NCBI GenBank assembly: GCA_964017185.1
Contig: OZ024876.1
Location: 31,149,778-31,213,777, forward strand
Length of the DNA: 64,000 bases
Reading direction: 5' to 3'
From: Rugalucina vietnamica
Lineage: Eukaryota > Mollusca > Bivalvia > Lucinida > Lucinidae
Position numbers and translations under genes: made by a program. The notes under the pieces were generated by a model. It had not been told where the DNA came from and ran no database searches. It saw nothing but the letters and a program-made list of their open reading frames with translations. Numbering within the stretch: position 1 is the first letter of the stretch; each line of letters opens with the position of its first letter. Below are positions 1 through 64,000 of the stretch, piece by piece.

Positions 1-3000
1 GGTCTGTGGTTCACAAAAAACAGTGGTGAAATGTCAAATGACAAAACTATGTCTATTAGACAGGTAGGTATAAATTGTGATATTGTTATTGCTGGGCCAT
101 TTTCAATTTTTTTCACTATCTCAGCCTCTTAATTTCTTGAAATGTTAATGTCTATTAGACAAGTAGGTACCCAGGCTACAAAGAAAACATAGTGAGATCT
201 TGTCACATTAGCTCGTATGGGTCCCATAGGGGGAAATTCTATCCACGAAAACCGAAAATTGCTGTATTTTTATTGCTGGGCCATTTTCAATATTTTTTTT
301 CAGTATCTCAGCCTCTTAATTCCTAAAAAAATGTCTATGCCTGTTAGACAGGTAGGTACCCAGGCTACAAATAAAACATAGGGAGATCCTGTCACATTAG
401 TTGTATGGGGTCCATAGGGGGAACTTCTATCCATGAAAAACGAAAATTGCTGTATTTTTATTGCTGGGCCATTTTCAATATTTTTTCAGCATCTCGGCCT
501 CTTAATTCCTTGAAATGTCTATGCCTGTTAGACAGGTAGGTACCCAGGCTACAAAGAAAACATAGAGATATCCTGTCACATTACCTCTTATGGGGTCCAT
601 AGGGGGAAATTCTATCTACGAAACCCGAAAATTGCTGTTTTGTTATGGCTGGGCCATTTTCAATATTTTTTTTCAGTATCTCAGCCTCTTAATTCCTTGA
701 AATACCTATGCCTGTTGGACAGTTAGGTACCCAGGCTACAAAGAAAACATAGCTAGAGATCCTGTCACATTACCTCTTATGTGGTCCATAGGGGGAAATT
801 CTATCGACGAAACCTGAGAATTGCACTATTGTTCATACTGGTTCATTTTCAATATTTTTTTTCAGTATCTCAGTCTCTTAATTTCTTAAAATTCCTATGA
901 CTTTGAGACAGGTAGGTACCCAGGCTACAAAGAAAACAGAGGGAGATCCTGTCACATTAGCTCATAATTATGGGGTCCATAGGGGGAAATTCTACCCACC
1001 AAAACCAAAAATTACTGTATTGTTATTGCTGGGCCATTTTCAATATTTTTTTACAGTATCTCAGCCTCTTAATTCCTTGAAATGCCGATGCCTATTAAAC
1101 AGGTAGGTACCCAGGATACAATGAAAATATAGAGAGATCCTTTCACATTACCTCGTATGGGGCCCATAGGGGGAAATTCTTATCTATGAAACCCGAAAAT
1201 TGCAATTTTGTTATTGCTGGGCCATTTTCAATTTTTTTTCAGTATCTCAGCCTCTTAATTCCGTGAAATGCCTATGCCTGTTAGACAGGTAGGTACCCAG
1301 GCTACAAAGAAAACATAGAGAGATCCTGTCACATTACCTCGTATGGGGCCCCCAGGGGGGAATTCTATCCACAAAATCTCAATAATGGCTTTTTTATACT
1401 ATGACACATTTTCAATATTTTTTTTTTCAGTATCTCAGCCTCTTAATTCCATGGAATGCCTATTCCTGTTAGACAGGTGGGTACCCAGGCCACATGGAAA
1501 ACATAGAGAGATCCTGTCACATTACCTCGTATGGGGTCCATAAGGGGAAATTTTATCCATGAAACCTGAAAATTGCAATTTTGTTATTGCTGGTCCATTT
1601 TCAATATTTTTTTCAGTATCTCAGCCTCTTAATTCCATGTAATGTCTATGCCTGTTAGACAGGTAGGTACCCAGGCTACAAAGAAAACATAGAGAGATCC
1701 TGTCACATTACCTCGTATGGGGCCCCCAGGGGGGAATTCTGTCCACAAAATCTCAAAAATAACTTTTTTATACTATGACACATTTTCAATATTTTTTTTC
1801 AGTATCTCAGCCTCTTAATTCCATGGAATGCCTATGCCTGTTAGACAGGTGGGTACCCAGGCTACATGGAAAACAAAGAGATATCCTGTCACATTACCTT
1901 ATATGGGGCCCATAGGGGGAAATTCTATCCACAAAACCCGAAAATTGCAATATTGTTGCTGTTGGGCCATTTTCTATATTTTTTTTTCAATATCTCAGCC
2001 TCTTAATTCTATGGAATGCCTATGCCTGTAAGACAGGTGGGTACCCAGGCTACATGGAAAACATAGATAGATCCTGTCACATTAACTCGTTTGGGGCCCA
2101 TAGGGGGAAATTCTATCCATGAAACCGAAAATTGCAATATTATTATTGCTGGGTCATTTTCAATATTTTTTTCAGTATCTCAGCCTCTTAATTCCTTGAA
2201 ATGTCTATGCCTGTAAAACAGGTATGTACCCAGGCTACAAAGAAAACATAGAGAGATCCTGTCACATTACCTCGTATGGGGTGCATAGGGGGAAATTCTA
2301 TCCAAGAAACCTGAAAATCGCAATTGTGTTATTGCTGGGCCATTTTCAATATCTTTTTTCAGTATCTCAGCCTCTTAATTCCATGGAATGCCTATGCCGG
2401 TTAGACAGGTGGGTACCCAGGCTACATGAAAAACATAGAAAGATCCTGTCACATTACCTCCTATGGGGCCCATATGGGGAAATTCTATCTACGAAACGTG
2501 AAAATTGCAATATTGTTCATGCTCAGCCATTTTCAATATTTTTTTTCAGTATCTCAGCCTCTTAATTCCTTGAAATGCCTATGCCTGTTAGACAGGTAGG
2601 TACCAAAGCTACAAAGAAAATATAGAGAGATCCTGTCACATTACCTCGTATGGGGCTCCCAGGGGGCAATTCTATCCACAAAATCTCAAAAGTAGCTTTT
2701 TAATAATATGACGCATTTTCAACATTTTTTTTTCTCAGTATCTCAGCCTCTTAATTCCATGGAATGCCTATGCTTGTTAGACAGGTAGGTACGCAGGCTA
2801 CATGGAAAACATAGAGAGATCCTGTCACATTACCTCGTATGGGGCCCATAGGGGGAAATTCTATCAACGAAACCCTAAGATTGCAATATTGTTCATGTTG
2901 GGCCATTTTCAATATCTTTTTTTCAGTATCTCAGCCTCTTAATTCCTTGAAATGCCTATGCCTGTTAGACAGGTAGGTACCCAGGCTACAAAGAAAACAT

Positions 3001-6000
3001 AGAGAGATCCTGTCACATTACCTCGTATGGGGCCCCCAGGGGGGTATTCTGTCCATAAAATCTCAAAAATAGCTTTTTTATACTATGACACATTTTCAAT
3101 ATTTTTTTTCAGTATCTCAGCCTCTTAATTCCATGGAATGCATATGCCTGTTAGACAGGTGAGTACCCAGGCTACATGGAAAACAAAGAGAGATCCTGTC
3201 ACATTACCTCATATGGGGCCCATAGGGGGAAATTCTATCCACAAAACCCGAAAATTGCAATATTGTTGCTGTTGGGCCATTTTCTATATTTTTTTTTCAA
3301 TATCTCAGCCTCTTAATTCTATGGAATACCTATGCCTGTAAGACAGGTGGGTACCCAGGCTACATGGAAAACATAGAGAGATCCTGTCACATTACCTCGT
3401 ATGGGGCCCATAGGGGTAAATTCTATCCATGAAACCGAAAATTGCAATATTATTATTGCTGGGTCATTTTCAATATTTTTTTCAGTATCTCAGCCTCTTA
3501 ATTCCTTGAAATGTCTATGCCTGTAAGACAGGTAGGAACCCAGGCTACAAAGAAAACATAGAGAGATCCTGTCACATTACCTCGTATGGGGCCCATAGGG
3601 GGAAATTCTATCAACGAAACCCGAAGATTGCAATATCGTTCATGTTGGGCCATTTTCAATATTTTTTTTTCAGTATCTCAGCCTCTTAATTCCTTGAAAT
3701 GCCTATGCCTGTTAGACAGGTAGGTACCCAGGCTACAAAGAAAACATAGAGAGATCCTGTCACATTACCTCGTATGGGGCCCCCAGGGGGTATTCTGTCC
3801 ATAAAATCTCAAAAATAGCTTTTTTATACTATGACACATTTTCAATAATTTTTTTTCAGTATCTCAGCCTCTTAATTCCATGGAATGCCTATGCCTGTTA
3901 GACAGGTGGGTACCCAGGCTACATGGAAAACAAAGAGAGATCCTGTCACATTACCTCATATGGGGCCCATAGGGGGAAATTCTATCCACAAAACCCGAAA
4001 ATTGCAATATTGTTGCTGTTGGGCCATTTTCTATATTTTTTTTTTTCAATATCTCAGCCTCTTAATTCTATGGAATGCCTATGCCTGTAAGACAGGTGGG
4101 TACCCAGGCTACATGGAAAACATAGAGAGATCCTGTCACATTACCTCGTATGGGGCCCATAGGGGGAAATTCTATCCATGAAACAGAAAATTGCAATATT
4201 ATTATTGCTGGATCATTTTCAATATTTTTTTCAGTATCTCAGCCTCTTAATTCCTTGAAATGTCTATGCCTGTAAGACAGGTAGGTACCCAGGCTACAAA
4301 GAAAACATAGAGAGATCCTGTCACATTACCTCGTATGGGGCCCATAGGGGGAAATTCTATCCATGAAACCGAAAATTGCAATATTATTATTGCTGGGTCA
4401 TTTTCAATTTTTTTTTCAGTATCTCAGCCTCTTAATTCCTTAAAATGTCTATGCCTGTAAGACAGGTAGGTACCCAGGCTACAAAGAAAACATAGAGAGA
4501 TCCTGTCACATTACCTCGTATGGGGCCCATAGGGGGAAATTCTATCCAAGAAACCTGAAAATCGCAATTGTGTTATTGCTGGGCCATTTTCAATATTTTT
4601 TTTTCAGTATCTCAGCCTCTTAATTCCATAGAATGCCTATGCCGGTTAGACAGGTGGGTACCCAGGCTACATGAAAAACATAGAAAGATCCTGTCACATT
4701 ACCTCCTATGGGGTCCATAGAGGGAAATTCTATCTACGAAACGTGAAAATTGCAATATTGTTCATGCTCAGCCATTTTCAATATTTTTTTTTCAGTATCT
4801 CAGCCTCTTAATTCCTTGAAATGCCTATGCCTGTTAGACAGGTAGGTGCCAAAGCTACAAAGAAAATATAGAGAGATCCTGTCACATTACCTCGTATGGG
4901 GCCCCCAGGGGGCAATTCTATCCACAAAATCTCAAAAGTAGCTTTTTAATAATATGATGCATTTTCAACATTTTTTTTCAGTATCTCAGCCTCTTAATTC
5001 CATGGAATGCCTATGCCTGTTAGACAGGTAGGTACGCAGGCTACATGGAAAACATAGAGAGATCCTGTCACATTACCTCGTATGGGGTCCATAGGGGGAA
5101 AATCTATCAACGAAACCCGAAAATTGCAATATTGTTCATGTTGGGCCATTTTCGATATTTTTTTCAGTATCTCAGCCTCTTAATTCCTTGAAATGCCTAT
5201 GCCTGTTAGACAGGTAGGTACCCAGGCTACAAAGAAAACATAGATCCTGTCACATTACCTCGTATGGGGCCCCCAGGGGGGTATTCTGTCCACAAAATCT
5301 CAAAAATAGCTTTTTTATACTATGACACATTTTCAATATTTTGTTTTAGTATCTCAGCCTCTTAATTCCATGGAATGCCTATGCTTGTTAGACAGGTGGG
5401 TACCCAGGCTACATGGAAAACAAAGAGAGATCCTGTCACATTACCTCATATGGGGCCCATAGGGGGAAATTCTATCCTTAAAACCCGAAAATTGCAATAT
5501 TGTTGCTGTTGGGCCATTTTCTATATTTTTTTTCAGTATCTCAGCCTCTTAATTCCATAGAATGCCTATGCCGGTTAGACAGGTGGGTACCCAGGCTACA
5601 TGAAAAACATAGAAAGATCCTGTCACATTACCTCCTATGGGGCCCATAGGGAGAAATTCTATCTACGAAACGTGAAAATTGCAATATTGTTCATGCTCAG
5701 CCATTTTCAATATTTTTTTTCAGTATCTCAGCCTCTTAATTCCATGAAATGTCTATGCCTGTTAGACAGGTAGGTACCAAAGCTACAAAGAAAACATAGA
5801 GAGATCCTGTCGCATTACCTCGTATGGGGCCCCCAGGGGGCAATTCTATCCACAAAATCTCAAAAGTAGCTTTTTAATAATATGACGCATTTTCAATATT
5901 TTTTTCAGTATCTCAGCCTCTTAATTCCATGGAATGCCTATGCCTGTTAGACAGGTGGGTACGCAGGCTACATGGAAAACATAGAGAGATCCTGTCACAT

Positions 6001-7870
6001 TACCTCGTATGGGGCCCATAAGGGGGGTTTCTATCTGAAAAACCCGGTATTGGAATATTTTTATTGCTGGGTCATTTTCAATTTTTTTTTCAGTATCTCA
6101 GCCTCTTAATTCCATGGAATGCCTGTGCCTGTTAGACAGGTGGGTACCCAGGCTACATGGAAAACAAAGAGAGATCCTGTCACATTACCTCCTATGGGGC
6201 CCATAGGGGGGGGGGGGGGGGGGATTCTATCCACGAAACCCTAAAATTGCAATATTGTTCATGCTGGGCCATTTTCATTTTTTTTCCAGTATCTCAGCCT
6301 CTTAATTCCTTGAAATGTCTATGCCTGTTAGACAGCTAGGTACCCAGGCTACAAAGAAAACATAGAAAGATCCTGTCACATTACCTCGTATGGGGCCCAT
6401 AAGGGACAATTCTATCCACGAAACCCGAAAATTGCAATATTGTTATTGCTGGGTCATTTTCAATATTTCTTTTCAGTATCTCAGCCTCTTAATTTCATGG
6501 AATGCCTATGCCTGTAAGACAGGTGGGTACCCAGGCTACATGGAAAACATAGAGAGATCCTGTCACATTACCTCGTATGGGGCCCATAGGGGGAAATTCT
6601 ATCCACGAAACCCGAAAATTGCAATATTGTTATTGCTGGGTCATTTTCAATATTTCTTTTCAGTATCTCAGCCTCTTAATTCCTTGAAATGCATATGCCT
6701 GTTAGACAGGTAGGTACCAAAGCTACAAAGAAAACATAGAGAGATCCTGTCACATTACCTCGTATGGGGCCCCCAGGGGGAATTCTATCCACAAAATCTC
6801 AAAAATAGCTTTTTTATACTATGACACATTTTCAATATTTTTCTCTCAGTATCTCAGCCGCTTAATTCCATGGAATGCCTATGCCTGTAAGTAAGGTGGG
6901 TACGCAGGCTACATGGAAAACATAGAGAGATCCTGTCACATTACCTCGTATGGGGCCCATAGGGGGAAATTCTATCCACGAAACCCGAAATTTGCAATAT
7001 TGTTCATGTTGGGCCATTTTCAATATTTTTTTTCAGTATCTCAGCCTCTTAATTCCATGAAATGCCTATGCTTGTAAGACAGGTAGGTACCCAGGCTACA
7101 TGGAAAACAGAGAGAGATCCTGTCACATTACCTCGTATTGGGCCCATAGGGGGAAATTCTATCCACGAAACCCGAAAATTGCAATATTGTTATTACTGGG
7201 TCATTTTCAATATTTTTTTTTCAGTATCTCAGCCTCTTAATTCCATGAAATGCCTATGCCTGATAGACAGGTAGGTACCAAAGCTACAAAGAAAACATAG
7301 AGAGATCCTGTCACATTACCTCGTATGGGGCCCCCAGGGGTAATTCTATCCACAAAATCTCAAAAATAGCTTTTTTATACTATGACGCATTTTCAATATT
7401 TTTTTTCAGTATCTCAGCCTCTTAATTTCATGGAATGCCTATGCCTGTAAGACAGGTGGGTACCCAGGCTACATGGAAAACATAGAGAGATCCTGTCACA
7501 TTACCTCGTATGGGGCCCATAGGGGGAAATTCTATCCACGAAACTCGAAAATGGCAATATTGTTCATGCTCAGCCATTTTCAATTTTTTTTTTCAATATC
7601 TCAGCCTCTTAATTCCTTGAAATGTCTATGCCTGTTAGACTGGCAGGTACCCAGGTTACAAAGAAAACATAGGGACATCCTGTCACACTACCTCGTATGG
7701 GTCCTTATGGGGGGGGGGGGGTATCTCGGCCATGAAATCGCAATGTTGTTGTCGTTTTTTTGTTTGTTATGAAGGAAGCACTTTTAATATATTTTCAGTA
7801 ACTCAGCTCTTAATACACTGATGTCTTGCAGATAGTTAGACTATAAAGAAAACAAAGTGCCATAGTGTAG
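1..7870 (+). repeat. Satellite A: tandem array, about 187-bp monomer, about 42 copies
   Basis: The motif CCTCTTAAT recurs 42 times between 130 and 7807 with a mean spacing near 187 bp, and the array runs off the left edge. Each monomer has ACAGGTAGGTACCCAGGCTAC, a stretch near CATAGGGGGAAATTCTATCC, a T-run followed by CAGTATCTCAG, then the CCTCTTAAT core. At least two monomer classes exist: one has CATAGGGGG followed by CGAAAATTGCAAT, the other has CCCCAGGGGG followed by CTCAAAAATAGC. They alternate in blocks (for example near 3030 and again near 3780, about four monomers apart), indicating higher-order repeat structure. The last monomer (7700-7870) is decayed. G-runs occur at 6207-6223 and 7711-7721. 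Open frames across it are periodic translations of the monomer, not genes. Confidence 0.97.
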
Positions 7871-9540
7871 TGGTATTTCAAAAGATTGTACAAGCGCATC
7901 GTGTGTACTACCGTTTAATTACCCCAGCAAACGGACATGCAATTACATGCTGAATAGCGACAAAACTTATACTAATAAAAGATAATGTATGCATGTTTTT
8001 GAATAAGCCATTGTTTTGCCTTATTTTCATCATATGTAGCACAAATAGCAATAGAATATTTGAGATTTATATAAAAATGATATATTAAATCTTTATTTTT
8101 CTTATTTCTTGAAAGAAAATACAGAAATCACCGAAAAATCGATAATTATGTATTATTTTCCATTTTTCGGTTTTCAAGGGAAGCAACTCGTACAAAACTT
8201 TTTATTGGTCGCAGTAAAGTTATTGGTCGGACTATGGGTCGGTGACTTGATTTTACCAAATAGCGCATCTGTTACAAATCTTCGTTTTTGTCTTTGGCGA
8301 GCCAAGCGCTTGCAAAGAGGCATGGAAAGCGTCTTCATGATTTTGGGTTAATACAAAACATTTTTTTTTTGGACGGAAACATTTTTACTTTCGGATTCAA
8401 GCCGTTTCTTCCCAAGGTTGTTTCGGTCCAGTTTGTTTGAAGAAAAAAAAAAAACACTAGTATGGTGGAATGATTGTACCCTTAGAGGGTAGGGTAGGGA
8501 GGAATCCTTGTACAGGAGGATGGTTCACTAATAGGGTGGGTGTATCCTAGGAGCTAAGGTAGTGTGGAACCCTGGTAAGTTAGGGTAGTACAAGGCGCCG
8601 TTTTACCCTAATATATTCCTGTATTGTATTGCAGTTAAGGCGTTTATGTGCGGATGAATTCACCGTTAAAAAGATCGTTTGCAGGGAATTCGCCAAGGTT
8701 CAATTTTCTTACAGTTTCTCTTTATGGTAAAAAAAAATTAAAGCCGTTGTCAGGCGTTTGCCAAGGAGCGATTTTCTTACAGTTTCTCTTTATTGTACAT
8801 TGAGAACAATTAATGGTAATTATCTTTTGCATATTTAAAACTGACAGAACAGGTTTTCTAATAGAAAGCATAATGTGTTTACGAACCGTGTCGGCTGCGT
8901 GTATATTCACGAGTGATAATTGCCATTTCAGTAATTTTTAGACGGACACAATCCACCGCTCGCGAAGCGTGGATGACACATTGTTTTCTTAAGATTAGCC
9001 ATAAAAGTTGTGAAAATAAGCCAAAAGCACTAGGGGATTATCGATAGACCATAACGAGACGGTAAACACAGGCTGCTGTAGGCTATTTGTGACAACTGTT
9101 ACGCAACGTTGCTCACTTTCGACGGCGACACAAACCATAGATTTTTTTAAGCATTGGGACACCTATATCTTGTATAATTCTATCCGATCAGAAAATGCGT
9201 TTGTGCTTTCTCGATTAAGAACGGCGAATTAAAATAATTGTAAATAAGGAATCGGCAATGACACTTGTCCGCGTTAAATATCCGGGTGCGCCAATAAGTC
9301 AAAGGCGGAACAGCAACATTAGCGTGGTGTTATGGACGCTTTTTTTTCACATTAAATCGTTGTAGATCGTTTTTAATTGATTAAAATATTGAAACAAGCA
9401 AAATTTCACTTTTGTTTATTCCATTTTACAAGGACTCCGGGATAAACCGCCAATTTGCTCGATTAAGCAAATTAACACGCCGTATAGGCGCTTTTCCCCA
9501 CCCACAAAAACTACATGAACTTTGATCAGCCTGGTCCGAC
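7871..9540. other. Intergenic stretch without recognisable genes
   Basis: No supported gene. A block at 8458-8600 with ACTAGTA, GAGGGTAGGGTA and GGTTCAC motifs has a relative at 11104-11275. A near-repeat of about 60 bp (GGCGTTTATG/GGCGTTTGCC contexts, each followed by ACAGTTTCTCTTTAT) occurs near 8690-8800. The 80-codon open frame at 8109-8351 has no recognisable motif and no splice or promoter context. Confidence 0.5.
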
Positions 9541-9544
9541 CGGT

Positions 9545-9658
9545 GCACGACACTTCGCCGAAAACCACTTTGCCGAAAAGACACTTTGCCGAAAAGACAC
9601 TTTGCCGAAAAGACACTTTGCCGAAAACTTTGCCGAAATTCGGCGAAAATGCCGAAAA
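9545..9658. repeat. Minisatellite, about 16-bp unit GACACTTTGCCGAAAA
   Basis: Four to five tandem copies of GACACTTTGCCGAAAA with decayed flanking copies (TTCGCCGAAAA, TTCGGCGAAAATGCCG). The minus-strand open frames over it repeat a short peptide and are artefacts of the repeat. Confidence 0.9.
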
Positions 9659-9775
9659 AGTAGAATTTGATAATATACAGAGCAAAACTTAAGACAAGTG
9701 GAAAGTAGACGGACGGACTCCATATCCCATGAAATTCGGCTTCAATTGGCCAAGCGATTTTAGAGATGTTTGAAA

Positions 9776-10140
9776 ATTACGACGATGACGGACGGACGCC
9801 GGACTATTTTGAGCATTCAGCTCAGGTTAACTAATAAGTAACGGACATATACACACAAACGGACGGAAATATTTACGACATCAATGTCGATGGACACCTG
9901 ATCATTGGTATACTATAAGCTCACGAGCAAACATTCACATGTACGGACGGAAATATATGACAGACGACGTCGACGGACCATACTATAAGCTCACATGGGT
10001 GCTAATAAGTAACGGGCGTATACTGAAGCAGACACACACATGGGCGGATGAAAATATAATACAACAGACGACGTCTACGGACCACAGGCGGACCACCGAC
10101 GGACCCCGCACCATTGGTATTCAATAAGCTCCATTGGTGC
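9776..10140. repeat. GGACGGA-rich degenerate tandem repeat
   Basis: Several copies of CGGACGGA and ACGACGTCGACGG-type motifs. Two longer degenerate units share CTAATAAGTAACGG and TATACTATAAGCTCAC / TATTCAATAAGCTCC. It resembles the end region of a non-autonomous element, but I cannot define termini. It abuts a MITE-B copy. Confidence 0.6.
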
Positions 10141-10157
10141 CTCATATTGTGTATAAA

Positions 10158-10376
10158 ATGAACCGCGTCATGAGAAAACTGTTTTTTGCAGATGTGAAAA
10201 CAAAGGCGCAGAACAGCTGTGTAGTAGTAACTGCACAGTTGATCAGCGCCTCTGTTTTCGCTACACGAATGGTACAATTCCTCTTCTACTTAAGTCCTCA
10301 CGGTGACTCTACATGCCGGTTTGTGTCGGACCTAGTCGGAAAACCCGACGACCGGTTTTCGAGCGTCGCGGCTCAT
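10158..10376 (+). mobile_element. MITE-B copy (CAAAGGCGC palindrome family)
   Basis: It begins with CCGCGTCATGAGAAAAC, has the central palindrome GAAAACAAAGGCGC ... GCGCCTCTGTTTTC around a GTAACTGCAC core, then the family's GTGTCGGACCTAGTCGG segment, and ends GTCGCGGCTCAT. The termini are inverted (GCCGCG-TCATGAGAAAAC type). No coding capacity is evident. Confidence 0.85.
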
Positions 10377-10498
10377 ATATACCACCAATTCTTCGTCGTA
10401 AGGCATTTAAAAGAGAAAGGCAATCTGAATAAAAATGAAATCGATTTTTAGCACAATAAGATAGATTAGTACAAGTAGATGCCATAAAAAAGCCCGGT

Positions 10499-10616
10499 CA
10501 TTACGAAAACATGCCCATGCAATATTTGCAGTTTTAAAAATTTCAGCCGAAAAAATGACATTTAAAATATAAATGTGCTCAAAACATGGATTAAGGTACA
10601 TGTTAGAACCGCCTAT
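10499..10616 (+). mobile_element. MITE-A fragment
   Basis: It starts with the MITE-A terminus CATTACGAAAACATGCCC, followed by ATGCAATATT, and reaches the centre motif GTTAGAACCGCCT at about 10600, where it is truncated. Confidence 0.8.
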
Positions 10617-10696
10617 GTGGGATATAATCCATGTTATTGCGATGGTTTATATGTGTGTTCCGTTTTACATAGTTCCTTGTTATGTGGATAACATTC

Positions 10697-11020
10697 TCAG
10701 TACTTGATGTTCATTGCCAGTCCTCTCAGATAATCATTCAAAGACCTCTGATGATATGCCTGTACTATGCTCCGAATGCGGGTATTTCCAAGAATCACTC
10801 TCCGCCTGGCAGTCTTTGGTTTTGCTCCAGCGATAAGCCGTTGAATCCCAGCTTCCGTATTCGATTGCTCGCCTTTCAGGTGGCGAATGAATTCGTAGAT
10901 GTCTGGGTGGTGTTTTGATACCACTTTCTGAAACCTACGATGCCATCCTTCCAGAAAGTTAGTTGTTCGTGGTTCATCTCGTAGTGTTCTTTCGTACACA
11001 GACCAAACCAGTCCGACTCA
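10697..11020 (-). pseudogene. MULE-type transposase, C-terminal fragment
   Basis: An open stretch of about 107 codons on the minus strand ends at a natural stop. Reading from about 11020 down it shows VWSVYERTL, then PRTTNFLEGWHRRFQ, HHPDIYEFIRHLKGEQ, TARRRVILGNTRI and DYLRGLA. This order (W-x-VYERT, R-TNN-x-EGWH, HPNIW-x-FI, REQ, DYLRG) is what I know from the C-terminal part of MULE (Mutator-like) transposases that are common in invertebrate genomes. The catalytic core upstream is absent: the frame is lost beyond about 11020 and no D-D-E region is visible. It is therefore a relic, not an active enzyme. It lies between a MITE-A fragment and a GGGTA-rich repeat. The family call rests on remembered motif order, not a search. 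Confidence 0.75.
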
Positions 11021-11103
11021 GTAGATTGTTTGCATCACGCGCTTCACCTATAACGCGCATGTGACTTGTGGACCCCGACCAGCGCCTTATAAGTTATAAC
11101 GGG

Positions 11104-11275
11104 TCTGAAGTGTACACTAGTAGGGTGGGATGCGTGTATAGCTATACCCTGAGAGGGTAGGGTATGGAGGAACCCTAGTAGGGCATGATGGTTCACTAGT
11201 AGTAGGAGTACCCTAGGAGATAACGATAGGGGAAACCCTAGTAGGGTATGATGGTACACTAGTAGAGTGGGTGGC
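11104..11275. repeat. CTAGTAGGGT-rich repeat (relative of 8458-8600)
   Basis: Repeated ACTAGTAGGGTGG, GAGGGTAGGGTATGG and CCTAGTAGGG units in tandem, with the same order of motifs as at 8458-8600. Confidence 0.7.
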
Positions 11276-11770
11276 AATCGCTGAAAGGTGAATTGAGGAT
11301 CTGTCATCAGGACAACAATTCTGTAATACTCCATTGTTGGTGGTGTTCTCATGGACCTGAATTGTTATTAGCTGTAAAAGTCATGGAATAAATGATATAA
11401 GGTCGAAACCGCCTGAAAGATGTATCCAGCAAAGTTCGAAACGTCTACGAAACAATTTCGTTTCGCTCAAAAAACAAAAACAAGTTTTGATAAGTTTAAC
11501 CTCGTTTTCGGACTTACTTTCACTTTCCACCTACGTGAATGGAGAGCTCACGAAACTCATAATTTTTACTTGTTTAATGGAATTGTCAGTCAAAAGTAAG
11601 TAAATTATGATGTTTTGTATGTTGTATTCAAATTAGCAATAGCAATATTTCTGGCTTATTCTGCGTAGAAGTTGAGATTGATTTGAAATTGAGCGTTCGC
11701 CCGATCGCAAATTAGTATTGTCTTGCCTTGTATCGTAATGTTCCCCCGTCGATTTATCGATGCACCTCGT
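11276..11770. other. Intergenic stretch, nothing recognised
   Basis: A+T-rich sequence with no gene, RNA or repeat that I can support. Confidence 0.4.
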
Positions 11771-11774
11771 TTTA

Positions 11775-12065
11775 ACCCCGAGAAAGGGTATTACCACCAC
11801 CAAAGTTACCAGACCCCAATGATAGAGCTACACTGTCTGCCACCAACCATCACCTTGAAATATTTACTGTATTCCTATCACTGAGGTTGTTGTTTTTGGA
11901 GAAGAGAAGCCAGTCAAATGCTGAGCACCAAGTAAGGTAGCCACTGATACCATTTTAAAAGTCTTTGGTATGACCCAGCTGGTATTGAACGCACAAACTC
12001 CCACTTCCAAAGCCAACGCTGTAACCATTATGCCAGATGAGTCTGGTATTTCGACAGGAACATCA
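11775..12065 (-). mobile_element. tRNA-derived SINE, minus strand
   Basis: Read on the minus strand from about 12065, it has an A-box-like TGGCATAATGGTTACAG and a B-box-like GCGTTCAATACC about 35-40 bases later. A tRNA-unrelated body follows (GGGTCATACCAAAGAC, GGTATCAGTGGCTACC, TTGGTGCTCAGCATTT). This is a pol III promoter head plus body, the layout of a SINE. It is not a functional tRNA: the acceptor-stem pairing is not maintained. Confidence 0.75.
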
Positions 12066-12084
12066 TAATAGAAAATACAACCCA

Positions 12085-12240
12085 CAGGTAAAGCTATGTT
12101 GTACAGTGGTATACATATATTTTTGTATTTTTGCTTTAAGACAGATTATGGGTGATGCAGCTCTAGTGCATACCCACAATCTATTTTTTTGAGCAAAATT
12201 AGAAAAATATCAATTTTTTTCACGCATGTTTTCCCGGTTG
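12085..12240 (-). mobile_element. MITE-A copy, degenerate
   Basis: It contains TTTTTGCTTTAAGACAG, ACCCACAATCTAT, GAGCAAAATTAGAAAAATATC and ends CATGTTTTCCCGG, matching the body and terminus of the family, with the central GGCGGTTCTAAC lost. Confidence 0.65.
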
Positions 12241-12394
12241 CCAAAAAAAAAAAGTGGCCTCATCTGTTTTTTGGTGAAAAAAAAAAAAAAAAAAAAACCT
12301 GCCTGCCTCATCTGTTTTTTCCAAAAAGTGCCTGAGAAACAATTGTATTTTTTTTTTGGCCTAAGATATATAAACAAACTGGCTATCTGAATGC

Positions 12395-12660
12395 TCAATA
12401 TTAAAGAGAACTTCAGATATTAGAGAAAAATAACAGATAAATGAAGAAGGTCTACCAACAAAATTGCTTATATCTCAGCAACCAAAAACTCTAGAGAGCT
12501 GAAATTTATATCAAATGATTGATATGAAAATGGCTTATAATAATGTGATAAAACACAGAAAGAATGTGACTTTCTTGGGGTTCAAATGTTGATGAGAACT
12601 TTCAATATTAGAGAAAAATCAAAGAACAGTGGAGGGGGTATACCTACAGAAATGCTTATA
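12395..12660 (+). repeat. Satellite B, first block
   Basis: About one and a half monomers with the diagnostic order TTAGAGAAAAAT, GGGGGTATACC, TATCTCAGCAACCAAAA, CTAGAGAGCTGAAAT, ATCAAATGATTG. The block is interrupted at 12660 by the 12661-13437 insertion and resumes after it. Confidence 0.9.
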
Positions 12661-13437
12661 CAGTGATGTAGATAATTATTTTTCACAATGCGTACTGTAC
12701 GCATCAAAAATAAATGTTCAGTGCGTACCGACAATACAACTGTGTACACGTTTTCTGAGGATTCTTATTTTAACCTCTCATTTAGAATCAAACTTATATA
12801 TAAAGGCACACGTATGGATAAGACCATTCAATCAAGTATAAAAATTGAAGTAAACTGGTTGATAATCTTTTAATTACATGTCATTCTATCATTTAGGCAT
12901 GTTAAACTATACTTTTGTCCCCTGCATAGATAATAAGAGAAACGAATGAGGAAAGCATTAAAGACTGGGATGGCTGTAGAACATGGATACATCAAGTTTT
13001 AAAATTGAAAAAAAATGACCAGAAATCGATGCAAAATGCCTATCCAAAAAACCCAAAGTGACAGACTATCATTAAACTTCGTGAATAAACCTTCGGTAAA
13101 CAATTTGTCTGGCCGAGGTACTGAACGGAGAGACGTATATGGTATAACTACTGAAGATACATAATATATTGCATGATCTGTAATATGGAACGATCAAAAG
13201 CTGCATAAATATTGTAACTACATTTCGATTGTTGACAGAACAGCCAGACAAAACTAGTTGAAAAACTGTCATTTTGTGACAATTTTAAAGGTATTATTAT
13301 CTGAGTACGCATAAAACCGAAAACTGTTAGCGTACCGCCGATTTCTACTGCGTACATGGTACGCACAGGTCTGAATTTTTATGCGTACAGAGCGAAAAAT
13401 CGTGCGTACATACGCAGTACGCATCGTTATCTATTTC
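12661..13437. mobile_element. hAT-like non-autonomous TIR element inserted in satellite B
   Basis: The element breaks a satellite monomer exactly between AAATGCTTATA and CTTATAGCTCAGC. Left end CAGTGATGTAGATAA and reverse-complemented right end CAGCGAAATAGATAA are imperfect TIRs. The flanks share TGCTTATA (8 bp, or CTTATA if the final TG belongs to the element). Subterminal regions are packed with TGCGTAC / GTACGCA motifs. An 8-bp duplication with CAGTG ends fits the hAT superfamily; the 6-bp reading leaves that open. No transposase frame. Confidence 0.75.
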
Positions 13438-14160
13438 GCTGCTTATAGCTCAGCAACCAAAAGCCATAGAGAGCAGACATTGGTATCAAATAATTGCTAC
13501 TACAACATTCTAAAACCACGAAATAAGATATATAAATAATCAGACTTTTGTTTTGTTCGAATATTGATGAAATCTTTATGAATATAATATTTGAGAAAAA
13601 TGACAGCAAATGGAGGGGTTATACCTACAGAAACGTTTATATCTCTGCAACCAAAAGCCATAGAGAGCACAAATTGGTATCAAATGATTGCTATGACAAT
13701 ATTCTATAACCATGTAATATGGTATATAAATAAGCTGACTTCCTTGTTTCTCAATTTTTTAAGAAAACTTAAGATATAGGAGAAAATCACTGGCAAACGA
13801 AGGGGTTATACCAATAAAATTGCCAATATCTCAGTGACCAAAAGCTCTAGAGAGCTGAAATAGGTATCAAATGATTGCTATAATACTGTTCTATAATAGT
13901 GTAATATGACGAATAAATAATCTTACTTTCTTGCTGTTGGATTAATGATGAGAACTTTAAATATGAGATAATACTCTCAGACAAATAGAGGGGGTATACC
14001 AACGGAAACGTAAATATCTCAGCAACCAAAAGCCATAGAGAGCAGAAATTGGTATCAAATGATTGCTATGACAAAATTCTATAACCAAGTAAAAAGGTTA
14101 TAAACAAGCTGACTGTCTTGTGTCTCAAATATTTAAGAAAACTTAAGATATAGGAGAATA
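13438..14160 (+). repeat. Satellite B, second block
   Basis: The marker TCAGCAACC/TCAGTGACC occurs at about 13450, 13643, 13831 and 14020, spacing 188-193 bp. Monomers share CTAGAGAGC, GGTATCAAATGATTGCTATGA and CTGACTTTCTTGT. Open frames here are shadows of the monomer. Confidence 0.93.
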
Positions 14161-15322
14161 AGAGCTGTCGCAGGACAGCGTAGCTCGCCTGACTTGTGCT
14201 TTGCCACTACATCTGTTAAAATCTATGACCCATGACCTTGACCTCAAGGTCATTCAGGTGGGTCCTGATGGTACTGCGTAAAACTTCAGACCAATATCTA
14301 GCAACATGCAAAGTATCAACTCAATCCATCAATATGGTCAAGAGATATAGACTTACAAAAACATTAACCAAAAACTTAAACACAAAATTTCTAAGTCTGT
14401 GACCTTGACCTCAAGGTCATCCAGGGTGGGTCATGATGGTACTGCATAAAACTTCAGACCAACATCTAGCAACATGCAAAGTATCAACTCAATCCATCAA
14501 TACGGTCAAGAGATATAGACTTACAAAAACATTAACCAAAAACTTAAACACAAAATTTCTAAGTCCGTGACCTTGACCTCAAGGTCACCCAGGGTGGGTC
14601 ATGATGGTACTGCGTAAAACTTCAGACCGATATCTAGCAACATGCAAAGTATCAACTCAATCCATCGATATGGTCAAGAGATATAGACTTACAAAAACAT
14701 TAACCAAAAACTTAAACACAAAATTTCTAAGTCTGTGACCTTGGCCTCAAGGTCACCCAGGGTGGGTCATGATGGTACTGCGTAAAACTTCAGACCAATA
14801 TCTAGCAGCATGCAAAGTATCAACTTGATCCATCAACATGGTCAAGAGATATAGACTTTTAAAAAACTTTAACCAAAAACTTAAACACAAAATTTCTAAG
14901 TCTGTGACCTTGACCTCAAGGTCACCCAGGGTGGTTCATGATGGTACTGCGTAAAACTTCAGACCAATATCTAGCAACATGCAAAGTATCAACTTGATCC
15001 ATCAACATGGTTAAGAGATATAGACTTTTAAAAAACTTTAACCAAAAACTGAAACACAAAATTTCTAAGTCTGTGACCTTGACCTCAAGGTCACCCAGGG
15101 TGGGTCATGATGATACTGCGTAAAACTTCAGACCAATATCTAGCAACATGCAAAGTATCAACTTGATCCATCAACATGGTCAAGAGATATAGACTTTTAA
15201 AAAACTTTAACCGAAAGTGTGACGCGGACGCGGACGCACACGTAAACGTAAATGTAAACGTAAACGCGCACGACCGAGGTGACTACAATAGCTCTATGCA
15301 CTTCGTGCAGGCGAGCTAAAAA
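14160..15322. mobile_element. Non-autonomous element with six central 168-bp tandem repeats
   Basis: The insertion splits a satellite B monomer (GATATAGGAGAA before, AATCAGTGGCAAACG after). It starts near AGCTGTCGCAGGACAGC, a small hairpin, followed by TAGCTCGCCTG. It ends with CAGGCGAGCTA, the inverse, preceded by another hairpin, TGCACTTCGTGCA. The core is six near-identical 168-bp units, with the GACCTTG marker at 14234, 14401, 14569, 14737, 14906 and 15075, followed by an ACGTAAACGTAAA/GACGCGGACGC tail. Satellite core plus short inverted ends and hairpins resembles Helitron-like or pearl-type bivalve elements. That family assignment is inference. Confidence 0.85.
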
Positions 15323-16390
15323 TCAGTGGCAAACGAAGGGGGTATACCAATAAAATTGCTAATATCTCAGTGACAAAAAGCTCTAGAGAGCTGAAATAGG
15401 TATCAAATGATTTCTATAATAATGTTCTATAATAGAGTGATAAGACGCATAAATAATCTGACTTTCTTGTTTTTCGAATAGCGATGAGAACTTTAAATAT
15501 TAGATAATAATCTCAGAAAAATAGAGGGGGTATATCAACGAAAACATATATATCTCAGCAACCAAATGTCCTAGAGAGCTTAAATTGGTATCAAAAGATT
15601 GCTATGACAATATTCTGTAATCATGTGATAAGGTAAATAAACAAGCTTACTATCTTAATTCTCAAATATTTAAAGAAACTTAAAGGAGAAAACTCCTTGG
15701 TAAACGAATGGGGTATACCAATAAACCTGCTAATATCTCAGTGACCAAAAGCTCTAGAGAACTGAAGCTGGTATCAAATGATTGCTAGGATAATATTCTA
15801 TAACCATGTTGTGAGACACACAAACATTCTGACTTTCTTGTTTTTTGAATATTGATAAAAACTTTAAATACTAGTGAAAAACCACGGAAAAGTGGATGGG
15901 GTATACCAACAAAATGTTTTATAACTTAGCAACCAAAAGTTCTAGAGAGGTGAAATTGATATCAAATAATTGCTATGATAATGTTCTATAAACATGCAAT
16001 AAGACAAATGAATAGTTTGACTTTCTTGTTGTTTGAATATTGATGAAAACTTAAAATATTTGATAAAAATCACAGAAAAATAGAGGGGGTATACCCATGG
16101 AAACGTTAATATCTCAGCAACCATAAGTCCTAGAGATCTGAAATTGGTATCACATGATTGTTATGACAATAATGTATAAACATGTAATAGTATATATGAC
16201 CAAGCTGACTATCCCCGTTGCAAAACATTAAGAAAACTTAAAATATAAGAGAAAAAAAAACAGACAAATACAGGGGAGTGTATCAATAAAATTGACAATA
16301 TCTCAGCAACCAAAAGCTGCAGATAGCTATGATTGGTATCAAATGATTGCTACGATCATATTCTATACACAATTGATATAAAAAGTACCT
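15323..16390 (+). repeat. Satellite B, third block
   Basis: The marker ATCTCAG-type site occurs at about 15364, 15553, 15738, 15925, 16114 and 16302, spacing 185-189 bp. It continues the array interrupted at 14160. Confidence 0.93.
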
Positions 16391-16429
16391 AAAATAACTT
16401 TATCCCCATCAGAATACCACTGACACTGA

Positions 16430-16690
16430 TGTTTATACAGGCAATTGTAAAAGGGTATGAAAATAAGCATTTTTTGCACTAAAGTGACCTTTGACCTAAA
16501 TTTGCATTACTTTGTTGTAACAATTGTAACTGATTACACCATACAAATGCATTAGATGTAATTTGGGGCTTTTTTTACAAAACAAAATGAAAATGTTTCA
16601 TAAGATACTGCTATAATGTTGAAATACATGTATCTCAAATTTTGCACTTAGTTGACCTTTGACCTATATTTGGGACTCTGGGGCATTTTC
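16430..16690. repeat. Two units 168 bp apart, each with a TGACCTTTGACCT motif
   Basis: TTTTGCACT...TGACCTTTGACCTA occurs at 16485-16497 and 16653-16665, exactly 168 bp apart, with similar left flanks (TTTTGCACTAAAG, TTTTGCACTTAGT). The period equals that of the 14160-15322 core repeat, so this may be a decayed relative. Confidence 0.6.
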
Positions 16691-17750
16691 AGACTTGGCA
16701 TCCACCCTAGCGTGTATTGTTACACATTAAGGTACACATTAGGCATGGATGCCAAAATGTACTCAAAAATGCCAACAGAAAAATATTTGGGGGGCTTGGG
16801 AGGCCAACTATACTGTTAATTCAGAAATGTTCAAGAGAACTTAATTTTCGCTAATTTAATTCTTGAAATGTGTCACCACAGTCACATAAATAAAAGTATA
16901 AAGAGTAACTATACATGTATAAGCTTTGTAGACTGCCCTTCAAGAACAGACTAATGATTCCAAAATAGACAATTTGCAAAATAAAAGTCACACAAAAATT
17001 TTCGAACTTACAGTAACAGCATTAAAACTTCTACAAATATATAATAGTGAAACACGGGTATGCATCTGATCATCAATCTAAGTCGTACACAAAACGCAGG
17101 AGTTCCAGTTACTCCCTGGGCATATTGGAGTCATGACTACTAGCTAATGGCTACAAATGATAAAACAAATGACAGTCTATTTATATTCCAAAGTTCTTGG
17201 CTAGAGGTTCTGTGGAGAGGAAATCTTCACTGATGTGTCTGTTTTCAATGTGGTATCTGGTATGGCTGATATGTCATCAGGAAAACATGTCTGTGCAATA
17301 TGTGACGTTCTCTGAGATTTTCGGTCTTGTGGAGGTACGACGTTGACGTCACAAAAAGTGAACTAAAGATGACGTCACAAAACTGCATGTGACGCTAATT
17401 GGATTTTTGCGCACTCAGTCATTAGTTTCAAAACGCCGCCTTATAAGATAGGTTGGATATTTATAGCAAGACCTTCGCAATTTCCGGTTCAATAATATTT
17501 AGACAACATTCACTGTGTTCAGGACAACAGAACGGGATACTATAACTCTGTGTTGCAAACCATTTTCCAAGGCCAATTAATTTCGTTACCAATTAAGAAC
17601 AATAAGATGCAAACTGTGGGTGGTGCGTGTTTTCTCTATTTATCTTATTAATCGTTAGCGCTATTTATTAAAGCTTTTGGACATGGATTATTAACATAAT
17701 AAATATTGTAAAAAAGTTAAAAACTAAATTTCCGACTTTGACCCCATAAG
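16691..17750. other. Intergenic stretch; two palindromic TGACGTCA sites
   Basis: No supported gene. Two perfect TGACGTCA sites lie at 17344-17351 and 17370-17377. The rest is A+T-rich sequence without a coding frame or repeat that I recognise. Confidence 0.45.
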
Positions 17751-17754
17751 ACCC

Positions 17755-18040
17755 AAAATGTCAGATACTGTCACATATATACCCCCTTAAACCCCACTTT
17801 TATATAGAAAAGCCGGGGTATGCAGCAGCAGGGGTATACCTATTTTTTCTTATTTTTGCTCCAAAACATAGATGGTGGGTACTTGCCGAGGCGGTTCTAA
17901 CAAGTACCCACAATCTACAAATGTATGTTTTGGAGCAAAAATAAGAAAAATATCAATTTTTTTCTTCTGAAAAGTTTCATGTTTTTTACAACTTTAAAAA
18001 TCTCTGTACATGTATATTGCATGGGCATGTTTTCGTAATG
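17755..18040 (-). mobile_element. MITE-A copy, minus orientation
   Basis: In order: CCCACTTTTATATAG, GGGTATACCTATTTTT, CAAAACATAGATGG, the centre GAGGCGGTTCTAAC, ACCCACAATCTAC, GAGCAAAAATAAGAAAAATAT, and the terminus GGGCATGTTTTCGTAATG at 18023-18040. It is nearly full length for the family. Confidence 0.85.
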
Positions 18041-18194
18041 TGGTATGGCGGAACATTCTTTGGATGAGCAAGGAACTCTCTTACACTTCCCTGGGATGAG
18101 TGACTGGATCAAATAGACAAGATCAAATATGCAAGGAATTAATCAGATTAAACCTAAACTTTGATTTGGACTTGATGGAGTGAAGTGTATTGTC

Positions 18195-18425
18195 ATTAAG
18201 ACAGTGCTAAGATAGTGGAGCAGACTGACACAGAGGTAGAGTGTTTGACTCCTGTCCCAGAGTCTGAGGTCCCGGGTTCAATCCTCAGCTGGGGCACCTT
18301 TCGTTGTGGCCTCAAGCAAATCACATTTCCACAGCTCCTGAGGCAATGGTCAGAAGATCATCTCAGAAATTGATGGACTCGTATATAAATATAACGGTAA
18401 AAAAAAAAAATAAATAAATAAAAAT
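18195..18425 (+). mobile_element. tRNA-derived SINE
   Basis: A-box-like CACAGAGGTAGAGTG and B-box CGGGTTCAATCCTC, about 40 bases apart, form a tRNA-like head. A core follows (GGCCTCAAGCAAATCACAT), and the copy ends in an A-rich AAATAAATAAATAAA tail at about 18400-18422. This is a typical SINE layout; it is not a functional tRNA. Confidence 0.85.
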
Positions 18426-18481
18426 GCATTGGTCTACTTATTTATACAATTTAAATATCACTCAGCACTTGTAGCACAATA

Positions 18482-18645
18482 TATGAGCTGCCACATTAGA
18501 AAACCAACAATGTGCATGTGCGAAAACAAAGGCGCAGATCAGCTGCTGTGCAGATTTATAACGCCTTTGTTTTCACTACAGAGATAGCACTAAATCCAGA
18601 ATTTCTTCTGTGATTGTACAGGCTAGTTTTCTCATGCAAAGGCTC
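18482..18645 (+). mobile_element. MITE-B copy, internally deleted
   Basis: It starts ATGAGCTGCCACATTAGAAAACC and has GCGAAAACAAAGGCGCAGATCAGC and the returning arm AACGCCTTTGTTTTC. It ends with TTTTCTCATGCAAAGGCTC. Confidence 0.85.
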
Positions 18646-19556
18646 AAATATTATAAATCAGTATTAGAGAAGATCAAAAGAATGTTATTGTAAGCTAAAG
18701 CAGTATTGTAGTGTATGTCAATAAGAAATGACCAGTGTCTAATGTAGGTCAACATAATTCATGTCAATTTGACATTTGCAGAGTATCAATTATTGCGCTC
18801 CTCATGCAAACAAGACCTGGCTAACAAAGCAAAATGATGAGTGTAACAAAACATACCTGCTGCAAGCTCTGACAGAATAGATCACTTTTTCTGACAGAAA
18901 TCAAATGCGGAGTATTCTAAGTTTGGAAACAACGCATCTCTGTCAACCTGATTTTGTTTTCATCAAAACATACACAAGATCACGTGATTCAATTTGGCAT
19001 ACGGAGCTAATATTTTGAATATTGTCTTCACAAAAATGTAAGTTTTCGAAGGTAATTAAATATAGGTAAATATTGAATAATGGTTCATTTTCATTTTTAT
19101 GCAATTATGGTGCTTTATAATATGACATTTCTGAAATATATAAAATACGAAACTATGTAGTTACGCTAATTAAAAAGATTGGCTGAAAGCAACCAATCAA
19201 AAATTTGGGTCATTGTTCTTTAAACCAATCAGATTTTTACCAATAATCGCGTCATTAATAGAAATGACATTACTTCGCGCCAATTGTCAGCTGATACAAG
19301 TAAAAGCTTTACAAAAATGTTCAAATAATGAATAAAGCATTCAGTCAATTCTTCATTTACGTTCGGGAAACTGAGTGGTCGCCTATTGGGAAATAGCTGC
19401 TCATTCGGCTTACGATATGTTTTCTTAGTATAAGTTTTTCCCCACCTTGAATTTTGGTGTTGGAATTTCTTCATCAGGTAGAAAACATTTCCATGAAAGG
19501 TATACCCGCTTAAATCCCAATTTTTAGAGTACCAGTAATACGTGTAGATGAACTAT
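18646..19556. other. Intergenic stretch with a repeat-Y fragment
   Basis: No gene supported. Positions 19366-19445 (CGGGAAACTGAGTGG, CGCCTATTGGGAAATAGCTG, CTTACGATATGTTTTCT) match a segment of repeat Y at 30940-31015 and, inverted, near 54715-54780. The 81-codon minus frame at 19229-19474 is antisense over that fragment. Confidence 0.5.
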
Positions 19557-20468
19557 CACTGGGTGCTTCCTTGGTCCCGATATAAAAAAGGTTTTGTTTG
19601 ACTTTGTGGTAACGGATTTTGTTCTACTTCTTTAACACAGTAAATCTCCACAAAACAGAGTCAACAATAACAGAAATTGCTTAGTTTTTATCACTTTTTA
19701 ACGAATCAAATTAAAACTTACTACAAGTATAAGCTTTAACAAAAAGCTTGGTCTACGCTTCGCATATATAAACTAGAATGTCAAAGAATCTGACAGTACT
19801 CCCATTTCATCGTGGTGCATTTGACTGAACAGAAATAAAACGCATTCATACCTGACAATCGACCGTCACGATACTGTCGGTTCATTTCATTCCGTTGTGG
19901 CTTGGATAGAATGTAATTGGCTACACGGCAGGTGGGGCGCGGTCAAAGCTTTCATACCTGACCATATAGCGTCACAATATCGTCGGTTCATTTCATTCCG
20001 TTGTTGCTTAGATAGAATGCAATCATGCACCAGTTCCACGAATTTAACAATTTGCCCCATTTTTGGTACTTACTGCACCATTGTTACAAATGTTACCAAC
20101 CAAAGGGAGGTCTGCATGGGTGTTTGGGGGTGTTGACACGGTCCTTGGCGAAACGACCCGGAATCCTACTAACACGATGGTCAAGCCACTAGACTCAAAC
20201 GTGCAGTTGCAGTTGTAGAGAGGTGTATGAGTTGTCTTGTAAGTAGGTCAATCTCAAACCGTAGAGTAGTCTACGCGCTGGCGCGTAGACAATAAAATTG
20301 CATTCAAAGCTCTATATTATGACTTGAAATTATTTCAGTGACCAAATTCTAGGAATTATTGTAGAAAAAAATCTGATACCGAAATCAAACAAAACCAAAT
20401 CCTATCGGGACCTACAGTAAAAGTCAAACAAAACCTTTTTTAAATCGGGACGAAGGAAGCACCCAGTG
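19557..20468. mobile_element. 912-bp TIR element with AACTAT target duplication
   Basis: The ends CACTGGGTGCTTCCTTGGTC and, inverted, GAAGGAAGCACCCAGTG form TIRs of about 49 bp that include AAAGGTTTTGTTTGACTTT. AACTAT sits directly outside both ends (19551-19556, 20469-20474). Internally there is a direct repeat of about 75 bp (19848-19921 and 19953-20027, both with TCGGTTCATTTCATTCCGTT) and a perfect palindrome, GTCTACGCGC-TG-GCGCGTAGAC type, at about 20269-20290. No transposase is present, so it is non-autonomous. Confidence 0.85.
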
Positions 20469-20529
20469 AACTATTGTGGTTACTCTGAATACCTTATGTT
20501 AGAATTAAAGTGACTAGTAGAAAAAAAAA

Positions 20530-20765
20530 TAAGTAAAAAAAGGCGAGTCGAAGACGAGCTGTTTTTACTCTTTTTCTTTCTACGAGGTCTTTAAGTAACT
20601 TGTAGTATGACACAACACAAATCGGCAGATTCCAATATCAAGAAGTTATTGTAAGGTCTCCATACCGCCGATTTGCTTAGTATTAATATGTGGGCCCGCC
20701 TCTTTTGCTATTGACTTGTATTGGATTTAATTTCACAAAAACTTCAAAGGAAAAGCAGAAAGTCA
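20530..20765. repeat. Dispersed repeat (relative at 37730-37930)
   Basis: The two copies share the order CTGTTTTTACT, TTTCTACGAGGT, CTTG-AGTA-GACACAACA, AAAGGAAA, AAAGTC-TA-TACAA. Termini cannot be defined. Confidence 0.6.
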
Positions 20766-20904
20766 TACTACAAACAATTTTAGATTTTTTAAAAAAAGAT
20801 ATACTTGTTGACATACACCAAAATTAAGTAAGTACCAACTTCAGGTATGAATCAAAACGTCTTCTATGAGAATTAAGAATAGTCATTTTTGGCTACAAAT
20901 ACAA

Positions 20905-21135
20905 ATGAGTCGCCTCGTGGGAAACCCAACAATGTGATTTCCGAACAGGTCAGACACATACCGAGCTGTACAAGCACAGAAGATCGATTGTGGCTGGAAA
21001 TTTTGGATTTAGAAAGAGGAGAAATTGTACTATCCGTGTAGCGAAATCAAAGTCGTGATCAGCTTCGCAGTTACTGCGAAGCTGATCTGCGGCTTTGTTT
21101 GCGATTATGCAAATTGTTGGTTTTCTCATGAGTCG
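20905..21135 (+). mobile_element. MITE-B copy, full length
   Basis: It runs from GAGTCGCCTCGTGGGAAACC to TTGTTGGTTTTCTCATGAG. The near-perfect central palindrome is GATCAGCTTCGCAG-TTA-CTGCGAAGCTGATC, with flanking segments TCCGAACAGGTC and GAAATTTTGGATTTAG. Confidence 0.9.
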
Positions 21136-21359
21136 GCTAAAATGTAGAATTGGTTCCTCTGCAAGCATGGTAAGCAGAGTAAACATTCTAAGGAAAGTAG
21201 GATAGGTCACACAGGTCTCTGTAAACAAACGTGTTCTTTTAATTTTAAGACATTTTTGATCTGGCAATGTAGACCAGAGGGTCGAGAAAATGGTATAATT
21301 TAGGTGTACAAATAAAAAACTGATTGAAAATGCAATCAGTTATCATGTTCAGATAATGA

Positions 21360-21533
21360 TTTGAGCCGCGTCACGAGAAAACAAGCATTTTGCATATTTA
21401 AAGCAAAGGCGCAGATCAGCTTTTCTACATCTAAAATTACCAGCATCTAGCCATCTTCTGTGTTTGTACAGCTCGGTTTGTGCCGGGCCTGTTCAAAAAC
21501 CACAGTGTTGGTTTTCTCATGACGCGGCTCATA
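21360..21533 (+). mobile_element. MITE-B copy, internally deleted
   Basis: The ends GAGCCGCGTCACGAGAAAAC and GTTTTCTCATGACGCGGCTC are inverted. One arm of the central palindrome (CAAAGGCGCAGATCAGC) is present. Confidence 0.9.
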
Positions 21534-21899
21534 GATGTCTGTCTCGACCCGGTTGTTCGAAGGTCTGGGGTTTCATTCGTAAGATGATTTCAAAATCTAC
21601 AAACTATTCGAGTTCCACAGCTAACGTATGTAAACTTTAAATTTATTTTTGTGGTTTCAGTCGCTTCATTTGAAATATTAGCAGATCTATGTAGCCAACC
21701 CATTTTCAAAGACGACTTGCGAAAGTCAGCCTTCAGACAGCTTTCGTTCGCCTAATGACGAAGTGGTCATTTTGAAAATAAACTTGAATCTTCATAGCTT
21801 TTGAATGTGTGCATGAATCTTAAAAAAAGTCACGTGCCCACGCGCGCGAGGCACTGATGTACCCGAAGGCAAGTTCCTGTGCATGCACACTAAAACATT

Positions 21900-21998
21900 G
21901 GATTAGATAATACACACAGAAAGCGTTTGCTCCGTTACGACATGACTGGAAAATTGTTAACCGGGACGTAAAGCCATAACAAAACCAAAATTAAAGAC

Positions 21999-22027
<29 letters not shown>
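21900..22027 (+). mobile_element. SINE 3' end with A-tail
   Basis: TTGCTCCGTTACGACATGAC, TGGAAAATTGTTAACC and GGGACGTAAAGCC match the 3' portion of the SINE at 44286. A run of about 29 A follows (21999-22027). Confidence 0.7.
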
Positions 22028-22030
<3 letters not shown>

Positions 22031-22144
22031 GAACGGTCAAGCTCAGTCATAATGAGTCTGGTAATCAGTTATGGTGAATGTCCAGGAAATGCAATAAGAA
22101 AACACCACAGACTGAGACGGCGGTGAAGTTAGCATCAGACTGAG

Positions 22145-22290
22145 AACTAATTTAAGCCTTTGCATAAGAAAATTGCGACACAAACCGGCCTGTACGCTCA
22201 AAGAAGAAAGTTAGAAGCTTGGACTTTTAAATTGTACCACATGTATCCGTGTAGCGAAAACAAAGGCGCAGGTCACTGAGATGTGCACTT
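22145..22290 (-). mobile_element. MITE-B fragment
   Basis: GACACAAACCGGCCTGTAC, GTTAGAAGCTTGGAC, ATCCGTGTAGCGAAAACAAA and GGCGCAGGTCA follow family order; the second half is missing. Confidence 0.75.
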
Positions 22291-22299
22291 GTTACCCAT

Positions 22300-22437
22300 T
22301 TAATAATATAGGAACAAGCCAAGTTCTGCTTGCGGGTGTGTCGGGTGTTTTTCTCGGGGTTCTCCCGTTTTCGCCCCACCTACTGATTGGTCCGTCTCAT
22401 ATGAGCTGAAATAATCTTGAAAGGGACGTAAAACTGA

Positions 22438-22497
<60 letters not shown>
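22300..22497 (+). mobile_element. SINE-like 3' part ending in (AAT)n
   Basis: AAAGGGACGTAAAACTGAATT precedes about 19 AAT units at 22440-22497. This is a common 3' end layout of mollusc SINEs; the tRNA-like head is not visible. Confidence 0.6.
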
Positions 22498-22498
<1 letters not shown>

Positions 22499-22510
22499 TA
22501 GGAAATGTAT

Positions 22511-24735
22511 GTCTAAAGCCTAAGTTACATTTGCCCCGATCATCGTGCGATTTTGATTTTTCGGTCTGCGATTTTTCCTACGATTTTTTAGACATCGTAG
22601 GTGATCGTGGGCTACGACGTACGTGTTTTCAAGTCATACGGGCATCGTACGATTTCTTGATCTGCCTTTTGTCGACGTTCTGATACAAAAACGCACTTGC
22701 GATCGTACGGTAGTCGTAGGTCTATGCAGATTCTAAGTGGATATCGTACGGATCCCGTGCGATGTCCGTACGGAGTCCCTATACGTTCTGATACAAAACG
22801 CAAGGAGGCCGTACGGTAGTCGTAGGGTCTCCGCAGACTTTAAGCGGAAATCGTACGGAGTCCCTTGGACTTTTGACCGATACCTCGGTTACATTTGGCC
22901 TACGATTTGCTTGCGATGATCGTACGATGCCAATGTTTGCATGTTCGTGCGGTCTCCGCAGGGTGACCTTTCGATGTCCCTACGATTCTACGACTTCCTA
23001 CGATCTCCATAGCCTCTACGATTTTGTAATAGTCTGCACTATTACAAATTTTTTAAAATCGTAAGACCTTAGCCTGTAGAAACGTCGTAGGGCATCATAC
23101 GGGCGCCGTACGGAGACCCTGCGATGATCGAGCGGTCACCGCACGATTTTTGTATGATAATTTGGGGACAATAATCGTACAGCGATCGTAGGAAGGCCGC
23201 AAGGGGTCATGCATAGTAGGTTACATTTGCCCTGATCATTTTACGATTTTTGGTGTGCGATTTTCCCTACGATTTTTTTAGACATCGAAGGTGACCATGG
23301 GCTACGACGTAGGTGTTACAATACATATGGGCATCGTAAGATTTCTTGTTCTGGCTTTCTTCCATGTTTTGAGTCAGAACTTTTGAGATCTTAGGGAAAT
23401 CGTAGGGCCTCCGCACACTCTGGAAATCGTACGGAGCTCGTGCGATGTCCGCGAGGAGTCCTTACGATTTCTGACTGAGCCCTTGCGGTCTCCCGACGAT
23501 AGCTGTATGGTGTTAGGTGTTCGTCCACCTTCCGTGTATTACCAGACGTCTACAAATGGCTCCCCCGAAAGGAAAAGGCAAGCGGAAACACCACAGAATT
23601 ATACAGATGACGAAGATGAACCGGGGGAGAAGCAAGCCGCATTGAACGATATGATTATGCAGTTCTTCTAAGGCAGGCCGTACTTCTATGATATTTCAAA
23701 CGAACAATAGAACAACAAGAAATTGAAAGACTCAGAACTGCAGCAGTTTGCCGACACTATCGACATGAAACGTATGTATTGTGACACGTGTCCTCTTTAA
23801 ACATTGAAAGAAAAACTTAATTAATTATGATCGTATTCTGGTGTAGGTCTGCTTATAAGCCCGCTTTTCATTTTTTATTGAAAATAGCTGCATGTATATA
23901 CTGTCACTGGGCATTAGTATTCACAACTTTAGCTACAGCGACCGGACCGGTGTAAGTTCATGTTTACAAGAAACAAATATCCACCCTGTGGCGAATAATT
24001 AATATGTCAAGTGGCTGTATGGTTCAGATTGTAGAATCATGCGCATGTTCATGGGTGTGTGCGGGGGGGGGGGGGGGGAGGGGGCATTTAGCTGGTTGTT
24101 AGGCAGTCTACCGTACTGAACTGACGAGTCCCTTTTTTGCTTCCCCAAGAAAGGTTACTTAACCAAATCTCGTCGGGCCATCGGGCACTGACCGATAAAT
24201 CCCGCCCTGGTCCGACGTGAATAATTTCTGAACGCAAGACACTGTGAACGACGTCATTTTTGTTCGAAACGTAACGTCCAGAAACTGACCGTTTCGGTTC
24301 ATTTTTGTCCATTCGTTTTTATTTTGACTGGTTATCATCGTGATCTATCCGTATGATGACCGCACGATACCCGTACGATTTTAACAACCTTGCGATATAG
24401 CCGTACGGATGCCGTACGACCACCCTAAAGGTCTACGATTATCTTACGATTTTAGTCCCCAACTTATCATAAAAACCATGCGGTTACCCCACGATCATCG
24501 CAGGGTTTCCGTAAGGCGCCCGTACGATGCTACGTACGACGTGTCTACGGGCTACGGTCTTACGATTTTTAAAATTTGTCAAGTGCAGACTACTACAAAA
24601 TCGTAGAGGCTACGGAGATCGTAGGAAGCCGTAGAATCGTAGGGGCATCGTAGGGTCACCCTGCGGAGACCGCACAAAAATGCAAAAAATGGCATCGTAC
24701 GATCATCGCAAGCTAATCGTAGGCCAAATGTAACC
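22511..24735. mobile_element. CGTACG-rich foldback element
   Basis: Long inverted arms lie at 22885-23215 and 24395-24735. The outer ends are GGTTACATTTGGCCTACG and its inverse. Both arms are dense in TCGTACG, CTACGAT and ATCGTAGG. A second block (22525-22884) is repeated directly at 23217-23495 (TTACATTTGCCC start, GACATCG-AGGTGA, GGGCATCGTA), so one copy seems to have inserted in or beside another. AAATGTAT flanks the whole at 22503-22510 and 24736-24743. The middle (23496-24394) has a short frame starting MAPPKGKGKRK at 23556 that shifts frame before QNYTDDEDEPGEKQAALNDM; it may be a decayed element protein. Confidence 0.8.
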
Positions 24736-24839
24736 AAATGTATACGGGTACAATTTGATATTACAATTTTTGATTAAGTCTTGAAATAGACACGGGCTTA
24801 TTTGTAATCTACCCAAAATCTATATACTTACGCATATAA

Positions 24840-25077
24840 GCCGGTGCGTGAGAAAACCAACAATTTGGGTTCTGACCAGGTCCGACACAAACCAGCCTGT
24901 ACAGTCACAGAAGCAGGCTAGAAGCTTGAAATTTCGGATTTAAGAAGAAGAGGGATTGTACTATCTATGTAGCGAAAACAAAGGCGCTGATCAGCTTCGC
25001 AGTTACTGCGAAGCTGATCTGCGCCTTTGTTTTCGCATATGCAGAATGTTTGTTTTCCCATGCGGCGGCTCATATAA
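24840..25077 (+). mobile_element. MITE-B copy, full length
   Basis: It begins GCCGGTGCGTGAGAAAACC, continues TCTGACCAGGTCCGACAC, TGTACAGTCACAGAAGC and the long central palindrome (GATCAGCTTCGCAG-TTA-CTGCGAAGCTGATC), and ends GTTTTCCCATGCGGCGGCTC. It lies about 240 bp upstream of the gene 1 start codon. Confidence 0.92.
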
Positions 25078-25318
25078 AGGCCTTTGACTTGTTGTCCTCA
25101 TTGTTTGCGTTGGTTCTTTAAAAGATTACTGAAGCGATGAGGTCGAAAGAATGGTTTTAATTCAGTGTGCCTTTTAAAAAATACAAATCGATCTCACTAA
25201 TTTAAAAGAAAATGGCAGCGACCTGCGCTAATTTTAACCATTTTCTTTGATTATGTTACGTATTTATTACATGACTGGTAACAGTTGTTAAAGCAATATT
25301 CTATGTTAAGCGACAGAA

Positions 25319-25394
25319 ATGAAACCCAAAGGATTCTTTCCGTGCTGTTTTATAAAATACAGTTTTGGAGTTCTAGTCATATTGCATTTGAAAG
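25319..25394 (+). CDS. Gene 1 exon 1 (signal-peptide exon)
   Basis: ATG at 25319, 25 codons plus one base, donor AAAG|GTAACC. It encodes a short Lys-containing start and a hydrophobic core FGVLVILHL. The start was chosen because the exon ends phase 1, exactly what exon 2 (beginning TT) needs, and the product then opens like a signal peptide. No TATA box is evident upstream. Confidence 0.75.
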
Positions 25395-25763
25395 GTAACC
25401 GTCTCTAAATGTAAATCACATGTAAACTTATCATTGTCGATTGTCGATTGATTGTCCACATTCGCTAAGAACTTTCGAAAACAATTCCTGTTGGATGTTC
25501 CTTTCTTACCTTCTGGAAAACATGTCCATGAAAAGTATAACCCCTTATACCATAGATTGTGGGTACTCGGCGAGGCGATTCTAACATGTAACCACAGTCA
25601 ATGTTTTAAGCAAACATGTTAAATTTATCAAAATGTTTCCGATGAAATTTTTGATTTTTACAGCTGAAAAAAATCTCTGTATATTGTATGGGCAAGTTTT
25701 CGTAATGCCTCAAATTTTGGTATTCAAAGAAGCACACATGTAGTTTCCACACTCAGGAATAAT

Positions 25764-25830
<67 letters not shown>

Positions 25831-28800
25831 CAATAAAATTCAAGTTTTACAGATGATTTAAAGATGCATTTTTTACCATGGACAGGTAAATACCGGTAAC
25901 ATAAATGTAATCAGTACTGACGCAGTCGAGCACACAAAAACTTTGTAGTGAATACATCGCACTGGTCAGTAAACCCCAAAACGCGGATGCTTTGATTTTA
26001 TTTGTTTACAACCGTTTCCATAGAACTTTTCAAGATCTATACTTTCTATTTCAGTTGATCCCGTGACCTGTGCTCAAGTTTGTGAATTCGCTGGTGGGAA
26101 GACAGAGACCTGTGACTACGGTTGTTGTACCAACGAGTGCTGCCCGTACTCGTAAGTTGTGCATACATACGCAATACGAAAACACGCCCATGCAATATAC
26201 GGAGAGTTTTTCAGCTAAGAAAATATTGAAAATTTAACCAGAAAAAAAAGGTGATATTTTTAATATTTTTTGTTCAAAACATAGGTTTTGGGTACACGTT
26301 AGAACCGCCTCGGCCTCGCCGAGGCGGTTCTAACGAGTACCCACAACCTATGTTTTGGACAGAAAATAAGAAAAATAGGTATACCCCTGCATACCCCAGT
26401 TTTACTATATAAAAGTGGGTTTAAGTGGGTATTCATTGCACGGACATGTTTTCATGATGGTGCATGTAATGTCACTGTAACTATGCGCGGTAGCTCGGAC
26501 GGTAGCATACCCATTGAATGTACAGTTTCTAACTCAGAAGCGTATCGTTGCTTTATCTGTTTATAGCATCGGAAGTACACGGGAAGTCTGCTATGTTGTA
26601 GGCTTTACTTTTACTTTAAAATTGTTGACTGAGACGTTTTAAAAACCATTACTCAGAAGAAATTTATTTTTCTTGTGTTAGGTATTAACAAAAGCCTGTT
26701 CATCTACTTTTGGTATTAATTAAGTGTAGCAGCTCTAGGGATACCCGTTCAAACGAATGATTCCCAACCGGTGTGGTGATAAGATACCACACTGCTGATA
26801 ATCAGTGTCTTTGAATAAGTTTGCCTGACACTGCGAATAATACATGAAGGTCTTTTATTAATAGTAATTCGTATTTTTCAAAACTTCCCACCATGTGTGT
26901 CTAAAGCCGTGTTCATGTGCAGTATTTGCACCCGGGTGTATTTTTGCACCCGGGTGTATTTTTGCCGCTGACTCGGGGTGCAAATTTGCACCTCCATGTG
27001 TAGCGTTCATATGCAGCGAAATCATGTCCATGTTTACCTGGATTTGACATTAAACATTGATTTAAAATGCTCTTAATTAGCAGGGGTCATTTGCTATAGA
27101 TAATTAAAAAAGAATAAATAAAATTATTGAAAATTAAACGAAATAGAAATAAAATTAAAAATAAACTCAGTGCAGTGTAATGTTTATAATAGAAGCACTA
27201 GAATGGTGAAGAAGAGAGTAATTCTTGACACTTGCATCAACATGACGTGGTTAATATAAAAGCGGGGTTAAAATATGGTGTATCGTACAAGTGGTGGAGG
27301 AATATATATATTTCTCGTCTTCACTTCGTTACGAGGAAGCGCCATAAAGACATGATTATAACACTAAATTCATTCACAGTTTTAAATATACTATAAGACT
27401 TAAGTTTAGCAATATTTCTATCCATCATTATTTTTAAAATTAAAAATTTGAAAACTGTCGATACGCTTTTAAAATGTCAAGTGATGGTCAAATTCATGTA
27501 TCGAGACGAGTTTGTGTGTTTCTCTTACGTTCACCAGTTGCTACGTTACGTTTAAAAATTGTGCAAATCACGTGCCCAGCATTCCACATGCATCACATGT
27601 TATCAATTTTTGCCTTGTTTGATTGGTTAAAGTGTCATAAAGAATAGACAAGAATGACATTTGAAAAATTCCGTCAGGGGACGCCGTTATGGCCTGACGT
27701 TAAACCAACGGAACACGCAGATAAATATGCTCGGTGCAGACATGAAGAATAAGAAAGACAATTGAATCCGCTAAGCTTGCGAGAGTAGGATAAATCTTCT
27801 AGAACCCTGTTCCATCAGCTGACAGCATCAAAAAAACCGACATATCATGACTCCAGACAACGTAAGGCTACCATGATATAGGGCAATGGCACTTTGACGT
27901 CATAATGACGTAATCGATTTCTAGGCAACCTACGAATTCCATGCTTGATAATTAATGGCATGGAAAGATGGATTTGTATCGAAACAGCTGACTGGAAACA
28001 ATTCGCGTGGTGTGAACACCGTGAATATCGCCGATAGGTGTCCGTACCTATAAACGTTAAACGTAAACGTGCAAGCCTAAACATGAACACATCAAACCAT
28101 CTAGGCCTACTAAGCGAACGTTTTCTCGTACAAAAAGCGAAGTCGCACGTCATTTCAGCAAATTAACACTTATGGGATCATTTCGGGAGAAAGGCAACGG
28201 AACAATACGACGTCAGTTACGTCATACACCGGGGCCGTTACCTGATTTCAGAATTTAACCAAATCTCTATGATCATGGTACAGTACTCTTTTTGAGCACA
28301 AGAAGGTGTTAAATGAATGTTTTGGGAATAAACCTTTATTTTTTTTCAGATGCCGAGAAACAATGTGAATTTTGAGGTGACACCCTTCTAAACTTTAGCG
28401 CAACGTTATTGCATCAGGAAAAGATGTTTCCGGCTAAAAGTGTTCATTGTTGTTCCTGTAGGTTTAAATATTGATGGGTTAAAGAGTTTCTTTCCGTTCA
28501 TCTTCATATCAATTTACAATTTGAAAATTAATTTAAAATTGCTAAACTTAAGTCTCATAGTATATATATCTGCAACATCCCAACATCGATTTGCTTTGGA
28601 TTGGTTACGGCTTAACATTCCAGTCAACATTTATTCAGGGTGTTAACCAGTACTATAGAGAACTGAATGTGTCTTGCTCAAAGACGTAGGTATCGAACCC
28701 AGGACCAGTCGCTCCGGAGTCCCGTACTCTACCCCTAGTTCACTCGTTCTCTACCCTTAGGTCTCATAACAGTGGCCGGGTGGGAATAGATGGACTGCCT

Positions 28801-29714
28801 AAAGAAATAGGCAGGCTGTTTGTGCCTCTAGGCAAAGCTGTCCATCGATTACTGGTGAACCGCTAAGCTCTGACTAAGCCTGCCCAGGGAAAATGATTCA
28901 AGTCAAAACATCTATACATGACATTAGTCTTATTCGCTTAGTTGGGTGGTTATATTTGAAGCAGTTTCTGGATGTCATGACGTCCTTATTTTGGGTACAA
29001 GTCCCATAAAATGAAGGCAACGTCCCGACATGACCTTAGAAGTTCACGGAAACGCTAAATCACAACTAAACTCAAAAAACTCTTTTAACATTAAAACTAT
29101 AAATTTTAGTAACAATACCTGAAATACCGCGTTTAAAGCCCTCAACTGGCTACAGGGTCATATTGCCTGGTGCTATGCGTAGACAATACTTATCCCAGCC
29201 ATCTGACTGGGAGTAGCCCCTATGTGTATCGGTTGCTCGGTCACTTTAAAACATATTAATTCAGTCAGATTGGGCGTGGTGTAAGGTGGGTGAAAGAAGG
29301 CCGATATGGAATTCAGTTTCATGGATCGTGATTACTATCCTGATATGCACCAGACTTTTAGTATGATCGTTGATTTGTAAGTCTGATTTTATAGATCTTT
29401 ATTAGACATTGCCAGTTATAAAACTTCCATACAAAATGCATATAGCGATAAGCATTTTGCGTTCATATGCACAAAATACAGCCGGGTGCAAAAATACACC
29501 CGGGTGCAAGTTCAATTTGCTCCACCTCGAAAGTAGGGGCAAATTTGCATCCGGGTGTATTTTTGCACCCGGGTGTATTTTCTTAAAACGCCGTTCACAT
29601 GGCATAAAATACACCAGGGGTGCAAATTTGCACCCGGGGTGCAAAAATACACCCGGGTGCAAATGGTGCACATGAACACGGCTTAAGCAGCCAAAGCTCG
29701 GAAACAATTGAAGT

Positions 29715-29746
<32 letters not shown>

Positions 29747-32700
29747 CTTTTTTTTTTTGTTTTTTTTTTTTTTTTGTTTGTTTCATGAGGAAATATTTCC
29801 GTGAAATATAATCCCTTAAACACTACTACTGGGGTGTACAAGGGTATATCTATATTCTTATTTTTATTCCAAAACATAGATTGTTGGTACTAGTTCCGTA
29901 GTCTACCGCTTCCGTGAGGCGGTTCTAACGTGTACCCACAATCAATGTTTTGAGCATAAATAAAAAAAAAAAAAAAAGAAAAAAAAAAAAAATCATTTTT
30001 TTTTTTCAACTGAAAATTTTCTGTTTTTACAGCAAAGGAAAATCTGTATATTACATGATCATGTTTTTGTAATGTCCTCTTTTTCTTGACAGCGTGTCGA
30101 CGAGTGTGCTGATTGTAGCAGGTATAGTCGGAGGGTTGATCGTGGTAGCCCTGGTGGTTGCTATTGTTATATGCCTCGTCAAGACATACAGGGACAAGAG
30201 GGCTGCCCGGGTCCGTCAGCTCAGGCCTGGACATAACCACGTTGAAGGTATTTTACGTATTCATAATAGAAATGTGGTGGAAACTACATCAACCATCGAC
30301 GTTCATCACTGATAATATGTATACAACTTGGTCCAAGTCCTAAGACACTAAGTAACATGAATAACAATAAAATCGAGATCCTTAAGAACAGTGAGCATAT
30401 TAATGAAAAAAAGAGAGATGGACCATACCGCGGACTCGGAGACTTAAGCCTCTCCAGTGACCCTTTAGATTTGGCAAAATGGAGCCAAAGAAATACTGTT
30501 ATTTTGCAACTTTCAAGTGCAATTTTGCAACCCCACCGTGGTTCAGCTGGTGTTTTTCTTTTGCTCCGGGTTTCAGTAAGTTATTCGGCGCCCACGGATC
30601 TCCCTCGTCGGGCAGCTTACTGAATCTGTTGAGTCCTTGTTTTTGATTCATCAAGGTGATTAACATGATTTATTCGTTTGTCCTTGATGATTCATTGTCT
30701 AGTTAGAGATTCACCAAGAGGACCGAACAATTAACTTAATGTTGTGAACCACTGCAGAAGATGAGCATGAGGTCAGGCGCCTGTAAAACCGGTTTAAGCC
30801 CCCCCCCCCCCCCCTGTAATTTTATATTACTGATCGTTCCAAGGCGATACTTCTGTTGTGGTTCTAATTGTTTTGTGTTTTGGAGTCGAGTTTTTGTGCT
30901 GTTTGAGTCTTATGTACGTATTCATAGTTTTAGTTCAGTTCGGGTAACTGAGTGGCCGCCTATTGGAGAATAGCTGCTCACTCGGCTTACGATATGTTTT
31001 CTCGGTATAAGTACCTAAGTGTCATTTTAGTTTTTTCCCAACCCTCGAGCAAAGTTTATGGAGTGGGGAGTTCTTTCTGATTGCGCCATTTCCTGTTCAT
31101 TGCCTACTTGTACCTTTTCCACGGGTGGTAATCAGGGGAACTAGCATCAAAAAGAGTCAACGAGATTTTGTTCCCTCGACACATCCGGGAACGCACGAGC
31201 TAGTCCTCTCGACGGAAAATCAGTAAACAAAGGTATGTCTCGAAGCATTTTATCAATATTTATTTCTTTATAAGCTGTCTGCTGCAAAATCCGGCAATGG
31301 TAGTCTGTGTAGATATGATTTAGCTCCACTCGCTGATACGATTGGTCCTTGGAATATGCACGGTGCGAATATGATTGTAAAAGAGCGTTGAAGACACGAA
31401 ATAAAAATATGTCAACACGAAGATTTGGGACCACTATTTTTTCATTTTTCGTCAAATATATATCCTTCCAATCGCATGAAACATCATCCCTGATAAAACT
31501 AAGCCCCTGAAACCATATAAAAGCAAAATAATCCGGTGGAAACATTGTTTTGGGAGGACATTGACTAAATTACCGTCCGAGCTAGTCCTCTCGACATGGA
31601 GCTAGGTGCCTCGTCAAGGAGATAGCACCCTCGTTGAGGTTTTAATGTTGGAATTAGACGGAATCCTCGCGTCGGTCATCCGTGCGTGGTGCCTCTGTGC
31701 AAATGTTTTTACGAGCCACCGAAGTGTAACGGGGTGCAGCTTAGCCAGCTGATCTCTGTTTGACTCTACTCATTCGATTTCTTTAAATTATGCTCCCCTC
31801 TTCCCGTTGATGCATTTTGTTGACGCCCAAACCGGCGATCGATAGATCAGCTGGCTAACCTGCACTCCACAACACTTCGGTACCTCGTTAACTCATAGAA
31901 AGGAGGTATCACGGAACACCGACCGAACATTTCGTCTAGTATTCCTTGTACACAAACCTTTTATATGAGGGTGTCAATGAGGTACCTCTGAAATCGCTAA
32001 TCAGTAAAATTTTGGCCCAAAAATTGCTAATCAGTAAAAGTTTGGCCCAAAAATCGCTAATCAGTAAAATATGTTGGCCCAAAAATCGCTAATCAGTAAA
32101 TTTTTTGCCAAAAAAATCGCTAATCGGTAAAATAAATGGCCAAAAATCGCTAATCAGTTTTTATCTTTTTTTTACCGCATTTGAAAAACCACATGAAAAT
32201 AGCGAGTTGAATTTTTTTTATTATAAAATACACATAACTCGTCAAAAACAGAAGTGAGTATAGCTTTGGAGACTTCAAATTTCATCCTTAGATATTCTTC
32301 ACAGAAGAATGGTAACAGAGCGCCTTCGATTCAAAATTGACACGGAAACGATAGTGTAGGGTCTTTATTAGCGCCAAAATCGCAAAAGCCGCTATTTTGA
32401 TAAAAACTAGACTTTTATGAAGAATGCGTGGCAAGTTCGATTAATTCCACTATTTCCAATTAAAACAGCACATCGTGCACATTAACTGCAAAAATGGCAA
32501 AGGAAAATCGTAAAACATATAAAATACAGCAATTTTATGAATTGCACCGGTAAACGATATACACCGGTAAACGGGTGAGTCACCATATGAAGCAAAAAAC
32601 AATACGAATTTTCAACTGAAATTTTCATTTAAACTTATGACAAATCGCTGTATTTTGTATAGGTGTGTTTTCTAATGTTGTTTTCTTTCGTATGTTTTTA

Positions 32701-34762
32701 GATAATACAGTAGCATAATGAATTGTGGTCTGTTGTGAGTTATGAAACGGTTAACATCTGTAAAACTGCAGTTAACTATCCCGTTTCTCGTGATATTTAT
32801 ATTGTAAATCATAATGTCCAAGTTACAAAATAGTATACCATCATGGCCCATGCTAATTGTGTATACAATTTATGATCATTTCCTATCTATGGTGCTAAAG
32901 CCAGGAACGACAGCTATCATGAAATGACATTTTTGACTCAGTAAAACCTCAACGAGGGTGCTATCTCCTTGACGAGGCACCTAGCTCCATGTCGAGAGGA
33001 CTAGCTCGGACGATAATTTAGTCAATATCCTCCCAAAACAATGTTTCCACCGGATTATTTTGCTTTTATATGGTTTCAGGTGCTTAGTTCTATCAGGGAT
33101 GATGTTTCGTGCGATTGGAAGGATATATATTTGACGAAAAATGAAAAAATAGTGGTCCCAAATCTTCGTGTTGACATATTTTTATTTCGTGTCTTCAACG
33201 CTCTTTTACAATCATATTCGCACCGTGCATATTCCAAGGACCAATCCTATCAGCGAGTGGAGCTAAATCATATCTACACAGTCTACCATTGCCGGATTTT
33301 GCAGCAGACAGCTTATAAAGAAATAAATATTGATAAAATGTTTCGAGACATACCTTTGTTTACTTTTTTCTGTCGAGAGGACTAGCTCGTGAGTTCCCGG
33401 ATGTGTCGAGGGAACAAAATCTCGTTGACTCTTTATGGAGCTAGTTCCCCTGATTACCACCCGTGTTTTCAACATGATAGTCAATAAAGACTAGTTTTAT
33501 CCAAACAGAGCCAAATATACACGTATAAAGCGATGGTTAGAAAATGAATCTGAACCGATATTCAATTTCTGATTTCTCAGAATACCCTCACTGATCACAA
33601 AGGACCATCTGCACTATGGATGTTACACTTAATTTCGAATTGGCACTCATAGTCTGATATCTGCCTTTGTTGTCCTATATTTTGCTAATGTTCAACATCT
33701 CTAAACATTGGTTTCAGTCGCTATGAGAATTGAAAAAAGAGCCAGGCGTATCAGCTGCCATCTACAGCCAACTTCGTGGGATACAGCTTCAAGTCATGTT
33801 AAATATGTAACTATTTTACAGATAACATTCCGCGGCGCCCAGCGGTGCCGAGAAAGCCCCCTGAGTATACGGAACAACCACCGCCCTACAGTTCGGAAAT
33901 GCCCGAGTCACATTACCGTCCAGTCACTGTTAACGCCAACTACTTCAACTACAACACGCGATACAGGACACCAGCTATGCAAAACTATCCACAAAATCAC
34001 GCTACAAATTCTGGAAATGTGAATGGAAGTCAAGCAAACCAGAATAATGCGGGAACCCGTACTCGGCGAACTGGGGTTTCGGGTTTACCGGGCAGCAATA
34101 ATCAACAATCAGATGCCCAATTGCCTGGGGCACCGATGCCCGAAAGGCCACCCACATACACCGAACAGTCGAACGCGGAACCAGCTGAGGCACAAAGGCG
34201 GAGGAGGTTTATTCAAACGCCACCACGTGGGCCTGTTGTGGTGGGAGGAAGTGATACTGCCCTTAGAACTGTTTCAGAACTCACAAGTTCTGAATCCTCT
34301 GCGATTGACGATGAACAATCAGACACGCGGCAGTCATCATTAACTACACAAACTATGTCACATAACGTATCTGGTGTTGTAATAAGTAGGAGAATGAATA
34401 TTGTGAATCAAAACACAACTAATGGGACGAGTGTGACTAATACGCAAAGTTCAGGGCCCAATGACGCAGTCATAATCGGACAGGAACAATCGCAAAGAGA
34501 CTTAAACGGATTGCAAAACGCACCGGCGCCGCAAACTCAACGAAGCACTGTGATTGGTCAGACGGGGCAGCGCGTGACGAGTAGCTTAGAAACAGCGGTA
34601 TCTCTGGCTAGAAACCGTCAAGCGGTGAGAACAGTAACTCCACACAGTAACCAAGTGACGCCACGCTCTTCGCAGCGCCACCAAGCGGTTTCTGTAAGAC
34701 CTAATTTAAGAACAACTTCTGAGGTTAATACTGCCGATATTGAAGAACTAGCATGTCTTTGA
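25319..34762 (+). CDS. Gene 1: CYYR1/Shisa-like single-pass membrane protein with PPxY tail (4 exons, 422 aa)
   Basis: Coding exons 25319-25394, 26055-26151, 30093-30247 and 33822-34762 join in frame (1269 nt, stop TGA) with GT-AG borders and intron phases 1, 2, 1. The product has a hydrophobic signal-like start (1-25), a short Cys-rich ectodomain (C31, C35, C45, C49, C50, C54, C55), a TM helix at about 63-87, then basic KTYRDKRAARVRQLR. A tail of about 310 residues, rich in N, Q, S, T and R, follows, with PPEY (122-125), PPPY (129-132) and PPTY (219-222). C-x3-CC...CC before one TM and cytosolic PPxY motifs are the hallmark of the STMC6 superfamily (Shisa, CYYR1, WBP1/VOPP1). Those proteins act as membrane adaptors, and PPxY binds WW domains of NEDD4-type ligases. 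By that analogy it would sit in ER, endosome or plasma membrane; this is inference. Seven ectodomain cysteines instead of six is a peculiarity. Gene 2 downstream is its paralogue. Confidence 0.85.
25511..25707 (-). mobile_element. MITE-A copy in gene 1 intron 1
   Basis: GGAAAACATGTCCATG start, ATAGATTGTGGGTACTCGGC, GAGGCGATTCTAAC centre, end GGGCAAGTTTTCGTAATG. It is internally shortened and points toward exon 2. Confidence 0.85.
25762..25830 (+). repeat. (TTTA)n microsatellite
   Basis: About 17 tandem TTTA units in gene 1 intron 1. Confidence 0.98.
26055..26151 (+). CDS. Gene 1 exon 2 (Cys-rich ectodomain)
   Basis: The acceptor CTATTTCAG ends at 26054; the donor GTAAGT begins at 26152. It encodes DPVTCAQVCEF, then TETCDYGCCTNECCPY. 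The CDYGCC and ECC spacing matches the CYYR1-type C-x3-CC...CC motif and aligns residue for residue (C45, C49, C50) with gene 2. Confidence 0.9.
26172..26459 (+). mobile_element. MITE-A copy, full length, 20 nt inside gene 1 intron 2
   Basis: Left terminus ATACGAAAACACGCCCATGC; right terminus, inverted, GGACATGTTTTCATGATG. The centre is a hairpin, GTTAGAACCGCCTCGG / CCGAGGCGGTTCTAAC. It is 288 bp and serves as the type copy for the family. No coding frame. Confidence 0.92.
28640..28775 (-). mobile_element. tRNA-derived SINE, minus strand
   Basis: On the minus strand: A-box-like GGGGTAGAGTACGGGACTCC, then B-box CCTGGGTTCGATACC, then core GAGCAAGACACATTCAG and AGTACTGGTTAACACC. The core corresponds to GGGCAAGACACATTACC and AGCACTGGTTAAACCC in the SINE at 44286, so both belong to one family. 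Confidence 0.85.
28920..29035 (-). repeat. Dispersed repeat C (ATGTCGGGACG family), minus
   Basis: On the minus strand it reads GGTCATGTCGGGACG, CTTCATTTTATGGGAC and GGATGTCATGACG..ATATAACCACCC. This is the order seen at 59300-59470 and 41120-41230. Confidence 0.7.
29717..29775 (+). repeat. Poly-T tract
   Basis: About 59 bases, almost entirely T. It creates spurious Lys- or Phe-rich open frames on both strands. Confidence 0.98.
29783..30074 (-). mobile_element. MITE-A copy, minus, ending 18 nt before gene 1 exon 3
   Basis: In order: GAAATATAATCCCTTAAAC, AAAACATAGATTG, GAGGCGGTTCTAAC, ACCCACAATCAATG, AACTGAAAATTTTC, end CATGTTTTTGTAATG. It is opposite in orientation to the copy at 26172 at the other end of the same intron. 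It includes A- and T-runs (29968-30005). Confidence 0.88.
30093..30247 (+). CDS. Gene 1 exon 3 (transmembrane exon)
   Basis: The acceptor TTTTTCTTGACAG precedes it; the donor is GAAG|GTATTT at 30248. It encodes VSTSVLIVAGIVGGLIVV and ALVVAIVICLV, one helix of about 25 residues with a GxxGG stretch, then the stop-transfer basic run KTYRDKRAARVRQLR. Confidence 0.92.
30345..30508 (+). repeat. Repeat Z, left part (gene 1 intron 3)
   Basis: AATAAAATCGAGATCC, AACAGTGAGCATATTAATGA, GGACCATACCGC, TTAAGCCTCTCCAGTGACCC and TAGATTTGGCAA match the units tandemly triplicated at 47050-47900. The right part continues at 33480 after later insertions. Confidence 0.8.
30509..31119 (+). repeat. Repeat Y copy (plus orientation)
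   Basis: GGGCAGCTTACTGAATCTG, ACCACTGCAGAAGATGAG, AAACCGGTTTAAGCCC followed by a C-run (30800-30814), GTTCCAAGGCGATACTTCTG, GAGTGGCCGCCTATTGG and CTTACGATATGTTTTCT all recur inverted at 52700-55175. Its 3' end is cut at 31119 by the foldback element. Confidence 0.85.
31147..31545 (-). CDS. Unrecognised ORF in left arm of the foldback element
   Basis: A 132-codon frame begins MFPPDYFAFIWFQ and includes IVVPNLRVDIFLFRVFNALL and a Tyr/Arg-rich middle. I do not recognise the family. The last third reads through the conserved arm motif GTCGAGAGGACTAGCTCG. The frame is duplicated in the right arm with few changes but a different, earlier stop. It may be non-coding sequence that happens to be open, or a small element-encoded protein. 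Confidence 0.3.
   Translation of the reverse strand: MFPPDYFAFIWFQGLSFIRDDVSCDWKDIYLTKNEKIVVPNLRVDIFLFRVFNALLQSYSHRAYSKDQSYQRVELNHIYTDYHCRILQQTAYKEINIDKMLRDIPLFTDFPSRGLARAFPDVSREQNLVDSF
33041..33385 (+). CDS. Unrecognised ORF in right arm of the foldback element
   Basis: A 114-codon mirror of the left-arm frame starts with the same MFPPDYFAFIWFQ and is almost identical until residue 108. A small indel (CTTTTTTCTG versus CTGATTTTCCG) changes frame and stops translation. With two nearly identical arms, conservation reflects recent copying rather than proven selection. Confidence 0.3.
   Translation: MFPPDYFAFIWFQVLSSIRDDVSCDWKDIYLTKNEKIVVPNLRVDIFLFRVFNALLQSYSHRAYSKDQSYQRVELNHIYTVYHCRILQQTAYKEINIDKMFRDIPLFTFFCRED
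33480..33640 (+). repeat. Repeat Z, right part (gene 1 intron 3)
   Basis: CGATGGTTAGAAAATGAATC, AACCGATATTCAATTTCTG, CTCAGAATACCCTC and AAAGGACCATCTGCACTATG match the right half of the units at 47050-47780. Confidence 0.8.
33822..34762 (+). CDS. Gene 1 exon 4 (PPxY cytoplasmic tail)
   Basis: The acceptor CTATTTTACAG ends at 33821. The frame is open for 313 codons to TGA at 34760-34762. It opens KPPEYTEQPPPYSSE, with a later ERPPTYTEQ, then a polar, presumably disordered tail. Overlapping frames on both strands are shadows. Confidence 0.93.
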
Positions 34763-34933
34763 AGTATTTGATCATTCACACAATTAAGCGAGGTGTGGGT
34801 GCCAGGGTGTTTACTATTTCCTCAAGTTAGTGAAGCGCTCTTTAATTGTTAATTCATTTAAGTGGCAGGACCACTGAAACTACGCGTATTGTTGTTGTGT
34901 TTAATTTGTTAAATGTAACGTTAATGAATCTAG

Positions 34934-34939
34934 AATAAA
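34934..34939 (+). promoter_or_regulatory. AATAAA polyadenylation signal of gene 1
   Basis: AATAAA lies about 170 nt after the stop codon and is followed by a GT/T-rich stretch (TTTGTTTTGTACATGTATGTG), the expected downstream element. Confidence 0.75.
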
Positions 34940-35107
34940 ATTTGTTTTGTACATGTATGTGTATCACGGTGGTGTGTTGATTTTAGACCCCTGCACTACG
35001 CTTTACCTCATTTGCGAATTTAATTGATCTAGAATTCCACAACCGCTACTTTAAGATTCAAAGATTCGAGGTTTATTTCTAGTGGTATACAAAATTACAT
35101 TTTAGAT

Positions 35108-35262
35108 CTAAAAAACATAGATTGTGGGTACTAGTTAGAACCGCATCGGCGAGGCGGTTTTAACGTGTACCCACAATTAATCGTTTAAGCAAAAATATTA
35201 AAAATATCAAACATTTTCCAATGAAATGTTCAATTTCTACAGCTGAAAAAATCTCAACAAAC
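35108..35262 (-). mobile_element. MITE-A copy, truncated
   Basis: AAACATAGATTGTGGGTACT, GAGGCGGTTTTAAC, ACCCACAATTAAT, CTACAGCTGAAAAAATCTC. Both termini are missing. Confidence 0.8.
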
Positions 35263-35856
35263 AAGTTATGCATATCTGCAGAATAAAGTAGCAATTATCA
35301 TTAACTTTTTTTCTAATGTACACTGTTCATTTCTGGACAAGAACCTGGCACAATTGATTTGCATGTTGTTCACGTGCATCAAGCACGTGTATTGAAATCT
35401 GCACTAACGGATCACCTTTTGCTTATGTGCGAGCGTTAGTATGTGTGGGAAAAAGTAATTATGTGGAAAATAAACATGCGAGTAGTGAGCTTTGGTACAA
35501 CACGTTCAGAGTAGCGTATTGAAATTCACAACGTATATGTGAAAAAAATGCCAGAACTAAAACTGAAGAATCCTGACACTGTCGTTGCACTGTTGTGGCA
35601 AAGTTTGTTTTCCGAAGGTCATTTTTTAAATCTCGTAAATATCCAAACTGCGACCACGTATGTGTAAAAGTCGCTTGAGTGACAACATCGTAAATAACCC
35701 CTGAATAACTATACACTGTCATTATATCTGGAAACGATCTCAAATAGTCTGTTCGAGAATAGTCTATTGATTCCATTAACTGAAGGATACCTGATATTTA
35801 GTGGAGATGTAATGGACCGTGCGGTGCACGCGCCGTATGACATCACACATAATTAA

Positions 35857-37118
35857 CTAGGTCAAACTCACAAACATCTTGGGCTTTTCTTTTCGAAGCG
35901 TTTGGATTGGCAGTCTCATATTGAATACATACAAGAAAAAGCTTGGGCACGCATGAATCTCTTACGAAGTTTAAAATTTACACTCGATAGAAAATCGCTA
36001 CAGCAAATATACTTTACTTTCATTCGACCCGTCCTAGAATACGCAGATGTAGTATGGGACAACTGTACTGAACAACAGAGCGAACTTGAAAAGATCCAAC
36101 GTGAAGCTGGTCGGATTGTCACTGGTACGACCAAGTTTGTCGGAATTGAGGAACTAGATGCAGAGCTAGGAGGCTTAAGCTCTCAGAACGAAGAAACTTA
36201 CATAAGTTATATCAGTTTTTTTTAAAATGGAGAATGGTCTTTCTCCTATGTATCTGACAAATTTAATTCCTCCTCGTGTTGGCGAAAGAACAAATTACCC
36301 ACTTCGTAATTCCGACCACTATGTAACAATGAGAACAAATAGCAGGTCCTACAGTAGCTCATTTCTACCATCAACTATAATTGCATGGAATAACCTCCCT
36401 GTCACGATAAAGTCTGCCACAACATTGCATCATTTAAACATATGCTTGTACAAAATAACACCAGAAATAGAGGATCTTACACGAGTGGTCATTTCATATG
36501 AAATTTATTAAACGAGCCTTCGGCGAGTTTAATAAATTTCATATGAAATGACCACGAGTGTAAGATTCGTTTTATCATATGACTTTTAAAATAGGATTTC
36601 ATCGCCTTCGAAGTGGACATATTTTCAATGAAAATTTACATTGTTGTTACGGACGTCGCCAATGACGTTACGTATTCCCGCAAAAGTGTTACTACACGTG
36701 TGGTCATACGATTTTTATGACATGACGTTATCCATTGGAAAACAGCGACGTCATATGATAATTCCTGATATTACTTTGAAGGTGAAAGAATGTTGCAAAT
36801 TCTTCACACGCGTCTTCGAACTGAATGCAGTTCATTAAATGAACAGTTATTCCGTCGAAACCTAGTACCATCTCCGAATTGTTTATGTGGAGAAATAAAA
36901 GACAATCGCCATTTTTTGTTGATCTGTCCTACATACAATACAGTATATTTCGTCAGGATATGCTTAATTTAATTCAGTCAACAATCCCACAAAATATACC
37001 TATTAACACAACCCTTCTGCTCTTTGGCGATCAGGCAACTCTTTCAATGCAGGAAAACAGTTTTGTTTTCGCTGAAGTTCAAAAACACATCAAACTTACA
37101 AAAAGATTTGCTTCATAA
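35857..37118 (+). pseudogene. Non-LTR retrotransposon reverse transcriptase, C-terminal relic
   Basis: The frame opens THKHLGLFFSKRLDWQSHI and continues to IRPVLEYADVVWDNC, EKIQREAGRIVTG and, after one frameshift near 36225, MENGLSPMYLTNLIPP and FLPSTIIAWNNLP. It then breaks at a palindromic insertion (36474-36780) and resumes LQILHTRLRTECSSLNEQLF, PSPNCLCG, HFLLICPTY, ending near 37118. This is the post-palm thumb and C-terminal part of Jockey/CR1-like LINE reverse transcriptases, which I recognise from motif order. The palm with its catalytic Asp motif is absent (5' truncation), and frameshifts plus an insertion make it dead. Confidence 0.88.
36474..36780. mobile_element. Palindromic MITE inserted in the LINE relic
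   Basis: A very strong hairpin at 36474-36566: arms of about 43 bp (ATCTTACACGAGTGGTCATT; CATATGAAATTTATTAAACG) close on a CCTTCGG loop. It is followed by TTTTATCATATGAC, with GTCATATGATAATTCC near the other end. It interrupts the reading frame of the LINE relic. Confidence 0.8.
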
Positions 37119-37210
37119 TCGTGTATACATGCAAATTTAATTTCACTGTTTCGATTTAGAATCATCTGTGATGTATGTATGACTTGACAATGCAAACTGT
37201 AGCTTGACGT

Positions 37211-37277
<67 letters not shown>
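37211..37277 (+). repeat. (CT)n microsatellite
   Basis: About 33 CT units, beside the 3' end of the LINE relic. It causes the Arg-Glu and Ser-Leu repeat frames on the two strands. Confidence 0.98.
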
Positions 37278-37278
<1 letters not shown>

Positions 37279-37729
37279 ATATTTAAATCATTTTTGCACT
37301 TTATCCCTTTATTGATTAGACTAATTAATTTCATTGTACATGGAAATATTATATATGCCAGTCACGCATGCTCCTATCTAGTCACAGGAGATGATTTGCA
37401 TAAGCGGAATGCTTGTTTTCAAATCCTGTTATGTAACTACAACAAATTTTGTTTGTACAGTTCTTGAAATCAGTGTAAATAAATATTGTTTAAACCAACT
37501 AGGTCAATGAAATTGGTATTACCGTGTCTACAAAATCTGACGATCAAATTAATTCTATTATATGTTCTATTAGATTTTTGCAAACAGCATGTTGTAAAAG
37601 TGGTTAGAGGTACCAGGGGGCTAAAATGAATAAAGATGCAACACATACATACAAAGTCATGGGAATATAACCAGGTTACCCAGGGTTTCAATATAACAAT
37701 AAGTTAGAGTTAAAGTAGTGGGTAGAAAA

Positions 37730-37930
37730 ATGAGCAAATACAGCAACAAGAATTCGACTCGCTGTTTTTACTTTTTTTTCTACGAGGTTTCAAACTGACT
37801 TGCAGTAGGACACAACAAAAAATGACAGATCCGTTCTGTAACTTCCAATGTCAGAAAGTCACGGAAATTATATTTAATGTTATGAATTATGAACACTTGA
37901 AAAGGAAAGTAAAAAGTCGTAATACAACAT
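37730..37930. repeat. Dispersed repeat (relative of 20530-20765)
   Basis: It shares CTGTTTTTACTTTTTTTTC, TACGAGGT, AGTAGGACACAACA and GAAAGTAAAAAGTCGTAA with the earlier copy. Confidence 0.6.
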
Positions 37931-40055
37931 TAGCTATTTTCTGACAATATAATGTAAAGCTACTTTTAACAACTATAAATAGGCTGACACACATGGATAA
38001 CACATATTCCGAATAAAACACATTTCAAAGATTCCTGCGATCTCATGAAATTATTTTCTACATTTTTAAAAATTACATGCATGATGCCGAAAACGGCCAG
38101 TCGTAGAACCGAAGGATACCGTAGTATGAGGAGCTAATATCTAGTGTCTTGCTCAAATACATTGAAATGTCAGTATACAAAAACGGAAACGCATTTTATG
38201 GAGATTCTAAATGTCACATTATCGTCAAAATGACCGTGAAATCATTTGCATGCTGCTTGATTGTTGTCACATGACTCACCAGAAACCGCATTCAACACAA
38301 ACGATTTTTATAGGTGCGACTTTTTTTTCCTTTTTTTTTTACTCCTATAGTTGGCCGTCACTGCTTATCGTTTACATCAGCATCAACAAAATAAATATCG
38401 AAAAATGAGCAACTGACGTCACTTTAGTCTTCGATTTAGGGCAGTCACATGATAGCGTTTTACATTTGAAGGGTCTTAGCACACGTTTTTAAAGGGAAAC
38501 ATTACTATTTAATTCCTGCATATGATTTTCATGAAGCTTCCTATGCTTCAAGATAATTGTATCCTTGGACGTAAATCGAAATAAAAGTGGGGAGTCACCG
38601 GCCTCGTTTCCATAGTATCAGAACTTTTTGGATGTTTCTCGTGCATTTCAGAAAACCGCACTCTTACCGGACATGTGTTTTAATATACATGTTATTACTG
38701 CAAAAGACAACTTAAACACACGATGAGTGTTATTTGCTTACATTTTGATACTATTTGCTCTTAAACTGAGGAGATTACATGCAAAATTAACTTTCCCGCC
38801 ATCTTTTCAAACCTGGAAAAGGTACATATTTTTTGCGATATCCCCTAAACTACGCATATGATTTTGATTTAATTACACCAACAGAGAGGAAACGTGGTAA
38901 CCATTTAAAGGTTCAAATTAAAAGTGGGGGTCACCGGGTTGCGTTGGAAGATATAGAGAAAAAACGTTCAATATTCCCTCTTTTTTCGTTTTAACGCCAA
39001 ATGTTGCACTGACGTCGCGTATATTTATGCGACGTCATCAACATCGATATATAAACGTTTTCACATATAATTAACCTTACACACGACTTTGGGTATATCA
39101 TTTGCCACAGAACTTCTTTTAAAATAAAAATGAACAATACGTATATCCGCTTTAGGACTTAATTATGCAGAAACAAACATAATAAAGTTCTACAGCTTGC
39201 AACGTCATTGAGAAATCAAAACAAAACGACGTTAAAAACTACGCGTAACCTGCACATACTAAACGCCGACGTTGCGCAAACAGTGTGCTCATAAACAATA
39301 GTAATGTTTACCCTGAAAGCCTCATTGACTTCAAAAGTACTGTTGTTTGACGTAAAATGGTCAGATAAAAGCTTGATGCAAAGACAAACTTGTTTCATGA
39401 CACACAACAAGCCACTTTTGAATGTATCACAGTAAAAGATATTCTTATATTTTATTATGTGCAAAGACATGTTTATTTTAAACCAATCTGTAAAGAATGG
39501 GTCGGTGTATTTTTTAAATTGTCTATATGTATGTAGCTCTATATGATATGTCGACATGAGACTTAAATAAGTTATTAAATAAACTATTAAATATAAACTT
39601 GCGTTAACTTGCTGACTTTGCCAAAAGTTAGAAGCTTACCACTTTCGCAACTTAAAATGCACCCAGATACGTAATAGTTACTTTGAAATGCAAAATGCCC
39701 TCTATATTTGTTACTTGTATGAGTTCCCCAAAATGAAAGCTCCCGACATGGCCACAGTCGTTGACTAGGACGTAAAGTAACAAAACAAACAAAATTTGAA
39801 ACACGTGCATTTTTATAACATGATGACATCATGTTATAGTTTTTCTGGTTATGCGTTGTCTCCTGGTATACTAGTACATGTATTTATTTTGCCTATTTGT
39901 AATTATAATATTATGCTTTGCTTACAATGCTTTGATTACATGGGTTAAGACATCTGATAGTCCAATTAATCAAATTGAAATAATAAAGTAGACTATGGAT
40001 TCACATACATGTAAACAAAACGTTGATTAAAAGAAGGTTCAATTAATCTTAATTG
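37931..40055. other. Intergenic stretch without recognised genes
   Basis: A+T-rich. At 39735-39785 a minus-strand match to dispersed repeat C (GGCCATGTCGGGAGC) is visible. The 113-codon minus frame at 39216-39557 has no recognisable domain and unremarkable composition. TGACGTCA-like sites occur near 38415 and 39010-39040. Confidence 0.45.
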
Positions 40056-40059
40056 AGTC

Positions 40060-40292
40060 ATCGCGTGAGAAAACCAACAATTTGGGTTTCCGACCAGGAC
40101 CGACACAGTCTGGCCTGTACTGTAACAGAAGAACGCTAGAAGCTTGAAACTTTGGATACAAGAGGCAGATGAATCGATACTATCCGTGTAGCGAAAACAA
40201 AGGCGCTGATCAGCTGTGCAGTTACTGCACAGCTGATCTGCGCCTTTGTTTTCGCATATGCAAATTGTTGGTTTTCTGATGCGGTGGTTCAA
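40060..40292 (+). mobile_element. MITE-B copy, full length
   Basis: GTCATCGCGTGAGAAAACC start; CCGACCAGGACCGACACAG; the palindrome GATCAGCTGTGCAG-TTA-CTGCACAGCTGATC nested in CAAAGGCGC arms; end GTTGGTTTTCTGATGCGG. Confidence 0.92.
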
Positions 40293-40559
40293 TTGTTTTA
40301 GTTCATATTGGCTCTAAACATTAATAATGGTCAAATAATTGTTTGTTTCAATCCAGACTATCGTATTTTACATCACAATAGGTTGTATAAGCCATCAGTA
40401 TAGTACAAATGGAATACAATGCGTACGGAACGCATGCAAAAATATGGCATGTCTTCATGTTGTTTGAGTACTATTTTAGTACATATATAAAAAGGTTAGA
40501 AATAAATTGTATAATTTTCATTCTGTATACAACTGTCTAGTGTCCAAAGATGTTGACCC

Positions 40560-40700
40560 CACCCCCAGATTTGGTTGGTTGATTTGGGATTTAACGTCCC
40601 ACGAACAGGAAGGTCATATGGAGACGGGACCTCGGTTTATAGTCTCTTTCGACAGACTGGAGAAGCCCGACCCCCGGATTTGTATGCAGAATCACCACAA
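40560..40700 (+). repeat. Dispersed repeat (TTTAACGTCCCACGA type)
   Basis: GGGATTTAACGTCCCACGAA, AGGTCATATGGAGACGGGAC and AGAAGCCCGACCCCCGG are the conserved blocks of a repeat I associate with bivalve genomes. The two open frames over it are not convincing as genes. Confidence 0.5.
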
Positions 40701-40804
40701 TTGTCACCTAAAGACGCACAAATTGTTACTGACGGTTACAACCAATGTCTCAATTTATGTGAAATCATATTGAAAGCACGCTACTGAAGCAATATCTCAT
40801 AAAA

Positions 40805-41100
40805 TCGGAACGCGCATGTAGCTTACACTGACGTGCCTAAAACATGCACCAAACGTGTTCAGAGCGTATTTAACGCGCCTGTAACGCGAGTGGAACTTAT
40901 TCGAAACCTATAAGACACACGCCCAAGACACGCCGAGCTTCTAGAAAATGTTTAAGCATGTTTAAAAAAGTTTTGAGCCCAAACGAGCCTGGAGCGCGCA
41001 CTGACCATTAGCGACGTTCATCAGCGTACACTAAGCGTACACCAAGCGTATAAAACGCGCATTTAGCGCGTTTCTAACGTGCCTTCGACGTGCTCCAGAT
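40805..41100. repeat. ACGCGC/GCGTAC-rich quasi-periodic region
   Basis: Short motifs AACGCGC, ACGTGCC, AGCGTACAC and AAGCGTATAAAACGCGC recur irregularly about every 10-20 bases, unlike surrounding DNA. This resembles subterminal transposase-binding arrays of a DNA transposon. Confidence 0.5.
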
Positions 41101-41119
41101 GTTTGGCTTACACGCTAAT

Positions 41120-41250
41120 GTGTGACTGCTATTTAAGGTCATGTTGGGACGTTGCCTCCATTTCATGGAACTGCTACCCAACAATTCGATACCATGATAT
41201 CCGAAATGTGCCTGAAAATATAACCACCGAAGTAAACAGACAAGGCTTAT
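41120..41250 (+). repeat. Dispersed repeat C copy
   Basis: GGTCATGTTGGGACGTTGCC, TCCATTTCATGGAACTGCTA, CCCAACAATTCGA and AAATATAACCACCGAAGTAA follow the same order as 59300-59470. Confidence 0.65.
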
Positions 41251-41349
41251 GCGTTCATGTGGAATGATTTTTGTGACCCCAGTGTTAATCATCCAGCGTC
41301 ACAAAAATATCAACGGAATTTTTATATGACGTATATCTGTATACTTAAG

Positions 41350-41422
41350 ATGGAACCAATGTACCAAAAATTAATTAACTCGGATATTGTTGTTTTAATG
41401 TCTTATTTAATTGTCACATGCT
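41350..41422 (+). CDS. Gene 2 exon 1, candidate signal exon
   Basis: ATG at 41350, 24 codons plus one base, perfect donor T|GTAAGT at 41423. The encoded end SDIVVLMSYLIVTC is hydrophobic and signal-like. It ends phase 1, as needed for exon 2 (CC ACT ATG), and puts the CDxGCC cysteines at the same residue numbers as in gene 1. Upstream in-frame ATGs exist (41257). The 14-kb intron it implies makes it uncertain. Confidence 0.45.
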
Positions 41423-44400
41423 GTAAGTACTCTATTTTCACTTTCATTTTTCATTAAATTTTGTTATTGTCCGATATGATTGTGCAGGTCCGGGTTCAAT
41501 GCCAATAGAGCATAGTCTCCCGTCCAAGGTCGGTGGATTTCCCCGGGTTCCTCCATGGCTGACACCCGTGCCTTCAAAAACGTGTATATGGGTCATTATA
41601 AAAAAATGGAGCAATCCTTGTCCCTGATGGTTTTTTCGCAAGCGTGATGTCCGAGGTTTGCTTTTTCCATGTATAATATTATTATCCGCGGTGCTTTAAT
41701 AGAATCACACGCGATTTCACGTTTCCGAGTATGTTGTTTGTAAAAAAGAGATGCAAGAAGTGCTATTTTATCGATTTTTACCGTGTCCCCGGGTCAGGGT
41801 AAGAAGTTTTATTTGTTTCCATTGCAAAAGAAGCTTGACAGAAATCACATTTTCTGTGACCATCTATTGCATTTAATGTTATTGAAGTCCAATTCAAAAA
41901 TCATATGATATATAAAGTGCTATTTAAGAGTAGGGGCACATATATAGTGTTGTCCCTGGAAAACGTATCAGTGCTGTCACAGTTATTGAAAATCGATTTT
42001 GACCAGAGCTACGAATCATTTTCTCAGATCAAAACAATCGCGTTTTGTAGACGACACCAAGTTGAAGAAGTAATGGTTAAAAAACTTTTGAACAAATCGC
42101 ATTACTCCGTTCCTATACCATAAAGAAATGTCAAAATTGGAGTGGGAATTTTACATGCATCAGTACTATCACGTGCAATTTGCCGCTTCTTGCAAATATC
42201 ACACACATTTTAAAACCATGACTGAATTTCAACGTAGGAGCAGTTAGAATAGACATGCAAAGTTTTCATCCTGCATTCTGTTGTTAGTCATTAGAATTAA
42301 ATTTCTGTGTGAAACTCAGTACTGTCACGGTCAGTGCTGTCACGGTCGTGACAGTACTGATGTGACAGCACTGAGTTGACTTCTGTCAGCAGGTGTGGAT
42401 TCAGGTAATTTCCTTGGCTGACAAGAGTTAGGTCGCCTTTCACGAGAGGGTCTCAGCTACTAACGCCAGCAGCAGCCAGAAGTTGCATAATGTATATCGC
42501 CGCTTTTTGAAAAATCATTTGAGGTTTGTGTGCGTGATACAAAACTACAAATTCAAAATGCTTCGTCGACCACGGTATCCAATTAGCCCCGGGGGTGGTA
42601 CTCTCTTAATGATATTGAGACAGTTTGTGTATGTCGCGCGATAAATGCCCTTTTTGCGTAGTCCATTCCAAATAAGATTACCCCTTTTCAGTGAAAAATA
42701 CATTTTAAGCCAAAAAATCGCCTTATTGTTTTAAACGCCATCCCTTTCCTCGAGGGGTGGGAGGGTCAACTCGGGGTGATGATCATGTTGGTACGGATGT
42801 GCCGTAAAACCTACCAAATTCATACACATCGAAAAAAGGGACCCGGTAATATACACACTAGGGGTCTATGGTACATGAAAATACGAAAATTTTAACCTTC
42901 TCTGACGCATGTGTCTTTCAGTGTGTTTGTATGTCGCATACCGTTACCCATGCATTATACAGAGATTTATTTAGCTTTAAGGATGTTCGCTGCCAATGAA
43001 AAAGTATTCAAACTTTTTTTCTAACCACTCTTTTTTGATTCCAAAATACAATACAAGACATTTGAAAACAAAGTAAGTATAGGGTAGTGTGCATTTTTTC
43101 AAGCTACAGGCCTGTGAATGAGACCTCTGAACACCATGTTTAAAATTTAGTAAAATTAATTCAATTTTTAATTCTTTGAAACATATCCGTCTTGAACAAA
43201 AATACACCCAGAAAGCTTTCAAAAGTCATAATATTTACGTAATGCAGACTATTTTGGACCAAAAGCATAGAAAAATTTGCAACTTGATGTGGATGACAAA
43301 ATTTTACAAGTCGTTTTCCAACCCTACCCCCATACTTGAAAAGTCGGAAAAAATCAATATTTTGAAATGTGCCAAACCCATATTTGTAGATTCAAACTTT
43401 TTCTTGTATTTTCACACAACATAGAACTTGGTAATATTGTTCGAATAAAAGAGAGAAATATATATGGTAGTGTGCATATAAGAGAGAACCAACCACTTGA
43501 AAATCGCCATTTTAAGCCTTTTTTCGGCTGTTTTATTTCGTAAAGCCCATTTCATAAAACCACCCAAAATTTTAAAACTAGCACACCAAATACAGAAAGA
43601 CTGACTTAGAAGACAATGTACACATATACTGCTGCTAAAATAAACATAGAACTAGTGCAATTTATTTGAAAATGTATAATATGCAAGTTTAATCTACCCT
43701 ACCCCCTAAATTTTACTGACAACTAAAATTTTCTGAAAAAGTGCAGAAAATGGGGTGATAAAATGAAGTTCCTTAGACTGACAATTTTCATGGCTCGTTC
43801 AATGCATATCATCAATATGTATCCAAATATAAAATATTAGGAAAATATCTGCAACCGTTTACGAGATATTCAACAAAATAAAAACCGGAAGTTCCGAAAT
43901 GTCAAATGTTGGCAGCGAACATCCTTAAAAACTGAAGAAAAAAAAAACGTTAGAACCGCCTAGGGTCAACATTAAGAAACAAAAAGAAGTAACATTGTAT
44001 ACCCCATTTTACCCTGTATACCTGACTACATGAAAGTGGTATTTAATGGGATATATTTGAAAGCAAATGTGCAGCTCAGCTGTAAGTTAACCTACATTTG
44101 AGGCCCATTTATGTGGGTATTAGCTCCAAGCTCACTAAAAGAAAAATGTCCTTTCTCCCTAGCTCCCTAAAATCTTTTCCTTGCTCCCAGCTTCCTAAAA
44201 CCAAGAGTGTTCTCTTCTAGTAATCCCTAATTCCCTTCAATTGTTTTCCAGTTTTCCCAAGCTCCCTGAAAACAAAATGGCCCTGGGGAGCGCGGTGGCG
44301 TAGTGGTAGAGCGTCGGACTCCGAATCGAAAGGTCATGGGTTCGATCCCTACAGGCGTCACCGTGATGTGTCCTTGGGCAAGACACATTACCTCTCTACA

Positions 44401-45682
44401 GCACTGGTTAAACCCAGGAAGCGTTGGCTCCGTCCCGACATGACTGAAAAATTGTTACACAAACACTAACAAACACAATGGCCCTGCTACCCGGCTCCCA
44501 ATTTAAACCCGTGATAGGGTCCCAAATTTGATGCGGTCTTTTGTCGTGAACAATCCTGGTTGTCTCAGACCTGGTCGAAAGCCCCAAAGACACATTTTCT
44601 CATGCTACAGCTTAAAGTGATAAGATGAATAGCGCTTCTACTGCGCTTTACGTGTTACGTCGCGTTTGGTTTGCGTGAAGCGAACGTGCTTTGTTAGAGC
44701 ATTGGATCTACGCAAGGGTGTACCTGGTTAGAGCATCAGCCGAGGTTTCTTTGGTTGCGACCTTAAGTGAGTCACTGCCCCTAAGCTCATCGGTAAATGG
44801 TCAGAAATTAATCATTTCCGATCACATTGGAATGAAAAAGGCGAGATCGGATAATTATCAGTGCTGTCACGACAGCATCAGTGCTGTCACGATATCAGTG
44901 CTGTCACGGTCATAATTATTTAAAATACTCAAAACGCATCATATAAAAGTAATTGCTTTTGGTATGCAATGATACTATACTGAAATAGTAAACGTTTAGT
45001 AGAACTTATTTTTGGTTTAATCCTACACGATATTGTCTACAAATATAAAGCGTTTCAGAAAAAGAACACATCACAGTATGTGCATTTTTATTGAAGATCT
45101 CTTCCTCGATAATTCATTGAAAGTATTTAAGGTTTGTGTGAACTATTGTTCGTGACAAGTTATACATGCCCCCACTTACAGATTGGGGAAGTCTTATCAA
45201 ATGAGCGTTTTACGCAAGAAAATTTGTTCGTGATAGCACTGATGTTTTTTCAAGGGTACCATACAATTAATTAATGTTGGTGCACTATTTGTTCAGTTAC
45301 ACTCGGCATATTTTATTTCTATATTCTATATGCCCATGTTAATAAAACTATCCCATAAAAAAAGAAAAAATTGGCAATTAATTTTTTTCGTTTTGCCTTA
45401 CTGGATTGCTCCATTTTTTGATAATGACCCATATTATGTTTCATGAGTTTTCTGTGCAGTAGAAGTAAAATAAATGTTTCAACTTTTTAATACAATTGCA
45501 CCATGAAAACCACCCAAAGGTTCAATGACAATCGCAAAGATGTAACATTTATAATCTTATGCTCCATTACACACTGGTTAATGTAAAAGTAGTGGAGCTG
45601 GTTGAAACGCACTGGTGCAGACTAAATTACGAACTGGAGTAAGATTAGAATGGCGGAAAAGGTAATCATTATCATTCCCTTA

Positions 45683-45733
<51 letters not shown>

Positions 45734-45928
45734 TATTTGTCATGTCACCTGGCGCAGAGAAGGGCGGAAGCGTTGTAGTTTATGATTTTATCACGCAATA
45801 TGTGATTTATTTCATGGGTTAGAAGCCAAATCCAATTCAGTTTTACCATCATGACTGATGGCATGTGTTTATGCCCCCAACTTTGAAAAAGTTGGAAGGG
45901 CATATTGCTTTTGGCTTGTCTGTCTGTG

Positions 45929-45971
<43 letters not shown>

Positions 45972-48900
45972 GTGTGTGTTAACTTTTGAACGGTGAATGC
46001 TAGGGTTTTGAAATTTCTTATGCACATTCCTCATGAAAAAATAGTTGACCCATATTTTTTTTCATGTCCGAGTTATTCCCCTTTTCTGAATTATGTCCCT
46101 TTGAAAGCAAAATTTGAAAATCTTGTGTGCAAGATATCTCAAAAAGTATTTGAGTTAGAGCCTTGATATTTGGTATACTGGTTGGGGCTGATAAGTAGCT
46201 CACCTGATTAACTTTTGAGAACTTTACCTAAAATTTTGACAAAATTACGGAATTTTGAAATTTTGATTGATTTTTCCACTTTTCGGTGAAATTTGCAACT
46301 TTTAAACGGTGAATGGTCTTGAAATTTCATTTACAGATTCCTCATGTAAAAATAGTTGACCTGTAATTTTTTTTCATGTCCAAGTCATGTCCCCTTTTTG
46401 AGTTATGTCCCTTTGAAAACAAAATTTGAAAAATCTTGTGTGCAAGATATCTCAAAAAGGGTTTTCGCTAGGGCCTTCATATTTGATATACCGATTGGGG
46501 TGGAGAAGAAGATCACCTGATTAACTTTTGAGGACTTTCCGTCAAATTTTGACAGAATTGTGAAATTTTGACTCTATTTTTAAGTGTGCATCTATTATCA
46601 CTGTTAGTCCTCAAGTTTGCTATTTGTGCCCAGGTCTACACTGTTTGCTTACATGATTTTCATTGAAAAATAATGAAATAAATGAATCATATAAACTGTG
46701 CCAGGTTAGAGGCAAGCATACAGTTGGGGGCATAGTGTTTTACAAACACTTATTTCTAGTTTCATGCCAAAATTGATGGAAAAAAATGCATGTCTGAGCA
46801 TAGATTCTGTTGCATTATCATATATTTATGAATAAACATTCAACAAACACGATTTCTGATCGCCATTTTTTTCTTGGTATCGAAGCAAACGTTTTATTAA
46901 GGATTTTCTATTACAAAGCACTAGGATCATTTTTTGAAGCATTGGTACAACGCACTGATGGTTATACATACTTGCTTCAGGGTTGCGTCTAATTCGCCCA
47001 GAAAAACAGTGACATTATATTACAGTGTTTTTATTTTTTATTCAATACGAGTGGCAAATAAAAATAAAACTGAGATTCTTTAAGAGCATGAACATATTAA
47101 TGAGAAAGGGGGTGGGCCATACCGTGGTTTCGTTAAGCCTCTTCAGTGACCCTATAGATTTGGCAACTTTTATTTTGCATATTTCAACAGGGTAGTCGAT
47201 GCAAGGACTAGTAAAATCTAAGTGGGACCAAATATATTAAAACGTTGGTTAGAAAATGAATCTAAACCGATAGTTATTTTCTGATTTCTCAGAATACCCT
47301 CGCTGATCTCAAAGGACCAAACGAAAAATATAATCGACACTATGGATGATGTACGGGGAGACATTTAAGGGCCGCCACACGGCACAACACCAGCTGCAGT
47401 AATAGGAAATAAAAATAAAACTGGGATCCTTTAAGAGCAGTGAACATATTAATGAGAAAGAGGTGAACCATACCCCGGTTTCGGCTACTTAAGCCTCTTC
47501 AGTGAACCGTAGATTTGGCAACATGGAGCCAAAGGGAATTACTGTTATTTTGCATATTTAAACATGGTAGTCGATACAAAGAATAGTAAAATCTAAATGG
47601 AGCAAAATATATTAAAACGTTGGTTAGAAAATAAATCTAAACCGATATATTATAGTTATTTTCTGATTTCTCAGAATACCCTCGCTGATCTCAAAGGACC
47701 AAACGAAAAATATAATCTGCACTATGGATGATGTACGGAGATACTTTTTATGGCCGCCACAGCTTAAGTAATAGGAAATAAAAATAAAAATGAGATCCTT
47801 TAAGAGCAGTGAACATATTAATGAGAAAGGGGGTGGGCCATACTGCGGTTTCGGCTACTTAAGCCTCTTCAGTGACCCTATAGATTTGGCAACATGTTTT
47901 GTTTTACGATGTAAATTACGATTTGATGCGATGAACACGACTGAATCGAGTTCATCGTGGAAAATGTTTTGGCTGTCAAACAGTTTCCACGATTTACCCG
48001 ATTGCCACGATTGACATCAAGATGTGATAGGTTCGGATAAGATTCGGTATGATAATCCCGATTCCCCCATGATGAAAACCACGATTCCAATCGTGGTCGA
48101 ATCGTGGTAAGTTTGAAAGCACTAAAGCACTAAAGGTCATCTGGTGAAGGACTTTCCATGGTCATTCTCTCTCTCCAGTGACTAATGAAAAAAAGGCGAC
48201 AGTATCTACAAGTAGCAAGGCCAGTCGCGAAACTTTCACGTACTGCTTATGCCCTTTGCATTACGAAAACTTGCCCATGCAATATACAGAGATTTTTTTC
48301 AGTTGTAAAAATTGAAAATTTTGTTGGAAAAATCTTGATATTTTTCTTATTGGCGAGGCGGTTCTAACGTGCACCCACAAACTATGTTTTGAAGCAAAAA
48401 ATAAGAAAAATAGGTATACCCCCGCATACCCCAGTTTTGCTATATAAAAGTGGGGTTCAATGGGGGTACACATTACACGGACATGTTTTCCTGATGGGAT
48501 GAAGCTCGCTCAAAGTGGTTAGGATGTAGTAACTGACCACCTGACACGAACTCGGCTGTATACCATAGACGCTTTGAATCAATGCACAAAACATAAGAGA
48601 AAGGCGTCAACCATTTTGCTATTTATTGGCACGGCTAAGTTGCTGCAATTATACATGGCCTCTTGCACGTTGATCAAGTTTTGTCGAGATGCGCGCAAAT
48701 GGTGTGTGGGTACCATGGGTTTCTAACAGTACTTGGGAATGATCTCTTTGAATGAAACTTTTGTTTTCTTATCACGACATATTAAGATATCAAATATGTA
48801 CCCGCGCATGTTTTTTAAATGTACCGCGTCTCGAGATTTTGCATACGCGAAAACAAAGATGCAGACGAGCTTCGAAGTAACTGCGAAGCTGATCAGCGCC

Positions 48901-51261
48901 TTTTGTTTTCGCTGCACGGATAGTACAATCCTCTCATTATTAAATTCGACATTTCGAGCTTTAAGCCTACTTTTGTGACTGTAAAGGACGGTATGTCGGA
49001 CCACATTGTTGGTTTTCAGCATCCGTTCAATCAGAGGCAAAAACGCCATTTGTTTGTCCACAAGAAATGAGCCCGACCGCCTCAGGGGAAAAAGTTTTCG
49101 GGGCTTCTGACCAGATCCGATAAAACAGGACTGTAGTCATAGATGATGGCTAGATGCTTTCGGATGACTGCGCTAACATATTGCGTGTGTGCCAAAATTC
49201 CCGGCAGGTTACCGAATATACGTAACGACGCAGGTTCATGGGTTAGCTACATGCAATTACCGCTCACACATCTTTTGCATATTTCAAGATACGTCTTAGA
49301 AAGATGGGCTGTTGGCTTTTCGACCTGCAGATGATCTGTATTTAAATGAACCACGTTATTAATAAAGTTATTAAGATATCAAAAGAATTTCTTTATACCT
49401 CCTGTTTCTTCATTAACAAATTTCCTATTTAGTTCTTGAGAAGAATCAAGGGATTAACTCCATATTTACCTATCCAACTACAGTAGAAAAATAACAAGAG
49501 CCGCGTCATGAAAAGACTGGATTTTCGCATATGCGAAGCTGATCAGCGCATTTGTTTTCACTACCCGGATAGTACATTTCCGGTTCTACTTGTATCTAAA
49601 ATTTAAAGTTTCTAGCTTTCTTCTTGACTGAACAGACCTTCTTTGTATCGGACCTGGTCGGAACTGTGACCCTGAATACCGATTTTATCTCGCGTTGCGG
49701 CTCACATTATCTGTTCATTTGTCTCAGATTCTTGTTTATTCGTATTCTCATTTGTCCATGCTATTAGACCTGGCAGTCAAGGCTATGTTAGAGATGGCGC
49801 CATTTATAAGCCAGTGTTTGGTTCGCATCCATAATCCTAAGCCGTACCCGTTAAATCCCACTCTAATATAGTGAAATAGGGTTCACAGGGGAACGCATTT
49901 ATTTTCACTTTTACTTCAAAACATACCCACAACCAATATTTTGAGCAAAATTTTTGAAAATATCAATTTTTCTCCAATGAAAAACTTCTCTGTATATTGC
50001 ATGGGCAAGATATCGTGATGTGACACTGGATAACCAGAAAACTTCTTCGGGACTGTAACGATACCGTGATACACCAGATAGAAAATTTAAGATTCTATTA
50101 CACTTCGGTACTTCTTACCACTTCCATGAGATGCAACGACACACTGTACATCTGTGCAACCGGTTTCAGTACTTAAAATTGGATTAAACATGTAGCACTG
50201 TTCTCATCGCAAAGAATCTGTATAAATATAAGTAAAGCCGGGAAGAAATAAGCAAGAAAGTGCCTATTAAAATTATGTCCGTAGTCCTTAGACCCAACGT
50301 TATATAGCCAAATGGATGGTACAGGGTTAGACATTGTTTTCCTATTTTTGCTCGACACATAGGATGTGTGTACTCTAAGAATCGCCTCTAACATGTTTTG
50401 TTTAGCAAAAAATAGAACAAGAATCAAATTTTCATATAAAAATTGTCATTTTTACAGCCTTGTAAGTCTTTGCATAATTTTATTGGATAGAATAATGAAA
50501 TCATAGTTGTGGTCAACGCCATCACTGTACGAAAATTCATTGTTACGGCTTTTGTCATAAATAAACACTGTAACTGTCTCTGTTTTTAGGCTAGTTAGAC
50601 GCAACCCTGAAACAAGTGTGTGTACCAGTGCGTTGTACCAATACTACTAAAAATGCTCCCAGTGCGTTGTAATAGAAAATACTCAATAAAACGTTTGCTT
50701 CGATACCAAGAAAAAATTTGCGATCGGAAAACGTGTTTTTTGAATGTTTATCTAAAATATATGATAATATAACAAAGAATACTATGTTCAGACATGCATT
50801 TTTCCATCAATTTGTCATGAAAACACATGCCACCAGTCATGCTGGTAAAACAGTATCGAATTTGACTTCTAACCCATGAAATAAATCACATATTGCGTGA
50901 TAAAATCATAAACTACAACGCCTCCGCCCTTCTCTGCACCAGGGCCCAGAATTACAATGCTTCCTTAACTCTTAAGGTCGACCTTAACTTAAGATTTTCC
51001 TTAAAATTAACAAAAGTGCATTACAATTGATTTTCTTACTTTAAGGTAGACCTTAACTTGAGGAAATATTAAATATTTAAGGTTACTCGATAGCTACCTT
51101 AACTTAAGATTTTACTTAGGCTAGACGAATAGTGCTCAGATTAAGCATTATTTACGGAGTTTAGATAATATGTTTATGCACATTATGTGGCCTCGCAACG
51201 CAACATAACACAGGAAATCACATTTTTCGTCGTTATTGTTTTATTTGATTTTATTTATTTT

Positions 51262-51309
<48 letters not shown>

Positions 51310-53852
51310 AATTTATGTTTTTTCTTACGCGAATGAAGGCGGTTGTCAAGAGTGGGAGTCTTTTTCACTTCGCGTTGTTTTAATAAAACTTTACTTTTCA
51401 AACGAAACAGCACGAAGAATCAAGACTCCTGCAGTACAAGTACGATGTGGCTTAACCATTCAGTCATTTAATAGAACTTTACCGATAATGTGTTGAGTAA
51501 AATTGTCTTTGTTTAATTATTTGATATGTTACTTTACGCCCCACTCAACAGATATGGTAATGCCGGTACCTCAGTGTTATTGAATTTCTACCCACTGACA
51601 TTTGGATGACATGACAGGCGAGATGTGCTTTGAACTATTATCCCCCCCCCCCCCCACACTCCCCAGTAAACAACTAAAGTTTTACATGTGTGGATGGTTT
51701 GACTAAATGTGCAAAAGCACTTTTTTCTGGACAGGCACAGACCTACTCAGTAAATAGCCAGTCATCGGGTGGTCGGTTAGTCAGTTATAAGCTGAGCCGC
51801 CCATCTATTTATCACGGCCCCAGTGGACGGGATCCCGTAATGAATGTGTCCAGCTATTCCATTTTCCATTCTTAGTTTCATATTATTTTAAATCATATTT
51901 CCTTGGATTTTTTCATTTGGATTTGTTTTCGAAATACATGTAAGTCTATGACATTCTCGGACGTGTGTATATGAATGCATGTGGCAATGCTTAAAATTTT
52001 CAATGCAGCACACAACTGCGGCTCGAAAAATTACTAAATTTCAAAGAAGAAACTTGACACAAGTTTAACCAAAGATAAAGAACGTAAAAGAATAATAAAG
52101 TAAAAAAAAAAAAAAAAAAAAAAGAGAGAAAAAAAAGACACCAGTAGAACCAAAGTAATAAGTTGTAATTACAAGGCGGGCGTGTTCACCACTGCACCAC
52201 GGAGCCTCCGAGGATAACGCAGTTGGATAATAAACCAATGCTCATAATCGAACTATTGTTACTATGCATTATGCCGCTTACGCGATATAAAATTTTTAAA
52301 TTTCCGTGTTGCTCCGGTTAGGTTTTCGACTGTTCCCGGAACGGTCCCGTAAGTTTTTACGGAAACTACACCTTAGTAAAGGACGATCAAAAAGTGTATT
52401 ACAAATGCACTATTTAAGGAAAATCCTAGCTAAGGTATAAACTTAACTTAAACCGCTAAGGAGGCCTTAACTTAAGGAATGATTGTAATTCTGGGCCCAG
52501 GTGACATGACAAATAACACACACACAAATTTAAAAGGGAATGATAATGAAAAGAAGTATAAGTTTTATTTACCTTTTCCGCCATTTTAATCTTACTCCAG
52601 TTCGTAATTTAGTCTGCACCAGTGCGTTGCAACCAGCTCCAGTACTTTTTACATTTACCAGTGTGCACTTGAAATGTACAGCTAAAGTCCACATAACAGT
52701 TTTGTACTAAAAAGGTACAAGTAGGCAAAGATCAGGAAAAGGCGCAATCAGAAAGAGATTCCCACTCCAAAAACCGAGGTGGGAAAAAACCAAACTAACA
52801 ATCAGGGCCCAGAATTACAATGCTTCCTTAACTCTTAAGGTCTACCTTAACTTAAGATTTTCCTTAAAATCGACAAAAGTGCATTACAATCGATTTTCTT
52901 ACTTTAAGGTAGACCTTAACTTGAGGAAAAACTTAAATATTTAAGGTTACTCGATAGCTACCTTAACTTAAGATTTTACTTAGGCTGGACAAATAATGCT
53001 GGGTTAATGCATTATTCAAGGGAGTTTTAATAAATATGCTTATGCACACTGTGTAACCATGCAATGCTACGTTACGTATATCACATTTTTCGCCATAATA
53101 TTTTTTCACGTCACGGAGATGGTTGTGTAGAGCGTGTGCAAGAGTGGGAGACTTTTTCAGTTCCTAATCCTCTTCTTTTAAGTTAACTTTATTTTTGGTT
53201 AAACGAAACAACTCGAGATTCGAACTTGTCTGTCCACATGTAGAATTATTATAAATTGAATAATTAAGATGTTGCATGTCCGATGTGGCTTAATAACTAC
53301 TCAGTCAACAATTTTCAGTCATGTCGAGATATTGCTTCCATTTACAGGTAATGTGTTGGGTAAGTTAGTCGTTTCTTTGATGCTTTACGTCATAATCAAC
53401 AGATATAGGCAGGCCGATACATAAAGATTTTTACCAACATTTGGATGTCATGACAGGCGAGATGTGCTTTAAGATATAACCACCCAAGTATTTTACAACA
53501 AAAGGTTATATGTATGGCGCATGTTTGACCGTTTTTTTCTGGACTGGCCCAGAGCTGGTCGGTTAGTCAATCATAAACTTTAACTGCATGTACGAACAGA
53601 CCATCTACATGTATTTCTCACGGCCCCAATGGGTAATGAATGTGTCGGGTTTGGAACCAAAACAGTGGGAGAAGGTTAGTAATACATGGGATCTCGCCAT
53701 AGAATTCGGCAATCCATGCATTCGCGCTCCCCGGGAGCGCGTTCTGAAGATCATCTTTGTAAAAATTTGTGAAAAGAAATATCGTATCTTATCGTATCTT
53801 TTTGTCCTGCCTGCGCACATGCACATGTGAGTGATGGTGGGTGAATGTTTAA

Positions 53853-53888
<36 letters not shown>

Positions 53889-56800
53889 AAAGAACATTTC
53901 TCGTACACTCACACATCGGACATTTTGCCTTGTCTTGCTTTCTTTGTTCTCTGATCAGGGTTTAATTTTTATGAACTGATGATTGCGAAATATTACCCAT
54001 ACTACCTCCCTTTGAATGTTTTCACTGCATTCCAAAGGATCTAACATTTATATTTTATTTGCAGTCGTCATTATATACTATTATGATAATGCTTCCTTGG
54101 ATTATTTCCATCACCACGTTTGTCTTCGACATGAGTCTTTGCACGCGTGTAATACTATGATGTGTAACAATGATGAATTGCAAAAAAAATAACTTTTGAT
54201 AAAAGGATAACAAAGCAAAATATGAATTAACGTTCATTGGATTCTAAAATAAGAAAAATAATAAAGAAAGAAAAAAAAAGAAGAAAGAAAAGAAAAAAAA
54301 GAAAGAAAAGAAAAAAAAAAAGAAAGAAAAAAATGCCTTCATTTGGGTATCGAACTCAGAACCAAAGTTTCAAGATGCATGTGGTCAAACGGACGTCTTA
54401 ACCGCTGCACCACAGAGTCTAATACAGGTGAAACGATAAACCAATGCTTATAATTTAAATATTGCAACTATGCATTATGCCGCTTACGCGATATAAAACT
54501 TATTAGTTTTCGTGTTGTTCCGGTAAGGTTTTCGACTGTTTCCGAAGCAGTCCCGTAAGGTTTTACGAAAACTTCACCTTAGTAAAGGTCTGTCATAAAG
54601 TGTATTACAAATGCGCTTTTTAAGGAAAATCCTAGCTAAGGTAAAAACTTAACTTAAACCGCTAAGGAGACCTTAACTTAAGGAATGATTGTAATTCTGG
54701 GCCCAGGCACTTATACCATGAAACATATCGTAAGCCGAATGAGCAGCTATTTTCCCAATAGGTGGCCACTCAGTTACATTAACTTAATTAAAAATATGAA
54801 AACATACATAAGGCGCCAACAGCACAAAAAAAAATAAACACCAAGACATAAAACAAAAAGAACCACCACAGAAGTATCGCCTTGGAACGATCAGTAACAC
54901 AAAGTAACTGGCGGGCTTAAACCGGTTTTACAGGATCCTAACCTCACCCTCAGCTTCTGCAGTGGTTCATAACATTTAGTAAGTTCTTCGGTCCTCGTGG
55001 TGAATCTCTAACTAGTCAATGAATCATCAAGAACAAACAAATAAATCATGATAAACATCCTGATGAATCAAAAACAAGGACTCACAGATTGAGTAAGCTG
55101 CCCGACGATGGAGATCCCTGGGCGCCGAATAACCTACTAACTCCGGAGCAAAAGTTTACTTACTTTGCAAAGGTGGATTTTTTTTTCTAAAATCATTTCA
55201 TATGAAATATACACTTGGAAAAGTTATGGAGCGCCTAAAATTATTAATTGGTATTTATAATTTTTCTATTATTGATAATTATGACCCCCTGTACAACCGT
55301 AATAAGGTCACAAGATACATGGCTACATAATTAAAGCAGCAGAGATACAGTCTGGTTTTTGATACGGTGAGGTTTATTCAGACCAGTAGGCAATGCTAAC
55401 AGGCGACATGGATAATTCCGACCATTATGTGCTCAATTCTACAATTCCTGGTCAGCATTTTTTACTTCAAATTGGTCGATATTTCGCGTGGGCGAAATAA
55501 TATTTCGGCAATAGTCAATTGTTATCACACCGTCACTGATTTCTCTCAGGTGTTAAGTAGTGAGCCACTATGACTAGCTGCTCTGAGTACGACATCAATG
55601 GCAGCCTACGGCGGACCACCAAGTGTGATCACGGATGTTGTGGTACCTCGAGCAATCAGCAGTGTTGTGACTATGCGTAAGTATTTCTATAGCCGAGTAT
55701 CAGCAGTGTTGTGACTTTGCGTAAATACATGTATTTCTATAGCTGAGTATCAGCAGTGTTGTGACTATGCGTAAGTATTTCTATAGCCGAGTATCAGCAG
55801 TGTTGTGACTTTGCGTAAATACATGTATTTCTATAGCTGAGTATCAGCAGTGTTGTGACTATGCGTAAGTATTTCTATAGCCGAGTCAAGACGGAAATTG
55901 CAATCGAGGTTTCCATTTGGTCTGACACAAAACAGGGTGTACAGGTGCTTCACAATCTTTTTAGATAGAGATTTTTCTCATAATTATTTACATATCCTTG
56001 TGATAAACGGGGCAGCCATCCGCTTAATTTCGCAGATATCAAAAGTTTTATTGCAGGGTATGTTTAAACCGTCGATCACTGTGCTTAAAGAGAGGAAAAA
56101 TTCAAATTCAATTGGCCAGTTGCCTCGAACTATTTGATGAACCATGATTAGAATTAGACAATATAATTGTATATAACGCAAGTTCTGATTTCAAAGTCTT
56201 GTCACGAGAATAGGGTTTCCAATATTCCTTATAAAATGCACATGTTCATGTTTTCCGGGGACCCTACTATCGGTTCCATGCAGTATCACCTTTTTCTGGA
56301 ATATCTACTGGGGTTGAACATGAAGGGGGTAGGAATGCAGGTGGCAGAAGATCATTTTTATGTAATCTTAAGTATTAAAATAAATGTGTGAATTAATGAA
56401 ATCAAGTTTTCAAAGCACTGTCAACAGATCATTATTTTAATATGCAATAAATCTTAGCAAAATACCCAGACATATCTTGTGGGGTAAACTTTAAAATACA
56501 GTCAACGCTCCTCAATGAACACTTATCATCTGCGATATTTAAGGTATAATGGTCATTTGGTCAAGATATTCCAGAAACGTAAGGTGTTCCAGATACTGGA
56601 CCTACAGATCTTGGTTTCATGCAGTATCTGGATCACCTAAAGTTTTTGGAATATCTTCTGGGGGCTGAATATGAAAGGGGTAGGAATGCATATGGCAGAA
56701 GATCAATTTTGATGTCATCTTTTAAAAAACTATGTGTGAATCAATAATGAAATCAAGTTTAAATGCACTGTTCATGTTTTTAGAGCAACTACTATTATCA

Positions 56801-59190
56801 TTTGGTGAAATATAAAAACGTCATATAATTTAAGATAGTAATCATCGCTACTTCAGCCAATGCCCAGTGCCCATTATGCCTAAATTATTCCAGATGATAG
56901 TATTCATTGAGGGGCGTTGACTGTAGTTTTAAGTTAACCCCCACATCTGTTCTTAAGATATTTCTGGTTATTTAGCTAAGATCAATCGCATAATATATCA
57001 TGATCTGTTGACAGTGCTTTAAAGACTTGATTCCATTAATTCACACATTTATTCTAATACTTTAGATGGCATAAAAATGATCTTATGCCATCTGCATTCC
57101 TACCTTCTTCATGTTCACCCCCAGGAGATATTCCAAAAACTTAAGATCTTCCAGAAACTGCATTACACCAAGAGTAGGGTCCAAGGAAAACATGAACACG
57201 TGCGTTTTATAAGGAATAATGGACACCCTATCACGTGACTAGACTTTGAATTCAGAACTTGCCGCTTGTTTTATAAATTATATTGTCGAATTTTATCATG
57301 TTTCATAAAATAGTTTGAGGCAACTGGCCTTTGAATTGTTCCTCCGTTTAAGCATGGTGATCGTTGAAACATACCCTGCAATAAAACTTTTGACATCTGC
57401 GAAATTAAGCGGATGGTTGTCCTGTTTATCACCATGGGGTATGTAAATGATTATAAGAAAAATCGCTACCTATAAAAATTTTGTGAAAAACCTGTACTAC
57501 CAGCCATCGGGTTTTAATAGATTATTTTCGAAATGTCGGGTAGAAGTTCCATAAAATAGAGGCAATCACGTGTAAATTTGAAATTTCACAATGAACACGA
57601 CTTTTTCTCAGTCGGTCGCCATCTTGGACTTACAGCAGCAGCGGATGGGACCGTGCCCAGGTCAAAGCAGAGGTCAGAAGTAAAATGATGTTACATTAGC
57701 TGCGGCTTCTGTGGGTCTATTGCTGAAAAAGTTTGAGGCTATAGCCTCAAGTATATTCGGTCAATATTCCTACTAAGCCTTGGAGATAATCATCGCCGCG
57801 GTGCTAATAATGTGGCATTCGTAATAATAGTCGGCGCGGTGAATTGTGTGACTGCTGATTTGATTGTATAAAGCGTTAAGGTGTATGTCTCTGTTTCAGG
57901 AAATCTAACGTCATTATTGTTTTTGGTTGAGGGCTTGAAGTGCTACTGGTGATAATAATTGCCGTGGTGCCGTGTTGCGTACGGTTTCACGGTTTCATAA
58001 GGCAACGCAATTTTTGTGGTTTGCGTGCTTCTGGTCATATTTATAACTGCGGTGTATGTGACTAATGCATACGATTTCTGTTTTAGGTTATCAGACACTG
58101 TTATAATTGTGGTTTGCGTGCTTGGAGCTCTACTGGTCATAATAATTGCAGGAGTGCTTATCATGTGTATCATCAACAGTAAGAAACGAGACAGGGTTGT
58201 GAGAATACGTCACCCAAGACGAGGCCAAGACCATGGTAAGACTGCCAAATGTTTGATCCTACCTACATTTCGGACTCTGTTCACCAGTATGTTATATTAA
58301 AAGGTGTCTAACACTCATTTTTCTAACAATCCAAACGCACACTTTGTGTCTGGCATGCGATTTTGTAATCATATTTTTCTTTAATACATTCATTCTTTCT
58401 TACTTTCTTTTTTCTCACTGTGATGGTGGTGTTGTGTATGTATGGGAAAGGGGTCGTATTTGTATGTAGCTACTTCAAAACTGACATTACATGTCTGTTT
58501 CTAGGCAGACGAAGACAAGAGCCTCCCAAACCACCTCCATATTCAGAGTTGCCACCGGAATATGACTTATATGATGATAATCAAAATGGCCAGTCGTATT
58601 ATCTTCGCCAGTCACGTGCGACGCGCCAGTCACATGACCCTGGACACTCCTACAGTGGCGCTGTTCAATCACATAGTGGTGTTGGCCAATCACATGATAG
58701 CGTTCGTTATAATGCACAAATTCGCCAGTCCCGAAATATTGCGCAGCAACAGATAGCAGAAGAAACAGGACACACGTCAATATATGCCCGCCCACAGCGG
58801 AACAATCTGGGCGCGTACCCTCCACCTCCTACAAGTATATCTAGCTTATCCACTGTAGAGCATAGACCTACACAGAGATTAATACAAAATACTGTGAATG
58901 AAAAGGGAAACCCCTCCGCGAATAAACGGAAAGCCACGCATATCCCGGTGCCCATTAAAACTGAGAGGCGGAATAGAACGCCGTCAACGTCGAGTACAAG
59001 AGCAGCGTCAACGTCTACTGCTGGGAGGTCAGTGTCCACCATAGACTCAGCCCTGCCCGGTATGCTAGTATCAGATCAACAGAATCTCGTGAATAATCGT
59101 GAACAACGGGATACCACGAGATCCGCCATACTACGGAGGCTGCAAGCCAGGAACACGGGACTAGCCGATGTATCTAGTGATTACATTTGA
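41350..59190 (+). CDS. Gene 2: CYYR1/Shisa-like single-pass membrane protein with PPxY tail (4 exons, 339 aa)
   Basis: Exons 41350-41422 (tentative), 55565-55676, 58087-58235 and 58505-59190 join in frame (1020 nt) with intron phases 1, 2, 1, the same as gene 1. Six ectodomain cysteines (C30, C45, C49, C50, C58, C59) give KCDHGCC...QQCCDYA, close to the CYYR1 pattern C-x3-CC-x6/7-CC. A TM helix (about 67-91) is followed by NSKKRDRVVRIRHPRRG. PPPY (121-124) and PPEY (128-131) open a tail with repeated QSH motifs and Ser/Thr/Arg-rich stretches, ending LADVSSDYI. It is the paralogue of gene 1 by architecture, intron phase and cysteine register. The expected role is a membrane adaptor recruiting WW-domain proteins, by family analogy only. 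The weak points are exon 1 and the exon 2 acceptor. If exon 1 is wrong, translation could start at 55570. Confidence 0.75.
42315..42381. repeat. Palindrome of CAGTGCTGTCACG motifs
   Basis: ACTCAGTACTGTCACGGTC, AGTGCTGTCACGGTC, then GTGACAGTACTGATG and TGACAGCACTGAGTT form an inverted pair of tandem motifs. Confidence 0.85.
42981..43924 (+). mobile_element. TTAA-flanked MITE (piggyBac-like), copy 1
   Basis: The ends GGATGTTCGCTGCCAA and, inverted, TTGGCAGCGAACATCC are each flanked by TTAA (42977-42980, 43925-43928). It is 944 bp. The two other copies, at 60810-61754 (inverted) and 61942-62170, allow the boundaries to be read directly. A TTAA site is the signature of piggyBac insertions. Frames shared by the copies contain stops and look non-coding. 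Confidence 0.92.
43950..44065 (+). mobile_element. MITE-A fragment
   Basis: CGTTAGAACCGCCTAGGG, GTATACCCCATTTTACC and TGAAAGTGGTATTTAATGGG match the right half of the family. Confidence 0.6.
44286..44476 (+). mobile_element. tRNA-derived SINE with AATGGCCCTG target duplication
   Basis: Head GGCGTAGTGGTAGAGCGTC (A box) and GGGTTCGATCCC (B box), core TTGGGCAAGACACATTACC, then GGCTCCGTCCCGACATGAC. AATGGCCCTG is repeated at 44276-44285 and 44477-44486, so both ends are defined. It is a pol III-type retroposed element, same family as 28640-28775. Confidence 0.92.
44862..44912 (+). repeat. Tandem CAGTGCTGTCACG motifs
   Basis: Three copies of ATCAGTGCTGTCACG in 50 bp, right-hand partner of the cluster at 42315. 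Confidence 0.9.
45560..46995 (+). repeat. Repeat X, plus copy, interrupted
   Basis: GGTTGAAACGCACTGGTGCA, ACTGGAGTAAGATTAGAATG, a (CT)n run (45687-45725), GTTATTTGTCATGTCACCTG, GCAGAGAAGGGCGGAAGCG, TCATGGGTTAGAAGCC, then after an insertion GGTATCGAAGCAAACGTTTT and ACAACGCACTGATGG. The same sequence, inverted, lies at 50580-50940 and 52500-52680. Confidence 0.88.
45871..46762. mobile_element. Element inserted in repeat X (ATGCCCCCAAC ends)
   Basis: By comparison with the uninterrupted copy at 50816, the insertion lies between CATGTGTTT and TTTCATG. It starts ATGCCCCCAACTTTG, and GTTGGGGGCAT recurs, inverted, at 46721-46731. It contains (GTCT)n at 45915-45971 and a direct duplication of about 300 bp (45978-46270 and 46285-46570, both with GTTGACC, CATGTCC, TTATGTCCCTTTGAAA and TGTGCAAGATATCTCAAAAA). 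Confidence 0.75.
47050..47900 (+). repeat. Repeat Z, tandem triplicate, about 365-bp unit
   Basis: Units start near 47055, 47406 and 47773 (AAATAAAAATAAAACTG), each with GAACATATTAATGAGAAAG, CTCTTCAGTGACC, TAGATTTGGCAA, CGTTGGTTAGAAAAT, TCTGATTTCTCAGAATACCC and CTATGGATGATGTACGG. The third is cut at about 47897. Single-copy halves occur in gene 1 intron 3 (30345-30508, 33480-33640). Confidence 0.9.
47901..48258. other. Short intergenic or intronic stretch
   Basis: It contains CACGATT/AATCGTGG motifs repeated in both orientations (47945-48110). No gene is recognised. Confidence 0.4.
48259..48496 (+). mobile_element. MITE-A copy, full length
   Basis: CATTACGAAAACTTGCCCATGC start; GGCGAGGCGGTTCTAACG centre; ATACCCCAGTTTTGC; end GGACATGTTTTCCTGATG. 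Confidence 0.9.
48825..49030 (-). mobile_element. MITE-B copy
   Basis: GCGAAAACAAAGATGCAGACG, GCTTCGAAGTAACTGCGAAGC, GATCAGCGCC, CGCTGCACGGATAGTACAAT, TATGTCGGACCACATTG and TTGGTTTTCAGCAT follow family order. A degraded partial copy may follow at 49045-49180 (CTTCTGACCAGATCCGATAA). Confidence 0.85.
49495..49710 (+). mobile_element. MITE-B copy, left palindrome arm shortened
   Basis: GAGCCGCGTCATGAAAAGAC start, GCGAAGCTGATCAGCGC, ACTACCCGGATAGTACAT, TCGGACCTGGTCGGAAC, end CGCGTTGCGGCTC. Confidence 0.85.
49845..50020 (-). mobile_element. MITE-A copy, degenerate
   Basis: GTACCCGTTAAATCCCACT, CAAAACATACCCACAACC, GAGCAAAATTTTTGAAAATA, end GGGCAAGATATCGTGATG. The GGCGGTTCTAAC centre is deleted. 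Confidence 0.75.
50290..50480 (-). mobile_element. MITE-A copy, degenerate
   Basis: TTCCTATTTTTGCTCGACAC, ATAGGATGTGTGTACTC, GAATCGCCTCTAACATG, CATTTTTACAGCCTTGTAAG. Confidence 0.65.
50580..52680 (-). repeat. Repeat X, minus copy, carrying a TIR transposon
   Basis: The left part (50580-50942) and right part (52498-52680) are the inverse of 45560-46995 without its insertion. The junction is the TIR element at 50943-52497. CAGTGCGTTGTACC and CAGTGCGTTGCAACC mark the two outer parts. Confidence 0.88.
50943..52497. mobile_element. GGCCCAGAATTAC TIR transposon, copy 1 (1555 bp, CAG target duplication)
   Basis: Ends GGCCCAGAATTACAATGCTT and, inverted, ATTGTAATTCTGGGCC. CAG occurs at 50940-50942 and 52498-52500. 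The uninterrupted target is visible at 45745-45760 (inverse of GCCAGGTGACATG), confirming the borders. Subterminal AGGTAGACCTTAACTT and GACCTTAACTTAAG motifs repeat. It contains a T-run (51267-51306), a C-run (51641-51654) and a minus-strand tRNA-like segment (52145-52210). No transposase: non-autonomous. Confidence 0.92.
52806..54703. mobile_element. GGCCCAGAATTAC TIR transposon, copy 2 (1898 bp, CAG target duplication)
   Basis: Same ends as copy 1, flanked by CAG at 52803-52805 and 54704-54706, inserted in repeat Y. It shares internal blocks with copy 1 (GAGTGGGAGACTTTTTCA, GATGTCATGACAGGCGAG, AGATGTGCTTT, GCATTATGCCGCTTACGCG). It has a (GAAA)n tract (53853-53889) and an A/G-rich stretch at 54250-54330. 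The 80-103 codon frames at 53588-53916 cover these simple repeats and are not genes. Confidence 0.92.
54345..54425 (-). other. tRNA-like segment inside TIR transposon copy 2
   Basis: On the minus strand: CTGTGGTGCAGCGGTTAAGA (A-box-like) and TGAGTTCGATACCC (B-box-like), about 45 bases apart. A diverged counterpart sits at the same relative place in copy 1 (52145-52210). Acceptor-stem pairing is not evident, so I do not call a tRNA gene. Confidence 0.55.
55176..55564. other. Sequence upstream of gene 2 exon 2
   Basis: A+T-rich, no repeat recognised. A strong pyrimidine-CAG (GATTTCTCTCAG, ending 55549) precedes exon 2. Every reading frame from it to the exon's cysteines meets a stop (TAA, TAG or TGA at 55554-55563), so the usable coding acceptor must be a later AG. 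Confidence 0.5.
55565..55676 (+). CDS. Gene 2 exon 2 (Cys-rich ectodomain)
   Basis: It encodes TMTSCSEYDINGSLRR, then TKCDHGCCGTSSNQQCCDY, and splices at GC|GTAAGT (55677). The acceptor chosen is GTGAG|CC, the only upstream AG giving phase 1 without a stop. ATG at 55570 is an alternative start. Confidence 0.8.
55648..55886 (+). repeat. Tandem repeat made from the end and donor site of gene 2 exon 2
   Basis: Five copies of ATCAGCAGTGTTGTGACT, then ATGCGTAAGT or TTGCGTAAAT, then ATTTCTATAGC(C/T)GAGT. They alternate 44-bp and 50-bp forms (94-bp dimer). The first is the coding one. Three copies keep the GTAAGT donor, two have GTAAAT. Confidence 0.95.
55920..57520. repeat. Long imperfect inverted repeat in gene 2 intron 2
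   Basis: The left arm, about 55920-56510, and the right arm, about 56925-57520, are reverse complements (GCGGATGG(C/T)TG..CC, GCAGGGTATGTTT, CATGTTCATGTTTTCC, AGTCAACGCTCCTCAATGAA). A direct third partial copy lies between them (56600-56780, GGGGTAGGAATGCA, GGCAGAAGATCA). This is probably a transposon pair or foldback. The frames in it are shadows. Confidence 0.85.
57778..57850 (+). pseudogene. Decayed copy of gene 2 TM exon (copy P1)
   Basis: CTTGGAGATAATCATCGCCG and CGGTGCTAATAATGTGG align with the TM exon (CTTGGAG..ATAATAATTGCAGGAGTGCTTATCATGTG). GTAATAATAGTCGGCGCGG may be a further partial repeat. No intact splice sites. Confidence 0.55.
57900..57976 (+). pseudogene. Decayed copy of gene 2 TM exon (copy P2)
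   Basis: It is preceded by a good acceptor (CTCTGTTTCAG). TCTAACGTCATTATTGTTTT and GTGCTACTGGTGATAATAAT align with the real exon. In the gene's frame a TGA appears after ten codons and there is no matching donor. Confidence 0.7.
58009..58060 (+). pseudogene. Decayed copy of gene 2 TM exon (copy P3)
   Basis: TTGTGGTTTGCGTGCT, then CTGGTCATATTTATAAC and GCGGTGTATGTG, align with the real exon with a gap of about 10 bases. It lies immediately upstream of the functional acceptor. Confidence 0.65.
58087..58235 (+). CDS. Gene 2 exon 3 (transmembrane exon)
   Basis: Acceptor TTTCTGTTTTAG, donor CATG|GTAAG. It encodes LSDTVIIVVCVLGALLVIII, AGVLIMCII, then NSKKRDRVVRIRHPRRGQDH. Hydrophobic helix plus basic stop-transfer, same design and phases as gene 1 exon 3. 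Confidence 0.92.
58505..59190 (+). CDS. Gene 2 exon 4 (PPxY cytoplasmic tail)
   Basis: Acceptor CATGTCTGTTTCTAG. The frame is open for 227 codons to TGA at 59188. It starts RRRQEPPKPPPYSELPPEYD, then several QSH repeats (58660-58700), then a Ser/Thr/Arg-rich end. Frames in other phases over 58487-59042 are shadows. Confidence 0.93.
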
Positions 59191-59299
59191 AAACCTGTTA
59201 AAAATTTGAATACTTAAGAATAGTGTTTGGACAGTGCATTTCAATTGTTAGAGATATTATTAATTTTAAAATATGGGATAACCAATATTATTTGTTTGA

Positions 59300-59640
59300 A
59301 TTGATGCTTTACGCCCCAGTCAACAGCAATGGTCATGTCGGGACGTTGCCTTACCTCCATTTTATGGGACTTTTACCCAACACTAGGATGTCATGACGTT
59401 TAAAAATGCGCTTCATAAATATAACCACCCTACTAAGCCAATACGGCTTATATGTATGGATGGTTTGACTAAAACACTTTTGACATGAGCGCTTAACTCG
59501 GTTAACCAGTAATCAGATGGTCGGTCAGTAGATTAGAAGCTTTGCCTGGAGGCACAAGCAGCCCATCTATTTCTCCTAGGTCCCAATGGGCGGGGGCCCC
59601 TATTCCCGCCCGACCATCATTATTACAAGTATATGATCAG
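59300..59640 (+). repeat. Dispersed repeat C copy downstream of gene 2
   Basis: GATGCTTTACGCCCCAGTCA, GGTCATGTCGGGACGTTGCC, CATTTTATGGGACTTTTACC, GGATGTCATGACG, AAATATAACCACCC, TATGTATGGATGGTTTGAC. It also resembles internal blocks of both GGCCCAGAATTAC elements. The AATAAA at 59673 is the nearest candidate poly(A) signal for gene 2. Confidence 0.65.
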
Positions 59641-59819
59641 TACTATGTAGAAACTTTTTTGGATGTCGACAAAATAAACATGTCAACCACATACTGTAGG
59701 CTTTTCAATGGTAAAAGGTGTAAGCTGCATTGCATTTTTTCCACCATGCCTGAAGCCTTTGACCTGAAAGATGGTATAAAGATACCGTCTGGAGGATATT
59801 TACTTTTTTGATGTAAATA

Positions 59820-60345
59820 TCAAATATACCTCAATGAGTGTGTTGAAAACATCAGAATTTTCAAGAGTGCGCAGCACAAGTGGAAATTTCGATGTTTTCA
59901 ACACACAGGATGAAATATATTGGTATTTACCGAAATAAAAGTAAAGTTTCTTTTTATCTTATACGTACTCTTACATGGACATTTTCCCATTTAAGAGGCA
60001 TGCGGTGAAAATGCAGTAAAAATAAATAAGCGGCAAATTTTGGACCAAATTGTTTCTTTCATTTTAACTCTGAAAAGGAAACCCACACTTAATGTTTTCG
60101 TTCATTATAGATGTTTCAATTTCTGAAGTGAAGTATAAAAAAAATGAGTTAATCGATTGATTATTCACTGCACGATCAATGCCTCTCTCAATATACTGCC
60201 ATACGCCCTCGCGGACATTCTAGGCAGGGTTTTCTAGGCTTTTCCTTGGGTGATGTAAAAATAGGAAGCACATACAATGTACACTAAGTTATAAATCCCA
60301 CCCCATCCACCAGACGTGAAGAACATCTAACATCAACCAAATATG
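59820..60345. other. Intergenic stretch
   Basis: Nothing supported except a small inverted pair (GTGTTGAAAACATC at 59840 and GATGTTTTCAACAC at 59890). Confidence 0.4.
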
Positions 60346-60346
60346 A

Positions 60347-60572
60347 GCCACTACATAAGAAAACAAACAAAATGCTTGGGCGAAAACAAAGGTGCAGATC
60401 AGCTTCCCGGTAACTGATCAACGCCTTTGTTTTCGCTGCACGGATAGTAGAATCCTTCTTCTGCGTAAATCCGAAATTTCAAGATTCTAGCCTGCTTCTG
60501 TGACTGTACAGACTGGTTTGTGTCGCACCTGGTCAGAACCCTAAATTGTTGGTTTTCTCATACACAGGCTTA
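60347..60572 (-). mobile_element. MITE-B copy
   Basis: GAGCCACTACATAAGAAAAC start, GCGAAAACAAAGGTGCAGATC, GTAACTGATCAACGCC, GCTGCACGGATAGTAGAAT, GTCGCACCTGGTCAGAACC, end TTGGTTTTCTCATACACAGGC. Confidence 0.9.
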
Positions 60573-60809
60573 TAAAAAGTATCGAGTACATTTACAGATT
60601 AAAATTAAAACTTGATTTTCTCAAAATCCGATTGGCCAAACTAAGTAAAGTCAATGATATGCAGAGCCTACTTGGAAGGGGATAAGGAAATTAAAAATAA
60701 TCTAGGTCACATGTCCAATATGGCTGACATGCACATATTTGACAAAACTCATAAAAATCTTTTCCGGGACCGGTTGACAGATTTCAACGATACTTTCCAT
60801 GTTCATTAA

Positions 60810-61754
60810 GGATGTTCGCTGCTAACATTTGACATTTCGGAACTTCCGGTTTTTCTTTTCTTGAATATCTCGTAAACGGTTGCAGATATTTTCCTAATAT
60901 TTTATATTTGAATGCATATTGATAACATGCATAGAATGAGCCATGAAAATTATCAATCTAAGAAACTTCATTTTTTCACCCCCTTTTCTGCAACTTTTCA
61001 GAAAAGTTTAGTTGTCAGTAAAATTTAGGGGGTAGGGTAGATTAAACTTGAATATTACACATCTTCAAATTAATTGCACTAGTTCGATGTTTATTTTAGC
61101 AGCAGTATGTGTGTACATGGTCTTCTAAGTCATTCTTTGGGTCTTTGGTGTGCTGGTTTTAAAATTTAAGGTGGTTTTATGAAATGGGCTTTTAGAAACA
61201 AAACAGCCGAAAAAAGGCTGAAAATGGCGATTTTCAAGTGGTTGGTTCTCTCTTATATGCACACTACCATATATATTTCTCTCTTTTATTCGAACAATAT
61301 TACCAAGTTCTATGTTGTGTGAAAATACAAGAAAAAGTTTGAATCTACAAATATGGGTTTGGTACATTTCAAAATATTGATTTTTTCCGACTTTTCAAGT
61401 ATGGGGGTAGGGTTGGGAAAGGAATCGTAAAATTTTGTCATCCACTCCAAGTTGCAAATTTTTCTATGCTTTTGGTCCAAAATTGTCTGCGCTACGTAAA
61501 TATCATGACTTTTGAAATCATTCTAGGTGTATTTTTGTTCAAGACAGGTATGTTTCAAAGAATTAAAAATTAAATTAATTTTACCAAATTTAAAACATGG
61601 TGCTCAGAGATCTCATTCAGAGGCCTGTAGCTTGAAAAAAATGCACACTACCCTATATTTATTTTGTTTTCAAATGTCTTGTGTTATATTTTGGAATCAA
61701 AAAAGAGTGGTTAGAAAAAAAGTTTGAATACTTTTTCATTGGCAGCGAACATCC
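60810..61754 (-). mobile_element. TTAA-flanked MITE, copy 2
   Basis: Inverse of 42981-43924, flanked by TTAA at 60806-60809 and 61755-61758, 945 bp. Open frames (61125-61367, 61527-61727) mirror those in copy 1 but are broken differently. Confidence 0.92.
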
Positions 61755-61941
61755 TTAATTTAGACAGTCCATCGTCGTGTATAAATCACGACCATGGGTT
61801 TTGAATGGTTTTGAACGGTAAAAAAGCTTATATACAATTGATATTCCCAAAAGTTTTTAAGCTTGTGATCTGACAAGTGTTAGTTACAAACAGTTGACTG
61901 AGTAAATGAAGTTTTGTGAGTGTTCCAGGTCAGGATTTTAA

Positions 61942-62175
61942 GGATGTTCGCTGCTAACATTTGTCATTTTTGAACTACCGGTTTTCATTTCGTTTAATAA
62001 ACGGCTGCAGATATTTTCCTAATATTTTATATTTGAATACATGTTGATAGTATGCATCGGACAAGCCATGAAAATCATCGATCTAATAAACTTCTTTTTA
62101 CCCCATTTTCTGCAAATTTTCTGAAATTTTGTGTTGCCATTATAAATTAGGGGGTAAGGAAAATTAATATTAACT
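61942..62175 (-). mobile_element. TTAA-flanked MITE, copy 3, truncated
   Basis: It starts after TTAA (61938-61941) with GGATGTTCGCTGCTAAC and follows copy 2 (CATTTGTCATTTTTGAAC, GCAGATATTTTCCTAATAT) to about 62175, where similarity stops. Confidence 0.85.
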
Positions 62176-62184
62176 CATTTAAGC

Positions 62185-62300
62185 CTGGCGTCCCTTTTAT
62201 GGGACATAGGCAAACAGTATAGCCCCAGATGTGACGCCGCAAAACGCGGCGTCCCATCTGGGGTTATTCTGTTTGGTCCATGAGCCAATACCGTAAATTT
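62185..62300. repeat. Strong hairpin (CCCCAGATG-type, 18-bp stem)
   Basis: CCCCAGATGTGACGCCGC, five-base loop AAAAC, GCGGCGTCCCATCTGGGG (62223-62263) with one mismatch. Outside it, GGCAAACAGTATAG and CTATTCTGTTTGG-like arms extend the imperfect pairing. Confidence 0.85.
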
Positions 62301-63225
62301 TGGGGGTCGGTACCATCTGGCCTGAACAAATCCCCTTGTGATTTTCATGTAGGACTATGTTTGTAGACTTGTAAAAAATCGGGGGGACTTGCATTGCTGG
62401 TAGCTTTAATAGTCAAACGACGCGTTATTTACGATACCCCATAATATAAAAAAAACGTCATTTTAACACAATAAACGGTAGGGAATAGTCTTCTAGCTAT
62501 CCATATCCCCCTTTTCTCCCCAAGGAAAATTTCTACACTATTATTCTCTAAAAGTACATTAAAAAAGCTATCAAATCCTGTTTTCTGCTATCTGAAAGTC
62601 GAGGCGTTTGCGTTTTACGCTATGTTTTATTAAATTACTCTAAATATTCAATTTTTGGGTCAATAATGGGGGTACACATAGAAAATTGAAAATATCTCAA
62701 TTGTTTTTTATCCTAGACCATTGAACTTGGTCTCATTTTAAAGCTTAGACATATCCCTTTTATCCTATGATAAGTAATGAAAATTATCTCACTTGCATAT
62801 TCATGAATTTTTATTAAAACATGAAAATGAAAAAAAAAAAGTTAAAAATCAATTTTCCCATAAAAACTAATTTCAGGCCTAAACAATCATTGTGGGTCCT
62901 TGTTATTGTATCAGTTATTCTATTTGACAAATTTGTTGATGCCATGGGCATAAATAAAAATCATCCCATTTGCATTTTCATGAATATTAATGAAAATGAC
63001 GAAAATCAGGATTTACAAAGGGAAAACAATTATATTGCCATTTGAAGGGTTTGGTTTGGGTTATAGGATGTAATTTGGACCCTTAGAAAAATGCTCAAGG
63101 GTGCCAGTTTTGTCAGAGGATCACTTTAATGCCCATTGATGTCACCTAAAATCACAGAGTGTTCAACACCACCCCTAATAAGTGCAGATAGTAAGGTGGT
63201 ACACCTATATTACCACATGTATCTT
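62301..63225. other. A+T-rich stretch without recognised genes
   Basis: Two related segments near 62780-62830 and 62960-63010 share CATTTGCATnTTCATGAAT and TTAATGAAAATGA-like motifs. The 74-codon frame at 62821-63045 covers them and is not convincing. Confidence 0.4.
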
Positions 63226-63229
63226 GGCT

Positions 63230-64000
63230 ACTGATAGACCTAGAAAGCAGAAATAGGTATCAAATGATTGCTTTTGCAATGCTATATAACTATGTAATAA
63301 GATATAATTATCAAACTGACTTCCTGGTGTTCGAATATTAATGAAAACTTTATGTATTAGACTAAAATCACAGAAAATGGAGAATACCAGCACAGTTGTT
63401 TATATCTCAGCAACCAAAAGCTCTAAAGAGCTTGAATTGGTATCAAATTAATTGCTATGACAATGCTCTATAACCATGTAATAAAATATATAAACAAGCT
63501 GGCTATCTTAATGCTCAAATATTAAAAAGATCTTCAGATATTAGAGAAAAATAACAGATAAACGAAGGGTTAAAATCAAAGAAATTCTGATATCTCAGCA
63601 ACCAAAAACTCCAAAGACTTGAAATTTGTATTTGATTATTGTTATGATAACGTTCTATATTAATGTGAAAAATACAGAATGATTTTGACCTTCTTGGTGT
63701 TCAAATATTGATGAGAACTTTCAATTTTAGAGACAAATCATAGACCAATGTAGGGGGTATACCTACAGAAACGTTTATAGCTCAGCAGCCAAAAGCCATA
63801 GAGAGCTGAAGTTTGTTAGAAATGATTGCTATGATAACATTATAAAACGACATAATAAGAATCATTAATAGTCAGACTTTTGTGCTGTTCAAATATTGGG
63901 GAAACTTTAAATATTAGAGAAAAATCACAGAAAATGGAGGGGGTATACCTACGGAAACGTGTATTTCTCAGGAACCAAAAGTCATAAAGAACAGAAATTG
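63230..64000 (+). repeat. Satellite B, second locus, running off the right edge
   Basis: TCAGCAACCAAAA-type markers at about 63407, 63596, 63782 and 63971, spacing about 188 bp. Monomers are the same family as 12395-16390 (GGGGGTATACCTACGGAAAC, ATCAAATGATTGCTATGA). Confidence 0.93.

Follow-up and report, generated by a model that had tools for sequence, protein, structure and literature searches.

Two sets of exons lie on the same strand in this part of the Rugalucina vietnamica genome, and the question that they raise is whether they are a pair of related Shisa- or CYYR1-like membrane protein genes, as the initial annotation had proposed, and whether the second of them is still a working gene. 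The window, which here means the whole stretch of 64,000 nucleotides that was analysed, is part of contig C8, in a genome of 1.09 Gb assembled into 47 contigs. The upstream gene is called A, and the downstream gene is called B.

The presence of two genes on one strand was borne out by a search for the codon pattern CDxGCC, which matched the window twice (at 26111 and 55624), both times on the + strand. This pattern was expected 0.01 times on average, and none of 100 shuffled sequences contained two matches. Moreover, the longest stop-free runs in the window are the tails of A (319 codons) and B (273 codons); the third longest has 140 codons, and the largest run seen in 40 simulated windows was of 197 codons. 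The search for further copies next to the pair, which had been recommended, returned none within 10 kb on each side, using both the codon pattern and tblastn (E≤1).

Gene A can be read as four GT-AG exons between 25319 and 34762, with intron phases 1, 2 and 1 and a predicted product of 422 amino acids. Its parts, with exon and intron separated by a slash in the donor sequence, are:

25319..25394, + strand: exon 1 (predicted), with a start codon, a signal-peptide-like stretch and the phase-1 donor AAAG/GTAACC
26055..26151, + strand: exon 2, the cysteine exon, with C31, C35, C45, C49, C50, C54 and C55; phase 1 in, phase 2 out
30093..30247, + strand: exon 3, with the transmembrane (TM) helix and a basic juxtamembrane stretch; phase 2 in, phase 1 out
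33822..34762, + strand: exon 4, a polar tail of 313 residues with PPEY-TEQ-PPPY and, later, PPTY
34934..34939, + strand: AATAAA of gene A, 172 nt past the stop

The PPxY motifs of the A protein start at residues 122, 129 and 219, and a hydropathy scan of exon 3 gave a mean of 3.21 over 21 residues. The cysteine exon is devoid of methionine, and A needs an exon 1. The exon given here is a prediction, plausible rather than proven, since it fails the rule that was applied to B (a hydrophobic stretch, a GTR-G donor and phase 1), with a hydropathy of 2.27 against the required 2.4 and with GTAACC as its donor. Note that this rule is strict, since it rejects A's own exon 1 and gave no candidate in the 20.8 kb upstream of A. 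Intron 3 of A also contains a fold-back element (31120-33465), made of inverted repeats whose arms measure 431 nt (97%) and 100 nt (95%). Nearly the same open frame is present in each arm (140 and 122 aa), and neither frame had a Pfam match at E≤0.01.

For gene B, three coding exons can be supported between 55570 and 59190, with intron phases 2 and 1; they would encode 313 amino acids from the ATG at 55570:

55550..55569, + strand: stretch from the homologous CAG acceptor to the ATG, containing TAG TGA in frame as well as a weaker GAG acceptor, from which the exon would start at 55565
55570..55676, + strand: exon 2, the first coding exon found, with the ATG and six cysteines; phase 2 out
58087..58235, + strand: exon 3, with the TM helix and a basic juxtamembrane stretch; phase 2 in, phase 1 out
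58505..59190, + strand: exon 4, a polar tail of 228 residues with PPPY-SEL-PPEY
59673..59678, + strand: first AATAAA past the stop of gene B

Counted from this ATG, the B protein has exactly six cysteines (C4, C19, C23-24 and C32-33) and PPxY motifs at residues 95 and 102, and the hydropathy of its exon 3 has a mean of 3.46 over 21 residues in the same type of scan. Both genes had been assigned the same number of exons, intron phases 1, 2 and 1, and CDxGCC cysteines at residues 45, 49 and 50. All of this holds for the gene model of A, which includes the predicted exon 1. For B, the phases are 2 and 1 over exons 2 to 4, while its exon 1 was not confirmed, and the proposed cysteine register would require it.

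Is this divergence between the two gene models accompanied by a common origin? The claimed paralogy was confirmed by BLASTP, in which A and B are identical at 34 of 96 positions (E=1e-20). When the comparison was made exon by exon, no shuffle out of 1000 scored as high as the cysteine exon, the TM exon or the first 30 residues of the tail; for the basic juxtamembrane stretch alone the result was weaker, with 4 of 1000 shuffles reaching its score. The remaining part of the tail shows no homology, its score being reached by 316 of 1000 shuffles, in agreement with the earlier statement that the tails share only their PPxY opening. This opening consists, in both proteins, of two PPxY motifs placed three residues apart. 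In addition, the phases agree at the exon junctions that the two genes have in common, and the tails of A and B look alike, by eye, in their position-specific base use. The identity of 35% over the aligned core, together with tails that cannot be aligned, suggests an old split between the two genes and gives no support to the lineage-specific duplication proposed in the initial annotation. The parts kept in both copies (the cysteine exon, the helix and the PPxY pair with its three-residue linker) mark what matters in these proteins, and the rest of the tail has drifted beyond recognition.

To which family do these proteins belong? The initial annotation had placed them in the STMC6 superfamily, as Shisa/CYYR1-like proteins, and had recommended profile searches with the joined sequences. 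Their general character was upheld by these searches, in which CYYR1 (PF10873) was the best Pfam model for both A (24.4 bits, or 28.6 on the trimmed core) and B (21.6 bits, or 23.6 on the trimmed core), but membership in a named family was not, since the cut-off of this model is 31 and no other family cut-off was passed. Shisa_N (PF13908) came second for B, with 17.7 bits (19.6 trimmed; cut-off 22), and WBP1/VOPP1 (PF11669) gave 9.9 bits with trimmed B against a cut-off of 28.1; for A, neither model was reported. The CCSYYAY box is absent, its place being taken by CCPYS in A and CCDYA in B. The WY/WF/IW motif beside the membrane is described as a feature of STMC6 proteins (PMC6125347), and there is no tryptophan beside the helix in joined A or B. 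Since no Pfam cut-off was passed, and both the CCSYYAY box and the aromatic motif are missing, neither protein can be named as CYYR1 or Shisa, and the pair is, by its sequence, Shisa/CYYR1-like.

The cysteines lead to a similar description. The majority of Shisa-like proteins have six cysteines in the order C-C-CC-CC, according to a legend in PMC5578492. Before the helix, only B has exactly this set; A has seven outer cysteines, in which the same order is contained with one extra. Both proteins have a single TM helix followed by a putative inner tail with PPxY motifs, as judged by the hydropathy scan and the motifs. The profile scores were also compared with those of six frames taken from the genome, none of which was over the Shisa, CYYR1 or WBP-1 cut-off. 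With the CYYR1 model, three of these frames (one of them Shisa-like, the other two TM-plus-proline frames that look unrelated) scored just 14.7-16.1 bits, and thus A and B stand above this background. Shisa_N gave 14.5 and 15.8 bits for two of the four Shisa-like comparison frames and was not reported for the other two.

Searches of the whole genome, performed exon by exon, a procedure that weakens short exons, gave two weak matches with the CYYR1 profile, both outside A and B, and 35 matches with Shisa_N, 7 of them over the cut-off and none in the window. In protein searches of the genome at E≤10, B had 10 matches and A had 11. These were the three exons of B or the four exons of A, a weak match to the TM exon of the other gene (E 0.67 for B and 0.48 for A), and six additional places for each protein, some of which are Shisa-like frames while others look unrelated. 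The genome holds four other cysteine-plus-TM frames with the C-x3-CC...CC spacing (C7:48861928, C7:48868671, C7:42273380 and C1:88339336). Among the sequences of solved structures, 30 matched at E≤1 (best 0.0032) and none of them is Shisa-like by name. They include sodium-channel beta subunits, APP and receptor helices, nearly all of them matching in the helix region, as well as one Fab light chain and some longer stretches. Two further observations concern the frames found elsewhere. L005 and L008, at C7:48.86 Mb, are Shisa-like frames of opposite orientation, separated by about 6.7 kb, and in both of them the helix is followed by runs of threonine. L028, L031, L032 and L033 (match 1501-1611) are near-alike CCG...CC frames, spread over several chromosomes, with weak Shisa_N scores, L028 being just over the cut-off; they are probably a dispersed repeat and not Shisa genes.

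Another possibility could be that A and B lie outside STMC6, as cysteine-rich single-pass proteins of unrelated origin, with PPxY tails gained by convergence. That every profile score is below its cut-off, and that weak matches are obtained with many types of TM helix, would fit such an origin. We consider it very improbable, however, because the CYYR1 matches of both proteins span the cysteine region, the helix and the start of the PPxY tail together, because the cysteine order and the C-x3-CC..CC spacing agree with those of the other Shisa-like frames in the genome, and because the predicted gene layout agrees with that of CYYR1.

This last agreement can be followed in some detail. The CYYR1 gene, located on human chromosome 21, encodes a cysteine region, a single TM helix and a PPxY tail, all of them common to A and B. 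It has four exons, with the first PPPY placed shortly after the exon 3/4 junction, and the insertion of a CAG at this junction yields alanine, as reported in PMC1863428; since the inserted CAG gives alanine, we infer that the junction is in phase 1, as in A and B. The gene model of A fits this layout, with its exon 1 predicted, and B fits it over exons 2 to 4. The proteins differ in length and in the arrangement of their motifs: CYYR1 is described as a protein of 154 residues as a whole (PMC1863428), whereas the tails alone have 228 residues in B and 313 in A, and its PPxY motifs are given at 113-116, 129-132 and 145-148 (PMC11399591), unlike the pair with a three-residue gap seen here. With Shisa and Shisa-like proteins, B shares the order of the six cysteines, the single TM helix and the proline-rich start of the tail, but it is below the Shisa_N cut-off. 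Moreover, in the four Shisa-like frames of this genome the cysteines and the TM helix are in one open frame, whereas in A and B they are split by a phase-2 intron. One neighbour gene was compared: GABPA, a human neighbour of CYYR1, is on C12, not on C8, so that no shared CYYR1 neighbourhood was seen with this gene. As part of our best overall explanation, and with the same better than even confidence that we give to the whole, A and B would be nearest to CYYR1 in sequence and gene layout, within the Shisa-like/STMC6 kind.

We then come to the second part of the question, since gene B seems to have lost its normal start. Its homologous acceptor reads CAG/GT GTT AAG TAG TGA (intron/exon), and the frame read from this acceptor, starting at 55550, is closed after two full codons: it translates as VK, two stops (55558-55563) and ATMTSC. 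In four Shisa-like frames elsewhere (L005, L006, L008 and L016), a CAG that could be a phase-1 acceptor is placed directly before the cysteine region, reading CAG/GC GTG in L008 and CAG/GT GTG in L005. Of the AGs between the in-frame stop of B and its ATG, only a GAG, 15 nt past the CAG acceptor, keeps phase 1. Since the homologous frame is closed and only this GAG keeps the phase, B either starts at ATG 55570, which has an A at position -3, or uses the weak acceptor 15 nt further on, or is decaying.

A separate exon 1 for B was looked for in the interval between the two genes, among ATG frames that have a phase-1 GT donor at their end. The exon-1 rule gave three signal-like candidates on the + strand and two on the - strand; since this is chance level, none was accepted. 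Note that the register 45/49/50 would fit B if a candidate exon of 24 residues (41350-41422) were joined to the acceptor at 55565, and our guess is that this candidate was the one used for the register in the initial annotation.

Pieces of the exons of B recur as copies in its intron 2:

55655..55886, + strand: tandem array containing the last 22 nt of B exon 2 and its donor, five times
57781..57814, + strand: TM-exon relic 1; weak (nhmmer E 1.4)
57890..57970, + strand: TM-exon relic 2, 72% identical, with an acceptor and an in-frame TGA (blastn E=1e-9)
57984..58030, + strand: TM-exon relic 3, 74% identical over 47 columns (E=0.01)

The array has a 94-bp unit (44+50); the 94-bp repeats are identical, and exon-end copies 2 and 4 are slightly changed. 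The array probably expanded recently and would present donors that compete with each other. The downstream donors were rejected as alternative ends of exon 2, because reading past the first donor leads to GCG TAA at once, and the copies were rejected as micro-exons (28 nt, from TATAG to the next donor), because this length is not a multiple of three. The scores of the three relics (16, 35 and 19) were each reached by 0 of 500 shuffles, and twelve control stretches of 111 nt from the rest of the intron scored 8-11. Relic 2 was discarded as an alternative exon on account of its TGA. The same intron also has long imperfect inverted repeats (56000-57432), whose largest arms measure 143, 78 and 70 nt and are 85-93% complementary; these are probably another fold-back element.

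The relics also serve as a clock. If relic 2 drifted freely, the exons of B look as if they were kept by selection after the copies arose, since 313 codons stayed open while the relic fell to 72% identity and gained a stop. When random drift of the B coding sequence was simulated, 152 of 1000 runs were free of stops at 5% drift, 9 of 1000 at 14% and 0 of 1000 at 28%. The value at 5% means that the simulation does not speak against a very recent loss of function of B.

How, then, is B to be read? Tentatively, and with a confidence clearly short of even, we see it as the gene of a working Shisa-like protein, in which the signal peptide was dropped after the frame break and translation starts at the internal ATG, or in which the signal exon of A is borrowed across about 30 kb. 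A recent pseudogene, with the signal-peptide exon and the 5' frame lost and the open tail left over, would account for the in-frame TAG TGA right after an acceptor homologous to the predicted acceptors of its relatives, for the lack of an exon 1 above chance, and for a locus disturbed by a repeated exon end and three TM-exon relics. It is rather unlikely, however, given that the six cysteines, the TM helix, the splice signals of two introns, the PPxY pair and the 313 codons are all intact, that the base use of the tail still resembles that of A, by eye, and that the neighbouring relic decayed while the TM exon of B did not. We also regard as unlikely that B is spliced via the GAG acceptor at 55565, either to a signal exon of its own or to exon 1 of A, the two genes then providing alternative downstream halves. 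This acceptor does keep phase 1 and lies past both stops, exon 1 of A ends in the phase that would fit, and the junction phases of A and B match; but GAG is a weak splice acceptor, a CAG is available 15 nt upstream, and A has an AATAAA of its own shortly after its stop. Should B, in line with our tentative reading, have dropped its signal peptide or borrow one, this would be a change of topology inside STMC6, made visible by the stops after the ancestral acceptor. Since its ancestral start is closed and pieces of its exons are copied, B offers a testable case of how a signal peptide could be lost while the membrane domain is kept.

What could the function of these proteins be? Our best explanation, which we hold with somewhat better than even confidence, is that A and B are old tandem paralogues encoding small single-pass membrane proteins of the STMC6 kind, which would act as PPxY adaptors for WW-domain ligases. 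In both, a short outer domain rich in cysteines would be followed by one TM helix, a basic flank on the inner side and a long polar tail that is probably disordered. The helix and the outer domain would place them on the Golgi/endosome/plasma-membrane route and choose partners or cargo, and the PPxY pair would bind the WW domains of NEDD4/WWP/ITCH-type ligases (or of YAP-like proteins). The ligases brought to the membrane in this way would cause ubiquitination and sorting. Protein A would enter the membrane by its signal peptide. Protein B would most likely start at ATG 55570, with the TM helix serving as its signal anchor; the basic inner flank favours an orientation in which the N terminus is outside.

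Several known proteins provide a precedent. Human CYYR1 is reported to bind WWP1, WWP2 and ITCH via its PPxY motifs, to be present on late endosomes, and to drive the lysosomal degradation of WWP1 (PMC11399591). WBP1, WBP1L and VOPP1 are likewise described as single-pass PPxY adaptors for WW proteins (PMC6125347, PMC11399591), and 64 matches to HECT-domain exon pieces were found in the genome at E≤0.001. The cargo would not be common to all such proteins, since mouse CYYR1 and frog Shisa4 are reported to be without effect in a fly axon-guidance assay (PMC5578492). As in the double-PY ligands LATS1, PTPN14 and dendrin, A and B have two PY motifs a few residues apart, with a linker of three residues as in LATS1. 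The very tight mode of KIBRA/MAGI binding, however, is described as requiring exactly two linker residues (PMC6744271), and we do not claim it for A and B, whose linker has three; for this reason, WW binding by the pair is expected to be of modest affinity.

The proposal that these genes may be undescribed in molluscs was wrong for the general kind of protein, since transcripts of the mussel gill are reported to be enriched in a Shisa Pfam annotation (PMC5549309), although shisa was not found by one study in Lottia gigantea, also a mollusc (PMC7653359). Thus, going by the mussel annotation, proteins of this general kind are already known from molluscs too, and A and B are additional members. 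A description of such a gene pair was not found in a thin search of the open-access literature. A and B add long-tailed, double-PPxY members to the family, the invertebrate branch of which seems little studied.

Finally, the window contains other elements. Between the two genes, at 35857-36511, there are open frames that resemble a reverse-transcriptase fragment by eye, with no Pfam match at E≤0.01. Upstream of gene A, about 41 copies of a 187-bp unit occupy positions 72-7701, and further arrays with units of 187-188 bp are present at 13445-14161 and 15337-16378.
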